Origin: Procambarus clarkii
Taxonomy: Eukaryota; Arthropoda; Malacostraca; Decapoda; Cambaridae
Direction of reading: 5' to 3'
Assembly (NCBI RefSeq): GCF_040958095.1
Contig: NC_091177.1
Span: 852,501 to 916,500 of the forward strand
DNA length: 64,000 nt
The translations under genes were made by a program, and so were the position numbers. Every line of letters starts with the position of its first letter. Position 1 is the first letter of the stretch. The notes under the pieces were generated by a model. It did no database searches. It was not told where the DNA came from and worked only from the letters and a program-made list of their open reading frames with translations. This document shows, piece by piece, positions 1 through 64,000 of the stretch.

Positions 1-203
1 AGGTAGCCGAAAAAGTTAGGTTAGGTTCGGTTAGGTAGGTTAGGTAGTCGAAAAACAATTAATTCATGAAAACTTGGCTTATTAGGCAAATCGGGCCTTG
101 CATAGTAGGCTGAGAAGTGCGTTCTGGCTACTAGGTACGACATATATATATATATATATATTAGTATATTTTGGTAGCAGTCTTTCCTGTAGACATATAT
201 TAT
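1..203. repeat. Interspersed repeat with TTAGG-like tract and TA microsatellite
   Basis: The first 50 bases are degenerate repeats of ttaggt. They are followed by a stretch (about 65-140) that recurs in opposite orientation near 14725-14790, recognisable by the shared words ccttgcatagtaggc and ggcaaat. A TA microsatellite sits at about 141-161. This is an interspersed repeat. The TTAGG-like bases are too degenerate and too short to be a telomere. No gene is seen. Confidence 0.6.
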
Positions 204-547
204 TAAATATGACCGAAAAAGTAAGATTAATAATTCTAACACGAATTTTCTCAACCTTTCGTACATTTCTTTTCACTGCTGGTGGTAATTCAAAAATCAA
301 TTCTCCAAAATTCATTTTTATTTCTAGTCTGACGCGACACTTGAGCGCGTTTCGTAAAACTTATTACATTTTCAAAGACTTTAGTTTACACATACACAAC
401 TGAATAGAACTTGCACATCTCCGATTTGTTAATATCTACATTTGAGTGAGGTGGATGGGGTGAGGTGGTATTAATAGGGTATTAAATTCATCAACACAAG
501 ACAGAATACGAAACAATGGGTATTGAATGGAAGTGATTGTAGAAAGC

Positions 548-800
548 CTATTGTTCCATATTTCTTGATGCTTCTATATTGGAGCGGAGTCTTGAGGTGG
601 GTAGAATATAGTTGTGCATTAATTGGCTGTTGATTGCTGGTGTTGACTTCTTAATGTGTAGTGCCTCGCAAACGTCAAGCCGTCTGCTATCGCTGTATCT
701 ATCGATGATTTCTGTGTTGTTTACTAGGATTTCTCTGGCGATGGTTTGGTTGTGGGAAGAGATTATATGTTCCTTAATGGAGCCCTGTTGCTTATGCACT
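548..800 (-). pseudogene. Penelope-like GIY-YIG C-terminal fragment, left arm
   Basis: The reverse strand encodes GSIKEHIISSHNQTIARE followed by an NNTEIIDRYSDSRRLDV-type segment and an INSQLMH end. The same peptide lies on the + strand in the right arm. The order of H, then N/T-E-I, then R..R..E.L.I resembles the tail of the GIY-YIG endonuclease carried by Penelope-like retroelements. The reverse transcriptase that should precede it is absent, so this is a truncated 3' end. The assignment is by eye, with no profile search. Confidence 0.5.
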
Positions 801-871
801 GGTTGTGCATAACCAGTGCATAAGCACTGGTTATGCACAACCAGGTTCTTGGTTTTTGAATTACCACCAGC

Positions 872-1127
872 CCTGTTGCATAAGCAACAGGGCTCCATTA
901 AGGAACATATAATCTCTTCCCACAACCAAACCATTGCCAGAGAAATCCTAGTAAACAACACAGAAATCATCGATAGATACAGCGATAGCAGACGGCTTGA
1001 CGTTTGCGAGGCACTACACATTAAGAAGTCAACACCAGCAATCAACAGCCAATTAATGCACAACTATATTCTACCCACCTCAAGACTCCGCTCCAATATA
1101 GAAGCATCAAGAAATATGGACCAATAG
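872..1127 (+). pseudogene. Penelope-like GIY-YIG C-terminal fragment, right arm
   Basis: This is the mirror copy of the fragment at 548-800, open for about 85 codons from GSIKEHIISSHN to a stop at about 1125. The peptides of the two arms are identical over most of their length apart from the last residues, so the pair is either recent or kept similar by gene conversion. No upstream reverse transcriptase motif is present. It is non-functional as an isolated fragment. Confidence 0.5.
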
Positions 1128-1471
1128 GCTTTCTACAATCACTTCCATTCAATACCCATTGTTTCGTGTTCTGTCTTGTGTTGATGAATTTAATACCCTA
1201 TTAATACCACCTCACCCCATCCACCTCACTCAAATGTAGATATAAACAAATCGGAGATGTGTAAGTTCAATTCAGTTGTGTATGTGTAAACTAAAGTCTT
1301 TGAAAATGTAATAAGTTTTACGAAACGCGCTCAAGTGTCGCGTCAGACTAGAAATAAAAATGAATTTTGGAGAATTGATTTTTGAATTACCACCAGCAGT
1401 GAAAAGAAATGTACGAAAGATTGAGAAAATTCGTGTTAGAATTATTAATCTTACTTTTTTCGGTCATATTT

Positions 1472-1478
<7 letters not shown>

Positions 1479-1517
<39 letters not shown>

Positions 1518-1720
1518 AATACATATATATAATATAGTGTGTGTGTGTAAATCACGAAAATTGTCACATTTTTCATCACGTGTTAGTGACAGACCACGAA
1601 GAATTGAAACAGGAATTTCCTCAAGTACTTTCGTATATATATAATATAATATATATGTATATATTATATAATATATATTACGTATATGTATAATGTATCA
1701 TTCGTATGGTTATCTACCGT
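1479..1720. repeat. AT-rich microsatellite block
   Basis: A run of TA dinucleotides (about 1477-1515) follows the palindrome directly. Short ATATAT-rich palindromic stretches continue to about 1700. No coding potential is seen. Confidence 0.8.
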
Positions 1721-2164
1721 GTTCAAAAGTCGAAGATTAACGTAAGCATCAACGAGAACAGGCCACACTGAGATGCTAGCAAATACTTGCTTCTCCTAAA
1801 GACTTCCAGCTGCTGCTATCTAAGCCAGTATAAGATTTTGCTTTAACCCTACAAGATTCTTGGTGTCCATGCAGGCCAGGGGCTCCACTTGGTTCTTCAT
1901 GATCATTCAATAACCAGGCGTCACTCCATGGGTGCCATGGTACTACACACAACAACTTTCATTTCTTGGAAGTGTTATCTAGCTTTAGTCTTAATTTCTG
2001 GGCAGTGTTATCTAGCTTTAGTCTTAATTTCTGGGCAGTGTTATCTAGCTTTAGTCTTAATTTCTGGGCCGTGTAGCCATCCACGACCTGCCACAGTTGG
2101 TAGTGAGAGCGTTACACACTTGGTGCCGCTGCTGCTGACTTATTAGTCACACTAGAAGCTAGAT
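1721..2164. repeat. Non-coding stretch with a three-copy 33-bp tandem repeat
   Basis: Units beginning gtgttatctagctttagtc start at 1972, 2005 and 2038, giving an exact 33-bp period, with a partial fourth unit after 2071. Because 33 is a multiple of three, the array is open in one frame (YLALVLISGQC repeated), but it has no other gene-like feature. I see no gene in the rest of the interval. Confidence 0.75.
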
Positions 2165-5120
2165 CTTAAGACTAAGTCAGATAGGACAAGGGGTACATCC
2201 TGACCTGTTTGTCCCCCTGGCTCCAGATGAGTGACTGGTTCACGGAATACCAAATCCCAGAAGACATTGATAAATTTGTTGATGACCTTTATCACCAAAT
2301 TGGGAGTAGTCTCAGAGTTCCGTGCCGTATGACTGGGCGAAGTAACCTTCTGGAAAATAAAATAAAATGGTATGAGAACGATTACATAAAGATGCACAAT
2401 GCAAATGTAAGACATGAGTAGAGAGTACCGGAGACATCCCACTGACAGCAACCAAGAGCTATTTAAAACTGTGTGTCAAGTAGCCAGGGAAGAGAAGATT
2501 AAAGAGCGGGAAAGACAATGGATTGACCTAATAGCTCCATTGGAAGAGAAACATCTGCAAGACAAGTGAGGGCAAAAATTCAGATAGCTAAGGGGGGGGC
2601 AGAACCCTGCCTGCGGCTCACAAAGATCCCCAGAGTAAGGCTGAAGAACTAGTACACAAGTGGAGTGATGCATCCTCCTCCTCCTCCCTTCCTGCAGAAA
2701 TCAGCAGGGAACAGCTCCTGCGGCATAATGACAGAAGAATTAGGATAACAAGAGCACAGTCTAGTGATGAGTATGGACAACCAATCACAGCCCAGGAAGT
2801 AAGGGGGCTATGAAAAAGGGTAAAAGTACAGCACCTGGTGAAGATGGTGTCACGTATGACATGGTCAATGCACTGTGTGAGGCGTCTGGGAATCCACTAC
2901 TCCACCTGTTTAACAAGTCATTCCTAAGTGGAGAGTTGCCCGCACAATGGAAACACGCAATAATTGTTCCCATACCGAAGCCCAATGACCCTGGTAATTA
3001 CAGACCCATCAGTCTCAGGTCATGCTCTTGCAAGATGCTTAAAAGGATCATTCTGAACCGACTGTTGCATAAAATAGGCAGGTTATGGGAGGGGGGTCAA
3101 TGGATTTGTTAAAGGATGGAGCACGGCAAATTGTATAGTTAATTACTTGGCTAATGAAACAGCTAAGTACTCTATGTGTTTACATCAAAGGAGCTTTCGA
3201 CAAAGCACAGGGGATTGCGATCCTGTACGAGCTTGTATGCATGGGTGTCAAGGGAAGACTCATGAAATAGATTGAAGACTACCTCACAGGGAGGAAAGCC
3301 AAGGTCTGCTTCAATGGAGCAGTCTCAAGAACAATGAATATGGAACTAGGTAACCCCCCCCCACCCCAAGGAGGAGTCTTAAGCCCCACACTATTCAATG
3401 TACTTACGAACGCCATTGCAAATATTGATTTTCCGGAAGAGACGCAACAAGTGGGATATGCAGATGAGCTAATTCAAGCCCCAACCTTGGGAAAAATTAA
3501 ACAGTCCATTGAACTCCTTGGAAAGAAATGTATTGAGCTCGGTTTCACTTTCTACTCGAGAAAAAAGCATACTCTCACCACAAGCGCGGAGAAAATGAAC
3601 TACAAATTAATGGTGTCACACTTGAATGGGTTGACCACTATCTATACTTAGGCGTCACTGTCGGCTCTAACAAGGGAAAGAAAAAGGAGCTCAATCAACT
3701 CATAGGAATATGCAAAAGTCGACTCAGGGTACTGAAAGCTATGATCTGGAATGGACATGGCGCCTCTATTGCCGTGCTTAAAATGATGTACACAGCTTAT
3801 GTGCGCTCCGTCATAGACTATGCCGCACCAGTAATGTGCACCTATTCCCAAAGTGATATGAAAAGGCTCGAAAACATACAAAATAAAGCCATTACAATCA
3901 TTCTTGGAATCCCAAAAACTGCGAAAACATCTAATCTACGAGAGGAGTTGTCCCCAGTGTTAAAAGGAAAATTAAGGAACTGAAAGCTAAACTTACAATT
4001 AGGATAGCCAGAGGTTCCCATTACAATGATATTGGCAAGAAAAGACTGAGTTCTGTGCTACTTACAGGAGGAAACAGGAGAAGCAAAGAATTTCATCACA
4101 GATCAGTCTTGAGCAAGGGCTTGAGCAAGCCCGTGAGCTCCTCCCTGTAGAGAGGTTACCTCCCTGGGTGGATGACCCATGGAGGATTATCATCAATGAA
4201 ATGGCAACGAAAAAATCCAATATGTTACCACAAGAAATGAGACACAAATATCTCGGGAAAATTTATAAAGAAGTCGGAGATGAACTAGATAAAATCTACA
4301 CTGATGGGTCATCTAACCCTGTCAATAGCAGGGCAGGTTCAGCATCCACTGTTATTAGGAAAAATGCCTTTCGACGCGGAAATGAGGGAAAAAACACGTA
4401 TTGAGAACTATGCCTCTTCAACGCAAGCAGAGCAAACTGCCGTTGTTATGGCGTTAAGATTCCTTGAACGGAACACTAATAGCGCAGTGATCTGCACTGA
4501 TTCAAAAGCAGCGCTACAAAGCCTAAGTAAAAATCGGGCAGAAAATCTTGCGATAGTCGTTGAAATTAAGAGAGCTGTGAGGGTACTAACCAACCAGAGA
4601 AGAGTCATCAAGTTTCTGTAGATCCTCTCCCATGTTGGAATCTGTGGAAATGAACAAGCAGATGTGCTGGCTTTGAAGGAGACCATATTGAATTCTTCAT
4701 ACCCAAGACCCTTCTACAAATTAGAGGAATTGTCAGGCAACATCACCGTGACAAGGTAACTGAGAAAGAGGATAGAAGCACAAATCAGTGAATTTGTATG
4801 CTGGTACAACATGGTTGCAGCTGGCAATCCCAATCATTATAGACGAAGAGGAGGAGGACGAGGGAGAGAACCAGTAATAGCGAGAATCCGTCTTTGATAT
4901 AAATATCCATGGAGATTCGGGATGGAAACAACAGTGTACCAGTGGAGTTGCAGAATCTGTGGTGAGAGTGACGGACACCTCACCTTGACCACTATGTACG
5001 TGAATGTGAACACCTGAGACACAATAGAAATATGTGTAGAATAATAAACCCCAGATTGTTTGAGTTAGGAAAACACTATTTGTCAAATATTGATACTGTT
5101 CTTAAAAGATTCCCCCATTT
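2165..5120 (+). mobile_element. Decayed non-LTR retrotransposon with RNase H (I/jockey-like)
   Basis: Broken frames on one strand give, in order: a linker (about 2220-2560); the start of a reverse transcriptase (2810-3105, with KSTAPGEDGVTYDM, then IIVPIPKP, then NYRPISL); the palm (3340-3650, with QGGVLSPTLFN and a GYADE box where YADD is expected); a thumb (3740-3980); an RNase H domain (4290-4690, with YTDGSS, QAEQTAV, CTDSKAAL and GNEQADV); and a cysteine/histidine tail near 4940-5015 (CRICGESDGH). RNase H after the RT points to the I/jockey group. At least six frameshifts or stops and the changed YADD make it inactive. No endonuclease is visible, so it is 5'-truncated or too decayed to see. 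Confidence 0.8.
4290..4690 (+). pseudogene. LINE RNase H domain, frame-broken
   Basis: The four acidic positions expected of RNase H are still visible: YTDGSS near 4297-4314, E in QAEQTAV near 4428-4448, D in CTDSKAAL near 4494-4517, and D in GNEQADV near 4645-4665. They lie in different frames, with shifts near 4330-4390 and an in-frame stop at 4618. The domain follows the RT of the same element and would have degraded RNA in the RNA:DNA hybrid during insertion. Confidence 0.7.
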
Positions 5121-5289
5121 TGCACCCGCAAGATAACGTAAGATTGTAAGGGTTGACAGATGTTAATTTTCTTGTCTGATATGCTGTTCACTTGAGACAG
5201 TTAAGCAAGTCCCAGCTGTGTCTGGGTACAAGGGACAGAATAAACAACCCAGCGGGGGTTTCTTCCTATTGGGGAGTGTTGTACATGCT

Positions 5290-5490
5290 GCTATGGTGGT
5301 GTGTCCACTCACAGGATGAGTGACGCTGCCCAATACTGTCACTATGGCGGTGTGTCCACTCACAGGATGAGTGGCGCTGCCCAATACTGTCACTATGGCT
5401 GTGTGTCCACTCACAGGATGAGTGGCGCTGCCCAATACTGTCACTTTGGCCGTGTGTCCACTCACAGGATGAGTGGCGCTGCCCAATATA
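5290..5490. repeat. 51-bp tandem repeat, four copies
   Basis: The motif gtgtccactcacaggatgag begins at 5301, 5352, 5403 and 5454, an exact 51-bp period. The units differ by a few substitutions. Since 51 is divisible by three, it reads through in frames on both strands (17-residue repeats), which explains the open frames there. No other sign of a gene is present. Confidence 0.9.
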
Positions 5491-5554
5491 CTCGCCCCTC
5501 GGGGCAAAACTTAAAAATTAAATCCAGATTGAGTAGAGACATTGGAGTGGGGGG

Positions 5555-6290
5555 GGGGGGGAAGTAATTTTCTGGCTTGGTCTCACTTGTGGAACGTAGT
5601 TGCTTGGGTGGAGGAGAAGAATTGGTTGTTGTTTGAGTGGAGGAGAGGCAGAATGGTTGTTGCTTGGGTGGAGAAGAAGAATTGGTGGTTGTTTGAGTGG
5701 AGGAGAGGCAGAATGGTTGTTGCTTGGGTGGAGGAGAGGCAGAATGGTTGTTGTTTGGGTGGAGGAGAGGCAGAATGATTGTTGTTTGGGTGGAGGAGAG
5801 GCTGGTGTTTGACCAGGGAAAGCGTGGGGGGGTGGTCATAGTGTGGTAAAAGACTGAAGGAGAGGGTGTTGGTGGGGTGGAGGGGCAGGGGGGTGTTGAT
5901 GGGGGGGAGGGGCAGGGGGGTGTTGATGGGGGGGGGGGAGGGGCAGGGGGGGTGTTTATGGGGGGGAGGGGCAGGGGGGGGGTGTTCGTGGAGGGACAGG
6001 GGGGTGTTGATGGGGGGAGGGGCAGGGGGGGGTGGGGCAGGGGGGTGTTGGTGGAGGGGCAGGGGGGGGGTGGAGGGACAGGGGGGTGTTGATGGGGGGG
6101 AGGGGCAGGGGGGGTGTTGGTGGAGGGGCAGGGGGGGGGGGTGTTGATGGGGGGGAGGGGCAGGGGGGTGTTGGTGGAGGGACAGGGGGAGGGGCAGGGG
6201 GGGGTGTTGGTGGGGTGGAGAGGCAGGGGGGGGTGTTGGTGGGGTGGGGGGGCAGGGGGGGGTGTTGGTGGGGTGGAGGGACGTAAGTGG
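5555..6290. repeat. G-rich minisatellite arrays
   Basis: From 5555 to about 5815 there are units of the type ttgcttgggtggaggagaag and gaggcagaatggttgttg. From about 5860 to 6285 there are some twenty units built on ggggcagggg plus gtgttgatgggg or gtgttggtggag. The + strand is strongly G-biased, with many runs of four or more G. Long frames in it are purely compositional. Confidence 0.9.
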
Positions 6291-6652
6291 TAGCTTTTTT
6301 TAGGAGTGAATGTGATCTTTGGTGGTGAAAGGGTATACTGCGTGCTGTGAAAGCATTTAAATCATCAGTCCTTACTATGTGGCTGCTATCGCGGGTGGGG
6401 GGGGGGGGGTACTGTTTGACAGTGTTTGTGAGGAGGGGGGCGGAGATAGGGGTCCTGAGGTATAGGAGGGGGGGGGCGAATGTTGTTACTCTGGAGCATG
6501 ATAGTGTGGGGGGGGAGGGGGCATTGCTGCAGGTGGAGGCGTGTGCGCCATGTGTTGGGGGGTGGAGTTCGGGGGGGGGGGAGTGTTGTGTGAGGAGACA
6601 AGCAGATGGTTCTTAAATATATATCTCCAGCTGGCGCTCCAGGTGGTGATGT
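6291..6652. repeat. G-run-rich non-coding stretch
   Basis: Scattered runs of 7-11 G (for example near 6397-6409, 6468-6476 and 6575-6584) continue the bias of the preceding array without a clear period. The predicted peptides are low-complexity. I see no gene. Confidence 0.7.
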
Positions 6653-7396
6653 ACTCACCTAATTGTGCTTGCGGGGGATGAGCTCTGGCTCTTAAGTCCC
6701 GCCTCTCAACTGTCAATCAACTGGTGTACAGGTTCCTGAGCCTACTGGGCTCTATCATATCTACATTTGAAACTGTGTATGGAGTCAGCCTCCACCACAT
6801 CACTGCCTAATGCATTCCACCTGTTAACTACTCTGACACTGAAAAAGTTCTTTCTGACGTCCTTGGGGCTCATTTGGGTACTGAGTCTCCACCTGTGTCC
6901 CCTTGTTCGCGTACCACCAGTGTTAAACAGTATCCTTGCCTACCCTGTCAATTCTTCTGAGAATTTTGTAGGTAGTGATCATGTCTCCCCTTACTCTTCT
7001 GTCTTCCAGCGTCGTGAGGTGCATTTCATACAGCCTTTCCTCGTAACTCATGTCTGTTAGTTCTGGGACTAGTCTAGTGGCATTCCTCAGAACTTTTTCC
7101 AGCTTCGTCTTTTGCTTAACAAGGTACGGGCTCCATGCTGGGGTCACATACTCCAGGATTGGTCTTACATATGTGGTATACAAGGTTCTAAGTGAATCCT
7201 TACACAGGTTTCTGAAGGCAGTTCTGATGTTAGCCAGCCTTGCATACGCCGCCGATGTTATTCTTTTTATGTGGGCTTCAGGAGACAGGTTTGGTGTGAT
7301 ATCAACTCCTAGATCTTTCTTTTTTTCTGTCCGTTTTGTGAAGTACTTCTTCTCCCAACTCTGGACTATGGAGGGTAATGTGGACCCTTTTCTCTG
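6653..7396 (-). mobile_element. CR1-like LINE 3' fragment, reverse strand
   Basis: The reverse strand encodes MYTTYVRPILEYVTPAWSP, then KLEKVLRNATRLVPEL and SYEERLYEMHLTTLEDRR. This is the C-terminal thumb and post-RT region typical of CR1/jockey-type LINEs. It continues into a 3' tail whose complement ends in acctaattg, i.e. an aattaggtgagt end in the element's sense. The RT core with its FADD box is not included. A partial second copy faces it at 7471-7777. Confidence 0.75.
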
Positions 7397-7397
7397 T

Positions 7398-7400
<3 letters not shown>

Positions 7401-7470
<70 letters not shown>
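7401..7470. repeat. (CA)n microsatellite
   Basis: An uninterrupted run of 35 CA dinucleotides lies exactly between two opposing copies of the same LINE 3' end. Confidence 0.97.
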
Positions 7471-7473
<3 letters not shown>

Positions 7474-7777
7474 TTGACAGGGTGGACAAAGACAAACTCT
7501 TCAGCACGGGTGGGACACGAACAAGGGGACACAGGTGGAAACTTAGTACCCAGATGAGCCACAGAGACGTTAGAAAGAATTTTTTCAGTGTCAGAGTAGT
7601 TAATAAATGGAATGCACTAGGAAGTGATGTGGTGGAGGCTGACTCCATACACAGTTTCAAATGTAGATACGATAGAGCCCAATAGGCTCAGGAATCTGTA
7701 CACCAATTGATTGACAGTTGAGAGGCGGGACCAAAGAGCCAAAGCTCAACCCCCGCAAGTACAATTAGGTGAGTACA
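7471..7777 (+). mobile_element. CR1-like LINE 3' end, forward strand
   Basis: It encodes RIDRVDKDKLFSTGGTRTRG, then RDVRKNFFSVRVVNKWNAL and VVEADSIHSFKC with a stop at 7683. The 3' tail ends in caattaggtgagtac. The region 6653-6960 is its diverged reverse complement, so two 3' ends of one LINE family stand head to head around the CA repeat. It is 5'-truncated and carries no catalytic domain. A CA/CT microsatellite follows at about 7775-7812. Confidence 0.75.
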
Positions 7778-7812
7778 CACACACACACACACACACTCTC
7801 TCTCTCTCACAC

Positions 7813-8231
7813 TCTCACACTTGTGCGCGCCTAATCTTTGCTCCTCACTCCTAGCCTGAATAGAGGCAGGGCCCTAGAGCTGGAGAACAATGAACCCACA
7901 AACACGTGCAGCAGCAGCACAGAACAACAAACAAGAACATATGGATTCTCCCCACGTTAACAGAAGGCAAATCTTCTCTACGGCAATTGTCTCAGAAGAC
8001 GAGCGAGGTGTGGAGAGAGGGAGAGGGAGAGAGGGAGAGGGGGAGAGAGAGAGAGGGAGAGAGGGAGAGGGGGAGAGAGAGAGAGGGGGAGAGGGAGAGG
8101 GGGAGAGAGAGAGAGGAACTGATGCTAAACACAAGCCATACCCACCAGTACCCTCAATCCTCTGATACTGGAGACTTGAGGGAGTCATCAAGGTTCACCT
8201 TGAAGTTACCTTCAGATGATTTCGAGATTTA
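7813..8231. repeat. GAGAGG simple repeat and flanks
   Basis: Imperfect gagagg/gggaga repeats fill about 8013-8115. The open frames over it (GEREREGERERG on one strand, SLSPSPSPPLSL on the other) are compositional. Bases 8195-8235 resemble the 3' end of the local SINE family in reverse (cttgaagttacct, then gatgatttcgag). No gene is seen. Confidence 0.75.
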
Positions 8232-8590
8232 GAGCCCCGAGGGAGAGACCAGAGGAACAGTGGAGCCCGAGGGAGAGACCAGAGGAACAGTGAAGCCCGA
8301 GGGAGAGACCAGAGGAACAGTGGAGCCCGAGGGAGAGACCAGAGGAACAGTGAAGCCCGAGGGAGAGACCAGAGGAACAGTGAAGCCCGAGGGAGAGACC
8401 AGAGGAACAGTGAAGCCCGAGGGAGAGACCAGAGGAACAGTGGAGCCCGAGGGAGAGACCAGAGGAACAGTGAAGCCCGAGGGAGAGACCAGAGGAACAG
8501 TGAAGCCCGAGGGAGAGACCAGAGGAACAGTGGAGCCCGAGGGAGAGACCAGAGGAACAGTGGAGCCCGAGGGAGAGACCAGAGGAACAG
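8232..8590. repeat. 30-bp tandem repeat running into the assembly gap
   Basis: About 12 copies of a 30-bp unit contain gagggagagaccagaggaac. They are essentially identical except for a G/A alternation (cagtggag or cagtgaag). The array stops only because the assembly gap begins, so its true length is unknown. The period is a multiple of three, giving a continuous ten-residue peptide repeat (EGETRGTVEP) on + and LFLWSLPRAP on the reverse strand. It is not CRISPR, because there are no spacers. Confidence 0.95.
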
Positions 8591-9090
8591 NNNNNNNNNN
8601 NNNNNNNNNNNNNNNNNNNNNNNNNNNNNNNNNNNNNNNNNNNNNNNNNNNNNNNNNNNNNNNNNNNNNNNNNNNNNNNNNNNNNNNNNNNNNNNNNNNN
8701 NNNNNNNNNNNNNNNNNNNNNNNNNNNNNNNNNNNNNNNNNNNNNNNNNNNNNNNNNNNNNNNNNNNNNNNNNNNNNNNNNNNNNNNNNNNNNNNNNNNN
8801 NNNNNNNNNNNNNNNNNNNNNNNNNNNNNNNNNNNNNNNNNNNNNNNNNNNNNNNNNNNNNNNNNNNNNNNNNNNNNNNNNNNNNNNNNNNNNNNNNNNN
8901 NNNNNNNNNNNNNNNNNNNNNNNNNNNNNNNNNNNNNNNNNNNNNNNNNNNNNNNNNNNNNNNNNNNNNNNNNNNNNNNNNNNNNNNNNNNNNNNNNNNN
9001 NNNNNNNNNNNNNNNNNNNNNNNNNNNNNNNNNNNNNNNNNNNNNNNNNNNNNNNNNNNNNNNNNNNNNNNNNNNNNNNNNNNNNNNNNN
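8591..9090. other. Assembly gap (500 N)
   Basis: Exactly 500 N, a round number typical of a scaffold gap of unknown or nominal size. It lies between the 30-bp array and the gypsy gag fragment. Any frame drawn across it is meaningless. Confidence 0.99.
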
Positions 9091-9433
9091 TATTTTCAGC
9101 CATACTCTGCTGAATTTCTAATTGTTTAGTTTGTTGCTCTGCTAGTTTTAACTGAGCCTCCAACTTAGCCATTTCTAATTTAGTCTCCATCTCCAACTTT
9201 AAGATTGCCACCTTGTCACTTGACTTTTCTTCTAACTCTCCCAAACATTCTTCTTCAAGTCTCTCCTCCTCCACCAAGTGTGTGACAATCGTCCTTAACA
9301 CTTGAGCTTTCAACATCTTACTGGGAATAGCTAGGTTCAATCTATCAGCCAGCAATAATAAACCAGACTTCGTTAAGTCTTTAATTTTACCGAAATTGGA
9401 CTGATCCACCAGCGCAGCAACTTGATCCTCCAT
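9091..9433 (-). pseudogene. Gypsy-type LTR retrotransposon gag, N-terminal part
   Basis: The reverse strand reads from MEDQVAALVDQSNFGKIKDL at 9433 into a helical KLEMETKLEMAKLEAQLKLA region that runs into the assembly gap. The early SGLLLLADRLNLAIPSKMLK segment resembles the start of metazoan Ty3/gypsy Gag proteins, and the Glu/Lys/Leu-rich part suggests a coiled coil. It lies about 235 bp inside the primer binding site of the adjacent LTR, the expected place for gag. The rest of gag is hidden by the gap. Family assignment rests on context plus peptide style. Confidence 0.65.
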
Positions 9434-9668
9434 GGTTGGCTCAATAATCACAGCTTACACTTAACAACACAAACTATACTTGGCCCCTGGCACAAGCTGA
9501 ACACTTACCTCAATCGTGAAGTGTTTAGAACTTTACACAGCAGCTTAGTTTGAACAGTCCATTTCACAGGCTGGTTTAGGTTTCACTAGATAATCACAGA
9601 GTACCTAGGAATAAGTAGTACTGTTAATTGAACAACTATTTCAGGGAGTTACAGTATAATCTATTCAT

Positions 9669-9686
9669 CTCCCGGACGGGCCCCCA
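9669..9686 (-). promoter_or_regulatory. tRNA primer binding site (tRNA-Pro-like)
   Basis: Two bases inside the LTR edge the reverse strand reads TGGGGGCCCGTCCGGGAG. This differs at only two positions from the tRNA-Pro-complementary site used by some mammalian gammaretroviruses, as I recall it. The position and the leading TGG (complement of the tRNA CCA end) fit a minus-strand primer site. Confidence 0.75.
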
Positions 9687-9688
9687 TG

Positions 9689-10315
9689 TGTCACGACCCT
9701 TGAGACTAAATAATGTTCTTCTCCCCACAGTGTAAAGAACAAATAAAAATCTGCCATGCCAATAGGTGTCTAGGGGTATAATTAATCACGGTATAAAAAC
9801 GGGAGAACAATATATTTTGCTAAGGGTGACAACTTAACAACAATTAAATAAATAGTAGCCAGAAATATTTATCAGCATGTGATACTATAGAATGCAAGTA
9901 ATTAGTTGAGACCTGAGCACTATCACCAGAATATGGAGTAAGCCATAAATACACTAAAATCGTCTATCCAGAGAAATTATAATTTATATGGGCATAAAAT
10001 AACAAAAACCAAGAACTTAGCTTAAACACAACTTCACTCGACCGCAGCCGCCACTCTACTGCCCAGGACGTGGTCCGCAGGCCCAACGTCGACTAACCGT
10101 CTACCCAAACACCAATTAACGTTCGCATGAACATTGTGAACATTCTATTCACAAAGGTCAGCCCTAACTCCAACATTATTAACTAAGAGTTGTAATTACT
10201 GGTCTCACATTCCTTGAAATATTACAGGCTACCAATATGGGAATAAATAAATATAAAACAATAACATAATACGAGGTTCGGGAGAATTGGCAGAATCGTA
10301 ATAAGATTCGTGACA
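9689..10315 (-). repeat. LTR of gypsy-type element (627 bp)
   Basis: The block begins tgtcacgaccc and ends attcgtgaca, so it has TG...CA ends with an inverted TGTCACGA/TCGTGACA terminal motif. On its left is a primer binding site followed by gag. On its right is a purine-rich tract (on the reverse strand) followed by pol remnants. Both neighbours read on the reverse strand. No second LTR is in the window, so this single copy serves as the 5' LTR of one body and the 3' LTR of another. Confidence 0.8.
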
Positions 10316-10330
10316 TCCCTCCCGTCCCCT
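10316..10330 (-). promoter_or_regulatory. Polypurine tract next to LTR
   Basis: The reverse strand reads AGGGGACGGGAGGGA immediately before the LTR start. This is the expected position and composition for the plus-strand priming site upstream of a 3' LTR. Confidence 0.7.
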
Positions 10331-10508
10331 AAGAAAAAATGAAATGAACAGAAGGTTATTTCATTTTTTTTTTTTTTTTGTTTGGCTGCATGAGTATAAC
10401 AGGTCATATAACATGAGAAATGCTTCAACAAAGTCCAATGAAAGGAAAACTCCCAAATTAACAATATACAAAATTTACAAATATCTTCTGAAGGAAGAAC
10501 ACTACATG

Positions 10509-10823
10509 TTAAGGCACTGCAACAGGAAATCCTCTGGATAAGGCATCAGCAGTAACATTTTGCCTCCCAGGAATATGACGAATTACAATATTGAATTCTT
10601 GCAGCAAACGTGGAAACGTGGCTGGAGCATTCCTTAATCCAAAGGGCATGACATTAAACTCGTAAGCTCCATCAGGAGTGATAAATGCTGTCACTTCCCT
10701 TGCAAAATCTGTAAGAGGTATCTGATGATATCCCTTACATAGGTCCAACTTCGTCATTTCTGTTGCTCCACCTCTTTCCGCAGATGGACCCAGACATTCG
10801 AAGCTCTCTGCAAGTCTTAACAT
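10509..10823 (-). pseudogene. Gypsy pol remnant: RT fused to end of RNase H
   Basis: The reverse strand encodes a Ty3/gypsy reverse transcriptase segment (TKLDLCKGYHQIPL, then FITPDGAYEFNVMPFGLRNA) that jumps directly into an RNase H tail (VIRHIPGRQNVTADALSRG) and a stop. The YxDD box, most of RNase H and the whole integrase are missing. Only about 180 bp separate the stop from the polypurine tract. This is an internally deleted body. The join is in frame, as in a recombined or template-switched copy rather than random decay. Confidence 0.8.
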
Positions 10824-12354
10824 TTGTTTTTCTTATTCACTTGTAATACTGCGTACGGTTCATTGGTAGTCAATATTTTGTTGCTTTACCTGTTGCTTTT
10901 ATCACAAAAACCAGTATGAAGTGTCTTGCTGTTCTTCCCATAATTTTCTCTTTCCATGTCACTTGTCCTCAGTTTCTGTTTGTAATGACTGGGGTTCTCA
11001 CAGAAGACCTGCAGTTGCACCTTGCACTTGTAATAGCCCACATTAAGTTACTTAAAGAGCCAACAACAAGATACCAACACAGCCGTGGCCAAGATAATAA
11101 CACAAAGTAATGATCTCTTCCACTATGATATTGTAATCTTGCATCAGGAGTCATCTTTCTACCCAAGAGACAATTGCTAGAGGGCTTAGAACAGTTCGGA
11201 GTCATACGCCACATTCTTATGGTGTAAGGCAGTGAAGCAGCTCTACCCTTGAGATGGTGGCAAGAATTATTAAGAGAGCTAGGGTGTCGTATGTGTATCA
11301 TGTGTGAGAGTATCGCAGGGAAAAGGATATGATTAAAAGGGGTGTGTAACTAATTACTAGTTTATTAAAATAACTTGACACTATTACACGTGGTTCCTTT
11401 ATGTTAATAGAGAATATCACTCCACAAAAGGTAAACAAGCAGACCCAGCAGGACACGCTCCCTCACGGCTCTGGTGCACAATGAGAACGTGGTCTCTACC
11501 ACTTGCAACAGGCAACAGAATGATTCTAGCTGAATACACTTGTGATAACTCTTGACACTGGCAAACACAAGGGAAATTGGCATACAACCATACAGTATAC
11601 TTATAATACACTAGTCAGATGACAATGTGAGCACTGCACAGTAATTACATCTCTGAAAGTTGATTACCACCAAAGTACACAACACTGATATATCAATAAT
11701 CACTGAAAGAGGATACACAATAACAGATGACAGTTATGGGTCACAAGACGAAAATAGTCACATTCTAGTTATACCTGATATGCATTCCATCAACCAGGCT
11801 GTTGGATCTGGTCAACCAGGCTGTTGGATGCCGTTGCTCACAGCTTTACATATGAATCACAGCCTGGTTCATCAGGTATTCTCTTAATGTAAATTGAGTC
11901 ACACTGACTGCCCAATGTGAAATAATTACTTTACTCAAAGAAGCAATGTAGCACTGAACATTATGGTTACAAATGACCTCAAATGTGTGAGTCTAAGATC
12001 AGACTCTTAGCACACTGCAGCATCACAACACAAGATATTGGCATGACAAAGCTAACACCTTACCTTGTATTGTGTTACCTAATTGTATTATTATTGTGTT
12101 ACCTAATAACACAATACAAATAATGTGTATTCAGATAACAGACTCTCATCCGTAGCAGATGCTGGTGAAGTCTCACTTAGCCAGGCGGTCAATTTCTAGG
12201 GTAAGAAATCGCAGGGAAATCACAATCACAGGGTAAGAAGAGGAAAGTGAAAACTTTTAACACTTACATAATGGCCAGGCCTCCCCACTCACTCAAGACA
12301 TTCACACTTCGCTAACGAGACAGGATGATCTGATGACAACGTTGACTCCGGTCG
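10824..12354. other. No gene recognised; short LINE 3'-like fragment inside
   Basis: The first 40 bases may be a little more gypsy RT in another frame. Around 11785-11885 caaccaggctgttgga occurs twice, followed by cagcctggttcatcagg, which resembles the 3' end of a crustacean LINE in reverse (compare 52450-52540). A small palindrome of acctaattgtat/ataacacaat lies at about 12075-12120. Nothing else with coding potential is evident. Confidence 0.5.
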
Positions 12355-12604
12355 GGAGGGAGCCGGTCGGCCGAGCGGACAGCATGCTGGGCTTGTGATC
12401 CTGTGGTCCCGGGTTCGATCCCGGGCGCCGGCGAGAAACAATGGGCAGAGTTTCTTTCACCCTATGCCCCTGTTACTTAGCAGTAAAATAGGTACCTGGG
12501 TGTTGGTCAGCTGTCACGGGCTGCTTCCTGGGGGTGGAGGCCTGGTCGAGGACCGGGCCGCGGGGACACTAAAGCCTTGAAATCATCTCAAGATAACCTC
12601 AAGA
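12355..12604 (+). mobile_element. tRNA-derived SINE
   Basis: The head has RNA polymerase III promoter boxes of tRNA type: an A-box-like ggtcggccgagcgg near 12364 and a B-box gggttcgatcc near 12411, with a complementary gtcccggg/cccgggcgccgg arm. The body carries caatgggca, ttctttcaccctatgcccct, taggtacctgggtg and gcctggtcgaggaccgg. It ends in aatcatctcaagataacctc. The tRNA-like head alone would mimic a tRNA gene, but the body shows it is a SINE. Four relatives lie at 58716, 59176, 60664 and (a different family) 58057. Confidence 0.85.
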
Positions 12605-14624
12605 ATCATCTCAAGACTCGACTATGGTGATAAGTTCACCTCACAGGTGCTGCTCATAGCTAGAGTGTAAGTGAAAGGAATGTGCATAAACACACTGCAC
12701 ACCCTGGATGCGAAACTTTTGTGTGAGACACAATGGCACAATTACAGTGACGACTGTTACACATGTGAGTGGTGACACAGTGTGTCAGTCACGTCGGTGG
12801 ATAGCGCTACACAATTAATCAACAGTTCAAGTCCTTATCCCTCTTGTAATTCACACCTGCATGATGATATATATTATACTAGTTACTTGCAGCAAAATTA
12901 CATGTACTGTATAGAGTTAAACTAGGTACTTTTGCGACTTAGGCTTATTATTCCACTGATTTACGGTGATACAACAATCTGTTACTCCTGTAAACACTTC
13001 ATCACATGGGATCGGTTACACTTTTATCAGTTATCATCCTCATCTGTACAAAGTTCCTCTATTCTTTCACTATAACAGAGCACATGGCTTGGTGATTCTA
13101 TAGGATGCAAGTCGAAAACACATGATAAGCGGTAGAGAACTTTCAAATGAAGTCGGCAAGAAGTGTGCTTTTCCAGGTTTGCCTGAACACAGGAAACAGG
13201 GGTTAGCTTCTTGTCAGGATGAGCTCCACACCCAGAATGACACCCACAGCACCAGCAACAGGGTAGCTGGCTTATTCCATTGCGCAGCTGACAGAGATGC
13301 CTAATCCAATGAGATAGCAGTACACATAACCGGCCAATCCCAAAGTAGCTCTTGAAATGCTTAAGGATAGTGGAACTTCCCCAAATGGGTAGAGGAGTGT
13401 ATACGTAACTTCATGCTTTGTGGACTTACCTGATCTGACCTCACTAGTCTCGGGGAGTCCCAGGAGAGATGAGTAGCTCACAGTACCATGACCCCTCATG
13501 CTTTGCTCCAAAGCTGAATAAGGTGTATTCAGATAGCTGATATTCTGATCACCGTAGCAAATTCCACAATGAATGTACGATGGCCATCATACATGTCGTA
13601 CATTATACAACATGTAATTATGAAATTATTTTGTGAATAGGAAGGATATTTAAAATACTATGTATAGCAGTGCAATTATAAGTATGTGGCAAGCTACCAT
13701 ATGCATGTCTGATATCCATCTGTACGATGCATTAAAGTATTCACCTGTGCAAGGCTTCTTTCTGCCAAGAGTGTAAGGAATGTGACTTGTCTAATCAAAA
13801 TCCTCAGCATTGGTAGCAAGTCTTCAGGCTACCACAGGTTGGAGAAAGGTCAGGGAAACATTGTGTTAAATAGGGCCACTAAACACTCATGGGAATTTGT
13901 AATTTTCAGACAGCTGAATAAATGAGAATTTGTTAGTTTCTTTGAGAAAAATATGCAAATTCCATTATTAGTGGTGGATAATTTTCATTTAGATTACAGG
14001 CGTGTATAATTTTCTTTGTCATTCTAATTTATTCCATAAGAGGCAGGTTTACTTTGATTATATTTTACCTTGATTGTTTTTGCAAAAACAATAAATATTT
14101 CCACAAGAGAGGTTGAATCAGTAAAAAAGAATCTGAAACAAATGTGTGTTTATATTATAATTTATGGTCTTATTGCTTATATTTCTATGCATGGCATTAT
14201 TCACCTCTTTTAATGAATGCTTTGTAATGGCTTTGGGGATGCCTCTTAATATTCCAGTACATCCCATGGTCTACTCAATAATATCTTCTGCATTATTTCA
14301 TAGAAAGTATATCAAACCTCTATGTCTGTACTATGGTTCTGTGGTGTACATTAATATTATGCTGCTTAACAATCTGGCATATTACTGTTATGTATATGAA
14401 TTGGTCACAACTAATTATCATCATATTTGACTTGTCTGAAGTTATATTAAAACAACTTAGTGTAACCTGGCTAATACTGTACAAAGCTTGGTCATCTGAA
14501 TTGATGAATAATGTGAACAAATTCTGTGTGATTCCAAACACTGCCTGAAGCAGATGTGTTCAGATAAGCTGGATAGGCTTATGTTTTCCCCACTGGGGAG
14601 AGGGGGAAAGGAGATTGAAATTTA
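12605..14624. other. No gene recognised
   Basis: Moderately AT-rich unique-looking sequence with frequent stops in all frames. Short open stretches (for example 14164-14430) encode hydrophobic residues with no recognisable motif, start context or neighbour support. I see no repeat with clear edges. Confidence 0.5.
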
Positions 14625-14960
14625 AATAAGTTTATTGAGGTATAAATACACACAAGGAGATGAGGTAGCTCGAACTATTCTCATCCCGTTTAATACAACG
14701 TGTTAATATATATATGTCGTACTGAGTAACCAGAACACACTTCTTGGCCTACTATGCAAGGCCCAATTTGCCTAATAGGCTGAATGATTTTCTTTATTTT
14801 CAATAAATTGTTTCCTATTGGTTTATTTTAAATATTATTATTATATTATATTAAGAACATAAATTATTGATTTTGTTATGTTAATTTAGGTTTGGTTAAG
14901 ATAGGTTAGGTTCGGTCATATATCTACGTTAATTTTAACTCAAATTTATAAAAAATTAGC
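14625..14960 (-). repeat. Interspersed repeat related to the window start
   Basis: It carries taaatacacacaaggagatga, a TA stretch, then gtcgtactgagtaaccagaac and cctactatgcaaggc. The last two are the reverse complement of the block at 65-140. It ends in a short ggttaggttcggtcat TTAGG-like tract near 14900. This is a multi-copy repeat rather than a gene. Confidence 0.65.
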
Positions 14961-15648
14961 TCATACGTAACCAAACATTCTGAGTGATAAATGTTTACAT
15001 TTCTTCCGTTACACATGTAGTATGTTACCAGACGTACACCCAAATACTTGTTTGACTAGGTACACAGACCATTTGCAAAAGACACTCAGACAATTCAACA
15101 AAGTTTCAATCTTGGTGCAAAATTCTTACATCTCTCCATAATATCATCAATCTTTCCATTGTGACACATCCGAGCTATTTGTTCAGAAACAAGTCCTTAT
15201 CTCCATGTTACTATATACTGTACATTAATCAACGGGCAATCAAGAACATAATGAGTGAGGGTGTGAGCCCTGAACATACCACATAGTTTACACTTTGCTG
15301 CAGTCTCTAACACCTATTCAACATGTCCATTAATATTTGTACCGAAGCCTGAGCCGCATGTGTACAGAGTCATTCCAAGCATTTCTCCTTCTACCATAAG
15401 TGAAATGGGTGTTTTGACACACATGTAGTGTTGCATGGTTTGACTTCCCTCATACATTATACCTCTCCTCACCATTTCTGTTTATGCCTGAATATTTCTC
15501 ATTTTGGTTTTAATTTGTCTCATTGTTAAAACACATTCAATACCAACTTGTAGTTTTGATGTGGCGGGGAAGTAGGAAGGAAGGCAGAAAAGGAGAGAGT
15601 AAATAGTAGTGTATGAAGGGGAAAATTATACTAAAAGCATTGCAATCC
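14961..15648. other. No gene recognised
   Basis: AT-rich sequence with stops in all frames and no clear repeat edges. Confidence 0.5.
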
Positions 15649-15652
15649 ATAA

Positions 15653-16382
15653 CACTTTTGCGTTCTTGGCTTGCACTCGCCAGACTACCCCAAGGTGGCC
15701 TGGACGTTTCTCGCAAGAGCGTGGCAACACTGAAATGTGTGTACTCTTTTCAGTTTTATCACCTCAGTTTTCGTTGTACGTCGTTCATTTTGGTACCAAA
15801 ATGTTTGCAATAGAATTCCCTACAGGAGTATATGAATATATGAATATAGAGTATAAGTATATAGTATATGAATATAGCTTTTGGATGGCACCCCGTCCAA
15901 AAACCCGGTGTGTCACCCGCACCAAACCCAGAAATGAGCCTAGCATTACCCATAAGTGTGCAAGAGCAATACAATGTGTATACTCTTTTCACTTTTTTCA
16001 TCTCAATTCTCGTGCTACGTCTTTCATTTTGGTATCAATTTGTTTGCAATAAAATTCCCTACAGGGATATTTGCATACAAGGTCCAAAAGCCCGGTGCGC
16101 CCCACCCACAGCAAAGACGAAAGTCGGCCAAGCGTTACTTGTGAGCGAGCACCCATTGGCATACCCGCAACACCTGCTCACAAATGTATTTACTTTTTTA
16201 AGGTTTCTCACCTCAGTTTGCAATAAAATGGGAAGATGTTGGCGCACATTTTAAAGAGAGTCCTATAAAGATCGGATAAAAACTTGAATTTTAACACATT
16301 TTAATTTTGGGTGTCACCTACGTCCCCAAGGAACATCCGCAGTTATTTGTGGACGTCATCTCCGTCCCTAGGAGCGAAAGTG
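15653..16382 (+). mobile_element. TTAA-flanked CACTTT element, copy 1 (730 bp)
   Basis: The ends are cacttttgcgttct and, on the right, the complement of cactttcgctcct. The right flank is TTAA and the left is ATAA, one base off. Inside are diverged units of about 240 bp, each with gtgt(at)actcttttca, then ttcattttggtaycaa (15785 and 16024), then gcaatararttccctacagg and a ccaaaa-cccggtg stretch. A distinct right-end domain (ggcgcacattttaaa to gtccctaggagcgaaag) is shared with copy 2. TTAA target sites point to the piggyBac superfamily. No transposase is encoded, so it is non-autonomous. Confidence 0.7.
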
Positions 16383-16386
16383 TTAA

Positions 16387-17264
16387 TAGTGATTTATATC
16401 TGTTGTGTGTTAGGTTATTGTTTGACCAGGGAGTGTTGAATAGTTTGATATGTGAACAGTTTCTCTCTGTGGTCGATTGTGGTACAGTATCTCTTCCACT
16501 GTGCTATTAATTCCTAGATAACAACATTTGGACTCAATGGAGCTCAGATTGCATGGGGCCTAGCATGTCTGTGTGGTAGTGATCATTGTCATCACTGACT
16601 TGCCTCTCAAATATAAGAGACTTGAGTTTGAACCCTGGACAGGGCGAAATACAGTACAGTAATTGGATACTGTTCCAGTAATATACAGTACAGTAATTGG
16701 ATACTGTTCCATCACTGTTCGCACCCATGTGCAAAGCAGTACTGTAATTGGGGACCTAGATGAAAAGCAATTGGCATATCATTTTCTAGGAAAACATGGT
16801 ATTGAATAATGTAATTAGCTGCAGTACCAGGCCCAAGCCCTGATTCCTAGTTTGAAATTGTTTTTCTTTAATATACTGTATTGTACTTTAATAAAATTTA
16901 AGTTATTACACTATGCTTTAGGGGTAAAGTTAGATAGGTTGGCATCCTTGGAGGAAATTTTTGATTTGTATTGGCTCTATTGAAATTTGGAATAGAGACT
17001 ATTTTACACATAGATAATTTATGTTAAATGTGGCAATGAACTAAGGCCGTATAACACACATCATGCTTCACCTGTACAACAAGGCAAACAGCCCAGTGTT
17101 GGTCACGATGGTACTGAAGAGAAGACATAACAGTCAGGATGGTGCTAAAGGCAGATGTACATTCATATTAATTGTGCTTTGGTACGGTCAGGATAGTACC
17201 AAAGACAGATGTATATGAACTATCAAGATACTGCAGGCGATGAGTCACAATAACATGGCTGAAG
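16387..17264. other. No gene recognised
   Basis: AT-rich. A short direct repeat (tacagtacagtaattggatactgttcca) occurs twice near 16645-16710, and the phrase ggatagtaccaaagacagatgta recurs in varied form near 17135-17210. No coding signal is seen. Confidence 0.5.
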
Positions 17265-17266
17265 TA

Positions 17267-17425
17267 TGTTGACCAGACCACACACTAGAAAGTGAAGGGA
17301 CGACGACATTTCGGTCCGTCCTGGACCATTCTCAAGTCAAGTCTCATTCACAATCGATTTGAGAATGATCCAGGACGGACCGAAAAGTCGTCGTCCCTTC
17401 ACTTTCTATTGTGGCCTGGTCAACA
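17267..17425. mobile_element. 159-bp hairpin MITE flanked by TA
   Basis: The arms (about 17267-17337 and 17358-17425) are near-perfect reverse complements, containing gaagggacgacgac and ggtccgtcctgga with their complements, around a 20-base loop. TA flanks both ends, suggesting a Tc1/mariner-type target site. It could fold into a stem of about 70 bp. Confidence 0.7.
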
Positions 17426-17448
17426 TATCAAGATGCTGTAGTTGATAG

Positions 17449-17640
17449 CTGGTTGATACCTGGTTGATGGGGTTCTGGGAGTTCTTCTACTCCCCAAGCC
17501 TGGCCCGAGGCCAGGCTTGACTTGTGAGAGTTTGGTCCACTAGGCTGTTGCTTGGAGCGGCCCGCAGGCCCACATATCCACCACAGCCCGGTTGGTCCGG
17601 CACTCCTTGGAGGAATAAATCTAGTTTCCTCTTGAAGATA
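17449..17640 (-). mobile_element. LINE 3' end (AAPSNSLVDQ family)
   Basis: The reverse strand gives the last residues of a LINE ORF2 (KQQPSGPNSHKSSL in one frame, with the diagnostic cggcccgcaggcccacata and gtttggtccactaggctg DNA words) and a terminal microsatellite of ggttgatacct units. The same end occurs at 28926-29190 and, attached to a long LINE, at about 63430-63640. Confidence 0.8.
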
Positions 17641-18533
17641 TAGTACCAAAGACATGCATATACATTACAAGACTATAAAAGGATAAATTCATGAATATAC
17701 AGTACTGTTCTGTATAAAGTTATACTGTATATATAATTTTTAAATTGTTGAGTATTGTAAATATTAAGATTTATATATTTACAGTACTGTAGAAACAACT
17801 ACAAATATGAGAATATATAAAAATTATGAATTGTATTATTAAACACAATTTATTGCACAAAACACCAATAGTATTTTATCATTGTATTAAATCTACTATA
17901 AAGCCACAAATTCAGCACAATATGAAGTCCAGAATGTTTAGAATATGCAAAGATGCATAAGTATACAGCCGTAAATCAAGCATTGACAGCTGTATACCTA
18001 TGTTAGTAAAAACATAAGTAAAAATTTTTTTAGTAAAAATCTAAAACATGTTAGTAAATGTCAGTAAAAAACAAAAACAAGAATGTAGTATGAGTAGGAG
18101 CCTGGCATACTGCTGAAGAATGTGATAGACCTTAGAGTTACTGTACCATAAATTATTTTAAACCCACGTAACATAAATTCATTTGTATATTTTGAAACAT
18201 AGTTTAAAAGTGTTTATGCATTAAACTTTTAATCAACATAATGCTGTACCGTGAAAATTACAGGCTGCTTATATTTGTAATTTACTTTCTTTGGATGTGT
18301 AAATAATATATAAAATTATTTTGATGCGGAGTGAAATAACAATAGCGTGGTCTAGTGAGTAATGCATGTGTTAGGTGAAGCAGGACTCAAGTTTGATTTC
18401 ATCAAACTACTCAAAAGATTTTCAAATTTGTTAAATTTTCAGCATTTGCCTTGTGTGCGTGTACTTTATAGTGAATAAACTAACATCTCTTGCATGTAAG
18501 AATGCTACTAACCATTGCTAATCCATTTCTCAG
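17641..18533. other. Presumed intron upstream of first visible exon
   Basis: Very AT-rich with no open frames of note. It ends in a pyrimidine-containing tract and acceptor catttctcag just before 18534. Any exon further upstream of the host gene is not recognisable in this window. Confidence 0.5.
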
Positions 18534-18769
18534 GTGTTGTTGGTGGTGGTGGTACTATTATGAGCATCAAGGTGGTATCAGGTTCTGGTCTGTTACAAAG
18601 TTCACCCCCAGGTCAACCATCACAGCAGCAGCAGCAACAGCAACAACAGCAACAGCAGCAACAGCAGCAAGGCCAGGGACAAGGGCAATCTCGGCCCCCA
18701 CGTTCCCGCACCAATGTGGCTCTTCAAGCAATTATGAAGAGAAACTCGGCCATGCAGGAAGCCAAACAG
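18534..18769 (+). CDS. Host gene internal exon A (polyQ, low-complexity protein)
   Basis: A catttctcag acceptor precedes 18534 and a CAG|GTAAAT donor follows 18769. The exon is 236 bp. It enters in phase 1 (the first two bases complete a Gly codon) and leaves in phase 0. It encodes about 78 residues: a VVGGGG start, a 16-Gln run, a GQGQGQSRPPRSR segment, then TNVALQAIMKRNSAMQEAKQ, which is more complex and probably helical. Splice phase matches exon B exactly. The composition suggests a disordered nuclear or RNP-granule protein, such as a transcription co-regulator or translation repressor, but I do not recognise the family. An upstream start codon is outside what I can see. Confidence 0.75.
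18623..18670 (+). repeat. CAG/CAA repeat encoding 16 glutamines
   Basis: Sixteen consecutive Gln codons mix CAG and CAA (pattern beginning cag x4, caa, cag, caa, caa). The CAA interruptions would limit slippage, which is common for selected polyQ tracts in coding exons. Confidence 0.95.
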
Positions 18770-19493
18770 GTAAATGCTTTTGTATAGTAGTTTCATGAGT
18801 AGTGATTGTTCCAAGGTATATCCCTTCTTTCCAATGAGTTCTTGAGAAATGTAATTAATATTATGTTAATTTAGATGATACCAAGAAACATAACTGAATA
18901 CTGAATCAGCATCCATGCTTTCTATATATAACAAGTGTGTAATAATATCTCATGTTTCCCATGGTTCCCTTTTCATGGAAGTCTGAAGCCACCACTATAT
19001 TATGAGAGGCTAGAACTATAGTAATATATTCATGGTATGCTGAAAACACCACAAGATCACCATGGCAGGCTAAAACTGCCACAATACCGTCATGGTAGTC
19101 TAGAACCACCACAGTATTATCATGGTAGGCTAGAACCACCACAATACTGCCATAGCAGTCTAGAACCACCATAACATAATGATAGGATAGAACCACTGCA
19201 GTATCATTCGGGTAGCCTAGAACTATCAAAGACTCATCACAGTAGATCAGCATCATCATACTGGCTAAACATCCATGACAATATTTCAGCTGTTTCATAG
19301 ACTAGGTGTAAAGTACAGTACACTGCATGAATTGCCTCAGACACCAAATAATGTCTTTTATTTCCTTCCAACAGAGTACCTCCAATGAGAACCCCACCTC
19401 CCCCCACACTGGCATTTCTTATGGACTGTTGCTCATCCATAACTCATTTTCTCAGATCTCTCTAAATTTTCAGTTTATCCCTTTACTATTTAA
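18770..19493. repeat. Intron sequence with degenerate ~36-bp tandem repeats
   Basis: About eight diverged units of the form catggtaggctagaaccaccac plus an aatact-type spacer lie at about 18965-19240. One strand is open across the array only because of the repeat. The rest of the interval is intron with no gene. Confidence 0.7.
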
Positions 19494-20584
19494 CACTTTC
19501 CCGTCCCCGGCATGCGCGCCGCAGTCTACTGCAATGTGTGCCAGGCATTTCATGTCAGTGCGTGGCCAGATTAAAATATGTGTACTCTTACCAGTTTTCT
19601 CACCTCAATTTTCGTATTATGCCATTCATTTTGGTATCAGTGTGTTCGCATTAGAATTACTTACAGGCGTATATGGATAAAGTCCAAAAGCCCGGTGTGC
19701 CACCCGCACCAAACCCAAAAATCAGCCGAGCGTTACCTTTTAGCGCACAAGAGCACTAAAATGTGTATACAGTACTCTTTTCAGTTTTCTCATCTCAATT
19801 CTCGTGCTATGTTATTCATTTTTATATCAATGTGTTCGCAATAAAATTCTCTATAGGGGTATATGCATATAAGGTCCAAAAGATTGGCACCCCCCAACCC
19901 CTCCATCCCCACTCCTGCAGCAAAGCCAAAAGTCAGCCAAGCGTTACTCGTGTGCGAGCACCCATTGACACACTCACAACACTCGCCCACAAATGTGTTT
20001 TCTCACATGAATTTTCATGTTACATTGTTCATTTTGGTATCAAATTGTTTGCAATAGAATTCTCTAAAGGGAATACAGGGTACATGCATATAAGGTAACA
20101 AAGCCTGGTATGCCACCTGCAGCATGTGCCCAGCTAGATGTGCATGAGTGTTACCTGTGAGCATTACCCATCAATTTTCATGTTACATCGTTCAATTTGG
20201 TATCAACTTGTTCACAATATATTTTTCTAAACGTATATATGTATATAAGACAAAAATAAACAGGGGCGCTACCCACAGCAAACTAGAAAGTCCGCCAAGC
20301 TTTACATATAAGCAAGCACCTATCCGCACACCAACACTAAATTGTGTACACTCTGTTCAGTTTTCTCACCTCAATTTTCAGGTTACGTCGTTTATTCTGG
20401 CATCAAATGGTTCGCAATCTATTGGTGCGCATTTTAAACTAGTCCCATAACAATCAGAAAACACAGATTTTTTAACAAATATTTTATTTTTGGACGTCAC
20501 GGCCCTCCTTGTCTCACATCTGCAGAGTTAATTGTGGATGTTGCAGATGTCCAGGGAGTGGGGGGGGGGGGGGGGGCAAAAGTG
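19494..20584 (+). mobile_element. TTAA-flanked CACTTT element, copy 2 (1,091 bp), in intron
   Basis: Perfect TTAA sits on both sides (19490-19493 and 20585-20588). The left end is cactttcccgtcc and the right end is the complement of cacttttgccc. Five diverged internal units have their ttcattttggtatca cores at 19625, 19815, 20028, 20191 and 20391, so spacing is 163-213 bp. The right terminal domain (ggtgcgcattttaaac onward) matches copy 1. There is no transposase. A run of about 17 G near 20560-20576 sits at the right end. It lies in the intron between exons A and B, in the sense orientation. Confidence 0.75.
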
Positions 20585-20588
20585 TTAA

Positions 20589-21339
20589 AAAGAGTTGCAA
20601 TACTGACAATACATATTTGTAACATTCATATTTCTAAAGTAAATAGAACTGTGCTTTCCAGACCAGCAGAAGAAAACCCAATTGCTTCGAGGGTAAAGGG
20701 CAGTAAATGGTTTTTGCTTAAGTTTATTCAAGAACTTAATTTATAATACAGTACAGTAAAAGAAAAAGGGGGTAATGAACAATTATTTTAATCAAATGGC
20801 TGAAATATATTTTGTCACTTAAAAATCAACTTAAGTGACTCACTTAATGAGTACTGCTACAGATGCATTGTAATACAAAGGTACTATGGAATATAGGAAG
20901 TAACAATGTAAACACTGTAATCAATTATGTGTAAATTGGTGCATACAATTAAAATGCAAGAACACAGCAGCACATACAGGAAGGCTGTAGTAGCTGTAAC
21001 TGAAAAAGAGACCACTAACAAGCAGTGTATACAACACACACATGGTATGCATAGCACTAACTTTAATGATAATGAGGTTCCTGAGAGATTATGACTATAG
21101 TGTACTAGAACAATCAATTACAGGACATTTTGGTTGGTAACAACAGTGATAGGGGTTTTTCTCAGAGCAATGTCCTCGGTTTAATATGCATATACAGTAA
21201 CAACTTTGTATTATATTTTAAATTCCCCAAAAATAATGAAAATGGCAAGTATTTTAGACTTTTGAGATTTGAAGCCTCGGAATGGGTCTGATATTACTGC
21301 AATTGGTTCAGCTTAATAGTTAATGTGTAAATGAGTTAC
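20589..21339. other. Intron, no gene recognised
   Basis: AT-rich sequence between two TTAA elements. Scattered stops, no repeats with clear edges. Confidence 0.5.
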
Positions 21340-21343
21340 TTAA

Positions 21344-22221
21344 CACTTTCGCGCTTAGGATTATCCATGAGTCGTCACCGTATTTTATGCGTCACCGCAT
21401 AACAGACGACTCCTGTAGTCCATCGAAAAAATATTTGTATAAAATCCATTTATTATCCGATCAACTTGGGAATAGTATACAAATGTTTGCCATGAAATTT
21501 ACGTTTTCTCTAATAGCCGAACAGCTTATAAAAGAAAACGGTGTGGCAGTGAATCATCGTGGTAAAACAATTGTATTATTGACACGACGAGTGTAATCGA
21601 CGTAGTTTTTATATATGTTGCCGGTCGAACGCATCCTTATGTGACCTTTAATACTTATGTTCTTATAGAACATTCTATTGCGAGCACATTGGTACAAAAA
21701 TGAAATACATACATCGACAAATAATGTCAGGACAGTGAATTGAATATACACTTTTCAAAGCGAGTTTCGCCGATATGCTGCCGCGGGTAACACTTCGGCC
21801 ACTTCCCACATTGTTTTGGGTGGGCTACGACATTAAATCTATATTTATATGCATATGTCCATGTAGAGAATTTTATTGCGATTCCAATGATACCACAATT
21901 AGCGATGTAGGACAACTGTAGGCTTCGCAACCATTAAGAGAGTGGAAACATTTTGTTGCTGTTTGGCGCTCTTGGCGAGTGATCTGAATAGTTTTTTATT
22001 TGGTGTTGATAGTCCTTATGCTTGGGCGGCATTTTATAGGTATGCTCTTATAGACAATTTCATTGTGAACACAGTGATACCAAATTTAAATACGTGCGCC
22101 TTCAATTATTGTCAGGACAGTAAAAAGAGTGTACACTTTTTCGGTCTTACCGCATAGGCGCGCGGAGCGCCGAAAGCATCTAGGGTATTATTTTTTTTTG
22201 AGCGCCGAGAGTGCGAAAGTG
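21344..22221 (-). mobile_element. TTAA-flanked CACTTT element, copy 3 (878 bp), abutting splice acceptor
   Basis: Perfect TTAA duplications lie at 21340-21343 and 22222-22225. The ends are cactttcgcgctta and the complement of cactttcgcactct. Internal units run on the reverse strand, with core complements near 21681, 21885 and 22070 (ggtatca/ttggtac words with gcaataaaat-type partners). The right part, including ggcgctcttggcgag and gcatctagggtatt, is the reverse complement of the left part of copy 4 at 61666-61935. Its right duplication ends 18 bp before the exon B boundary. Confidence 0.8.
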
Positions 22222-22243
22222 TTAATTGTTTTTACTTTTACAG

Positions 22244-23518
22244 GTAACTTTTAAGACTCCTTCACCAGCCATATCTCCAAATCCATCTGAAGCCTCCAGT
22301 GACAGTCATCGTAGTCAGCTCTCCACACCACCATTACTGCCTCCCACTACGCAGCGGGATACCTTGTCAAGTTCTCCCATGCCTCATCATCTTGGACAAA
22401 TATACCAGATGAGCACACCTCAGGGACAAGGAACATCATTTGGACGGCAGAATCAAAGTACAGAAAGTAATTTTCCAAATCAACAACATCAACAGTTTGG
22501 AGGACAACCTCCTTGGGGAGGAGTAACCGGAATGAGTGGAAATATCCCATCTCAGCATGGTATGGGGCGTCCTCTTCATCAGCAAAATCAAGCAATGAAT
22601 TCTGGACCAAACTTCAATATGCAGAGAAATGGCAATGGGCCATCTCCACAAACTGTTTTGCAACAACTACAATCATCCACACCTAATCAGTCAGACATAC
22701 TGACAGCAGGAATATTTAACAGACCACCTCTTGAGGGCTTCCATCAACTTGGTGGACCAGTTCCACCAAGACCAGGAGTAGATATGCCTAACAGAATGAG
22801 GGAGCCGGCTCCCAGAATATTGGAAATGATGGGAATGACACGTGCACCTCCTTCATTTGGACCAGTGGAAGGCTTAAATAATGCATGCAGGATGCACCCT
22901 CCAGGCACAGACGGCCAAGGACTAGATAGTTCTCCTCGCATGACTCAGGCACCATTCAGGCCACATCAGGGCCAGCAGGAAATGGAGACAATTACGACTC
23001 AGGCCAAAATGAATCCTGTATCACATCCACTGCTCTCGCCTGGAGCTATGAATGCCCATCTTTTTGGTATTGACGGAAGGCAGAATGTCAGTGGATCTAG
23101 TGGTCCTGGAGTATCGGGTGGTCCAAGAAATGTATTTGGGGAAAGTGATGTAGGACCACCACGAGGTCCTGGACTCTCACCACCCATGGGTATGGGCTGG
23201 GGTCCAGGGCATAATGAAAGCAAAAGCTACCACATGAGTCACCCTCCTCCTACTTTGGCGAATCTTCTGCAACAACATGCTCAAGTTGATATGAGGCTCA
23301 ACTTACCATTAGATCATGGATCAGATCAACTTACTTCTGGGTTAGCCAGGCTACCTGGAGGGCCCTCTATACACAACCCTGCTATGAACACTCGCAGCCC
23401 TCCTGGTGTTGGCCCACTTGGCACTGTTCCTCTGAGCATGCTCTCCATGCCTTCCACTCAACCGCCAGGTTCCATACCTCACAGTCAGCCACCCAGAGGA
23501 CAACCATTCATGCAAGAG
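22244..23518 (+). CDS. Host gene internal exon B (425 codons, Pro/Gly/Gln/Met-rich)
   Basis: The acceptor is tgtttttacttttacag before 22244 and the donor is GAG|GTTAGT after 23518. The exon is 1,275 bp, open throughout and phase 0 at both ends. It opens with VTFKTPSPAISPNPSEASSD, then a long Ser/Pro/Gln/Gly/Met-rich region with short more structured islands: TVLQQLQSS near residue 133, RILEMMGMTRAPPSFGPVEG near 192, and PPPTLANLLQQHAQVDMRLN near 341. These Leu/Met islands in a disordered background look like short docking motifs. The base composition and codon use are unlike the surrounding AT-rich intron. The family is not recognised: a transcriptional coactivator or an mRNP scaffold would both fit. 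It is the strongest host coding signal in the window. Confidence 0.88.
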
Positions 23519-24369
23519 GTTAGTGAAATTTTTATTTTGTTATCATCCATACCCATATCCCATGTATCAGTTCTGTTTCCTCTAGGTATCAGCCTGGAGG
23601 AAATAGGAGAGTAATATATGAAAAGAAGGATAAAGATACATAACACAAAAAGATAACCATCCATTCTACATTTCTTTTACAGTGAACAGCATCACATGGA
23701 ATTAGTTCCATTATACACCAGCAAAGTATTCACAACATCACTGCACTACTTCATATGGCCTGGTGTAAAGTGTTTTCCATGAGCTGTTTAAAATGTTAAA
23801 AAATCACTCTGTCTTTTAACTGATTGGTTCCACAAAGCTTTATTCCCAATTACATGTGTGCTGTTCACTCAAGTCTCTGCTCCCTCACGCACATACACCA
23901 TGGGCTACCCATCTTGCCATCTTTCTACTATCAAATTTATTTCCATATTATTTCTTCACCACTTTATGATCCATTCATTCAGTATAACAAAATCATAAAA
24001 AAAACTCCCTCTCTCTTTTTTTTCCTCCCTCCCTCCCTCCTTTCCCCCCCCCCTCCCCAAGCTTATAATTTACCACCTTTTATACTTCACATGTTTCCAT
24101 GACATTTTTGTGTCCTCTTCTATGTCCTAACACAAGTAAATGCTTCTCAGAGTGTCCATTTCTTTTACTCTATTTCTTATGTATGGCTCCAGCTGAAACC
24201 CAAAATCAAAATTTTAAAAGCATTAATATACTTTTATCCTGGATATTTTACACTTGCTGCTAGATAAATGATTTTCATAATTCTTAATCATAATCATTTT
24301 ATCTGGAGGGATTGAAGAGTGGCTTGCTGTAGCTAGGAGTATTGAGCACTCCATACACATCACATCAGC
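23519..24369. other. Start of the 34-kb intron, no gene recognised
   Basis: The donor gttagt at 23519 is followed by AT-rich DNA and a pyrimidine-rich stretch (about 24005-24060). Frames continuing past the donor stop within about 100 bp. Confidence 0.6.
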
Positions 24370-25700
24370 CTTATGAGTTTGTAATAACCTACTGGAGACT
24401 GAAGCCAGAACCTGGGCCCTCATAGAGGTGCAGGGAGCAGAGGGACTGATACAGTCACCTTCACCAAGGAAGCATCCAGAAAGGAAACAAAGCCAAACAG
24501 ACAACTGCAGGATTCACAAAGAAAAGAACAAAGCAACAAATGACTAAGCAAACAATCTACCCAGGAGTCGGTTCGATGCCCTCTGTAATTGCAGCTGATC
24601 ACCGACAGGTGGCAGCACACTGCAAGCTGCCGTATTCCCATGTCAACTTTCCTCAGTCTATTTATCTGATGTCCAAATGTATGGATTGCTTGTTGAGTTG
24701 TGAGCCTTCCAGGTCCCAACTGTTCCTAGATAAGTGTTGGTCATCCTTTGGACTGTACAGTGAGGGACCCATTTGGTTGTGTCCTTGCTTTGGTGTTAGC
24801 TTCATGTGTGTGTGTTTGCAAGCCTCACTTGTTGTGTGGCTTGCATAGATACAAGTGTCTTTTTCTGGTGGGCAGCTCAGCCTTAATTCATTTATCTCGG
24901 GTGATCCACAGTGTCATTAAGTCTAGCCAGCCTGCAGGGGTACCCTTAGGGTCCTTGATATTCACAAATTTGCACCTCTGACTGCAGTATTTTCCAACAT
25001 GTTTTACACTGATATCTGTGCTCTGGAAGTCTAACAGGGTCTAAGTGGCTCAATACCTGCTCAATGTTTCAAGTCCCCTTTGGGCTTGTGTTGCTTTGGG
25101 TCAAATTTCCTGTCCTGGTGTCTCCTCTTTGATGGTGTGAGTGTCGCTCTCCTCCCTGATAAGTCCCTGTTTTCTTTTACACCATGGTTAGTTACAGAGA
25201 ACCACCATTTGGCGCCTCCAGAAAACTGGCATTGAATTGTAATGAAACTCCTCTTTCTGGTTGGGCCTCAGTGGCTTCCTGGTGCTCCCTCCCCCCTTCC
25301 AACCAGGTGCATCGAATTGTTGTCCTGGACTTCAGACTTAGGAACGTTGACATGGGAAGTCGGCAGTTTCCAGTGGTGCTGCCACATGTCGGAGATTACT
25401 GCTCATCCTTCTAGATGTTTCCTTGGTGAGAATAACAGTATATTGCCTTCCCCCCCCCCCCATCCTATTCCCCTGCACCTCTGTGCAAGGGCCAGGTTCA
25501 GGCTCTGGTCTCCTGTAGGCTATTACAGACTCCTAGGGCTGATGCGACTCGAGTGTGGAACTATCTTAGTACAGCTAGGTACAGGAAGCCATCAAGACCC
25601 AATGAGAAAGAGGTGTTTCATTACATTCAACACTGGTTTTTGGCTCGGGAACAGTTGGCCATGCCTTTCTAAAGTCTTGTTTTCCACCAGATACCTGTAT
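24370..25700 (+). mobile_element. Old DIRS-like retroelement fragment
   Basis: Phrases of the DIRS-like family at 45-57 kb recur in decayed form: gccagaacctgggccct near 24402 and a tcagagggact neighbourhood; a recombinase C-terminal echo near 24895-24980 (VIHSVIKSSQPAGVPLGSL against VIHRVIRYSQPVVYPRAHD in the better copy); and a terminal-like aattgtaatgaaactcc with cctcagtggcttcctgg near 25233-25280. Many stops and frameshifts. Edges are uncertain. Confidence 0.5.
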
Positions 25701-26649
25701 AGAGTTGCTTAAAACCAGAATACAATATTGGATTTCATATATCCTATGCAAAAGGTAAGGACTTTCTTAAAATATGCTATGTAGTAACTAAGACAGATAA
25801 AAAAAAAAGTAATATAATATTAGTTTAACGATGTATAATGAGGAATACTGTATAATGCATTCATTGTTTTGGCTAATATAATAATGATATAACAGGTCAG
25901 ATATATGGATGATACTTATAAGATGCAGTGTTATTGTATCACATTCATTGTAATATTAATGTAAATTTCTAATAGGTAACAGTGAGTAATATCATAACCT
26001 AAAACAGTATAGATATGACTTTCATAATGAAGTTAAACTAATTTTGTCTATGAAGTAGGGGATTCCATGTTATAATTTGACAAGATTGAGGCAATAAGAT
26101 GAAATATCTCCATATGCTCATAGACATGTCTTGGGGTTTCAAAAGGTCTTTTGAAATCTGTTACATTTAGAAATTATGATTATATTGTGATACAAAAAGC
26201 CATTTGGGTTTGAGTTTGAGCTGCAAAAGTGCAGGTGTATTTTGAAGTTTGACAGGCAGATCGTTCATGTATGTTGACTCGTGAAGTGGATGAACAGGTT
26301 AGACTGTGTGGGAAAGATGAGTGGGAGTGTCAGATTCATCCTGAATCTTAAGTGGTTCTAAGCATTTAATTTTGAGTATTAAGGAATTGGGGATAATGTT
26401 GTTTCGATGCTTGTATGCAAAGAGTGAAAATTAATAGTTTAATGGTGTCAAGTAAGTTAAATAGCAGGTATTGGTTCAATCTGTTCTTAAATTATATTAT
26501 TCTTAAAATTTTAATGTGAAACAAAGTGTTCTTATATAAGAAACACTGGTAGTGAGGCAATTATAGTACAAAAAGAAAGAATGGAGACGACTATAGTACA
26601 CAAAATTTAGTGTTGAATATGTGATATTTTCTCCAGTTTTGTAAAGCAT
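25701..26649. other. Intron, no gene recognised
   Basis: AT-rich sequence without open frames or clear repeat edges. Confidence 0.5.
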
Positions 26650-28480
26650 TGCCTGGCTCATACCTTAAGTGGGTTCTGAGAATTCTAATACTCCCAAGGT
26701 CTGACCTGGGGCCAGGGTTGATTTGTGGAAACTTGGTCTGGCACTTCTTGCAAGAAAGTGTCTATCTTTTTCTTGAAGGAGTTGGCTTTTGTTCCTGCAG
26801 TATTTCTTATGCTTCCTAGGATGGTACCACATAGCTGTGGACCTCTAATGCTCATACAGTGTTCTTTACTTGTGCCCATGGCACCTCTATTCTTCACTGG
26901 CTCTGTTCTGCATTTTTTAACATATCATTTGCTCCAGTATGTTATTTTACTGTGTGAATTTAGGACCTGGCCTTCCAGTATCTTTCATGTATATATTATA
27001 TGATACCTCTCTTGCCTCCTTTCTAGAGATTACACTTTTAAGGCATTGAGATGGTCCCAATAACTTATTATATCTATGCAGTACTTGCTGTATATGTTCT
27101 CAGTATTTCTATTTCAACAACCTCTCATGCTCTGAAAGGGGAAATGATAGTGAGCAGTGCTCAAGGTGGGATAGCACAAATGATTTGAATAGTAGGAGCA
27201 TTGTGGTGGAATTCCTGGATATGAAAGTTTTCATGATCCATCCTATCATTATCCTTGCTGATGCTATATGTGCTTGGTTATGCTTGCTAAACTTTAGATT
27301 ATCAGATATCATTATTCACTAATCATTTATGTGTTGTTTTCCTTCTATGAATAGATCTGATCACATCTTGTATTTTGTATTTCGTTTATGTTCTTAATTT
27401 TTATCATTCCTAAGTATGTGTATCTGCAATTTATCACTGTTAAACATCATGTTATTTTCCATTTCCCAACTGAAGACTTTATTGATATCAGCTTGTAGTT
27501 TTTCAACGTGTTCTACAGAAGTAATTTTCATGCTGATATTTGCACCTGCAAAGGATGACATGGAGCTTTGACTTGTATTTTTTACTATTTCTGATATGAG
27601 AAGGAGAAAAAGCAGCTTTCCTGGCCCATTCTTTACCAAACTCTTTGATCATTGAAGTGAAGCAAAGCTGGGTAAGGCCTGTCCCCTGGGGTACAAAGTT
27701 TTTCACTGTGATTGGACTTGATTTTATTTTAATGATTGTTACTCTTTTCATTCTGTTTGACAAATTTAATATTCATTGCTCTATTTCACCTGTTATTCCT
27801 ATTGATCTCATTTTATGGGCTGTCACTCCTTGATCACATTTATCAAATGCCTTTGTAAAGTCCCTGTATACCACATCCACATTTTATTTCTTGCCTAATG
27901 CTTCTGAGATTTTGTCATATTGATTGAGTACAGTAATTGCAAAAGGCAGGATTTTCCCATTCTAAATTCATGTTGTCTTGGGTTGTGAAGATCAATGTTC
28001 TCCATAAGGGTTGTGAAGATCATTGTTCTCCATAAAATTGGAGATCTGACTTCTAAATACTCTTGCAAAAATTTAATTATTAGTGTTATTGGTCTATAGT
28101 TTTTAGCCAAGGTTTTGCTACCTCCCTTATGTAAAAGAACTGTATCTGCTAATTTAAGTGCTTCAGGTATCTCCTCTGTATCCAAACCTTTTCTCAAAAC
28201 TTCACTGAGTGCTCATGCTTCTGGCACCTTACATTTTTTATAAATATGAAATTACAGGAATCTGAGCCTGGGCCGAAGTGCACGTTGTCAATTTCTCTTT
28301 CAAAGTCTGCTGTGCTCTTGTTAATATCAGTTACATTGTTGGGATTGGATATCGTTCATAAAGAAGCTGACTGGATCATCAACTTTCCTATTATTTATTG
28401 GGGTGCTAAACACAGCCTCATTTTATTTTTTAGGATTTCATTCCTAATACAATGAGCTTGCATAGTAGTATTGCATGGTT
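26650..28480 (-). mobile_element. LINE copy without the later insertions (same family as 60-63.6 kb)
   Basis: Read on the reverse strand from about 28380 down: FFMNDIQ, then ADFEREIDN joined to a GPGSD box near 28240; an RT start (IPEALKLADTVLLHKGGSKT, then AKNYRPITL); later ADINKVFSWEMENNMMFNSD near 27480; ASARIMIGWIMKTFISR near 27220; and a 3' part (GAMGTSKEHCMSIRGPQ, SIRNTAGTKANSFKKKID) ending near 26650. The order and sequence match the LINE at 60005-63640, but both of that copy's internal insertions are absent. Many stops; inactive and older. Confidence 0.8.
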
Positions 28481-28925
28481 GATATAATCAAATGCTTTAC
28501 TCAGATATAGAAAGACAGCTATTATAGTTTTATTTTGGTCGAAATCATTCTATATGCCCTTGTAAAATTTTGTTACATCTTTTCTATGTTTCTTCCTTTT
28601 TTTTAAACCATATTGGTCATGTGACAATAAGTTATGGGTATTTTTAGGTGATCAAGTCAATTGACAACTTTCTCTTATATTGTACTAACTGCTGAAACGA
28701 TAGATACTTATTGATTGTGATGATATCTATCCCAGTTGAGCACAAGTTTCTGGCCCCACATTGGGTGCCAGATGTGAAATATATATATCTAGTTTCCTTA
28801 TACAAATCTAGCCCGACGAGTGGATGCCAGATGTGAGAATGTCTCATATGAGATATAGACGAGAGCAAACACCAGAATCCAATTACCTGATGATCCAGTC
28901 ACTAGGTCATTGACTCCTCAATTGC
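28481..28925. other. Intron, no gene recognised
   Basis: AT-rich. May include more decayed LINE upstream of the RT near 28500-28650 (cagatatagaaagacagct, in reverse). Nothing decisive. Confidence 0.4.
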
Positions 28926-29190
28926 TTACCTGGTTGATACCTGGTTGATGGGGTTCTGGGAGTTCTTCTATTCCCCAAGCCCGGCCCGAGGCCAGGCTCG
29001 ACTTGTGAGAGTTTGGTCCACCAGGCTGTTGCTTGGAGCGGCCCGCAGGCCCACATACCCACCACAGCTCGGTTGGTTCGGCACTCCTTGGAGGAATAAA
29101 TCTAGTTTCCTCTTGAAAATGTCCATGGTTGTTCCGGCAATATTTCTTATGCTTGTAGCAATCTTGAGGGTAGTCAATGGGTCCTCACAC
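28926..29190 (-). mobile_element. LINE 3' end (AAPSNSLVDQ family), second fragment
   Basis: The reverse strand gives IATSIRNIAGTTMDIFKRKL, then FLQGVPNQPSCGGYVGLRAA and SNSLVDQTLTSRAWPRAGLG with a stop, followed by a ggttgatacct terminal microsatellite. It closely matches the end of the LINE at 63430-63640. It is strongly 5'-truncated, the usual outcome of incomplete target-primed reverse transcription. Confidence 0.85.
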
Positions 29191-29980
29191 CAAATTTAGT
29201 ATTTAGGTAATGATTAGGTTCAATCCCAAGAGCCAACACCACTCAATTTCACAAAATAAGGTTGTAGCTTGTAGCAGGGCACTCATAGGGGGGCAGTAGT
29301 CTTTTTAAAGGCATGACATAAAGACACGTTTACATTAATAACAAATGTATTCAACAAACTTACTGACTAATACAAAACAATAACACATTGATGTTACGTT
29401 AATCTCTTTAGTTACCTTGACAGCTACTCAATTGCCAATGCAGCAGGAATTTATCTCACTGCTATCGGCTGGTAAAATCACAAGAACACGTCTCAGGGCC
29501 CTCCTGCTGGGCAAGAACAACCGTGAACTAACTGAACACTGGTGCTCACTCAGACTCAATTGCAATCAACTCTTTCAGTAGCAAAACAATCAAACAACAA
29601 ATCAATTAAAACAATTAAAACAGTGCAAATCTTGTCACTAAGACAGTCTACAGTAAATCAAATTACTGTAATTACATTAACACACATCCTTTGGATGGTA
29701 ATCAAATCACAATACCTGTAGTTAATTAATTACGTTAATGATTGTCACAGACTTAATTACAGTACCTTAATTCATTATGGTAATTATGTTAATTACTATC
29801 ACTCAGACAGCTAACCAATCTAAGACAATTTACATTTAGTACAATCTGTCACTCAGACAGCTAATCAAACAAACAGTAACTCTTTACTCTAATTACCCTG
29901 TCACCAAGACAATTAAACAATCATTGATAATTACTTTAACAATCTGTCACATAGACATCAACCAAGATGAATTACGTTAA
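29191..29980. repeat. AT-rich stretch with degenerate gtcac-agaca repeats
   Basis: Variants of tctgtcactcagacagctaa recur near 29635, 29800, 29848, 29910 and 29945, separated by 35-165 bp of AATTA-rich sequence. It looks like a decayed tandem array. No coding potential is seen. Confidence 0.5.
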
Positions 29981-29984
29981 TTAA

Positions 29985-31205
29985 CCCTTAAGCTGCGCAA
30001 TACTTACATAGGCGATGGGAGTAACTGTCACAAATTGCGCAATCATACATAGGCAATTGAGGGTTCCGTCCCGCAGCTACACGGGGGTCACATAGGCTGC
30101 CTCGGGGCTCTAGTAAACAAATGCGATTTAAAAAAAAAATTGTGGGCAACATTTGTGGGTGTGAGAGCCTCTGACCTGAGTGAGTAACCAAGGCTGGTCC
30201 ACGCAGCATGAGCTCACAGCACTGCTGTTTAGCTTGTGACCACAGCATCACCTAAAAATGTTTAAATACTGTATATATGTAACTGCTATTATTTAGCGAT
30301 GATAGTATTACCGAAGACCCCTGACTGTGATAAAAATGACCAGGATTTTGATACTAGCAGGATTGTGGTGATAATTAGCGCTGTGCGTAGTATGGTGGGA
30401 GGAGTAATGCTTAAGGATGGAGGGATGTAGTGGTTGTCTGGTGACTGTGTGGCCACCTGTTATTGTCTGAACTCACCATACCAGCTTAGTGGTTCGCAAT
30501 GGTGAACACAAATGTAGATAATTATATATAGCATGTGTGTAATAACAGTAAAAGGAGTTAGGGCGGTGGCGTCGTCTGGTAGCTGCTGTGTCACTTGTGA
30601 AACAGTTTTTTGTAGCCACTATGTTGTTTGGACACTATACCAGCTTAGTTGTACAGTTATGGTGAATAAAACATGTAGATACTTGTATATAATGTGTGTA
30701 TATAGTGTAAAATCATCACAAACAGTATAGTAGGAGGAGGAATGTTGGCGAGTGAGGGAGAGAGCGTCAGCTGACTGTGTGGTGATCTCAATTATTGTCT
30801 AAACTCACCTTACCAGCTTAGTTGTACAGTTGGTTCACATATTTTATTATATAAATATGTCACACTATACACTATTGAATAATATTACTGCCCTTCCTCC
30901 AAAAAAAAAAAAACAAAAAAAAAAATCAGACACATTGAAATAATTACGTAATAATGTCTTTGTGGTAACTCCTGTCTGTCAGCGCCAGTGAAGCAGACTT
31001 CCATAGGACGCCTAGTCTGTCAATGCCTCAGTTTTTCCAGACTTCCCCGCCCTATTGCGGCTAAAATATGTCACCTACGATTTTTTAATTATTTTCCTGT
31101 GATCAGGGAACACAAATAAACAAAACTTGTGACAAAAAAAAATTATTTTTTTATTTATTGTGCCTGGCAGTGTTGAAGGCCATTAGGTCCATAACAGCAT
31201 AAGGG
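29985..31205. mobile_element. TTAA-flanked CCCTTA element with internal tandem repeats (1,221 bp)
   Basis: Perfect TTAA lies at 29981-29984 and 31206-31209. The terminal inverted repeats are cccttaagctg on the left and the complement of cccttatgctg on the right. Three diverged internal units contain ccagcttagt (30481, 30640, 30813) with a tggtgaa-aaatgtagata context, so spacing is 159-173 bp. No transposase frame. TTAA target and CCCTTA ends fit a piggyBac-like non-autonomous element. It is a different family from the CACTTT elements but has the same plan. Confidence 0.75.
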
Positions 31206-31209
31206 TTAA

Positions 31210-33053
31210 GCTATCAAACAGACAACTAGTAATAAGATATCACTTGTTCCCTACAATCACAACACAATATACTCACTACACTTCACAAACAAATGCCCAA
31301 CAGTATACATACCACTTATCACAATATAAAGTAATCACTTGAATATTAATAGTAATAATATTAGGGTATCAGATAAACAAACTCACTCAAATGACTTACA
31401 AAATCTCTGGTTCTCTGGAACGAAATAGAAACATCACATGGAAATTATGTCAATACGTATCGGTATCATTAAACCGTACACTCAAAATACACACTCAGCA
31501 TAACACAGACTATATGTGTGGAAATGTGTAATACATACACTCAGTCAGCAACGAATTACAGGAATCGCGCAGACACGCTGTAATCGACAACTGTTCCGGG
31601 TTTCCTCGACCACGCTTCTCACACTCGTTGCAGGTGATTACAAGACAATGTCTGGTCGGTGGGTTGATATCAAATCATCACTAGGAAACCTCAGTAATAA
31701 AACAGAAAATATATTTGTACTCACTTAAAATACCGGCCTTTGTCACTCAACCATACAAACATACAACAGTTTGACTTTGTAGAAGCTTTGATGATCTTTC
31801 TCCAGCAAAATTCCGCATAGTGTAAATCATGCGAGATATCAATGACACAGGGTGGCAGGTGCAGATATACAAGCTTCGATTGCATGTTGTTACATGCATA
31901 TAATGATGACCCACACAGGTGGCATTTGTAGACAAGTGGTGTACACTCTTCAAGCAAAGGACCACACGTGGTTTACATGCGAGAAACACATGGGTGACCA
32001 GGTGGTGAGGTGTGGCTGACAAGTCAGACGCACAGGGCGGGTAGCGTGTCATTAACAGCTGGGTGGTAGGTGACAAACTCACACCGGGTGGTGAGCATGC
32101 TTGCTCACACTGGGTGGCGGCACGGAGTTTTGGGCGGCAAACACAAAAGTCCACAAGTACGTCAAAAGTACATATTTCTCACTCGGAGAAATTGACAGCA
32201 CACAGTGGGATCAATGCTTATCTACTTCAGATTACTCTAGTGGCAATTGGCTCACAGATGTCAGCGATAAAAGCAGATGAACTGTCTGTTGCACTGACAG
32301 ATGCAAAAGAGTGGCAGTCTGTTGCATCTGGGGATGAACTCACATGGAGGCACAACTTTCTCTTATGTCTTATTACTCGTATATCGCTAATTTCAATCTT
32401 CATGAGACTGGATTCTGCAGGCGGACGTGCAAGATGAAATGTTAATAACGAGATTTGGATTAACATCGTGTTAACGGAGATCTGTACTATTGGTCGATAG
32501 CACAGTCTTTCACGTCCTACACAGACAAGTGACTACTTCCAAATGTTATTGGTGGCATGGTGTGGGTCACCTCTCAGCTTCCCTCCTTACCATATAAGCC
32601 AGGCCAATGAGCACCAGGCCCTGAGAACCAACCAATTGGAACCCTGCCCTCCGGTGGTGTGATGCCGTGACATCAGGACCCAGGCCTAGGCTTGAACAAG
32701 AGGGCCTTGTAATTCAAAACCCCAGGCCTAATCTCAAGGCTCCGGAGTTCCCTCTTGACTCTTTCTGGATATTTCATCCCGTGGGTTTTTTGGGCTGTAA
32801 TACATATTACACCTTGCTGTAATTTCTGAATACAAGTACCTACGTCAGCCAATGTGGTACCTCTGGAATCCTGATGACGAGAGCTGTCGCCAGATACCCA
32901 ACAAGGCAGGGTCAAGTTTCCAAATAAAGAAACTGGACTCAGTACACACACACTGTGCACTTAGTGAGGGTTTAAAAATGATGGTGTGCACTCTACATCA
33001 CACATTTAAGATAGCTGGTAATCCATTCCCTTACATCGATATATAATTGTCAT
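31210..33053. other. Intron, no gene recognised
   Basis: Includes a less AT-rich stretch (about 31900-32450) with repeated tgggtggtaggtgac/ccgggtggtgagcatgc-type phrases near 31990-32120, perhaps a short degenerate tandem repeat. Open frames there are short and unremarkable. Confidence 0.45.
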
Positions 33054-33055
33054 TA

Positions 33056-33288
33056 CAGTGGAACCTCGAGTGACGAGCGACTTCAGTTATGAGTGTTTAG
33101 AGTAACGAGTGAGTCACTCGCAGAAAATTTGTCTCAATTAACGAGCAAACCACATGGTGCTTCCCTAGCGTTCCCACTGGTTCTTGAACGCCTCCGACGA
33201 CAGTGTTGTTGTTGTATCGCAAGACGAGCGTTTCACATAACGAGCTCGGTGCCGGAATGGATTAAATTCGTTAATCGAGACGCCACTG
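33056..33288. mobile_element. Tigger-like MITE (233 bp)
   Basis: It starts CAGTGGAACCTCGAGTGACG and ends with the complement of CAGTGGCGTCTCGATTAACG, flanked by TA on both sides (33054-33055 and 33289-33290). TA target and CAGTG-type ends with a CCTCG core are typical of pogo/Tigger elements. There is no transposase, so it is non-autonomous. Confidence 0.85.
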
Positions 33289-33290
33289 TA

Positions 33291-35336
33291 ATTGTGAAAC
33301 TTTAATCTTTTATACATAAAAATGATTTTTTATAATCTTGTTTAAGTAAGGGATCTTGCGTTGTGACATTAATATATTGCAGAGGAAAGCTAGCACATAT
33401 TTAAGCCTGTTAATATTATATGTATTTAATAATTATAATTGAAAAAAATATGTTAAACGAAACTACTAGTTTTAAAGACATACCTGTGGTAGTGATGGCC
33501 TCTGGTAAGTGGGGGGGGGGGGTGAAGCAGTTCAAACAGGCATGATGGAGGGAAGATGAAGGGAAAAAGTTGTCTTCTCTTAAGATATTGTGGATTACTG
33601 GATTGCCTGTATCAATTAGGTTTTTATTTATTTATTTATAAATAAAATAAATCACCTACTTATAAATAGGTGATAAAAAGCAATTGACGGTATCTAAGCC
33701 ATTCTGAGGAAAGTTGCTAGAGAGGGTGGTTACCATAGAACTTTATTAGCTGTTGAAGAAATTAGCAATTGTTGTCAGGTCAGGTCAGAGTTGGATCAAT
33801 CATGAATGATTTACCATGTGGTTTCCTTTTGAGAACTTCACAAATTACTTTCCAAGTTGCTATACTGTCACCAGAGGCTCATTCAATCTTTTATTTGTAG
33901 TAATCTCTCTCGGTTTCCTTGAATATTATGTTAAGATAGTTATTCTCCAGTTCTGTGCATTTAAATTAATTATCAATAATGTGTGTATGTGTATAAGTAA
34001 CTGTATGCATTTGCGTGTGGTAAGGAATAAATGTGAGATGCAAAGCCAGTATTGCACGGACTTGTTTAAAAATTAGTGCACATGTTTGGCGAGATGAGGA
34101 AGTGACATGTGTAGTTGAGGACAGGAAAAAAACGGGTATTCTGTAGATGCAAACTGGAATGGAAAGATAGATAAGAAAGAAGGAGTATGACGAGACATCA
34201 AAATTTGTGTGAAAACCTTACTAGGAGAACTGATGAATGAATTTCAAATGTGAACATTATTTGTTTTACTAATGTGAGAAGAGAGCAAGATACAGTAGAA
34301 AAATCTCAGAAGATATACATATATACTGCATATGTATCAATGGAGCAGATACGTGTACCAGCAGAAGCTAAAATAGAGGGAGGCCGTATTTATAAGGTAT
34401 GGAGAAACCAAGCCGAGAGCAAACTATTGGAGGCGACACTTTATCAGTAAGAGCTTTATCAGGAAATCTCTAAGCTTTATCAGTTCAGAAATCTCTTGAA
34501 CTTTTTTTTCTTCAAGTGCAAAAAAAGTAGTAGAGTATTGTGCTAGGTGAATGGAAATAAACTATGGGTGTGCTTATATTATACAATTGTATGAACAGTG
34601 AGTGTAAGAACTATAAAGACATTCATGTATTAAGTGCAGTAGGCAAAGTGAATGGCAATAGTTATTGTTGCTATTTATCAATTATAATTCAAATTTATAA
34701 AGGGGTCATAATTTCATGACAATGTCACATACCCCCAAGATTTCCTTATGTACCTTGGGTTGAGACCCCTGCCTTTAGAAAATTACTTTATCTGATATCT
34801 GTAATCATTACCACTTGACTGGAAACCATCTCACTTACACTATCGTCACCATTTGGATGTCTTCCTACTAGCTTGGCAGTTTAGAATCACTTCACATTTT
34901 ACAAATAACTGCTGCATACTCAGTTCAACCCCCCAATATTCACCCATTAAGTTGTTGTTTATGTGTGACTATTGGCTGTAAGGGTTGTCCATTACTTTCA
35001 CTGTTTCTAATCATTTTAATTTAACTATTGCAACATTAAATTAATTTAAATTCAAATATAAATCCTTTTGGTAGATATTTTAGCTCAATATTTAATTGTT
35101 CTTATTTGTATCACTAATAATGTGTACGTACAGGGCAGTCTTTGTAATCTTTAACTGGGTTATCTGAAGAAAAGCTAATCTAGATAATGTTTGTTTAGGT
35201 AATCATTTGTCATATTATTTTTTGAAGCTTTTTCAGATTTAAACGAAATTTTGTTGGTATTTGGGGCTGAGCACAAATTTATGTAAAAGATAAATGTAAA
35301 TATCTTCAGTAAATTTATTAAAAATATATTACAGCA
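33291..35336. other. Intron, no gene recognised
   Basis: AT-rich throughout with a G run at about 33510-33521. Short open stretches (for example 33816-34076) lack motifs. No repeat edges are seen. Confidence 0.5.
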
Positions 35337-35604
35337 CAGTGGTACCTCAGCTTATGAATTTAATCCGTTCCCAGAGACGGTTCGTAAGCCGAAAATGAAA
35401 AAACTGAAGCTAATTTTCCCATAAGAAATAATGTAAATTAATCCGTTCCACACTCCCCAAAAAATTAACTTCAAAGTAAATTTTATAACTAATTCACCCA
35501 AATCTTCAGTACTAAAGTATGTCCAAGTTATTGCTTACCTTTATTGATGACACTTATTGGCATATGGAAGACAGTAAGGAGGGTGGGGGGGGGGAGAAAG
35601 GTGT

Positions 35605-35708
35605 TAATGTTTAGAAGGAGAGTTCCCTTCCATTGTAACATCAGGCAGTGATGACTTCTCTGGGGTACACACACTGGCACGTATTGCCTGCATACCACTA
35701 GTACCTGC
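35605..35708 (-). pseudogene. Tigger transposase C-terminal end (beyond LINE insertion)
   Basis: The reverse strand continues the frame broken at the LINE: AGTSGMQAIRASVC, TPEKSSLPDVTMEGNSPSKH and a stop. Together with the segment at 42584-42908 it forms the usual acidic, Ser-rich tail of Tigger-type transposases. The DDE catalytic core is absent. Confidence 0.7.
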
Positions 35709-36249
35709 TTGTGGCTCACTGCCCCTCCCTGTTCAGCTCGTTGTTGCCATGAGGGGGGCTTGGTGGGACGGCTGTCGGAATGTGATGCTCCTTGGGACAG
35801 TCCCCTGTACTTTTGTAGCCTTGTGCTCCTGCTGCTATCCTCTAATTGTGCTGAACGACTTTTCCTTTTCCTTCTATTTCGTTTTTCTCCCCCCCTCTTC
35901 TCCAATCTGCTTGTCGTTTCCTGCCGACCTTTTGCTTGTTTTGGTTATTCTTTTGGACTTCTTCTATTTTGACGCCCGGGTGCTTGAAGAGGCATACTCT
36001 TGCACCCGTAGAACTGTAGTACCCAACATCGAGAGCGAGGGGAACCTTTTATTGTCAATCCTCGTTTCGTCACTGAACCCAATCTTGACTGACTGACGGT
36101 TCTTAAGGTGGCGTTTGTGGGGCGTATACTCACGACGCACCCCTAGGAGGCCCCAGCATGATCGGCGATAGCTTCTTGTTGGGTGTCCTGCCTCTAATTG
36201 TGGCTCCATGGTGGGTGTGGGGGCACATTCGTGAATGAATGTTTTTTTT

Positions 36250-38030
36250 TTCCGTACTTATGTCTATTTCTGTTCCTCCTTTACCTTCTGAGGCTCGTGG
36301 GGTGGGCGACCAAGCCCCCGAGTCGGTCCGTGTTGGAAGACCGGGCTCTGTAGCCTCCGCTGCATTGGGCACCCGACCTTGCTCCTCCTTTGGCCTTTCT
36401 GACTACTCTCCTTGGCCCCTGTCCCTCCTCTGTGGTTGGGTCGAGCCCCAAGCCCCCAGTGGTGACTACCTCGTTCCCTGGCACGGCTCAGTCTCTAGTT
36501 GTGACTACTGCGCCTTTTAACCCCCTCTCTCTCTGGGGGTTCTCAACGCCGTCCTCGACACGGCCGCACTCCCTCAATTCCTTCCCGTTCTGATGCCTAT
36601 CAAGCCTTGTTTGATCCCGCTTCGTAGGCCAAATACTTTGATCTCCTCCCTCTTGATTCTGCGCCTCCTAATGATTTCTCCCTTCATAGGCACCTTGTTG
36701 ATTCCGTAGATGCCTCTGTCACCTTCAATCCCACCCGTCTAGGTACACGTGTCATATCTGCTCCATCTCAGGATGCGGCCTCTCGCTTGGCTGCTTTATC
36801 CTGCCTTAGTGAGACCCCTGTTCGCGTCTCCAAGAACGCTCGGTTGAATACCAGTGTTGGCACTATTCTCCTTCCGCCCCATGTTGCGACCAGTGTTCGG
36901 AATCTGCAGGACTGCCACGATGATATTCAGCATATCCTTGAGGCCCAGGGCCATTCTGTCCTCCAGGTAGACACGTTTACTCGTCCCCCTCGTGGTTGTC
37001 GCCATCAGCCCCTTTGGGATGTGAAGATTACTTTTGATGATAGGACCCTTCCGCCTTCTGTCATTCTTGCTGGTGCCAGGTGCTCTGTCCAGGAGTACAT
37101 TCCCTCTCCTCGGCTCTGTAATAAGTGCTGGAGGTTTGGGCATGGTGTCCCCGCTGCTCTGGAACTGTCTCTCTGTCCTTTGTGTGGGGGCGAAGGTCAC
37201 TCTAAGTCGGAGTGCACTTCTTCCCAGGTTCCCTGCTTCAATTGCAGTGAGGCCCACCCTACCTTCTCCCGTGCATGTATACATTACAAGCTTGAGGCAG
37301 CCGTCCTCAACTTGAAGCACCGGGAGCGTTTATCTTTTCCTGAGGCGAGGCGCCAGGTTCACTGGCTCCTGCCTTATGCTAAAATCTCTTATGCTCACGT
37401 GTTGCGCTCTTCCTCTCCTCGTCCTTCCCACCTTCCTCAGACTCACAACCATTTCCGGGCCTTGGACCCTGATATGCCCACTGCCCCCTCCTCTGTTCCT
37501 TTGAGTTCTGCCCCAAAGGGTCCCCCTCCTGGTCCTCTGTCTGGGGTTCCCCTTCTTTCTGCCCGGTCTGTCATGTCTCCTGTGTCTTCTTCCTCGTCTC
37601 CCTCCGATCCTCCTTCCCATCCTTCTCAATCTATTGGCTCTCCCCACCACCTGTCAGTGGGGGCTGATGTCCATCGCTCTCCCAACGGCCGTCGTGTGTG
37701 TGCTCTCATTCAGCTTCTCCTGTTGAGACGCTGGAATCCGTTGCCCAGTACGTAGTTGCTGGGACACCTGTCTCTTTAAGTCAGAAGCGTAAGCCTGGCT
37801 CCTCTCCTTCCTCTTCCCCTGCGGGTAAGAAGGCTTCGCTTTCTTCCTCGGTCCCTACTTCTGACTCTCTCGCTCCTTCCCCTCCCATTTCAGTGGTTGC
37901 GCCCCCTGTTCCTGCTATGGAGGTTTCTTTGTCCCCCACTTCCCTCTCGGTTGCTGCCCTTGCTGAGCTGCACTCCCCTTTCTACTCCTTATCTTCTTCT
38001 CTCTTGATTCGCTCTGATGTTCCCTTTGTC
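36250..38030 (+). pseudogene. LINE ORF1 (Gag-like, three CCHC zinc knuckles)
   Basis: Frames joined by a stop near 36626 and a shift near 37700 encode a Pro/Ser-rich start, then an RRM-like stretch (CHDDIQHILEAQGHSVLQV, then WDVKITFD). Three knuckles follow near 37107-37290: CNKCWRFGHG, CPLCGGEGHSKSEC and CFNCSEAHPTFSRAC. The tail is Ser/Pro-rich (to about 38030). Such proteins bind element RNA. The first knuckle lacks its final cysteine, a sign of decay. Confidence 0.75.
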
Positions 38031-38123
38031 CCCTTACTTTTTCCTTCGCCTCTCCATTGTTCTGCTGCTCGTATCTTTGTGGGGAAATGGTACACAGTTT
38101 GTTCCATTTAACAAACGGAGCCT

Positions 38124-38600
38124 GTGCTCCTGCTGGGTGATTTCAATTTTCATCATTCCCTTTGGGGTGATGTTCTGACGAACACCCGGGGTCGCCTTCT
38201 TGAGCCGTTTATCCTCTCTTCTTCCCTGTCTCTTCTGAATTCTGGTGGGCCCACGCATTTGGACTCTCAGACTCACACCCTTTCCTGTCTTGATCTTTCT
38301 CTTTGCTCGTCTTCTCTTTGCTTAGATTTCACGTGGCAAGTTCTTGATGACCTCCATGGCAGTGACCATTTCCCCATCCTTGTTACCTTTTTCTCTTTTC
38401 ACCCTCCCCTCTCCTTCCCTAGGTGGCAGTTTGCTAAGGCGGACTGGAACCTATTTACCCTCAGTGCTGTTCTCTCTGACCTCTCTCTTCTGCCTCTCCC
38501 TCGCTTTCTCCTCCTTTTTCATGACACTGTCTTCGACGCTGCCCTCCGCTCTATTCCTCGCTATTCCTCTCGGGGTCCACGGAAGTGCGTTCCCTGATGG
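38124..38600 (+). pseudogene. LINE ORF2 endonuclease, C-terminal half
   Basis: It encodes LLLGDFNFHHSLWGD, then HTLSCLDLSLCSSSLCLDF and GSDHFPILVTF. These are the late motifs (GDFN and SDHxP) of the APE-type LINE endonuclease that nicks the target DNA. The N-terminal half with the catalytic Glu is missing. Its place is taken by a short junction near 38090-38123, so ORF1 runs almost directly into mid-endonuclease, indicating an internal deletion. Confidence 0.75.
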
Positions 38601-39489
38601 AATGCAGACTGTGCTCGGGCTGTCCGCTGTAAGCGTGCAGCCTGGAAGAGGCACCGCCGTCGGCAGACGGCTGATTCTTTTCTTTTCTTTCGGAAGGCGA
38701 GTGCGGTGGCCCCTCGGGCCATCCGTACGGCTAAACGTGAATGTTGGGCATCTTATGTCTCCTCCATTACGTCTGAAACTCCTCTGCCGCAGATCTGGAA
38801 GTGTATTCGCAAGATAGCGGGTAAGTTCGTTCCCGATGTTTCACCGGTCCTTCACCTCCATGGTACTCTTGTGGCGGACCCGTTGCAGGTCGCTACCAAA
38901 CTGGGTTCTCATTTTTCTTCTGTTAGCTCTGGTCTTCATCTTTCCCAATCTTTCCTTCTTCGTAAACCTGTCCTTGAATCTCGTCCTTTAGATTTCTGCA
39001 CTCGTCTTCGACTTCCCTATAACGATCCCTTCTCTCTCTCTGAACTTCGTTCTGCCCTGGTCCTCTGCAGTTCTACAGCGGCGGGTCCCGATGGCATTCA
39101 TTATGAGATGCTTCGCCATCTCCCTCCGTGCATGTCTCAGTACTGTCTCCACTCGATCATCCGGACTATATGGGAAGGACCCCCCAGCCAGATTATCACA
39201 TTTTTCAAATAATGGTACTTTTTCACCTACGAGTCCAAAAGTGACCATTTCCAACTATTTTTATACTACAAACAACATAATTTGAATTGCCTTGCCACAT
39301 ACAATTATTAAATATTCAACTAGAAACCTCAACTTACCTTGTTGGTGTTCGTCTTCTTGATTGATGCCACACATCTTGAAGTTAAAAATTCTTAACAATT
39401 TACATAACCTATACTAACACAACACTAAAATTAACACTTAAAATTACTGTACAGTTCATTAAGCTAAGTTAGTTTTGACTGCCAGCTGC

Positions 39490-39805
39490 TGAAGCCTCAC
39501 TTGTTGAGGGCATTTGGGTTGCCTGTGAGGCCTCACTTGTTGAAGGCGCTTGCTTGCACCTCACTTGTTGAAGCGCTTGCATGCCCTCACTTGTTGAAGG
39601 TGCTTGGCTTGCCTGTGACGCCTCACTTGTTAAAGGCGCTTGCTTGCGCCTCACTTGTTGAAAGCGCTTGGCTTGCCTGTGGCGCGTCACTTGTTGAAAG
39701 CGCTTGGCTTGCCTGTAATGCCTCACTTGTTGAAGGAGCTTGGCTTGCCTGTGGTGCCTCACTTGTTGAAGGCGCTTGGCTGCCTGTGACGCCTCACTGG
39801 TTGAA
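39490..39805. repeat. ~36-bp tandem array inside the pogo-like element
   Basis: Nine units with cctcacttgttgaaggcgct, followed or not by tggcttgcctgtga, give long (36 bp) and short (about 27 bp) forms. The array is derived from sequence just downstream of the transposase start (gcctcactggttga at 39790). One reverse frame reads RQAKRFQQV repeats. Confidence 0.85.
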
Positions 39806-39809
39806 CAAC

Positions 39810-40150
39810 ACGTAACTTGTCTTTAATTGCTAGGACAATCTTCTTCCTCTTAACACTTCCAGAACGATTGATGCTGCTACCAGACATATTCTTGGCCAAA
39901 AATGTTCAAAATTACTATGAAAATTAAGAAAGTTATTTAAAAAAATATTTCACTAATGGCGCAACACTGTGAGGCCGCACTGGTTGAGGTGTATAACAGT
40001 AACTTGTCTTTTATTGTTAGGACAACTTTCTTCCTCTTAACACCTCCAGAACGATTGATGCTGCTACCAGACATAGTCTTGGCCAAAAATGTTCAAAGTT
40101 ACTATGAAAATAAAAAAGTTATTTAAAAAAATATTTCACTAATGGCGCAG
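39810..40150 (-). repeat. 187-bp tandem duplication carrying the transposase start codon
   Basis: Two similar blocks share taacttgtctttaattgcta / taacttgtcttttattgtta, ccagaacgattgatgctgct and gttatttaaaaaaatatttc. Start codons of the reverse-strand MSGSSINRSG peptide lie at 39887 and 40074. Confidence 0.85.
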
Positions 40151-41269
40151 CACTGTGTATAACACGAGGGACGGACGCACATGGGTTGACCAGTGTTGGA
40201 CGGGTCCACTTGGGGTGGGGCAGCTATAGCGCGTTACGTAGGCCGCCAGAAGGAAAAAAATTCACAATATTTTTGAAGGAAACTTCAGCCTGTGCACAAT
40301 GCTTTTAGGAAACTTAATATTAAATTTGTTATTACATAATTACTAGTACTTATTTCATTTGTTTTTGGCTATGATTAATTGTTCTAAAATTAATGGTAAT
40401 TCCTGTACCCAGGTGGTCCCTCCTGATGCACCCCTCCCACCCTCCCAACACCACCCACCCACCCCACTCCCCTCCTCCACCATGCGTCTAGAGCCACAGA
40501 CGGGATTAATACGGTATGGCCATATTTTCATCCGGCCAAACCAGCTTTTATCCGGTTCCTGTGGCCATTTTGGTCGGATATTGTGATAACTTTATCCGAT
40601 CACGATTTTGGCCGTATAAGGGCGTTTTCCGGATGTTTGAATCCCGGATAATCGCGGGCTTACAGTATTTACTGAGTCTGTATAATCGGATCTGGGAGTC
40701 GTCGTCAGTCCCAGAGGACTGGCTCGATGCCATTGTCCTCCCTGTTCGCAAACCAGGGTCTCTGGGAACATCCCCTAAGGACTTTTGCCCTATTGCCCTC
40801 ACAAGTTGTGTCTGCAAACTCTTTGAACGTATGGTTAACGTTCGTCTGATGTGGTTCGTGGAACACCATCACCTCCTCTCCCCTTCTCAATTTGGTTTCC
40901 AGAAGTGCCACAGCAAAACAGATGTCTTCTCATCTCTCCAGGACCGCCGTGATTGCTACTGTCTTCGCTATCTTGCTCGGTCCTTGCAACATCCTTCCTC
41001 TCGCCTCTGTCGTGCTTTTACATTTACCCCTCCTGCGGTTCCTGTTCCTCTTCACCACCTCCCTCTTTCTGTCCGGTTATCTCGCTTACAGGATTCTCTT
41101 TCCGTTCATATCATATTCGAAATCTCAAGATTTCTAATATTTCTCCTCGTGTTGTTCCTTCTTTGCCCCTGTGGAGAGTCCCCTTTCCGCAGTTTTGTAC
41201 ATCCTTGACCCCACATCACTAAAGCTTATACCCCTCCTACGGTTCTAAAACGCCTTTTCCTTGAGCACT

Positions 41270-41791
41270 TTTCTTTTCACTCCCGCTCCGTTTCCGTCTT
41301 CACCAATGGGTCTAAATCTGCGGACGGTGTTGGTTACTCTGTTGCTTTCCTGATTGCACTTATATGTGTCGCTTACCTCCGGAGACTAGCATCTTCACAG
41401 CGAAGCTTTATGCTATTCTCTATACTCTTTGTCTCCTGCTTTCTCATTATCAATCGTCCTTTGTAGTTGTTAACTCTCATAGTGCCCTCATGGCTCTCGG
41501 GTCATTTAATCCGGTTCATCCAGTGGTTGTCGAGATCCAGCATTGGCTGTTTGTTGTTCACAGTAGATTTAAGTCGGTTGAGTTTTGTTGGGTTCCCAGC
41601 CATATTGGTGTCTCTTTAAATGAGCGTGCGGATGCTGCCGCCAGGGAAGCTGTCCGCTCTTGTCCCATCTCTCGTAAAGGTATTCCTTATTCCAACTTTT
41701 ACCCGGTTATCCATTCCTCCATCCTTACCCGTTGGCAGGCTTGTTGGTCGTCTGTTACTGGTAACAAACTACGTACTCTTAAAAGTTGTGT
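41270..41791 (+). pseudogene. LINE RNase H with three acidic residues replaced
   Basis: Across one frame change (near 41360) it encodes SVSVFTNGSKSADGVGYSVA, then TSIFTAKLYAI, VVNSHSALMAL and CWVPSHIGVSLNERADAAAR. The expected TDGS, AE-L and TDS motifs read TNGS, AK-L and VNS, so three of four acidic positions are lost, each by a G-to-A type change. Only the last Asp (ERAD) remains. The frame continues to the edge of the palindromic MITE and resumes at 42177. Confidence 0.75.
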
Positions 41792-41798
41792 GTCCTCG

Positions 41799-42169
41799 CA
41801 ACCCGTTCTCGCAAATTCGTAAAGTCAATAATGACTTATTAACTACGTGCATAGGTGATATACTAAACATAATAGATAACCTTGAAAAGATTCATAGAAA
41901 ACACCGACCTTACCTAACCTTGTTAGTATCTTAAGATAAGCATCTTATTGCTTCGTAATTACAATTATTACTTAACCTATACCTATTATAGGTTAGGTAA
42001 TACTTGTAATTACGAAGCAATAAGATGCTTATCTTAAGATACTAACAAGGTTAGGTAAGGTCGGTGTTTTCTATGAATCTTTTTAAGGGTATCTATTATG
42101 TTAAGTATGTCACCTATGCACATATTTAATAAGTCAATATTGACTTATTAAATTTGCGAGAACGGGTTG
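41799..42169. mobile_element. 371-bp palindromic MITE with 7-bp target duplication
   Basis: GTCCTCG lies directly on both sides (41792-41798 and 42170-42176). The ends are CAACCCGTTCTCGCAAATT and its complement. Almost the entire element is two arms of about 170 bp, nearly perfect reverse complements, meeting at a short centre near 41985 (cctatacctattatagg). It contains a taggttaggtaa stretch on each arm. Superfamily is uncertain: a 7- or 8-bp duplication suggests hAT- or P-like. Confidence 0.85.
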
Positions 42170-42176
42170 GTCCTCG

Positions 42177-42491
42177 TGGCCGTCCTCCTACCACCGTAAC
42201 CGGCAATGGGAAACGACTCTGGCGAGGTTGCGTATTGGCCATACTCGCTTAACTCATGGTCACTTGATGGAGCGCCGCCCTGCTCCTTATTGTCCTAATT
42301 GCATTGTCCCTCTTACGGTCGTGCATATCCTTGTTGAATGTTCTGACTTCCGGGACGAGCGTGTGTCTTGTTTTCTGACCGTCCCCTGCGGTCGCATGTC
42401 TCTTGATTGTATTCTTGGTGACTCGGATAATTTTGATATCGTTTGCCTTAAGCGTTTTTGTTCTCGTATTGGCATCCTTGGTGATATTTAG
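42177..42491 (+). pseudogene. LINE ORF2 C-terminal cysteine/histidine region
   Basis: Picking up the frame after the MITE, it reads ARLRIGHTRLTHGHLMERR, then YCPNC, TVVHILVECSDF and a final LKRFCSRIGILGDI with a stop at 42489. The C-x2-C...H...C pattern is the usual tail of jockey/I-type LINE ORF2. The 3' untranslated part ends at the target duplication. Confidence 0.75.
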
Positions 42492-42583
42492 CGCCCTCTG
42501 ATTATCCCGCACATTTGATGGTGCTACATAGTCTTCCAGGTTTGGTGCCTTCTTTTGATAATTACTTATTTGTGGCTCACTGC

Positions 42584-42908
42584 TTGATTTTCTCACTAAA
42601 AATTTATCCATAGAGGATTGTTTTTCCCTTCGTTGTAACACTTGTCTGTAGTGAGGCATCACAGTGTCATTAAAAAGGTTCATGCCATAGCCTACTACAG
42701 TTTGCTCTGGGTGAGTCGTTTCAACAAAAGTTTGCATTTCTTCCCACAGTCTACACCATTTCCTAATTGATGAGGAAGGGACATTCTGTACTGCCTCCTC
42801 CTTCCCTGAAGACATTTCCTCAGCTGCCTCTTGTTGCTGCTCCTTGTGGTCATTCTCACATGTGTTTTCTTGGCTTGAACCTTACCACTGGCTTTCTTGG
42901 GACCCATG
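42584..42908 (-). pseudogene. Tigger transposase N-terminus fused to C-terminal region
   Basis: The reverse strand begins MGPKKASGKVQAKK at 42908. After a frame change it gives EEMSSGKEEAVQN, IRKWCRLWEEMQTFVE, QTVVGYGMNLFNDTVMPHYR and MDKFLVRKSSSEPQ, stopping at the LINE junction. The HPEQTVVGYGMNLFND region is characteristic of the end of Tigger/jerky transposases. The helix-turn-helix DNA-binding and DDE domains that should lie in between are missing, so this was a deletion derivative before the LINE arrived. Confidence 0.75.
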
Positions 42909-43182
42909 GCGAGATATATAATAATAACTTTGTTCAAATACCCAAAAATAAAAAAAAATAAAACTGAAATTCTTTACAAAGAATTCAGGCGCGATTGTCA
43001 CTAGGCTCTGGTAAACTTAGGCGCGGTTGCCGTACCCCCACGCTCTAGGTCGGCCATACGCGTATCAACAAACTTTGTTTCCTGTGGCAAAGTTCGTAAC
43101 CCAATTCGGATTTTACGAAGAAATTGGGCTCGTAAACCAAAAAGTTTGTAAAGAGGGGCATTCGTAAGCTGAGGTGTCACTG

Positions 43183-43309
43183 TACTTGATACATCATGTA
43201 ATTATGGTATACTTAAACTATAAATATATATGCATTTGTGTCAATTGTCAAATTGTATAGTTTGATAAGAAATTCCAAAATTTAAATTATTATCCACCAT
43301 ATTAACCAC
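43183..43309. other. Short AT-rich spacer
   Basis: Sequence between the Tigger end and the next repeat. No feature is seen. Confidence 0.5.
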
Positions 43310-44780
43310 AAGGTTTTTTTTCTGGGAGAGCTTCATCTCTGTGGCTCAGTGAGCTAGCTGCCTGGAGACTCCTAGCCTAACATTTCCCACCAGGCCTTAG
43401 TGGGTCATATGCACCTTCCGCACACCAGAAGCAGAATCTGGTCCACTCATTAGAGGCAAAATGGAGTCTGGAGATACTAGATCAAACTAAGCCAAAATAA
43501 AAATAAAAGTCACCAGAGAGATAGAGCACCCCAAAACAAGCAACTACATAAGGAAATATTAGGAAATCTGTTAATTGTGTGCACACATGTTAGCCTGTCA
43601 TACTGCTAGTTACACTCCCTAACCACAAGATGGCACCTCCTTGATTCCAGCCATCCAGTCATACACTGCAACAAGTGTATGACTATTTCAGTTATAAATT
43701 TGTTGCAGTTCATACAGTAACAACTCATATTCTCTGGTCTTCCAATTTTTGTGTTCACCACAGCTGCATGTTGCCAGCATTATCTATCTAGTTATCCCTG
43801 GCATTGTTCCTGCCCAGTCAGGATTTTCTTCCTGGGGTTTTGGGTATCTGCCCCCTTTGAGGCTACCTCCTTTTAAAGGGGGGGGGGGCTTATCCTGGGT
43901 AGTGGGTTGGTTTGGCATTTGTTCAGTGAGCTTTCCCTTCTACCTTGTTTCATAGTTGATCTTTCCAGTTGGTGCTAGCAAGTTCCACAGGTCTCATGTG
44001 ATTTTGGAATTGGCATGGACCTTCCATCCAGGCCAGCTCCTGCAGTGTGCAGGTTTTCTGGATGCTATGCAATCTACTGCCATCTGTACGGGGGTTCAGG
44101 TTGTAAGTCTTATGGTGTTGTGTCTGCAACTTTCTTCTTGGCTGTAGTATGAGGCTGCATAGCTGTCCTTTTCCCATTTTCTGTCTCCATCACCTATCTT
44201 CTGTGTTAGTTGCTGATATGTTCTTTTTGTAATGGCTTCAGTTGATTGACATCTCATAATTGTTATTGTACTGTCTCCTCTTAATGGTCAGCCTTGGTGG
44301 AGCTGCTTTTATTGGCTTTTGTGTAGATGTGGAGAGCAGCACCATTTCATGTCAGAATGTGATGTACTATTGAAGAGGACAAGTTGCATTCGTGGGCTAT
44401 GTCCAGTGTTCTCACAGACAGTCTTTCTTGATTTTGTCCCATTTCCACAGGGTGGACTGTCAACAACTTGTCCTTCCATTGGTTCTACAAGATGTTTGGT
44501 CACCCTTATGTGGACCTCTTCACATCAGCTTGGAATTGACAGCTTCCAAACTACATAGCTCCATTTCTTGATCACAGGGTGTTGGTTTTTTCTTCATCCT
44601 CTGTTCTTAGTCAACCCGTCGATCTGTGATACCCTTTTTAAAGCTCTGATCTTGTAAGCCCTTGCTTCCAGTTGTAGGGTTCGGGAGTGCTCATGCTCTC
44701 CTCCATAAGTGGGGGGTTTTGTTTATTTTTTCAGGCTTCTCTTGTTTTCTGGCAGTTAAAATAATGAGGCAGTTGGCCCC
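43310..44780 (+). mobile_element. Old DIRS-like retroelement copy
   Basis: It starts with ttttctgggagagcttcatc, a decayed version of the family terminus (ttttctggggggaacctcatc at 55312). Internally, near 44470-44545, reading FHWFYKMFGHPYVDLFTSAW followed by LPNYIAPFLD matches the RNase H-side block LPDVDIFASAWSQRLPFYVV of the copy at 49.6 kb. Heavily mutated with a stop inside that block. The right edge is uncertain. Confidence 0.55.
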
Positions 44781-44864
44781 CTGAGGAGTCCTTTTTATTT
44801 TTGTTTCTTAGTTCATTCAACTGTGAGTGCATCATTTGTTGCATCCAGTTATGGCAGTTTGTTA

Positions 44865-45404
44865 TAGTCAGCCATGTGCTTTCTGAACTCCTCGGGACTG
44901 AGACTGAATGGATAACCTGTTGTGCTCGGATAAGAGATTCATCATCCTGAACAGCTAGGGAAAAATAAGTAAAAAATTTTGTTGCAAAAATTCGACAGTG
45001 TTTTGTTTGTTCTCACCAATATGAGAAGTTCTGATATGCATGTTAACTTCAAGATTATAGTTGATGAAACATTGTTATTTAGATAGAAAGGTGGTGGTGG
45101 GTGATGATAGTGTTAGGTTGACTGAAGTGGAAATTAATGATGACAGGTAACCTCAGCAGACTGCCTTTCACCATGTACCTAATGTTATGGCAGAGTTTAA
45201 AGCTTCTGAGCAATCCATTAGTGTATGAACACTGTTCAAGTGGCACTGCATACGGCCACTGTGCAAACTAATTCCATTTTTATTTCACACTTTTATTTGG
45301 AATGCCTGCCCCACCAGTTATCCAAACTATTTCGTCTGAACTATCCCAAATCGGATAATAGGAATTCTCAGAAAAAAGGCATTCGTAAAGCACATGGCTG
45401 ACTG
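44865..45404. mobile_element. Tigger-like MITE (540 bp)
   Basis: The ends are tagtcagccatgtgctttct (first C changed to T) and the complement of cagtcagccatgtgctttac, flanked by TA at 44863-44864 and 45405-45406. It contains cggataa/ttatccg motifs. No transposase frame. Confidence 0.75.
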
Positions 45405-45790
45405 TATAACCTGTGCAACACCTAGACTGCTATGGGGGTTGTGTTGAATGTAGTAAAATGCCATTTTTTGATTGGTCCCCTGTGGTGGCTTCTTGCTTCT
45501 GCTCTTCCTTTTTCAGGAGCTTCAGGGGTCGTCTTGAGGCAGTGCATGTCTGAAGTGTCTAGATGGTTGTACTCCGGAATTGCTGTTTGGTGGTGGGAGA
45601 GTGTAACTACATAACTAATGGTGTGAGTGGCTGATGAGTGTGTACATATTTAACAGGATTACCCATGCTTCTCCATGCAGTTGTTTGTTTTGGAATGCTC
45701 TACCTTTCTGATGACTGTTTCCTCTTGACTTGGGTTGATATACTATGACCAGACCCCTCTTAGCTTCTAATGAGGGGACTCACCAGAAAG
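45405..45790. other. No gene recognised
   Basis: Spacer between a MITE and the DIRS-like cluster. It includes gggggttgtgttgaatgtagtaaaatgccattttttgattgg near 45436, an old terminal motif of the DIRS-like family. Nothing coding. Confidence 0.5.
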
Positions 45791-46281
45791 ACTCGCTTCA
45801 TTACATTCACTGCTGTTTCTGGGGGGAGCCTCGTCGGCTCCCCGGAGCTATCCAGGCTGATATTGCTAATTTTAGACTTTGGCATCAGTCAGTGTGAATG
45901 GAGTTCTTAGGCCTACCGGGGATTATGAGCCAGAACCTGGCCCCCCTCAGAGAGGTACGAGGAGCAATGGCCTATAGAAACACCCATGTGGTTGGAAGCA
46001 TTCTATGTCTGCCATCGACTGGGTCAGGCACCCAGAAAGGTAAGCATCCTGAAACAAACCTTAACCAATTTCTGGTTAAGAAATTGCTACTGAGGGCCGA
46101 GCTAGTGGACAGAACTCCCCAAACAAATACGAGCAAACGAGCATGACATCACCACGTTGCCACGCTGTCTGTGCAGCTTCCCCCCTCCCCGGGAGGGAAA
46201 GGGGGAAGCTCCAGACCCCTCAAACCCGACAAGAAAATGTATATATGCTGGTTAGCATTGTAAATGTGTGGCCACGTCTGT

Positions 46282-46284
<3 letters not shown>

Positions 46285-46335
<51 letters not shown>
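46285..46335. repeat. 51-base poly-A run
   Basis: Uninterrupted A run within the left part of the DIRS-like element. Its length may be unreliable. Confidence 0.95.
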
Positions 46336-46337
<2 letters not shown>

Positions 46338-47044
46338 GCACCGGCCACCCAAGACCCCAGTTCTAAGACTGATGTGCTAGGTGGAAGTCGTGTGCTCTGG
46401 CTCCTGAATTGGTCCTCAGCTCTGTGCCTGTGTGGTGTGGTGGCTGTCTTATTGGGGGTTGCACGAGCCAGGAATAATTCTTCAATACTGTACTCGGGTT
46501 GCATGCGTCTAGGGTTCCCCGTAAGTACTGCCCTTGGGGATTGGGGCCTCCTTCCACAAGTCCCTTGGGTTCTGCTTCTGCTTAGTCATTTGCTGCTTGG
46601 CTTTTGGCCACTCTTTGTGTGCTGCGTTGTTCTGGCAGTCTTGTTCACCTTAGGATAAGAGGCAGTTTGCATTGGTAGGGGTGCAGGGTACCGCGCAGCT
46701 AGTTTTCACCTCTCATAGCTGCCGGCTCTGTTCCGCCTGGGTACGCTGTCCTCTTTTGGGGTTTTCTTTTTGTTTTCCTACCTGTTAGGGGGGTCTGCTT
46801 TTGGTTGTTGCTCCCGGTGTATATATCATATGCTTCTCTGTTCTGGTGGTACCTCCTGCTAGGTCCCCGTGAATGTACACATCCCGGGGGTTTAGTTACT
46901 TAGAAAGTTGTTTGTAGACTTGGGCGCCGGTTAGCAGTACCCTGCCTGGGCTTCCCTGAGTATGTGTTCGGTCTCAGGACCCTGAGAATTCCAATGGGGG
47001 CACGCGGGGTCTGATGGATGTGACCCCTGAGTCTCCCCCTCGCA

Positions 47045-47570
47045 TTATGCGAGTTTGAGGGTTGCTCTGTCCCCTTGTCTCAGGATGGCTCTCATTGTTT
47101 TTGCCTCCGTCACGCTGCCTGCTTGGTCAGTGATACTTTCGACCCAGAGTCTTGCAAGTTTTGTTGCTTGCTGGTGACCCAGTCTACCAATGACAATATT
47201 CGGGTACAGGCGGCACAGGCATCGCACGTTAGGTTTAGGTTGTTGCAACGCGCTAGGTTGGTTGCTGACCTTGAAGCCCTGAGGCTGCCCCGTTTTGGTT
47301 ATAGGGACCTGGACTTGGGGGCGTTGGGTGCTTCGGCCTTGATTCAGTCCGCGCCCCCTCATCCTTCCTCTGCTGTGGTTCGGTCTGGTCCCCTACCCCT
47401 GCTTCTGGCTCTGAAAAGATTGAGAGTTTCGGGGTCGGGACAGGGTTGGATGGTGTTGAGTCTCGGGCAGTCTCGGGGGATGCCCCTTACAGGTTGGCGA
47501 CGGAGGCTTTCGAGTCTTTCCTCCCTTTCCTTTCCTTCGTCTTGATCTGACCAGTGGTCCTCCTTTCTTC
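47045..47570 (+). pseudogene. DIRS-like ORF1 (Gag-like) fragment
   Basis: One frame gives DGSHCFCLRHAACLVSDTFD, then PESCKFCCLLVTQS, ASHVRFRLLQRARLVAD and LPRFGYRDLDLGALG. The same ordered peptide occurs in copies at 53500 (SDTFDPASC), 56470 (MDSFDPESC, ALHARFRLLQRARL) and, weakly, 49200. Conserved Cys/His positions suggest a zinc-binding Gag-like protein. Function is inferred only from its place in a DIRS-like element. Confidence 0.6.
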
Positions 47571-48029
47571 CAGTTTCTACGGCTGCGCCGGCCTTTTCTT
47601 TTGAGGCCAGAACTTTGGGAGATGACTCGGCCCCGGGGCCTGGTGTGGTGATTCCCGGGATAAAAGATGGGCTGACTTGGTGGCTTTGGGCCCTGTTGGA
47701 CCCCGCCTGGGTTTTTCTACCCTCTGAGTGGGGCTTACTGTAACAAGGAGTTGGGTTTTCTTCCCCCCCCCTCCCTCTCTGTGCACGAATTGGATTTGGT
47801 GTCTGCCCCTCCACGGGTTCAGTTCTGTGCCCCTTCGGGCGCTTCAGACCCGTCTTTCCGGAGGTTTTCAACTTTCCGCCTCCTGTGGTGTGGGAGGCCT
47901 TTGCGGCTTACCTCCTGCGCGACCTAGATTATGCCTCTATTATGTATCTGTCTACGTTCAGGTTTGGGTCTTCGTTTCCCTACTGAATTCATTATGAGGT
48001 TCCGGAGTCGTCCTGGCTGGCGGATTGTC

Positions 48030-48430
48030 CTGTTTTTGTGGGGAGCCTCTACGGCTCCCTGGAGCTAATCAGGCTAATGTACTTTATATTAGACTGGGAC
48101 ATTAGCTATGGAGTTCAGACCTACCAGGGACCAGAGCCGGAACCTGGCCCCTTCAGAGAGGTTTCGGGGAGCAATGGCCCTGGAAAACCCCCCTGTGGTT
48201 GGGGGGTTTTCCTTATCTGCTCTCGACCGGTGTTAGGCACCCAGAAAGGTAGGCATAACAAAACAAACCCCACATGGTAAGAAACTAAAACAAAAAAATG
48301 AACAGAGAGGTAGAAACTCCCTACAATCCCTAAGAAACAAGCAAACATCACACTTTACTGCCGTGTCGCTTGTCTGCTCACCCCTTCCCTGTCTGAGAGT
48401 GGGGAGGAGGGGGCCCCGGACCTCAGCGCG
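48030..48430 (+). repeat. Second DIRS-like left terminal repeat
   Basis: It begins gtggggagcctctacggctc and continues with the family blocks ggaacctggccccttcagag, cccagaaaggtaggcat and gtcgcttgtctgctcacccc. The central part (aatgtactttatattagact) differs from the termini at 45.8 and 51.4 kb, so it comes from another subfamily and was joined in by insertion or recombination. Confidence 0.65.
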
Positions 48431-49389
48431 CTGGCTGCCTAGCACTCCAGTTCGTAAGCTAATGTCAACCGGGACAGACACTTCTCTGGCCTCGGTTTCC
48501 TAGGCGGTGTTTGCCTTCATGGAGCTCACTGTCGTGTTTTGTGTTGTGTGGTGGCCAGGTGTTCCTCATCAGTACTGGGGCTGCATGCGCTTAGGGGCTT
48601 CCTTCTATAAGCGCCCTGTGAGTACTGCCCCTGCGTGACAGGGTTATCTTCCCTGGGGCGTTCGGGAACCATTTCTGTAGAGGTTCTTGTTGCTCGGCAT
48701 TTGCCTCGCCCTTGGGGCCAGCTGGGGCTTGGGGCCCTTGTTTGCCCTTGGGTAGGGACTGGTATTATGCTGGTTAGGACATCAAGGTGTTGAGTGACCT
48801 GCTACCTATGTGGCGACCAGTTCCTGTTGCCTCTGGGGACGGTGTACTTTTGCAGGGTTTTTTCTTTTGTTTTTATTTTAAGTTGCCTGGTGAGGGTCTG
48901 CCTAGTGTGTGTGTGTAGTTCTATTGGTAGTGTTTGGTGGCCCTCTGCTAGGCCCCCGTGATTGTACACATCGCATGGGTTTTCAGTGTTGGCATCTACC
49001 CCTTGTTAGTTTTGGGTGTTAACCAGTTAGCAACACCTTGCCTGGGCTTCCCATAGCAATCAACCTACGGGCCCTGGAAAACCCTGTCGGGGCTCGGTGG
49101 ACCACTGGATGTGTCTTCCGGGTTCCATCCCACCTTGTGCGGGTTCGTTGGTTGCTGTGCCCTTGTCTCAGGGTGACAGTTGCCTCTTTTACCTCTGTCA
49201 TGCTGCCTGTTGGGTCACTGACACCTTGACCCCAAGTCTTGCAAGATGTGTTCTCTGCTTGTTCTCCAGTACTCTTCTGATGTCCTTACGGTTCACAGTA
49301 CAGGCGGCATCCACGTTGCAAGCTTGGTTTAGGTTGCTGCAACATACAGCAACCTAAACCATGGTTAACCAGAGTGACCCTGGTTCGGG

Positions 49390-49840
49390 TTACTCAGGGC
49401 TCTCCCGTCCAGCTCCATTCGGACTGTTCTCCGGTAGTTCCTTGCCGGAACCGCGGAAGTTCTCTTCGGTCCTTGTCTTTTGGGGTTGGTCCCTTTGAGT
49501 GGCTCTTCTGCTGGATTCTCGGGGTTTGGCTCTCCGTGCGGTTCATGTCCGGGGAGTGTCCAACGTCCTGACGGACGGCCTGTCTCGGTTCATTCCTCTG
49601 TTCACGGATTGGCCGGTCGTCACTGCCTCGTTGCATTGGCTCTGCTGGACGTACGAACTCCCAGATGTTGACATCTTCGCGTCAGCGTGGTCTCAGCGTC
49701 TCCCATTCTATGTGGTGCCCTTTCTCGCCTGCGAGGCGTTCGCAGTGGATGGCTTTCGGCAGGACTGGTCGAAGTGGAGTTATCTGTACCTCTTTTCTCA
49801 GTCCAGCTGTTGCTTCGTGTTCTGGCTCGTTTGAAGTCCT
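49390..49840 (+). pseudogene. DIRS-like RNase H region
   Basis: It encodes ALLLDSRGLALRAVHVRGVS then NVLTDGLSR, WLCWTYELPDVDIFASAWSQ and FAVDGFRQDWSKWSYLYLF. The HVRGVSNVLTDGLSR segment resembles the end of retroelement RNase H, and the DVDIFASAW...RLPFYV part is the block that follows it in DIRS-type elements. The reverse transcriptase that should precede it is absent. Confidence 0.7.
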
Positions 49841-49889
49841 TCCCAAGGTGAGTATTCCTCGTGGCCCCTTGATGGCCGGCCCAGCTTTG

Positions 49890-50150
49890 TTTTCAGACAC
49901 TGCTTGATCAGTGTCTGAACCTGGGGCGTTTCCTGCGACTCCGCCTCTTTCGGCAGGTCGGACTGGTCCGGTACGTGGCTGGTTCGGCCTTTGCCTCAGC
50001 TTTTAGAGTCTGGTCTTTTGATGCGGGTGTGTCACCATCTCTATGGTGATTAGGTGGCTTCGTTGAGGGTGTCCCACCTGCGAGCTTCGTCTCGGCGACA
50101 GTATCGGCGTCTTTTGTCCGATGTCCGACTTGTTGGTTCTCTGGGAGTCC

Positions 50151-50184
<34 letters not shown>

Positions 50185-50870
50185 CGGTCCTTCCAGGAAG
50201 GGTCATGCCAAGGCTTGGGGTTCTGCTTGTTGTGGTAGGTTACTGGTGCCAGTTTCGGAGCCAGCGATACCTTCAGACCTGTCTTCGTCTGGTCGGCGCA
50301 GTGTTCGCTCTGTTCGGAGCTCAGGTTCTCATAAGGGGCGTTGGCCCTTTTGTAGTTCATCCATCGACGGGGCGATGGGATGAACGGAATCAGCAGGATG
50401 ACCCCCCCCCCCCCCCCCCCGAAAATCTTGTTTTCTTGGGTTGTTGATGCCTAGTTGGTCAGACCGGGGTTGCATCACATGTTGTGTCCGGTTGCAGCTC
50501 TCCCCCATTATTTGCACGCCACAGCTTCAGTGTCCGAGATTGCGTTTTGGGTTGATCCGGTTTCCCTTCTTCCCTGTTCCAGGGGTGCGGGTCTCTCTGG
50601 TCATCCATAGGGTTATTCGGTACAGCCAGCCTGTGGTCTATCCTCGTGCCCACGACGTTTGTAAGTTTGCTGCTCTTGCTGCCTGCCATTTTTGGCAACA
50701 TGTCATGGGCTGACATTCTGGCGCGGGGTTTTTGGCGGTTGAACAGGGTCCTGGCTGTGCATTACTTGATGTTCCTGGGCCTCATCGGGCCTGTGTCGTT
50801 TTCGGTCAGCAGTTGCATCCAGTTGTCTCAGCTTCACGTTGAGGAGCGAGCAATGACTACCTCCCAGGTA
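49890..50870 (+). pseudogene. DIRS-like tyrosine recombinase, broken
   Basis: An N-terminal part near 50050-50150 reads VASLRVSHLRASSRRQYRRL. The C-terminal catalytic part near 50600-50766 reads HRVIRYSQPVVYPRAHDVCK, then SWADILARGFWRLNRVL and HYL. The expected H-x-x-R box is HDVC (an Arg-to-Cys change consistent with CpG decay). The last tyrosine of HYL would be the nucleophile. Runs of 32 G (50153-50184) and 19 C (50402-50420) and frameshifts break the frame. Confidence 0.7.
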
Positions 50871-51009
50871 AGTCCCTCTTGTCTTTGTCTTTTGGTAGGT
50901 AGCTCTGGGGAGCCGACAGGGCTCCCCCAGAGAACCAGCGTTGAATGTAATGAAACGCCATTTCCTGGGTGAGACACGGAGGCTCCCCAGCAACCATCCC
51001 TCCATAAGG

Positions 51010-51505
51010 TCAGCAGTTTTTCGGGTGTTTTTTTATATCCAGCCTCAGAACCGTGGTTTTGAGTAGCCAGTGTGAGAGGTCTGGGGCTCTCCCTTCCCCC
51101 TCCCGGGGAGGAGGGGAGAGCTGTGCAGTCGACGGTGCTGTGACAAGGTGATGTCATGCTCGTTTTTGATTGGGGAGTTCTGTCCACTAGTTCAGCTCTC
51201 GGTAACAATTTCTTAACCAGAATAGGGATTTGTTTTGGGATGCTTACCTTTCTGGGTGCCTGACCCGGTTGATGGCGGACATAGAATGCTTCTAACCACA
51301 TGGGGTTTTCTATAGGCCATTGCTCCTCATGCCTCTCTGGGGGAAGCGGCCAGATTCTGGCTCGTGGTCCCCAGTAGGCCTAAAAACTATTCACACTGAC
51401 TGACGCTAAAGTCTAATATTAGCAATATCTGCCTGGATAGCTCCAGAAAGTCTCCGGGTCTCACCCAGAAAATGGCATTTCATTACATTCAACACTTTTA
51501 TTTTC
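51010..51505 (-). repeat. Right inverted terminal repeat of DIRS-like element
   Basis: Reverse complement of 45795-46160, including ctgtccactagttcagctct, catagaatgcttctaaccac and cagattctggctcgtgg. It ends aatggcatttcattacattc. A region before it (50935-51000) carries the same terminus in the opposite sense. Confidence 0.8.
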
Positions 51506-52400
51506 ACTACTGTGGTATGTATATTTTGACTTAATACCTCAACAGTGCTCCTACAATTTTTTTTTTTTTAAGTGGTACACGTACATGTCATAGTGACCAT
51601 AGTGACAGTTTTCGCAACTGCAATAATTAGTAATTTTTCATTTTTTAGGAGGGTGTTGGTTTTTGGTCAATATCTCCAAAATGGTCTTGCAAAATATCTT
51701 CAAAATTGGTATGTATATTCCTTAGGGTAATGCCATATACTGTATTGTACTGCAAATTTTCCTCACTTTAGCATCTTAGTTGCAATTCATCAGAACTATT
51801 TACAGTATGGTATATTTCAAGTTTGGACGAAACTAATATTTGGGTAATATTACCCAAATTAATTTTTGGGTAATATCGCAACAATGCTCTTATAATTGTT
51901 TTTTAAATGTTGTACATTTTTGTCTGGGTGTTGCATAATATGCTGTGTATATAAAACCTAAATTGTTCAACAGTGTCCTACTCTTCCAACACAGTTATTT
52001 CATAGTGCAACTAATGCCTGGATATTATCAGAGAATTTTTTTTTTCATTGACCCTCGTCATGAGGGTAGAAATGTTTTTGATTGCCTCTTTCAGTGGTCT
52101 CAAATGTATGATATTTAATACAGTATATGGTTTAGGAAATCATCTTTTTCATCTTCATATGCCAGCAATAAGGGCATGCATCAGAATTTTGTTATTTTAG
52201 CTATGATATTAATATTTTTATTCATTAAAAATATGTATGGCATATGTTACATTTGACTGAATTCAGTTCTTTTGGACAATGTGGCGAATAGAACTGGTGT
52301 TTTATATTCAGATTCTTGCTCAATTTGTTCTTATTTCTTGCTTAATTTGCCAGTTTCTGGGCTGGATCCTCATTAGCTTCCCCATTACCCTGCATTTATA
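51506..52400. other. Intron, no gene recognised
   Basis: AT-rich with frequent stops. A short aatattacccaaat/atttgggtaatatt inverted repeat lies at about 51838-51875. Confidence 0.5.
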
Positions 52401-53042
52401 TTGCATTGGTTCCAGGGATCATTGTCCCCATGGCCTTGTCTCTGACCAGGCCTCCTAGTTGGTGATCTAGTCAACCAGGCTGTTTGACACTGTTGCTTGT
52501 AGCCTGACATACGGATCACAGCCTGGTTAATTGGGTATCCTTTGGAGATGTTTATCAAATTTCTTTTGAACACTGTGAGAGGTCAGTTAATTATACCCAT
52601 TATGCTTAGAAGAAGAGCATTTCAAAGTCTTGGGTCCCTGATGTTGATAGAATTCTCTCTCAGCATACAAATTGCACCTCTGCTTTTCATTGGGGGCTAT
52701 TTTTCTCTTCTTGCCATGCCTCCTGGTCTCAAGTGGAGTTATTTCCGTGTTCAGATTTGAATCTGTCTCTAATATTTTCCAAGTGTAAATTATTATGTAC
52801 CTCTGTCTCGCCTGCACTTTAGAGAATACAGATTACAAAATTTTAGGTGGTCCCAATAATTTAGGTGTTTTATCGAGTGGATTCCTACAGTAAAATATAT
52901 TTGTTCATCTTCAGGTCAACAATTTCTTCAGCTTTGCATGAGGCTGTTATTGTGCGACAATATTCTACCCTAGAAAGCATTATCATCTTAAAAAGTATCA
53001 TCATTGGTCTGACATCTCTTATTTGAAAGTTTCTTGTTATCT
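52401..53042 (-). mobile_element. LINE 3'-region fragment, reverse strand
   Basis: The reverse strand gives QARQRYIIIYTWKILE, then REFYQHQGPKTLKCSS and, further, QAVIRMSGYKQQCQTAWLT with RSPTRRPGQRQG. The ASTTWLTRSP-like tail and the order YIIIYTWKI then KTLK follow the 3' third of crustacean LINE families, including the RYQIIYTWKI-type region of the LINE at 63.2 kb. Many stops; inactive. Confidence 0.6.
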
Positions 53043-53044
53043 AA

Positions 53045-54400
53045 ACTGTCCTTTCTGGAGGAAGGGGGGAGCCCCTTGTGGCTACCTAAAGCTACTATAC
53101 CGATACAGTGCCATCAGTCACGGAGGCCACTCAGAGAAGCTTCAGGAAGTAATGGCTCTATGAAAATTTGCATTTAAATTTAGTCAGGTCATTTACATTC
53201 ATTATTCATGTAAATTTATTCATGAGGGCCAAGGAAAGGCACCCAGAAAGTCAGCAAAACAAACCAGACCACTGTTTGGTTAGAAAACCAGACTGCAGCC
53301 TCCAAACAGCCAAAAGAACCCCCCCCCCCCACAATGTAAATAAATGATTGAAAATTCATGAAATAACTCGAGCTAGTAGTCCCCACCTCTCCTTACGTTT
53401 GCTGGGAGGAGGGAGGCAGACCGGGTTGTATTTATACTTTGTGCGAATTCAATTTTTTTTCGTGTTCTGAGCCACCAGGTGATTGATGTTCATGCATTCT
53501 GCCTCCACCTGGCTGCCTGTTGGATCAGTGATACCTTCGACCCAGCGTCATGTGGAACGTGTTCCCTGCACATTGCTCTTCTTACCTGCTCTCTTATTAA
53601 TGTTCAAGGGTATCTGGCAGCAACTGCTTTGCTATTCTGTGTTGCAGTGGTCTAGGTTCTGTGTCCAATTGGTTGCCCCGGATTTGCCCCACTTAATGTT
53701 AGGGGTCTCGAATTTGGTGGTGTTGGTTGCCTCAACCTTAGTTCCATCCACCCCTCCACCTTTCCCAGCGGGTGTCATAGACCCTTCTTTTTCCCTCCTG
53801 CTTCTAGCCCTGAAGTGTCTGTGGGTTTTGGGGTCAGGACTACCTGATTGGCTTGGGCAGCTCTGGGGTTTGCCTCTTCCAACTTGGGCATGGAGGCAGT
53901 TGAGCCTCTATACTCATTATTGCATATCCATCCCACCTATCATTTGTGTTAAACTATGAGGAGAATGCATTCCAGAGAGACATTATTTTTGTTGGGGTCT
54001 GCTTTATGCATCCTCTGGCTCATCCAATATCATCTTTGTGCAGTAAAATACATGCCTCTATGACTCAGTATTCCATTATGCCTCAGTCAGAATCAGTATT
54101 TGTTAATCACTGTACTGTTCCATGGTTTCATAAACTACAATCTGGAATGCCTAGCTTCTGTGAAGTGGCCAAGTTGATTCTACCATAGGTGTATCCTCAT
54201 GTCAATGAGCTGTGCAAGTTTATCACTTTAAAATCATATTTCTCAGTGATGTCTTCCGCTGACATCAGAGCTTGGAAGTTTTGGAAGTCTAGGCTATCCA
54301 CACATTTACATACTGGTGCTCTCCCAAGATTACTTTCCTGTGTTTGCCAGTGTGTGGCCTCAGAGAGGCTTTATTTCTAGATAAAAATGTTAAATTCTGG
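53045..54400 (+). mobile_element. DIRS-like copy: Gag joined to recombinase end
   Basis: A left terminus relic (tttctggaggaagggggga near 53053) leads to a Gag-like segment (53500-53860: LAACWISDTFDPASC across frames, LLALKCLWVLGSG). An unrelated-looking stretch follows, then a recombinase C-terminus (54190-54300: VYPHVNELCKF, then SSADIRAWKFWKSRLSTH). RNase H and RT are absent. The HxxR box is again NELC, lacking Arg. Confidence 0.65.
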
Positions 54401-55311
54401 TGAGATTTTGGGGTCAGAATGTGTGGACAACCTGATGCATATATCCCCCAACAGCTTGTGGAACACTTTGTAGCACGGATGAACTTTCTTTGTACTATTT
54501 GTTTTAACTTCCACATTCAAAATTTAATTATGGAGCATCTGAGTAGAATAGCACAGAAATCAGTTGCACAAATATGAATCTTGATGTAACAGAAACCTTA
54601 AAAATATGGAATATTTTTCCAAGCAGAATAGTAATTAAGTTCCTGAATGAGGACCAGAACACATGAATGTGTGTCAGTCCAGTGAATTAAAGTGGTGATT
54701 GTCACAGAGGCACTGTTACATGTGATGAAGGTTTATCCTGTAGGCAGCCGTTTCCAGTCAGCCAAGAGTTCTGTTCTACCAACATCAGTTCAAGCTACAC
54801 TGTTTATGGTGTTAGCAGGAGGACTTGGAGGAGAGAGAAGAGAAGGGCAAAGAGAAGGAGCATTTTATACACTTGTTTGTAACATGAAATAAGTACTGGA
54901 GAGTGGAATAACTTCTTCACTCACACTAAAGAGATCAGATTATTACTAAAGTTAAAATTTGTGGAATCACTTGTATTACTAGTGAATGTTTAACCACAGT
55001 CAACATCATTCTTAATTTACAGTTATATTAGCAAAGGCTACCAAGATGAGCAAACCTGTAGGGAGAAGAACTTGAAAAGTAAAGATAGAAAGAAGGCTGA
55101 AAAAAGTTAAGTAATGTATTCCAAAGAAAAACTTAATAAACTTTGTGGACACCAGTATAACTAGAGAAAAAAAAGGTGGAAGTTATAATGTTGAAATACT
55201 AAAGCAGTGGTTCTGCAAAGAACTTTGTTTAGCTTATCATTTAGAATAAAAGGTACACACATTTGTATTATTCTCTACCGTACCATATAATTATACATAA
55301 AAACAACCCTT
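54401..55311. other. Intron, no gene recognised
   Basis: AT-rich with short open stretches and no motifs. Confidence 0.5.
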
Positions 55312-57530
55312 TTCTGGGGGGAACCTCATCGGCTCCCCAGAGCTATCCAGGCTGAATGGATATGTATAGCGTTCTGGTATCAGTCAATGTGCTTGGAGTT
55401 CTTGCCTACCGGGAACCACGAACCAGAACCTGGCCCCCTCAGAAGACGAACGAGGAGCAATGGCCTATAGAAACCCTCCCTGTGGTTGGGAGCATTCTGT
55501 GTCTGCCATTGACCAGGACAGGCACCTAGAAAGGTAGGGGCCCCAAAACAAACCCCTATTCTTGTAAAACTATTGCTACCGAAAGCCGAACAAATGGACA
55601 GAACTCCCCAAACGGAAATTAGCAAACAAGCATGGCGTCATCATGTTGCCGCGCCGCCGTCTGCGCAACCCCCCCTTTTCCCAGGAGGGGGAAGAGAAAG
55701 CCCCAGACCCCTCTTGCCGGTTACCCAACACTAGTTCTTGGCTGATGGGTGTCTGGTGTGGTCACGTGCCTCTGGCTTCAGAATTCTTTGCTCTCAGTCC
55801 TGTGTCTGGTGGCATGGGCTCTCTCTCCAGGGGGAGTGTGAGCCAGGAGTGATATTCCAAGGTACTCGGGCTGCATGTGCCTAGGACTACCTTCCCTAGG
55901 TGCCCAGTAAGTACTGCCCTTGGTGCTTGGGGCTACCGTCCACAAGTCACCTTGGAGTCTGCCTCCGTGGTGCCTTTTACTGCTCGGTACATGGCCGCCC
56001 TTGAGGTCTGCTGAGGTTTTATTGCCCTTGAGTCCCTGGATAGGAGGTAGTTGTCATCAATGGTAGGGGCACAGAGTACTGCACAGCTTGTCTTCTCACA
56101 TTCTAGCGGCCAGCTCTGTTCCGCTCGGGTACGTTGTCCTCTTGGGGGGTTTTTCTTTTGTTTTTGTTTTCTGCCTGGTGGGAGGGTCTCCCTGTTACTT
56201 CCTGTTCGGGTTCTGAGTTTCATTTTGTTGGTGGCGTCTCCCGCTAGGCCCCCCGTGAGTGGACACGTCCCGGGGGTTCAGCTTTTAGAGGTTTGTTCGT
56301 TAGACTTGGGCGCCGATTCGCAGTACCCTGCCTGGGCTTCCCTTAGCGTGTCACCAAGGATAAGGGCCCCGGGAAACCCCGCGGGGGCTACGTGGTCCAA
56401 TGGATGTAATCCCTGAGCCCCCCCTCCCCCCTCGCGTCTTGCGAGATTGCTCAGGGTGACACTCACTGGTTCTGCCTCGACCATGCTGCCTGTTGGGTCA
56501 TGGATTCCTTTGACCCAGAGTCTTGCGACGTTTGTTGTCTGTTCGTACTCCAGTTCACCCAGGCCTCTGATACTGATACAAGGGTGCAGGCGGCAGCCGC
56601 GTTGCATGCTCGGTTTAGGTTGCTGCAACGTGCTCGGTTGATTGCTGCCCCGGATGCCCCGAGCCTGCCCCATTTTTGTTATAGGGACCCGGACTTGGGG
56701 GTAGGGTCGCTTCGGCTCTGGTTCGCCCCTCCTAGTCCTTCCCCTTCGGTTATACATTCAGTACCCCCCCTTGCTTTTGGCTCCGAAACGTCTGAGGATT
56801 TCAATGTCGGGGCAGGGTTTAGTTGATGTCAAGACTCAGGCGGTCTCAGGGGAGTCCCCTTCTGGGGTTTCGGCGGTGGCATTCGAGCCTGGTCCTCCTG
56901 CCAAAGCTTCTGGGTCTGACCAGTGGGGGCCTCCCCTTCATTCTAACTTTTTCGGCCGCTCCCACTTCTTCTTTAGGGGCGGGGAAAAACGCCATTTTCT
57001 GGGTGAGTCCCGGAGGCTCCTCGGCATCCCTCCCTCCCTCCAGTCGGCAGTGTTTTTTTCGTGTGTTTTGACATCCAGCCTAAGAACTAGTGTTGGGTAG
57101 TCGGTGCTAAAACTAAGCCTAAGAATTAGTGGGGGGGGGGGTGCGGGTGCGTAGATGGTGGCGCAGCAACATGACATCATGCACGTCTAATTTTCATTTG
57201 GGGCGTTCTGTCCACTTGTTCAGTTTTCAGTAGCAATAGTTTTACCAGAATGGGGGTTTGTTTTGGGGTGCCTACCTTTCTGGGTGCCTGTTCTGGTCGA
57301 TGGCAGACATAGAATGCTCCCAACCACAGGGGGTGGGGTTTCTATAGGCCATTGCTCCTTGTGCCTCTTCTGAGGGGGCCAGGTTCTGGCTCGTGGTCCC
57401 CGGTAGGCAAGAACTCCAAGCACAGTGACTGATGCCCGAAAGCTATACATATCTATTTAGCCTGAATAGCTCCGGGGAGCCTCCGGGACTCACCCAGAAA
57501 ATGGCGTTTCATTATATTCAACACTGGTTT
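55312..57530 (+). mobile_element. Non-autonomous DIRS-like element next to exon C
   Basis: The left terminal repeat (55312-55640, ttttctggggggaacctcat onward) and right one (57180-57525) are reverse complements (gttgggagcattctgtgtct, aatggacagaactcccc, caatgtgcttggagttcttg and partners). The only coding remnant is Gag-like ORF1 (56450-56820). At about 56978-57020 aaacgccattttctgggtga is the reverse complement of the right terminus, the expected internal complementary region. About 2.2 kb, lacking RT, RNase H and recombinase. It ends about 50 bp before the exon C acceptor. Confidence 0.8.
56450..56826 (+). pseudogene. DIRS-like ORF1 (Gag-like) in non-autonomous copy
   Basis: Frames give FCLDHAACWVMDSFDPESC, then ALHARFRLLQRARLIAAPDA and LPHFCYRDPDLGVGSLR. 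Order and residues match the copy at 47.1 kb, so the Gag-like region is the best-kept part of the family here. A frame change near 56500 and later shifts break it. Confidence 0.65.
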
Positions 57531-57580
57531 TTTGTTTTTCTCTTTTTTTTTGTACTAGTTTTTTTATTACTTGTTTATAG

Positions 57581-57724
57581 GGTGGGGAAGGTGATGGACC
57601 ATCAGGCAACACATACTCCCTCTTCAGTCCCATGAGTGGAGGTAGCATGGGTATGGGTGCTGGTCCCAGCCGCTCGGTCCCTCATCCTCTATACCCAAGC
57701 AACTCGCAGCCAAGTGGACAGCAG
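57581..57724 (+). CDS. Host gene internal exon C (48 codons)
   Basis: A strong pyrimidine tract and acceptor (tattacttgtttatag) precede 57581. A consensus donor CAG|GTAAGT follows 57724. The exon is 144 bp, open, phase 0 at both ends, so it joins exon B in frame. It encodes GGEGDGPSGNTYSLFSPMSG, then GSMGMGAGPSRSVPHPLYPS and NSQPSGQQ: Gly/Ser/Pro/Met-rich like exon B, which is the main reason to place both in one protein. Further exons must lie beyond the window. Additional small exons could hide in the 34-kb intron. Confidence 0.75.
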
Positions 57725-58052
57725 GTAAGTGTAGTTTTATAACTATCAAAGATAACTTATTTTTATTTAGAAAAGATTAGTTTTAGATTTTACTAATTTA
57801 AGAAATTTTTTCGTAATTTTTAAAATACGAAAAATATTGTAAAATTTAGGTAATTTTTTCGATGTGTATAGGTATTTATAAGATTAAGTTTAGTTCTTCC
57901 ACTATGTCACACGGCTTGGGATGATCTTACTAATTATCCACAATCTGCATATCACGCTTGGAGAAGTTTTAAAGTACCACTTAAAATTTAAAAGTCCTGT
58001 GTGGTAAAAAAGACAACAGCTGCCATCTTTAAAGAAAATTCTAAATAAGCTG

Positions 58053-58056
<4 letters not shown>
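57725..58056. other. Intron after exon C, no gene recognised
   Basis: AT-rich sequence from the gtaagt donor to the poly-T tail of a SINE. Confidence 0.6.
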
Positions 58057-58083
<27 letters not shown>

Positions 58084-58352
58084 GAGATATATACAAGAGT
58101 TGTTACATTCTCGTACAGCCACTAGTACGCGTAGCGTTTCGGGCAAGTCCTTAATCCTATGGTCCCTGGAATACGATCCCCTGCCGCGAAGAATCGTTTT
58201 TTCATCCAAGTACACATTTTACTGTTGCGTTAAACAGAGGCTACAGTTAAGGAATTGCGCCCAGTAAATCCTCCCCGGCCAGGATACGAACCCATGACAT
58301 AGCGCTCGCGGAACGCCAGGCGAGTGTCTTACCACTACACCACGGACCCTCC
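58057..58352 (-). mobile_element. tRNA-derived SINE with poly-A tail (second family)
   Basis: On the reverse strand a tRNA-like head (A-box-like tggtgtagtggtaagacac, B-box gggttcgtatcc) leads into a body (atttactgggcgcaattcct, catagga, cttgcccgaaacgct) and a tail of about 25 A, seen here as poly-T at 58057-58083. Distinct from the other SINEs in the window. It lies between exon C and the piggyBac relic. Confidence 0.85.
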
Positions 58353-58374
58353 ACCTCTCAACACTGCTCTGTGG

Positions 58375-58560
58375 CTCATTCCAAATAATCACTAACTGAT
58401 AAAGAAATTCAGAAGAACTTGATGGAAACTCATAAGGAAAGTATCATTGATGATTATGATATTGATAAGGATTATGCTCAGGGCTCAAATAAAAGTGATC
58501 AAATAGATAATGATATAGATGCACATACTGTATAACTATCCCCAGGGGTGAGGTCTATAC
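58375..58560 (+). pseudogene. piggyBac transposase relic, acidic N-terminal part
   Basis: One frame reads DKEIQKNLMETHKESIIDDY, then DIDKDYAQGSNKSDQIDNDI and a stop near 58533. Asp/Glu/Ser-rich N-termini are usual for piggyBac transposases. The assignment depends on the clear middle and C-terminal pieces at 59584-59905 and 63650-64000 on the same strand. Confidence 0.5.
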
Positions 58561-58715
58561 CATCACCACTGCCGGGTGATGGTATAGACCTCACCTCCAC
58601 TTGACACCACCACTGCCACCTCGAGACTGGGATGTGAGTCTGTGCAGCGTCTGTTCCCGGAATTCTATTCCTGGAAGTTGTAAATATGTGGAAGGTGTAG
58701 TGGTGTATGAACTGT

Positions 58716-58998
58716 TACCAGGTGGCTCCTGGGCTCCTGACAGCTGGGTGGACAGCGCTTCGGATTCGTAGTCCTGAGGTCCCGGGTTCGATCCCCGGTA
58801 GAGGCAGAGACAAATGGGCAAAATGTTTCTTTCACCCTGATGCCCCTGTTACCTAACAGTAAATAGGTACCTGGGAGTTAGTCAGCTGCTATGGGCTGCT
58901 TCCTGGGGGTGTGTAACAAAAAGGAGGCCTGGTCGAGGACCGGGCCGCGGGGATGCTATGCCCCGAAATCATCTCAAGATAACCTCAAGATAACTTCA
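58716..58998 (+). mobile_element. tRNA-derived SINE
   Basis: The head has ggtggacagcgcttcggatt and B-box gggttcgatcc near 58787; the body has ggcaaaatgtttctttcacc, ttacctaacagtaaa and gcctggtcgaggaccggg. It ends in aatcatctcaagataacctc. Together with the opposite SINE at 59176-59432 it forms an inverted pair about 180 bp apart. Confidence 0.85.
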
Positions 58999-59175
58999 AG
59001 GTGACGTTCTGTTGCATCAGCTGCTCACCCCTCCAAACACCAGTGTGTGATGTCACATGGGGAAATTGAGGGAAGACTGCACTCATCTTCAATTGTTATG
59101 CCCTCATCTTCCAGTGTTCATGCCCACAGTATTTATCGTAAGAGGGTTTCATCTCCCAGCCAATTTAGTTTTGTT

Positions 59176-59432
59176 GGTGTAGGTTATCTTGAGATGATTT
59201 TGGAGCTTAGCGTTCCCGCGGCCTGGTCCCCGACCAGGCTGCCTTTTTGTTACACCCCCCCAGGAAACAGCTCGTAACAGCTGTCTAACTACCAGGTATC
59301 CATTTACTGCTATGTAACAGGGGCATCAGGGTGAAAGAAACTACCCATTTGTTTCCGCCTCCACCGGGGATCAAACCTGGAACCTCAGGACTATTAATCC
59401 GAAGTGCTGTCCACTCAGCTGTCAGGCCCCTG
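59176..59432 (-). mobile_element. tRNA-derived SINE, reverse strand
   Basis: Reverse complement of the same family as 58716-58998 (ggttatcttgagatgatttt at its 3' end, ggggatcaaacctgg as its mutated B-box, ctgtccactcagctgtcagg at its head). Mutations in the B-box suggest an older copy. Confidence 0.85.
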
Positions 59433-59574
59433 ACAGTAGGATACATGGCCGTGATATTGGTGGTGCCTCCTCCAGAACAGCAGGTGTACTCGTGTGGGGT
59501 GATTTGTTCCATAAATCCATACATTTGACAATACTGTACAGATGTAGGGGGTTAGAGATGTTTTTGCATATTCT

Positions 59575-59910
59575 GGTGAGGACATGAATGAAATGGAGTA
59601 TTTTAAGGCATACTTCAGTGAGCCACTTACCGAACATATTGTTCAGGAAATAAACAGATATGTGGCCAAACTTATTGGAACCGAGGGCATATTACCACAA
59701 TCACGATTGCAACATTGGAAGAATAACATTGTAGCTGAACTGTATATATTTTTTGCCCCTCAATATAATGATTAAATAGAAAAACACCTCATCCAGGATT
59801 ATTGGAACAAAGATTCAATTGTTCTGTCACCTGTTTTTTGGAAAATACATGTCTCTCGACAGGTTTCAGTTACTTATCAGGTATATTCAATTTTAAAATA
59901 GTGAAAACTG
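59575..59910 (+). pseudogene. piggyBac transposase relic, middle part
   Basis: It encodes EYFKAYFSEPLTEHIVQEIN, then RYVAKLIG, SRLQHWKNNIVAELYIFF, a stop at about 59773, then HLIQDYWNKDSIVLSPVFW and, after a frame change, DRFQLLIRYIQF with a stop. The order YF...E.I..E.N.Y, then W......E.Y.FFA, then QDYW, then DRFQLL is the classic N-terminal domain of piggyBac (DDE_Tnp_1_7) transposases. The first catalytic Asp region should follow, but the sequence is cut by a LINE. A PGBD-like cut-and-paste enzyme with TTAA target preference is implied. Confidence 0.8.
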
Positions 59911-60663
59911 AAAGACAGATGTATTCAATGAACAGAATTGAAAGTACTGTACAAAGAGTTCTACACACCTGGTTAGAATTGAATAAATTCAATTGTATTC
60001 AATAAATTCAATTTTAATAATAAAAGGATAGACTGGGAGAAAATAAACAGGGAACTTACAAACATTCAATGGGAAAATGTTATAAGAAATAAAAATCCTA
60101 CACAAGGAATAGAAAAACTGACTTCTGAAGCATATGAAGTCTGTCTGAAACATGTTTCTTTGAGTAAAGCCAGAAAGAGGTCAAATGTAGAAAGAGAACG
60201 CAGACGACATTACAAAAGAAGGAAGAAATTAACGGAAATGCTTAAGCAGACACGACTCTCCATACAAAGAAGAAATAATTTAAACAGGGAGATTGAAGAA
60301 ATCGAACAGAGACTGAAGCATTCCTATCAGACTGAAGAAAGGCAACTAGAACAGAAAGCAATTCAAAAAATAAAGAAAAACACAAAATATTTCTTCACAT
60401 ATGCAAAGTCAAAAGCGAAAACCACTGCCAGTATTGGACCTATTCGTATTAGTGAAGGTTCATACACTGAGGATGACAAAGAAATTAGTGAAATCCTAAA
60501 AAAGCAGTATGAGGACATGTTTAGCACTCCGATACACAGCATGAAAGTGGAAGATTCGGACAATTTCTTTATGAATGATATCCAAACACCTGTAAATATA
60601 ACTGATATCAACACAAGCGTAGCAGATTTTGAAAGAGAAATTGACAATATATATGCCCATGCC

Positions 60664-60936
60664 CAGGGGAGCCGGTCAGTCGAGCGGACAGCACACTGGA
60701 CTTGTGATCCTGTGGTCCTGGGTTCGATCCTGTGGTCCTGGGTTCGATCCCAGGCGCCGGCGAGAAACAATGGGCAAAGTTTCTTTCACCCTATGCCCCT
60801 GTTACCTAGCAGTGAAATAGGTACCTGGGTGTTAGTCAGCTGTCACGGGCTGCTTCCTGGGGGAGGAGGCCTGGTCAAAGACCAGGCCGCGGGGACACTA
60901 AAGCCCCGAAATCATCTCAAGATAACCTCAAGATAT
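60664..60936 (+). mobile_element. tRNA-derived SINE with duplicated B-box, inside LINE
   Basis: Same family as 12355-12604 (ggagccggtcagtcgagcgg head, gcctggtcaaagaccaggcc body, aatcatctcaagataacctc end). A 20-bp segment gatcctgtggtcctgggttc is present twice in tandem, so there are two B-box-like gggttcgatcc sites. Flanks tatgcccatgcccag and tatgcactcagcccc look like a diverged target duplication. It interrupts the LINE between FEREIDN and SAPGPDS. Confidence 0.85.
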
Positions 60937-61665
60937 GCACTCAGCCCCGGGTCCAGACTCATGGAATTCAATATTTATAAAGAAATGCAAAGTGCCAGTA
61001 GCACATGCACTCAGTATAGTGTGGAGGAAGAATTTGGACACAGGGGAGATACCAGATGTGCTTAAAGCAGCAGACATTACCCCTCTACACAAGGGTGGTA
61101 GCAAAGCATTGGCAAAGAATTATAGACCAGTTGCACTAACGTCCCACATAATAAAAGTATTTGAGAGAGTGATCAGGAGTCAGGTCACTAGATTCATGGA
61201 AACCAATGACCTCCACAATACAGGCCAACATGGATTTAGAGCAGGAAGATCATGCCTCTCACAGCTTCTTGACCACTATGACAAAATCACTGAGGCATTA
61301 GAAGAAAAACATGATGCAGATGTCGTATACACAGATTTTGCAAAGGCATTCGACAAATGTGACCATGGAGTGATTGCACACAAAATGAGGTCAATGGGTA
61401 TAACTGGTAAAGTAGGACGCTGGATACTCAATTTCCTGTCGAACAGAACACAAAGAGTAACAGTCAATCAAGTAAAAATGTCCAAGCGCAGTTAAAAGCT
61501 CTGTACCTCTAGGTACAGTCCTTGCACCACTGCTGTTCCTTATTCTCATATCAGATATAGACAAAAATACAAGTCACAGCTTCGTGTCATCCTTTGCAGA
61601 TGATACAAAATCATCATGAAAATTACCTCTGCTGAAGACATTGATAAACTAGAAACAGATATTAA

Positions 61666-62740
61666 CACTTTTGCGCTCTCGGCGCTCAAAAAAAAACAAT
61701 ACCCCAGATGCTTTCGGCACTTCGCGCGCCTACGCGGTAAGACCGAAAAGTGTACACTCTTTTGACTGTCCTGACAATAATTGAAGGCGCACGTATTTAG
61801 ATTTGGTATCACTGTGTTCGCAATGAAATTGTCTATAAGAGCATACCTATAAAATGCCGCCCAAGCATAAGGAGTATCAACACCAAATAAAAAACTATGC
61901 AGATCACTCGCCGAGAGCGCCAAACAGCAACAAAATGTTTCCACTCTCTTAATGGTTGCGAAGCCTACAGTTGTCCTACATCGCTAATTTTGGTATCATT
62001 GGAATCGCAATAAAATTCTCTACACGGACATATGCATATGAATGTTTAATGTAGGTAATTGCCCACCCGCAAGAGTGTGTGAAGTGGAGAGTAGTTAGCC
62101 GCGAGCGCACTGACGAAAACACAGGGGGGAAATCATGCTTGGAAAGTTTATACGTTTCCTGACCCTACTTTTCTATGTACGTATTTCTTTTTTATACCAA
62201 TGTGTTCGCAATAAAATTTTCTATAAGATGAACTGTATAACATTTGTACAAAGCATGTGTAAGAGAAGCGCCAAATATAGAACCACGTCGCTCAGTATGC
62301 GTTCGCGGCAGAAACGAACGCATTGTTTTCGTTCGTTTGATGTTTGTCATGTTTATACTTGTTGAAACATTTTATAATTTGTCTGACAGTGATCGCAGTA
62401 AAATTCCCTACACAGACATATACATAACACATACAAATATTTCCCACGTGTTGGATATATCAACGGCTAAAGGGAACCCACTGCCACACGCTCGCCACAC
62501 CCCCAAACATACTTTGTGTATTTTTTTTTTTACTCATAGAAGTTTATGTGATATAATATTCATTCTGGTACCAAAACATTCGCAAATAAATTCCCTACAA
62601 AACAAAAGTATCCCCATCCATTTCGGTTAAAAAATGGAATTTATAGAAATATTTTTTCGATGGACGAGAAAACTCGGCTGTTATGCGGAATCGTAAGAGA
62701 AAACGGCGACGAGTTATCTCTAATCTAAAGCGCGAAAGTG
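61666..62740 (+). mobile_element. TTAA-flanked CACTTT element, copy 4 (1,075 bp), inside LINE RT
   Basis: Perfect TTAA lies at 61662-61665 and 62741-62744. The left end is cacttttgcgctctc and the right end is the complement of cactttcgcgcttta. Five internal unit cores (tttggtatca then ttcgcaataaaatt-like) lie at about 61802, 61987, 62190, 62384 and 62566, spacing 182-203 bp. The left part matches copy 3 in reverse complement. Removing it with one TTAA restores the LINE frame LETDINKVFDW. No transposase. Confidence 0.88.
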
Positions 62741-63644
62741 TTAACAAAGTTTTCGATTGGGCAGCAGAAAATAACATGATGTTTAACAGTGATAAATTCC
62801 AGGCACTCAGGTACGGCAAAAATGAGGATCTTAAACATAATACAGGGTACAAAACACAATCGAATCTGCCCATAGTAGGAAAACAGCATGTCAAGGATTT
62901 GGGAATAATGATGTCCGACGACCTAACATTTAGGGAGCATAACCAAATAAGTATTGCGTCAGCCAGAAAAATGATAGGATGGATTACGAGAACCTTCATG
63001 TCCAGAGATCCCATCACAGTGGTTGTACTCTTCAAATCACTTGTTTTGTCCCGTCTTGAGTACTGCTCAGTACTCGCTTCCCCCTTCAGAGCAGGAGAGA
63101 TTGCTGAAATAGAGGGAATACAGAGAACATATAAGGCATGCATAGACGAGATAAAGCACCTAAATTATTGGGATCGTCTCAAAGCTCTCCGAATGTACTC
63201 ACTAGAAAGGAGATGAGAGAGATACCAAATAATATACACATGGAAAATACGGGAGGGACAGGTCCCAAATCTGCACAGTAAAATAACAACGTACTGGAGT
63301 AAACGACATGGAAGAAAATGCAAAATAGAACCAGTGAAGAGCAGAGATGCTATGGGCACAATCAGAGAACACTGTATGAACATCAGAGGTTCACGGTTGT
63401 TCAACATCCTACCAACGAGCATCAGAAATATTGCGGGAACAACCGTGGACATCTTCAAGAGGAAACTAGATTGTTTTCTTCAAGGAGTGCCGGACCAACC
63501 GGGCTGTGATGGGTATGTGGGCCTGAGGGCCGCTCCAAGCAACAGCCTGGTGGACCAAACTCTCACAAGTCAAGTCTGGCCTCGGGCCGGGCTTGGGGAG
63601 TAGAAGAACTCCCAGAACCCCATCTAGCAGGTATCAAGCAGAAG

Positions 63645-64000
63645 TTGATTAACAAATTACTTGTTCTTGGCTGAGGACATCTTGCCTTCAGGTAGTACCT
63701 CCCCTTCAAACATCACAGATTTGTACTGAAATTCTTCACATTTTGTGATTGTGAAACAGGACTGGTCAATGACATGATTTTATATACAAGTACTGACTTA
63801 GACATTCCGAATAATGATCCTCATGGTTTCTCTGGCAGTATAGTAGACACTGATGGTACTACTGCTGAACAAAGCCACATTTTATATAAAATTATTATAG
63901 TGTTCCAGTCCCTTACTAAGAAAGTTCTTGTTCAAATAGAAAACTGAAGTGTGTAGCACAGTAAAGGAGGAGGAAAATGCCAGTGTTTGGTGAAAATATT
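63645..64000 (+). pseudogene. piggyBac transposase relic, C-terminal part (runs off window)
   Basis: After the LINE the frame reads GHLAFR, a stop, YLPFKHHRFVLKFFTFCDCE, then TGLVNDMILYTSTDLDIPNN and DPHGFSGSIVDT. With frame changes it continues to a KKVLVQIEN and VCSTVKEEENAS region at the window edge. The order K.YLP.KHHRFG.K.F.LCDC.TG...D...YT matches the RNase H-like catalytic domain of piggyBac transposases. About 100 residues between the middle part and this one, including the first catalytic Asp, are missing at the LINE junction. Confidence 0.8.

Follow-up and report, generated by a model that had tools for sequence, protein, structure and literature searches.

TTAA-flanked elements of the crayfish Procambarus as very probable non-autonomous piggyBac derivatives that inherit an array of repeat units

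The closest precedents for the elements described here are Pokey of Daphnia and piggyBat. In one noncoding arm of Pokey, a piggyBac element, a repeat of ~200 bp is present two to five times, and MITEs have arisen from the element by deletion (PMC3849761). In the account given by this source, Pokey and mPok resemble the crayfish elements in being crustacean piggyBac elements with a TTAA target, two divergent autonomous families, and deletion-derived MITEs; however, the Pokey repeats are located 5' of the transposase, whereas the crayfish repeats are located 3' of it. The Pokey repeats originate from the rDNA spacer, have a mean divergence of 5.3%, and are shuffled between families (PMC3849761), whereas the crayfish units are far diverged (those of family A are 40–58% identical to each other) and largely position-stable between families. 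As described in the same source, the mPok MITEs share ends only, while the crayfish MITEs keep the repeats. The first-pass annotation of the locus had known of no published description; Pokey, an element that inserts in 28S genes, has a comparable plan.

The transposase of piggyBat from Myotis lucifugus is the nearest solved one to the crayfish frames. Its element also has asymmetric ends, with repeated transposase sites at one end only, and its tip, read from an oligonucleotide as CACTT, is like the crayfish tip (PMC11707139, PMC13405395). The piggyBat sites recur every 44 bp within ~120 bp (PMC11707139, PMC13405395), whereas the crayfish array has a period of ~187–200 bp over about 500–1,400 bp; neither a piggyBat-like motif nor a palindrome was found in the crayfish units. 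Two further systems can be compared. The CMITEs of Acropora are piggyBac-tied TTAA MITEs in which the interior is better kept between families than the TIR region; however, as presented in PMC2872659, they are ~100 bp long, with an interior of unknown origin and without a unit array. Tetris of Drosophila virilis is a non-autonomous DNA transposon with internal tandem repeats of ~220 bp; however, it is a foldback element with the repeats inside its TIRs and a reported growth into satellite arrays (PMC4079207).

Four copies lie in the window, i.e., the whole 64-kb stretch of Procambarus DNA analysed. Re-analysis confirmed their borders; the coordinates given here include the TTAA, and those of the first-pass annotation are the same minus the target site duplication (TSD). 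Copy 1 (15649..16386, + strand, 738 bp) and copy 2 (19490..20588, + strand, 1,099 bp) are family C-like; the former has two units, with cores starting at 15784 and 16023, and the latter has five, at 19625, 19815, 20028, 20191, and 20391. Copy 3 (21340..22225, − strand, 886 bp) belongs to family D and contains three units. Copy 4 (61662..62744, + strand, 1,083 bp) is a family A MITE with five units (cores at 61797, 61984, 62185, 62372, and 62559), and it differs from the family-A consensus of eight copies by 1.0%. The orientation of copy 3 is opposite to that of copies 1, 2, and 4, on which the annotation was silent. The unit counts of 2, 5, 3, and 5 agree with the two to five reported earlier, as does the core spacing, which is 239 bp in copy 1, 190/213/163/200 bp in copy 2, 187/198 bp in copy 3, and 187/201/187/187 bp in copy 4. 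The two shared right-end domains were also recovered: copies 3 and 4 have one in common over 163 aligned columns (73% identity), and copies 1 and 2 another over 384 columns (65%), reaching nearly to the right ends.

Both flanks of copies 2–4 are TTAA; copy 1 has ATAA on the left and TTAA on the right, which is the single mismatch already noted. The sequence TTAACACTTT occurs exactly seven times in the window, at seven of the eight termini and nowhere else, against 0.37 matches expected by chance, and seven or more were reached in 0 of 100 shuffles. The eighth terminus is the left end of copy 1, which reads ATAA. The proposed 12-bp inverted ends hold for part of the set. CACTTTYGCGCT is exact at three of the four ends of copies 3 and 4 and has one mismatch at the remaining end, while elsewhere it is looser: one and two mismatches at the ends of copy 1, two at the right end of copy 2, and more than two at its left end. 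Taken alone with ≤2 mismatches, CACTTTYGCGCT is weak, with 13 matches in the window versus 6.03 expected and 13 reached in 1 of 100 shuffles.

Copy 4 is inserted, with duplication of TTAA, in a LINE-type reverse-transcriptase frame (61601..63216, + strand), which it splits. When the flanks are joined at one TTAA, this frame is open from ~20 codons before to ~157 codons after the site of copy 4. The LINE is degenerate further upstream.

The ends are common across the genome. In a search of 4.03 Gb with ≤2 mismatches, the 16-bp end gave 5,383 + 5,417 = 10,800 matches and the reversed 16-bp end, used as a control, 581 + 573 = 1,154, which leaves an excess of about 9,600. A set of 100 exact ends was picked without regard to units: 99 of them lie in elements that contain the unit array, and the remaining end is a solo tip of 34 bp. 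Among the 99 array-bearing ends, 56 are left ends with an inward unit 86–101 bp inside. TTAA was part of the search pattern, so the sampled ends are no independent test of the TTAA target.

Long members of 3,305 and 3,565 bp combine the same ends and the same array with piggyBac-type transposase sequence. They have TTAA-flanked CACTTTCGCGCT tips and a left arm of 3–5 diverged direct repeats of ~187 bp; the transposase gene is on the opposite strand, with its 3' end towards the array arm, and the right arm lies beyond it. The transposase frame of the 3,565-bp element (L010) is 662 aa long from Met and matches Pfam DDE_Tnp_1_7 with an E-value of 1.1e-80; against solved structures, the values are 8.2e-93 for piggyBat and 5.2e-23 for piggyBac. 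The L073 frame, 790 aa from stop to stop, gives 7.2e-76 for DDE_Tnp_1_7, the transposase domain of the piggyBac superfamily, and 3.1e-88 for piggyBat. The best match to the predicted fold of a relative, P0002 (pLDDT 75), is again piggyBat. Scoring 67 of 10,494 candidates in the genome yielded 74 scored matches; of the 27 scored rows spanning residue 1 to residue 643 or beyond, 14 are stop-free inside. The C-terminal cysteine-rich zinc finger of the piggyBac superfamily, PF13842, scores 25.7 in the crayfish relative P0008 (Pfam cut-off 24) and is under the cut-off in P0002 (20.4) and L073 (19.9). An alignment of 38 rows shows almost no variation at its cysteines, and the domain has been lost from the L010 frame.

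Kolobok is another superfamily that uses TTAA, and this target taken alone fits Kolobok and piggyBac equally. However, the transposase frames, with their matches to DDE_Tnp_1_7 and to the piggyBat and piggyBac structures, rule Kolobok out, and its probability is negligible. The crayfish tip begins with CACT and differs from CC[C/T]T, the usual tip of piggyBac TIRs (PMC2872659). We do not take this to exclude membership, since the source presents CC[C/T]T as a general feature and not as a universal one, and CACT is the start of piggyBat too.

The array-bearing left arm of copy 4 (61662..62603, + strand) matches bases 1–970 of the L010 element, with 94.9% identity over 972 columns. Its right arm (62607..62744, + strand) corresponds to bases 3428–3565, as mapped via the family-A consensus and three family-A copies. 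The family-A short elements, including copy 4, consist of the array arm and the right arm, with the transposase removed internally, and six different transposase-removing junctions were observed among 13 family-A-type loci. In family A, internal loss of the transposase gene has thus left the array arm joined to the right arm. Such deletion derivatives would then have been multiplied by transposase supplied in trans, which we infer from their shared tips, TTAA flanks, and many near-identical copies. The identity of the four copies in the window as non-autonomous members of a piggyBac-superfamily cut-and-paste group, and their origin by deletion, are almost certain.

The short elements are non-coding, have TIRs and a TSD, and are of high copy number and uniform size, and their derivation by deletion has been shown for family A. 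The family A and B MITEs are near 1,084 and 1,069 bp in size, respectively, and exceed the <500 bp usual for MITEs (PMC2872659). About 270 bp of the family B MITE, including unit 4, is without a counterpart in L009; the two B-type long elements have three units each, and none of the long elements examined is the exact parent of this MITE. No transposase-bearing parent of family C or D was seen.

The array is an inherited subterminal arm on the 3' side of the transposase. Its presence in transposase-bearing members, together with the deletion structure of family A, means that it is not cargo of a MITE, as the first-pass annotation had supposed. What stands of that annotation is a single mobile family with a TTAA target, ends shared genome-wide, and internal units of ~190 bp. 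The case that it had named as refuting its view, units belonging to a known long element that merely includes them, comes close to what is observed: a long element does contain them, although no description of it or of the family in Procambarus was found in the literature searched, and a Repbase or Dfam entry is possible. The word piggyBac is absent from the main text of PMC13130569 and PMC10454600.

When the families are compared, unit n of family A is closer to unit n of family B than to its own neighbours, although the tree resolves this only partly, and the units of families A, B, and D retain much positional identity. Tip apart, no noncoding part is better kept between A and B than the array: the cores are conserved at 140/172 positions (81%) and the spacers at 335/496 (68%), versus 77/151 (51%) in the right arm and 29/58 (50%) in the left-tip interior. 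Within families, change is uneven, with 81 substitutions and 16 indels in eight A copies and 73 and 2 in six B copies. Unit number ranges from 1 to 7; elements with one unit (L036) and two (copy 1) exist, and therefore a long array is not required. Family C has its own amplified units, numbering 2, 5, 7, and 7, with a loose spacing of 163–264 bp. We do not claim a constraint on unit spacing: A and B share 187/200–201/187, but family C does not. Protein-coding units were rejected: A–B substitutions are even over codon positions (41/45/42). A search of L010 against Rfam gave no known RNA up to E 0.1.

That the units are satellite-like cargo with which MITEs seed satellites, as the annotation proposed, is very unlikely. 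The unit length near the nucleosome repeat, the varying unit number in family C, and the precedent of Tetris (PMC4079207) would agree with it; the transposase-bearing members and the similarity by position across A, B, and D argue against it. In the window, no unit lies beyond the four elements. Across the 4.03 Gb, exact-core triplets number 15 + 14 versus 38 + 19 for the reversed control and never overlap more than twice, so that the longest run has four units. Long homogeneous arrays outside elements, and with them satellite DNA in the assembly, were not found by this search, which covers exact cores only and misses collapsed satellites. An initial triplet pattern was discarded as swamped by minisatellites (20,669 + 25,658 versus 52,956 + 60,527 in the control).

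As for a role, the most likely one is docking or regulation by a long multi-site left end, on the analogy of piggyBat, which seems to us to have somewhat less than an even chance. The transposase or a host factor may bind many sites of the left end, and bound units would promote or restrain end pairing, as the repeated subterminal sites of piggyBat do. Sequence tests for such a role are mostly negative. A palindrome in the unit core is not significant (24 of 100 permutations are as good), and the tip motif in the units is not above shuffled tips (109/200; second test 232/300). At offset 92, the left arm shows a weak recurrence of the motif (4/200 shuffles) that the second test did not bear out, and in the right arm 152/200 shuffles do as well. 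The array could also be passive: an old duplication within the 3' arm, carried because deletions happen to take the gene, with between-family similarity kept up by recombination between elements. We regard this as rather unlikely; it accords with the absence of a palindrome or tip-like motif, with unit numbers of 1 to 7, and with a core–spacer test against within-family change that is not significant (p 0.38). However, 99/100 sampled ends are in array-bearing elements, and A–B cores are better kept than spacers (Fisher p 4e-4). Transcription control is improbable; in one version of it, inward poly(A) signals might end transcription that enters from the left flank and so keep down antisense RNA to the transposase gene. 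Over 1,230 bp to the left of the stop codon of the L010 transposase, the inward strand carries AATAAA four times and the other strand has none; however, the site is inexact between units (AATAAA, AATGAA, AATAGA, AGTAAA, and AAATAA).

As a whole, non-autonomous piggyBac derivatives with an inherited array end are very probably the best explanation. It accounts for the repeat group whose end matches exceed the control by about 9,600 in a 4-Gb crayfish genome and ties this group to transposase genes, many with open frames. Tentatively, the 3–7 diverged units, with a period near that of nucleosomes, an order largely preserved from family to family, and retention in the mobile derivatives, might form a kilobase-scale left end of docking units that the transposase or a host factor reads as one multivalent end. 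If so, the length of this end would exceed that of the repeated-site end of piggyBat several times, and the success of the MITEs would be due to their having kept the array. The natural series of 1, 2, 3, 4, 5, and 7 units is suited to tests of long subterminal arrays.

The four elements proposed in the first-pass annotation are present at window positions 15649..16386, 19490..20588, 21340..22225 and 61662..62744 (copies 1–4; 738, 1,099, 886 and 1,083 bp with the TTAA counted in; copy 3 is inverted). The TTAA-flanked ends and the numbers of the diverged ~200-bp repeat units (2, 5, 3 and 5) are also in line with its description. The end sequence TTAACACTTT is exact at seven of the eight termini and absent elsewhere in the 64-kb window; the eighth terminus, the only one without it, is flanked by ATAA. 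All units of each copy lie on the same strand, and a unit profile (E up to 1e-3) found no unit in the window outside the four elements. Copy 4 is inserted in a LINE-type frame; when its flanks are merged at a single TTAA, an open frame runs from ~20 codons before the site to ~157 after it. An apparent 3' splice site (TTTTTACTTTTACAG, recognized by eye; 22226-22243) lies 18 bp past the end of copy 3, where the frame 22226-23614 begins, the protein of which has no Pfam match; the border of copy 3 may lie inside splicing signals. Strong minisatellites unrelated to the elements occupy 8236-8590 (30-bp period, 11.8 copies, 98% matches) and 39490-39805 (36-bp period), and a long run of undetermined residues (X) in the translated frames within 8195-9451 marks a gap in the sequence or a stretch that was withheld from it.

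In the whole assembly (4,027,284,227 bp, 2,308 contigs), a search for TTAACACTTTYGCGCT that allowed two mismatches at most gave 5,383 and 5,417 matches versus 581 and 573 for the reversed control. Sampling by ends alone covered the 100 exact end matches listed, all on contigs C1 and C2, every one of which was examined. Of these, 56 were left-type, with an inward unit 86–101 bp inside, 43 were right ends, for which the units of the element point the opposite way, and one was a solo 34-bp tip, of the family B right-end type, for which 4.8 kb of sequence held neither a unit nor a transposase. None of the sampled elements had units on both strands. The exact-end search is biased to young families, so the sample is poorly informative on old copies. 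The element table was used for strand and tip distance only: locus L015 is entered twice, L049 is the same end as L041, and the partner ends given for L031, L033, L042 and L043 are loose internal ones.

Families A (~1,084 bp, five units; 19 copies aligned, copy 4 included) and B (~1,069 bp, four units; 16 copies aligned) make up the bulk of the sample. Pairwise identity is 97.5–99.0% among eight A copies and 97.3–99.1% among six B copies. Family D (copy 3, L031, L032, L033 and L043) has three units and shares 84–86% identity with the left arm of A. C-like elements (copies 1 and 2, L042 and L047) carry 2, 5, 7 and 7 units, respectively, and L036 (499 bp) has one. At L037 (1-296), a family B copy immediately adjoins a remnant of another, and insertions may cluster or nest. 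A folded-back palindrome of unit sequence was seen by eye between two units of L047 (1360-1470).

The L010 element (3,565 bp) has the tips and five-unit arm of the short family-A elements and, on the opposite strand, a transposase frame. Read from its first Met, this frame spans 662 residues and matches DDE_Tnp_1_7 (1.1e-80), with piggyBat as the nearest solved relative (8.2e-93); the zinc-finger end is absent from it. In the B-type L009 element (3,305 bp), the transposase is broken into several frames, and three of the five pieces tested match DDE_Tnp_1_7. The B-type L073 element carries three units, and its right end is damaged; its open frame is 790 residues long and matches DDE_Tnp_1_7 (7.2e-76), with a sub-threshold zinc finger (19.9 bits versus 24). 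Genome-wide, the L010 protein gave at least 74 scored matches, a lower bound as 67 of 10,494 candidates were scored; 27 match rows run from residue 1 to residue 643 or beyond, and 14 of them have no internal stop. No transposase-bearing element of family C or D was found among the elements examined. Transposase relatives comprised 373 proteins, and the nine best of the 120 listed, P0003 included, are from Procambarus clarkii. An uncharacterised Petromyzon marinus (lamprey) protein, P0017, aligns with 67% of the crayfish transposase at 51% identity and is closer to it than shrimp- or crab-named hits among the matches listed; this may reflect horizontal transfer or uneven sampling.

Family-A short elements are deletion derivatives of a transposase-bearing member. 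With L010 as the reference, the A MITE consensus consists of bases 1-970 and 3428-3565, and this junction is common to L016, L023 and L044. Other junctions are 1653/3419 (L011, L014, L015, L040), 1622/3388 (L013), 1820/3369 (L034), 1609/3353 (L035, L045, L046) and 2013/3406 (L012). L013 and L014 also lack bases 926-1322 and unit 5; the match of L035 begins at base 340 in the stretch examined, and the right-hand matches of L045 and L046 end at base 3536. The B MITE matches bases 1-575, 1400-1444 and 3117-3305 of L009. Approximately 270 bp of it, unit 4 included, have no counterpart there, so its parent is not among the elements found.

When units at the same position are compared between A and B, identity is 69% (u1), 74% (u2), 65% (u3) and 63% (u4), versus 40–58% between the first four A units and 41–58% between B units. 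In the unit tree, for which the bootstrap had not settled, u4 pairs with u4 (99/97) and u3 with u3 (91/85), and u1 groups with u3 (100/100) and u2 with u4 (93/98). As an exception, B_u1 falls outside the remaining u1 and u3 rows (91/88); A_u5 sits on a long branch, and the family C units lie separate from these units, with no resolved grouping. We read these unit sequences as suggesting an old dimer duplication, with the order mostly retained in A, B and D and a separate amplification in C. A–B identity is 81% in the cores, 68% in the spacers (core versus spacer p 4e-4), 51% in the right arm and 50% in the left-tip interior; when weighed against the change within families, cores and spacers do not differ significantly (p 0.38).

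The earlier suggestion that such arrays might seed satellites gained no support: no arrays expanding into satellites were seen in the exact-core triplet search, which would miss inexact arrays and assembly-collapsed satellites. Triplets of the exact core CAATARAATTC, 166–195 bp apart, numbered 15 and 14 genome-wide versus 38 and 19 for the reversed control, and at most two overlapped, i.e., four consecutive units. Several unrelated arrays matched a loose triplet pattern, among them a 44-bp minisatellite with GGTATCATTGT (G000:C1:18923059-18924562).

The elements possess shared tips, flanking TTAA, a transposase in the long members and an array retained in the deletion derivatives of family A; the short elements would be moved in trans. 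As for the array, we favour a putative docking or restraining region by analogy with piggyBat, which is nearest to the crayfish transposase by sequence and predicted fold. According to PMC11707139, the piggyBat transposase binds three repeated sites at the left end, the innermost of which restrains transposition; PMC13405395 describes the transpososome as an asymmetric tetramer, the zinc-finger domains of which bind the left end only. Passive carriage of the array is a serious rival: no significant palindrome, tip-like motif or coding signal was found in the units, and therefore the analogy with piggyBat is functional only.

The nearest published counterpart found for the plan of these elements is Pokey of Daphnia (PMC3849761). 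Unlike the crayfish units, the Pokey repeats originate from rDNA, are near-identical and are borne on the other arm.
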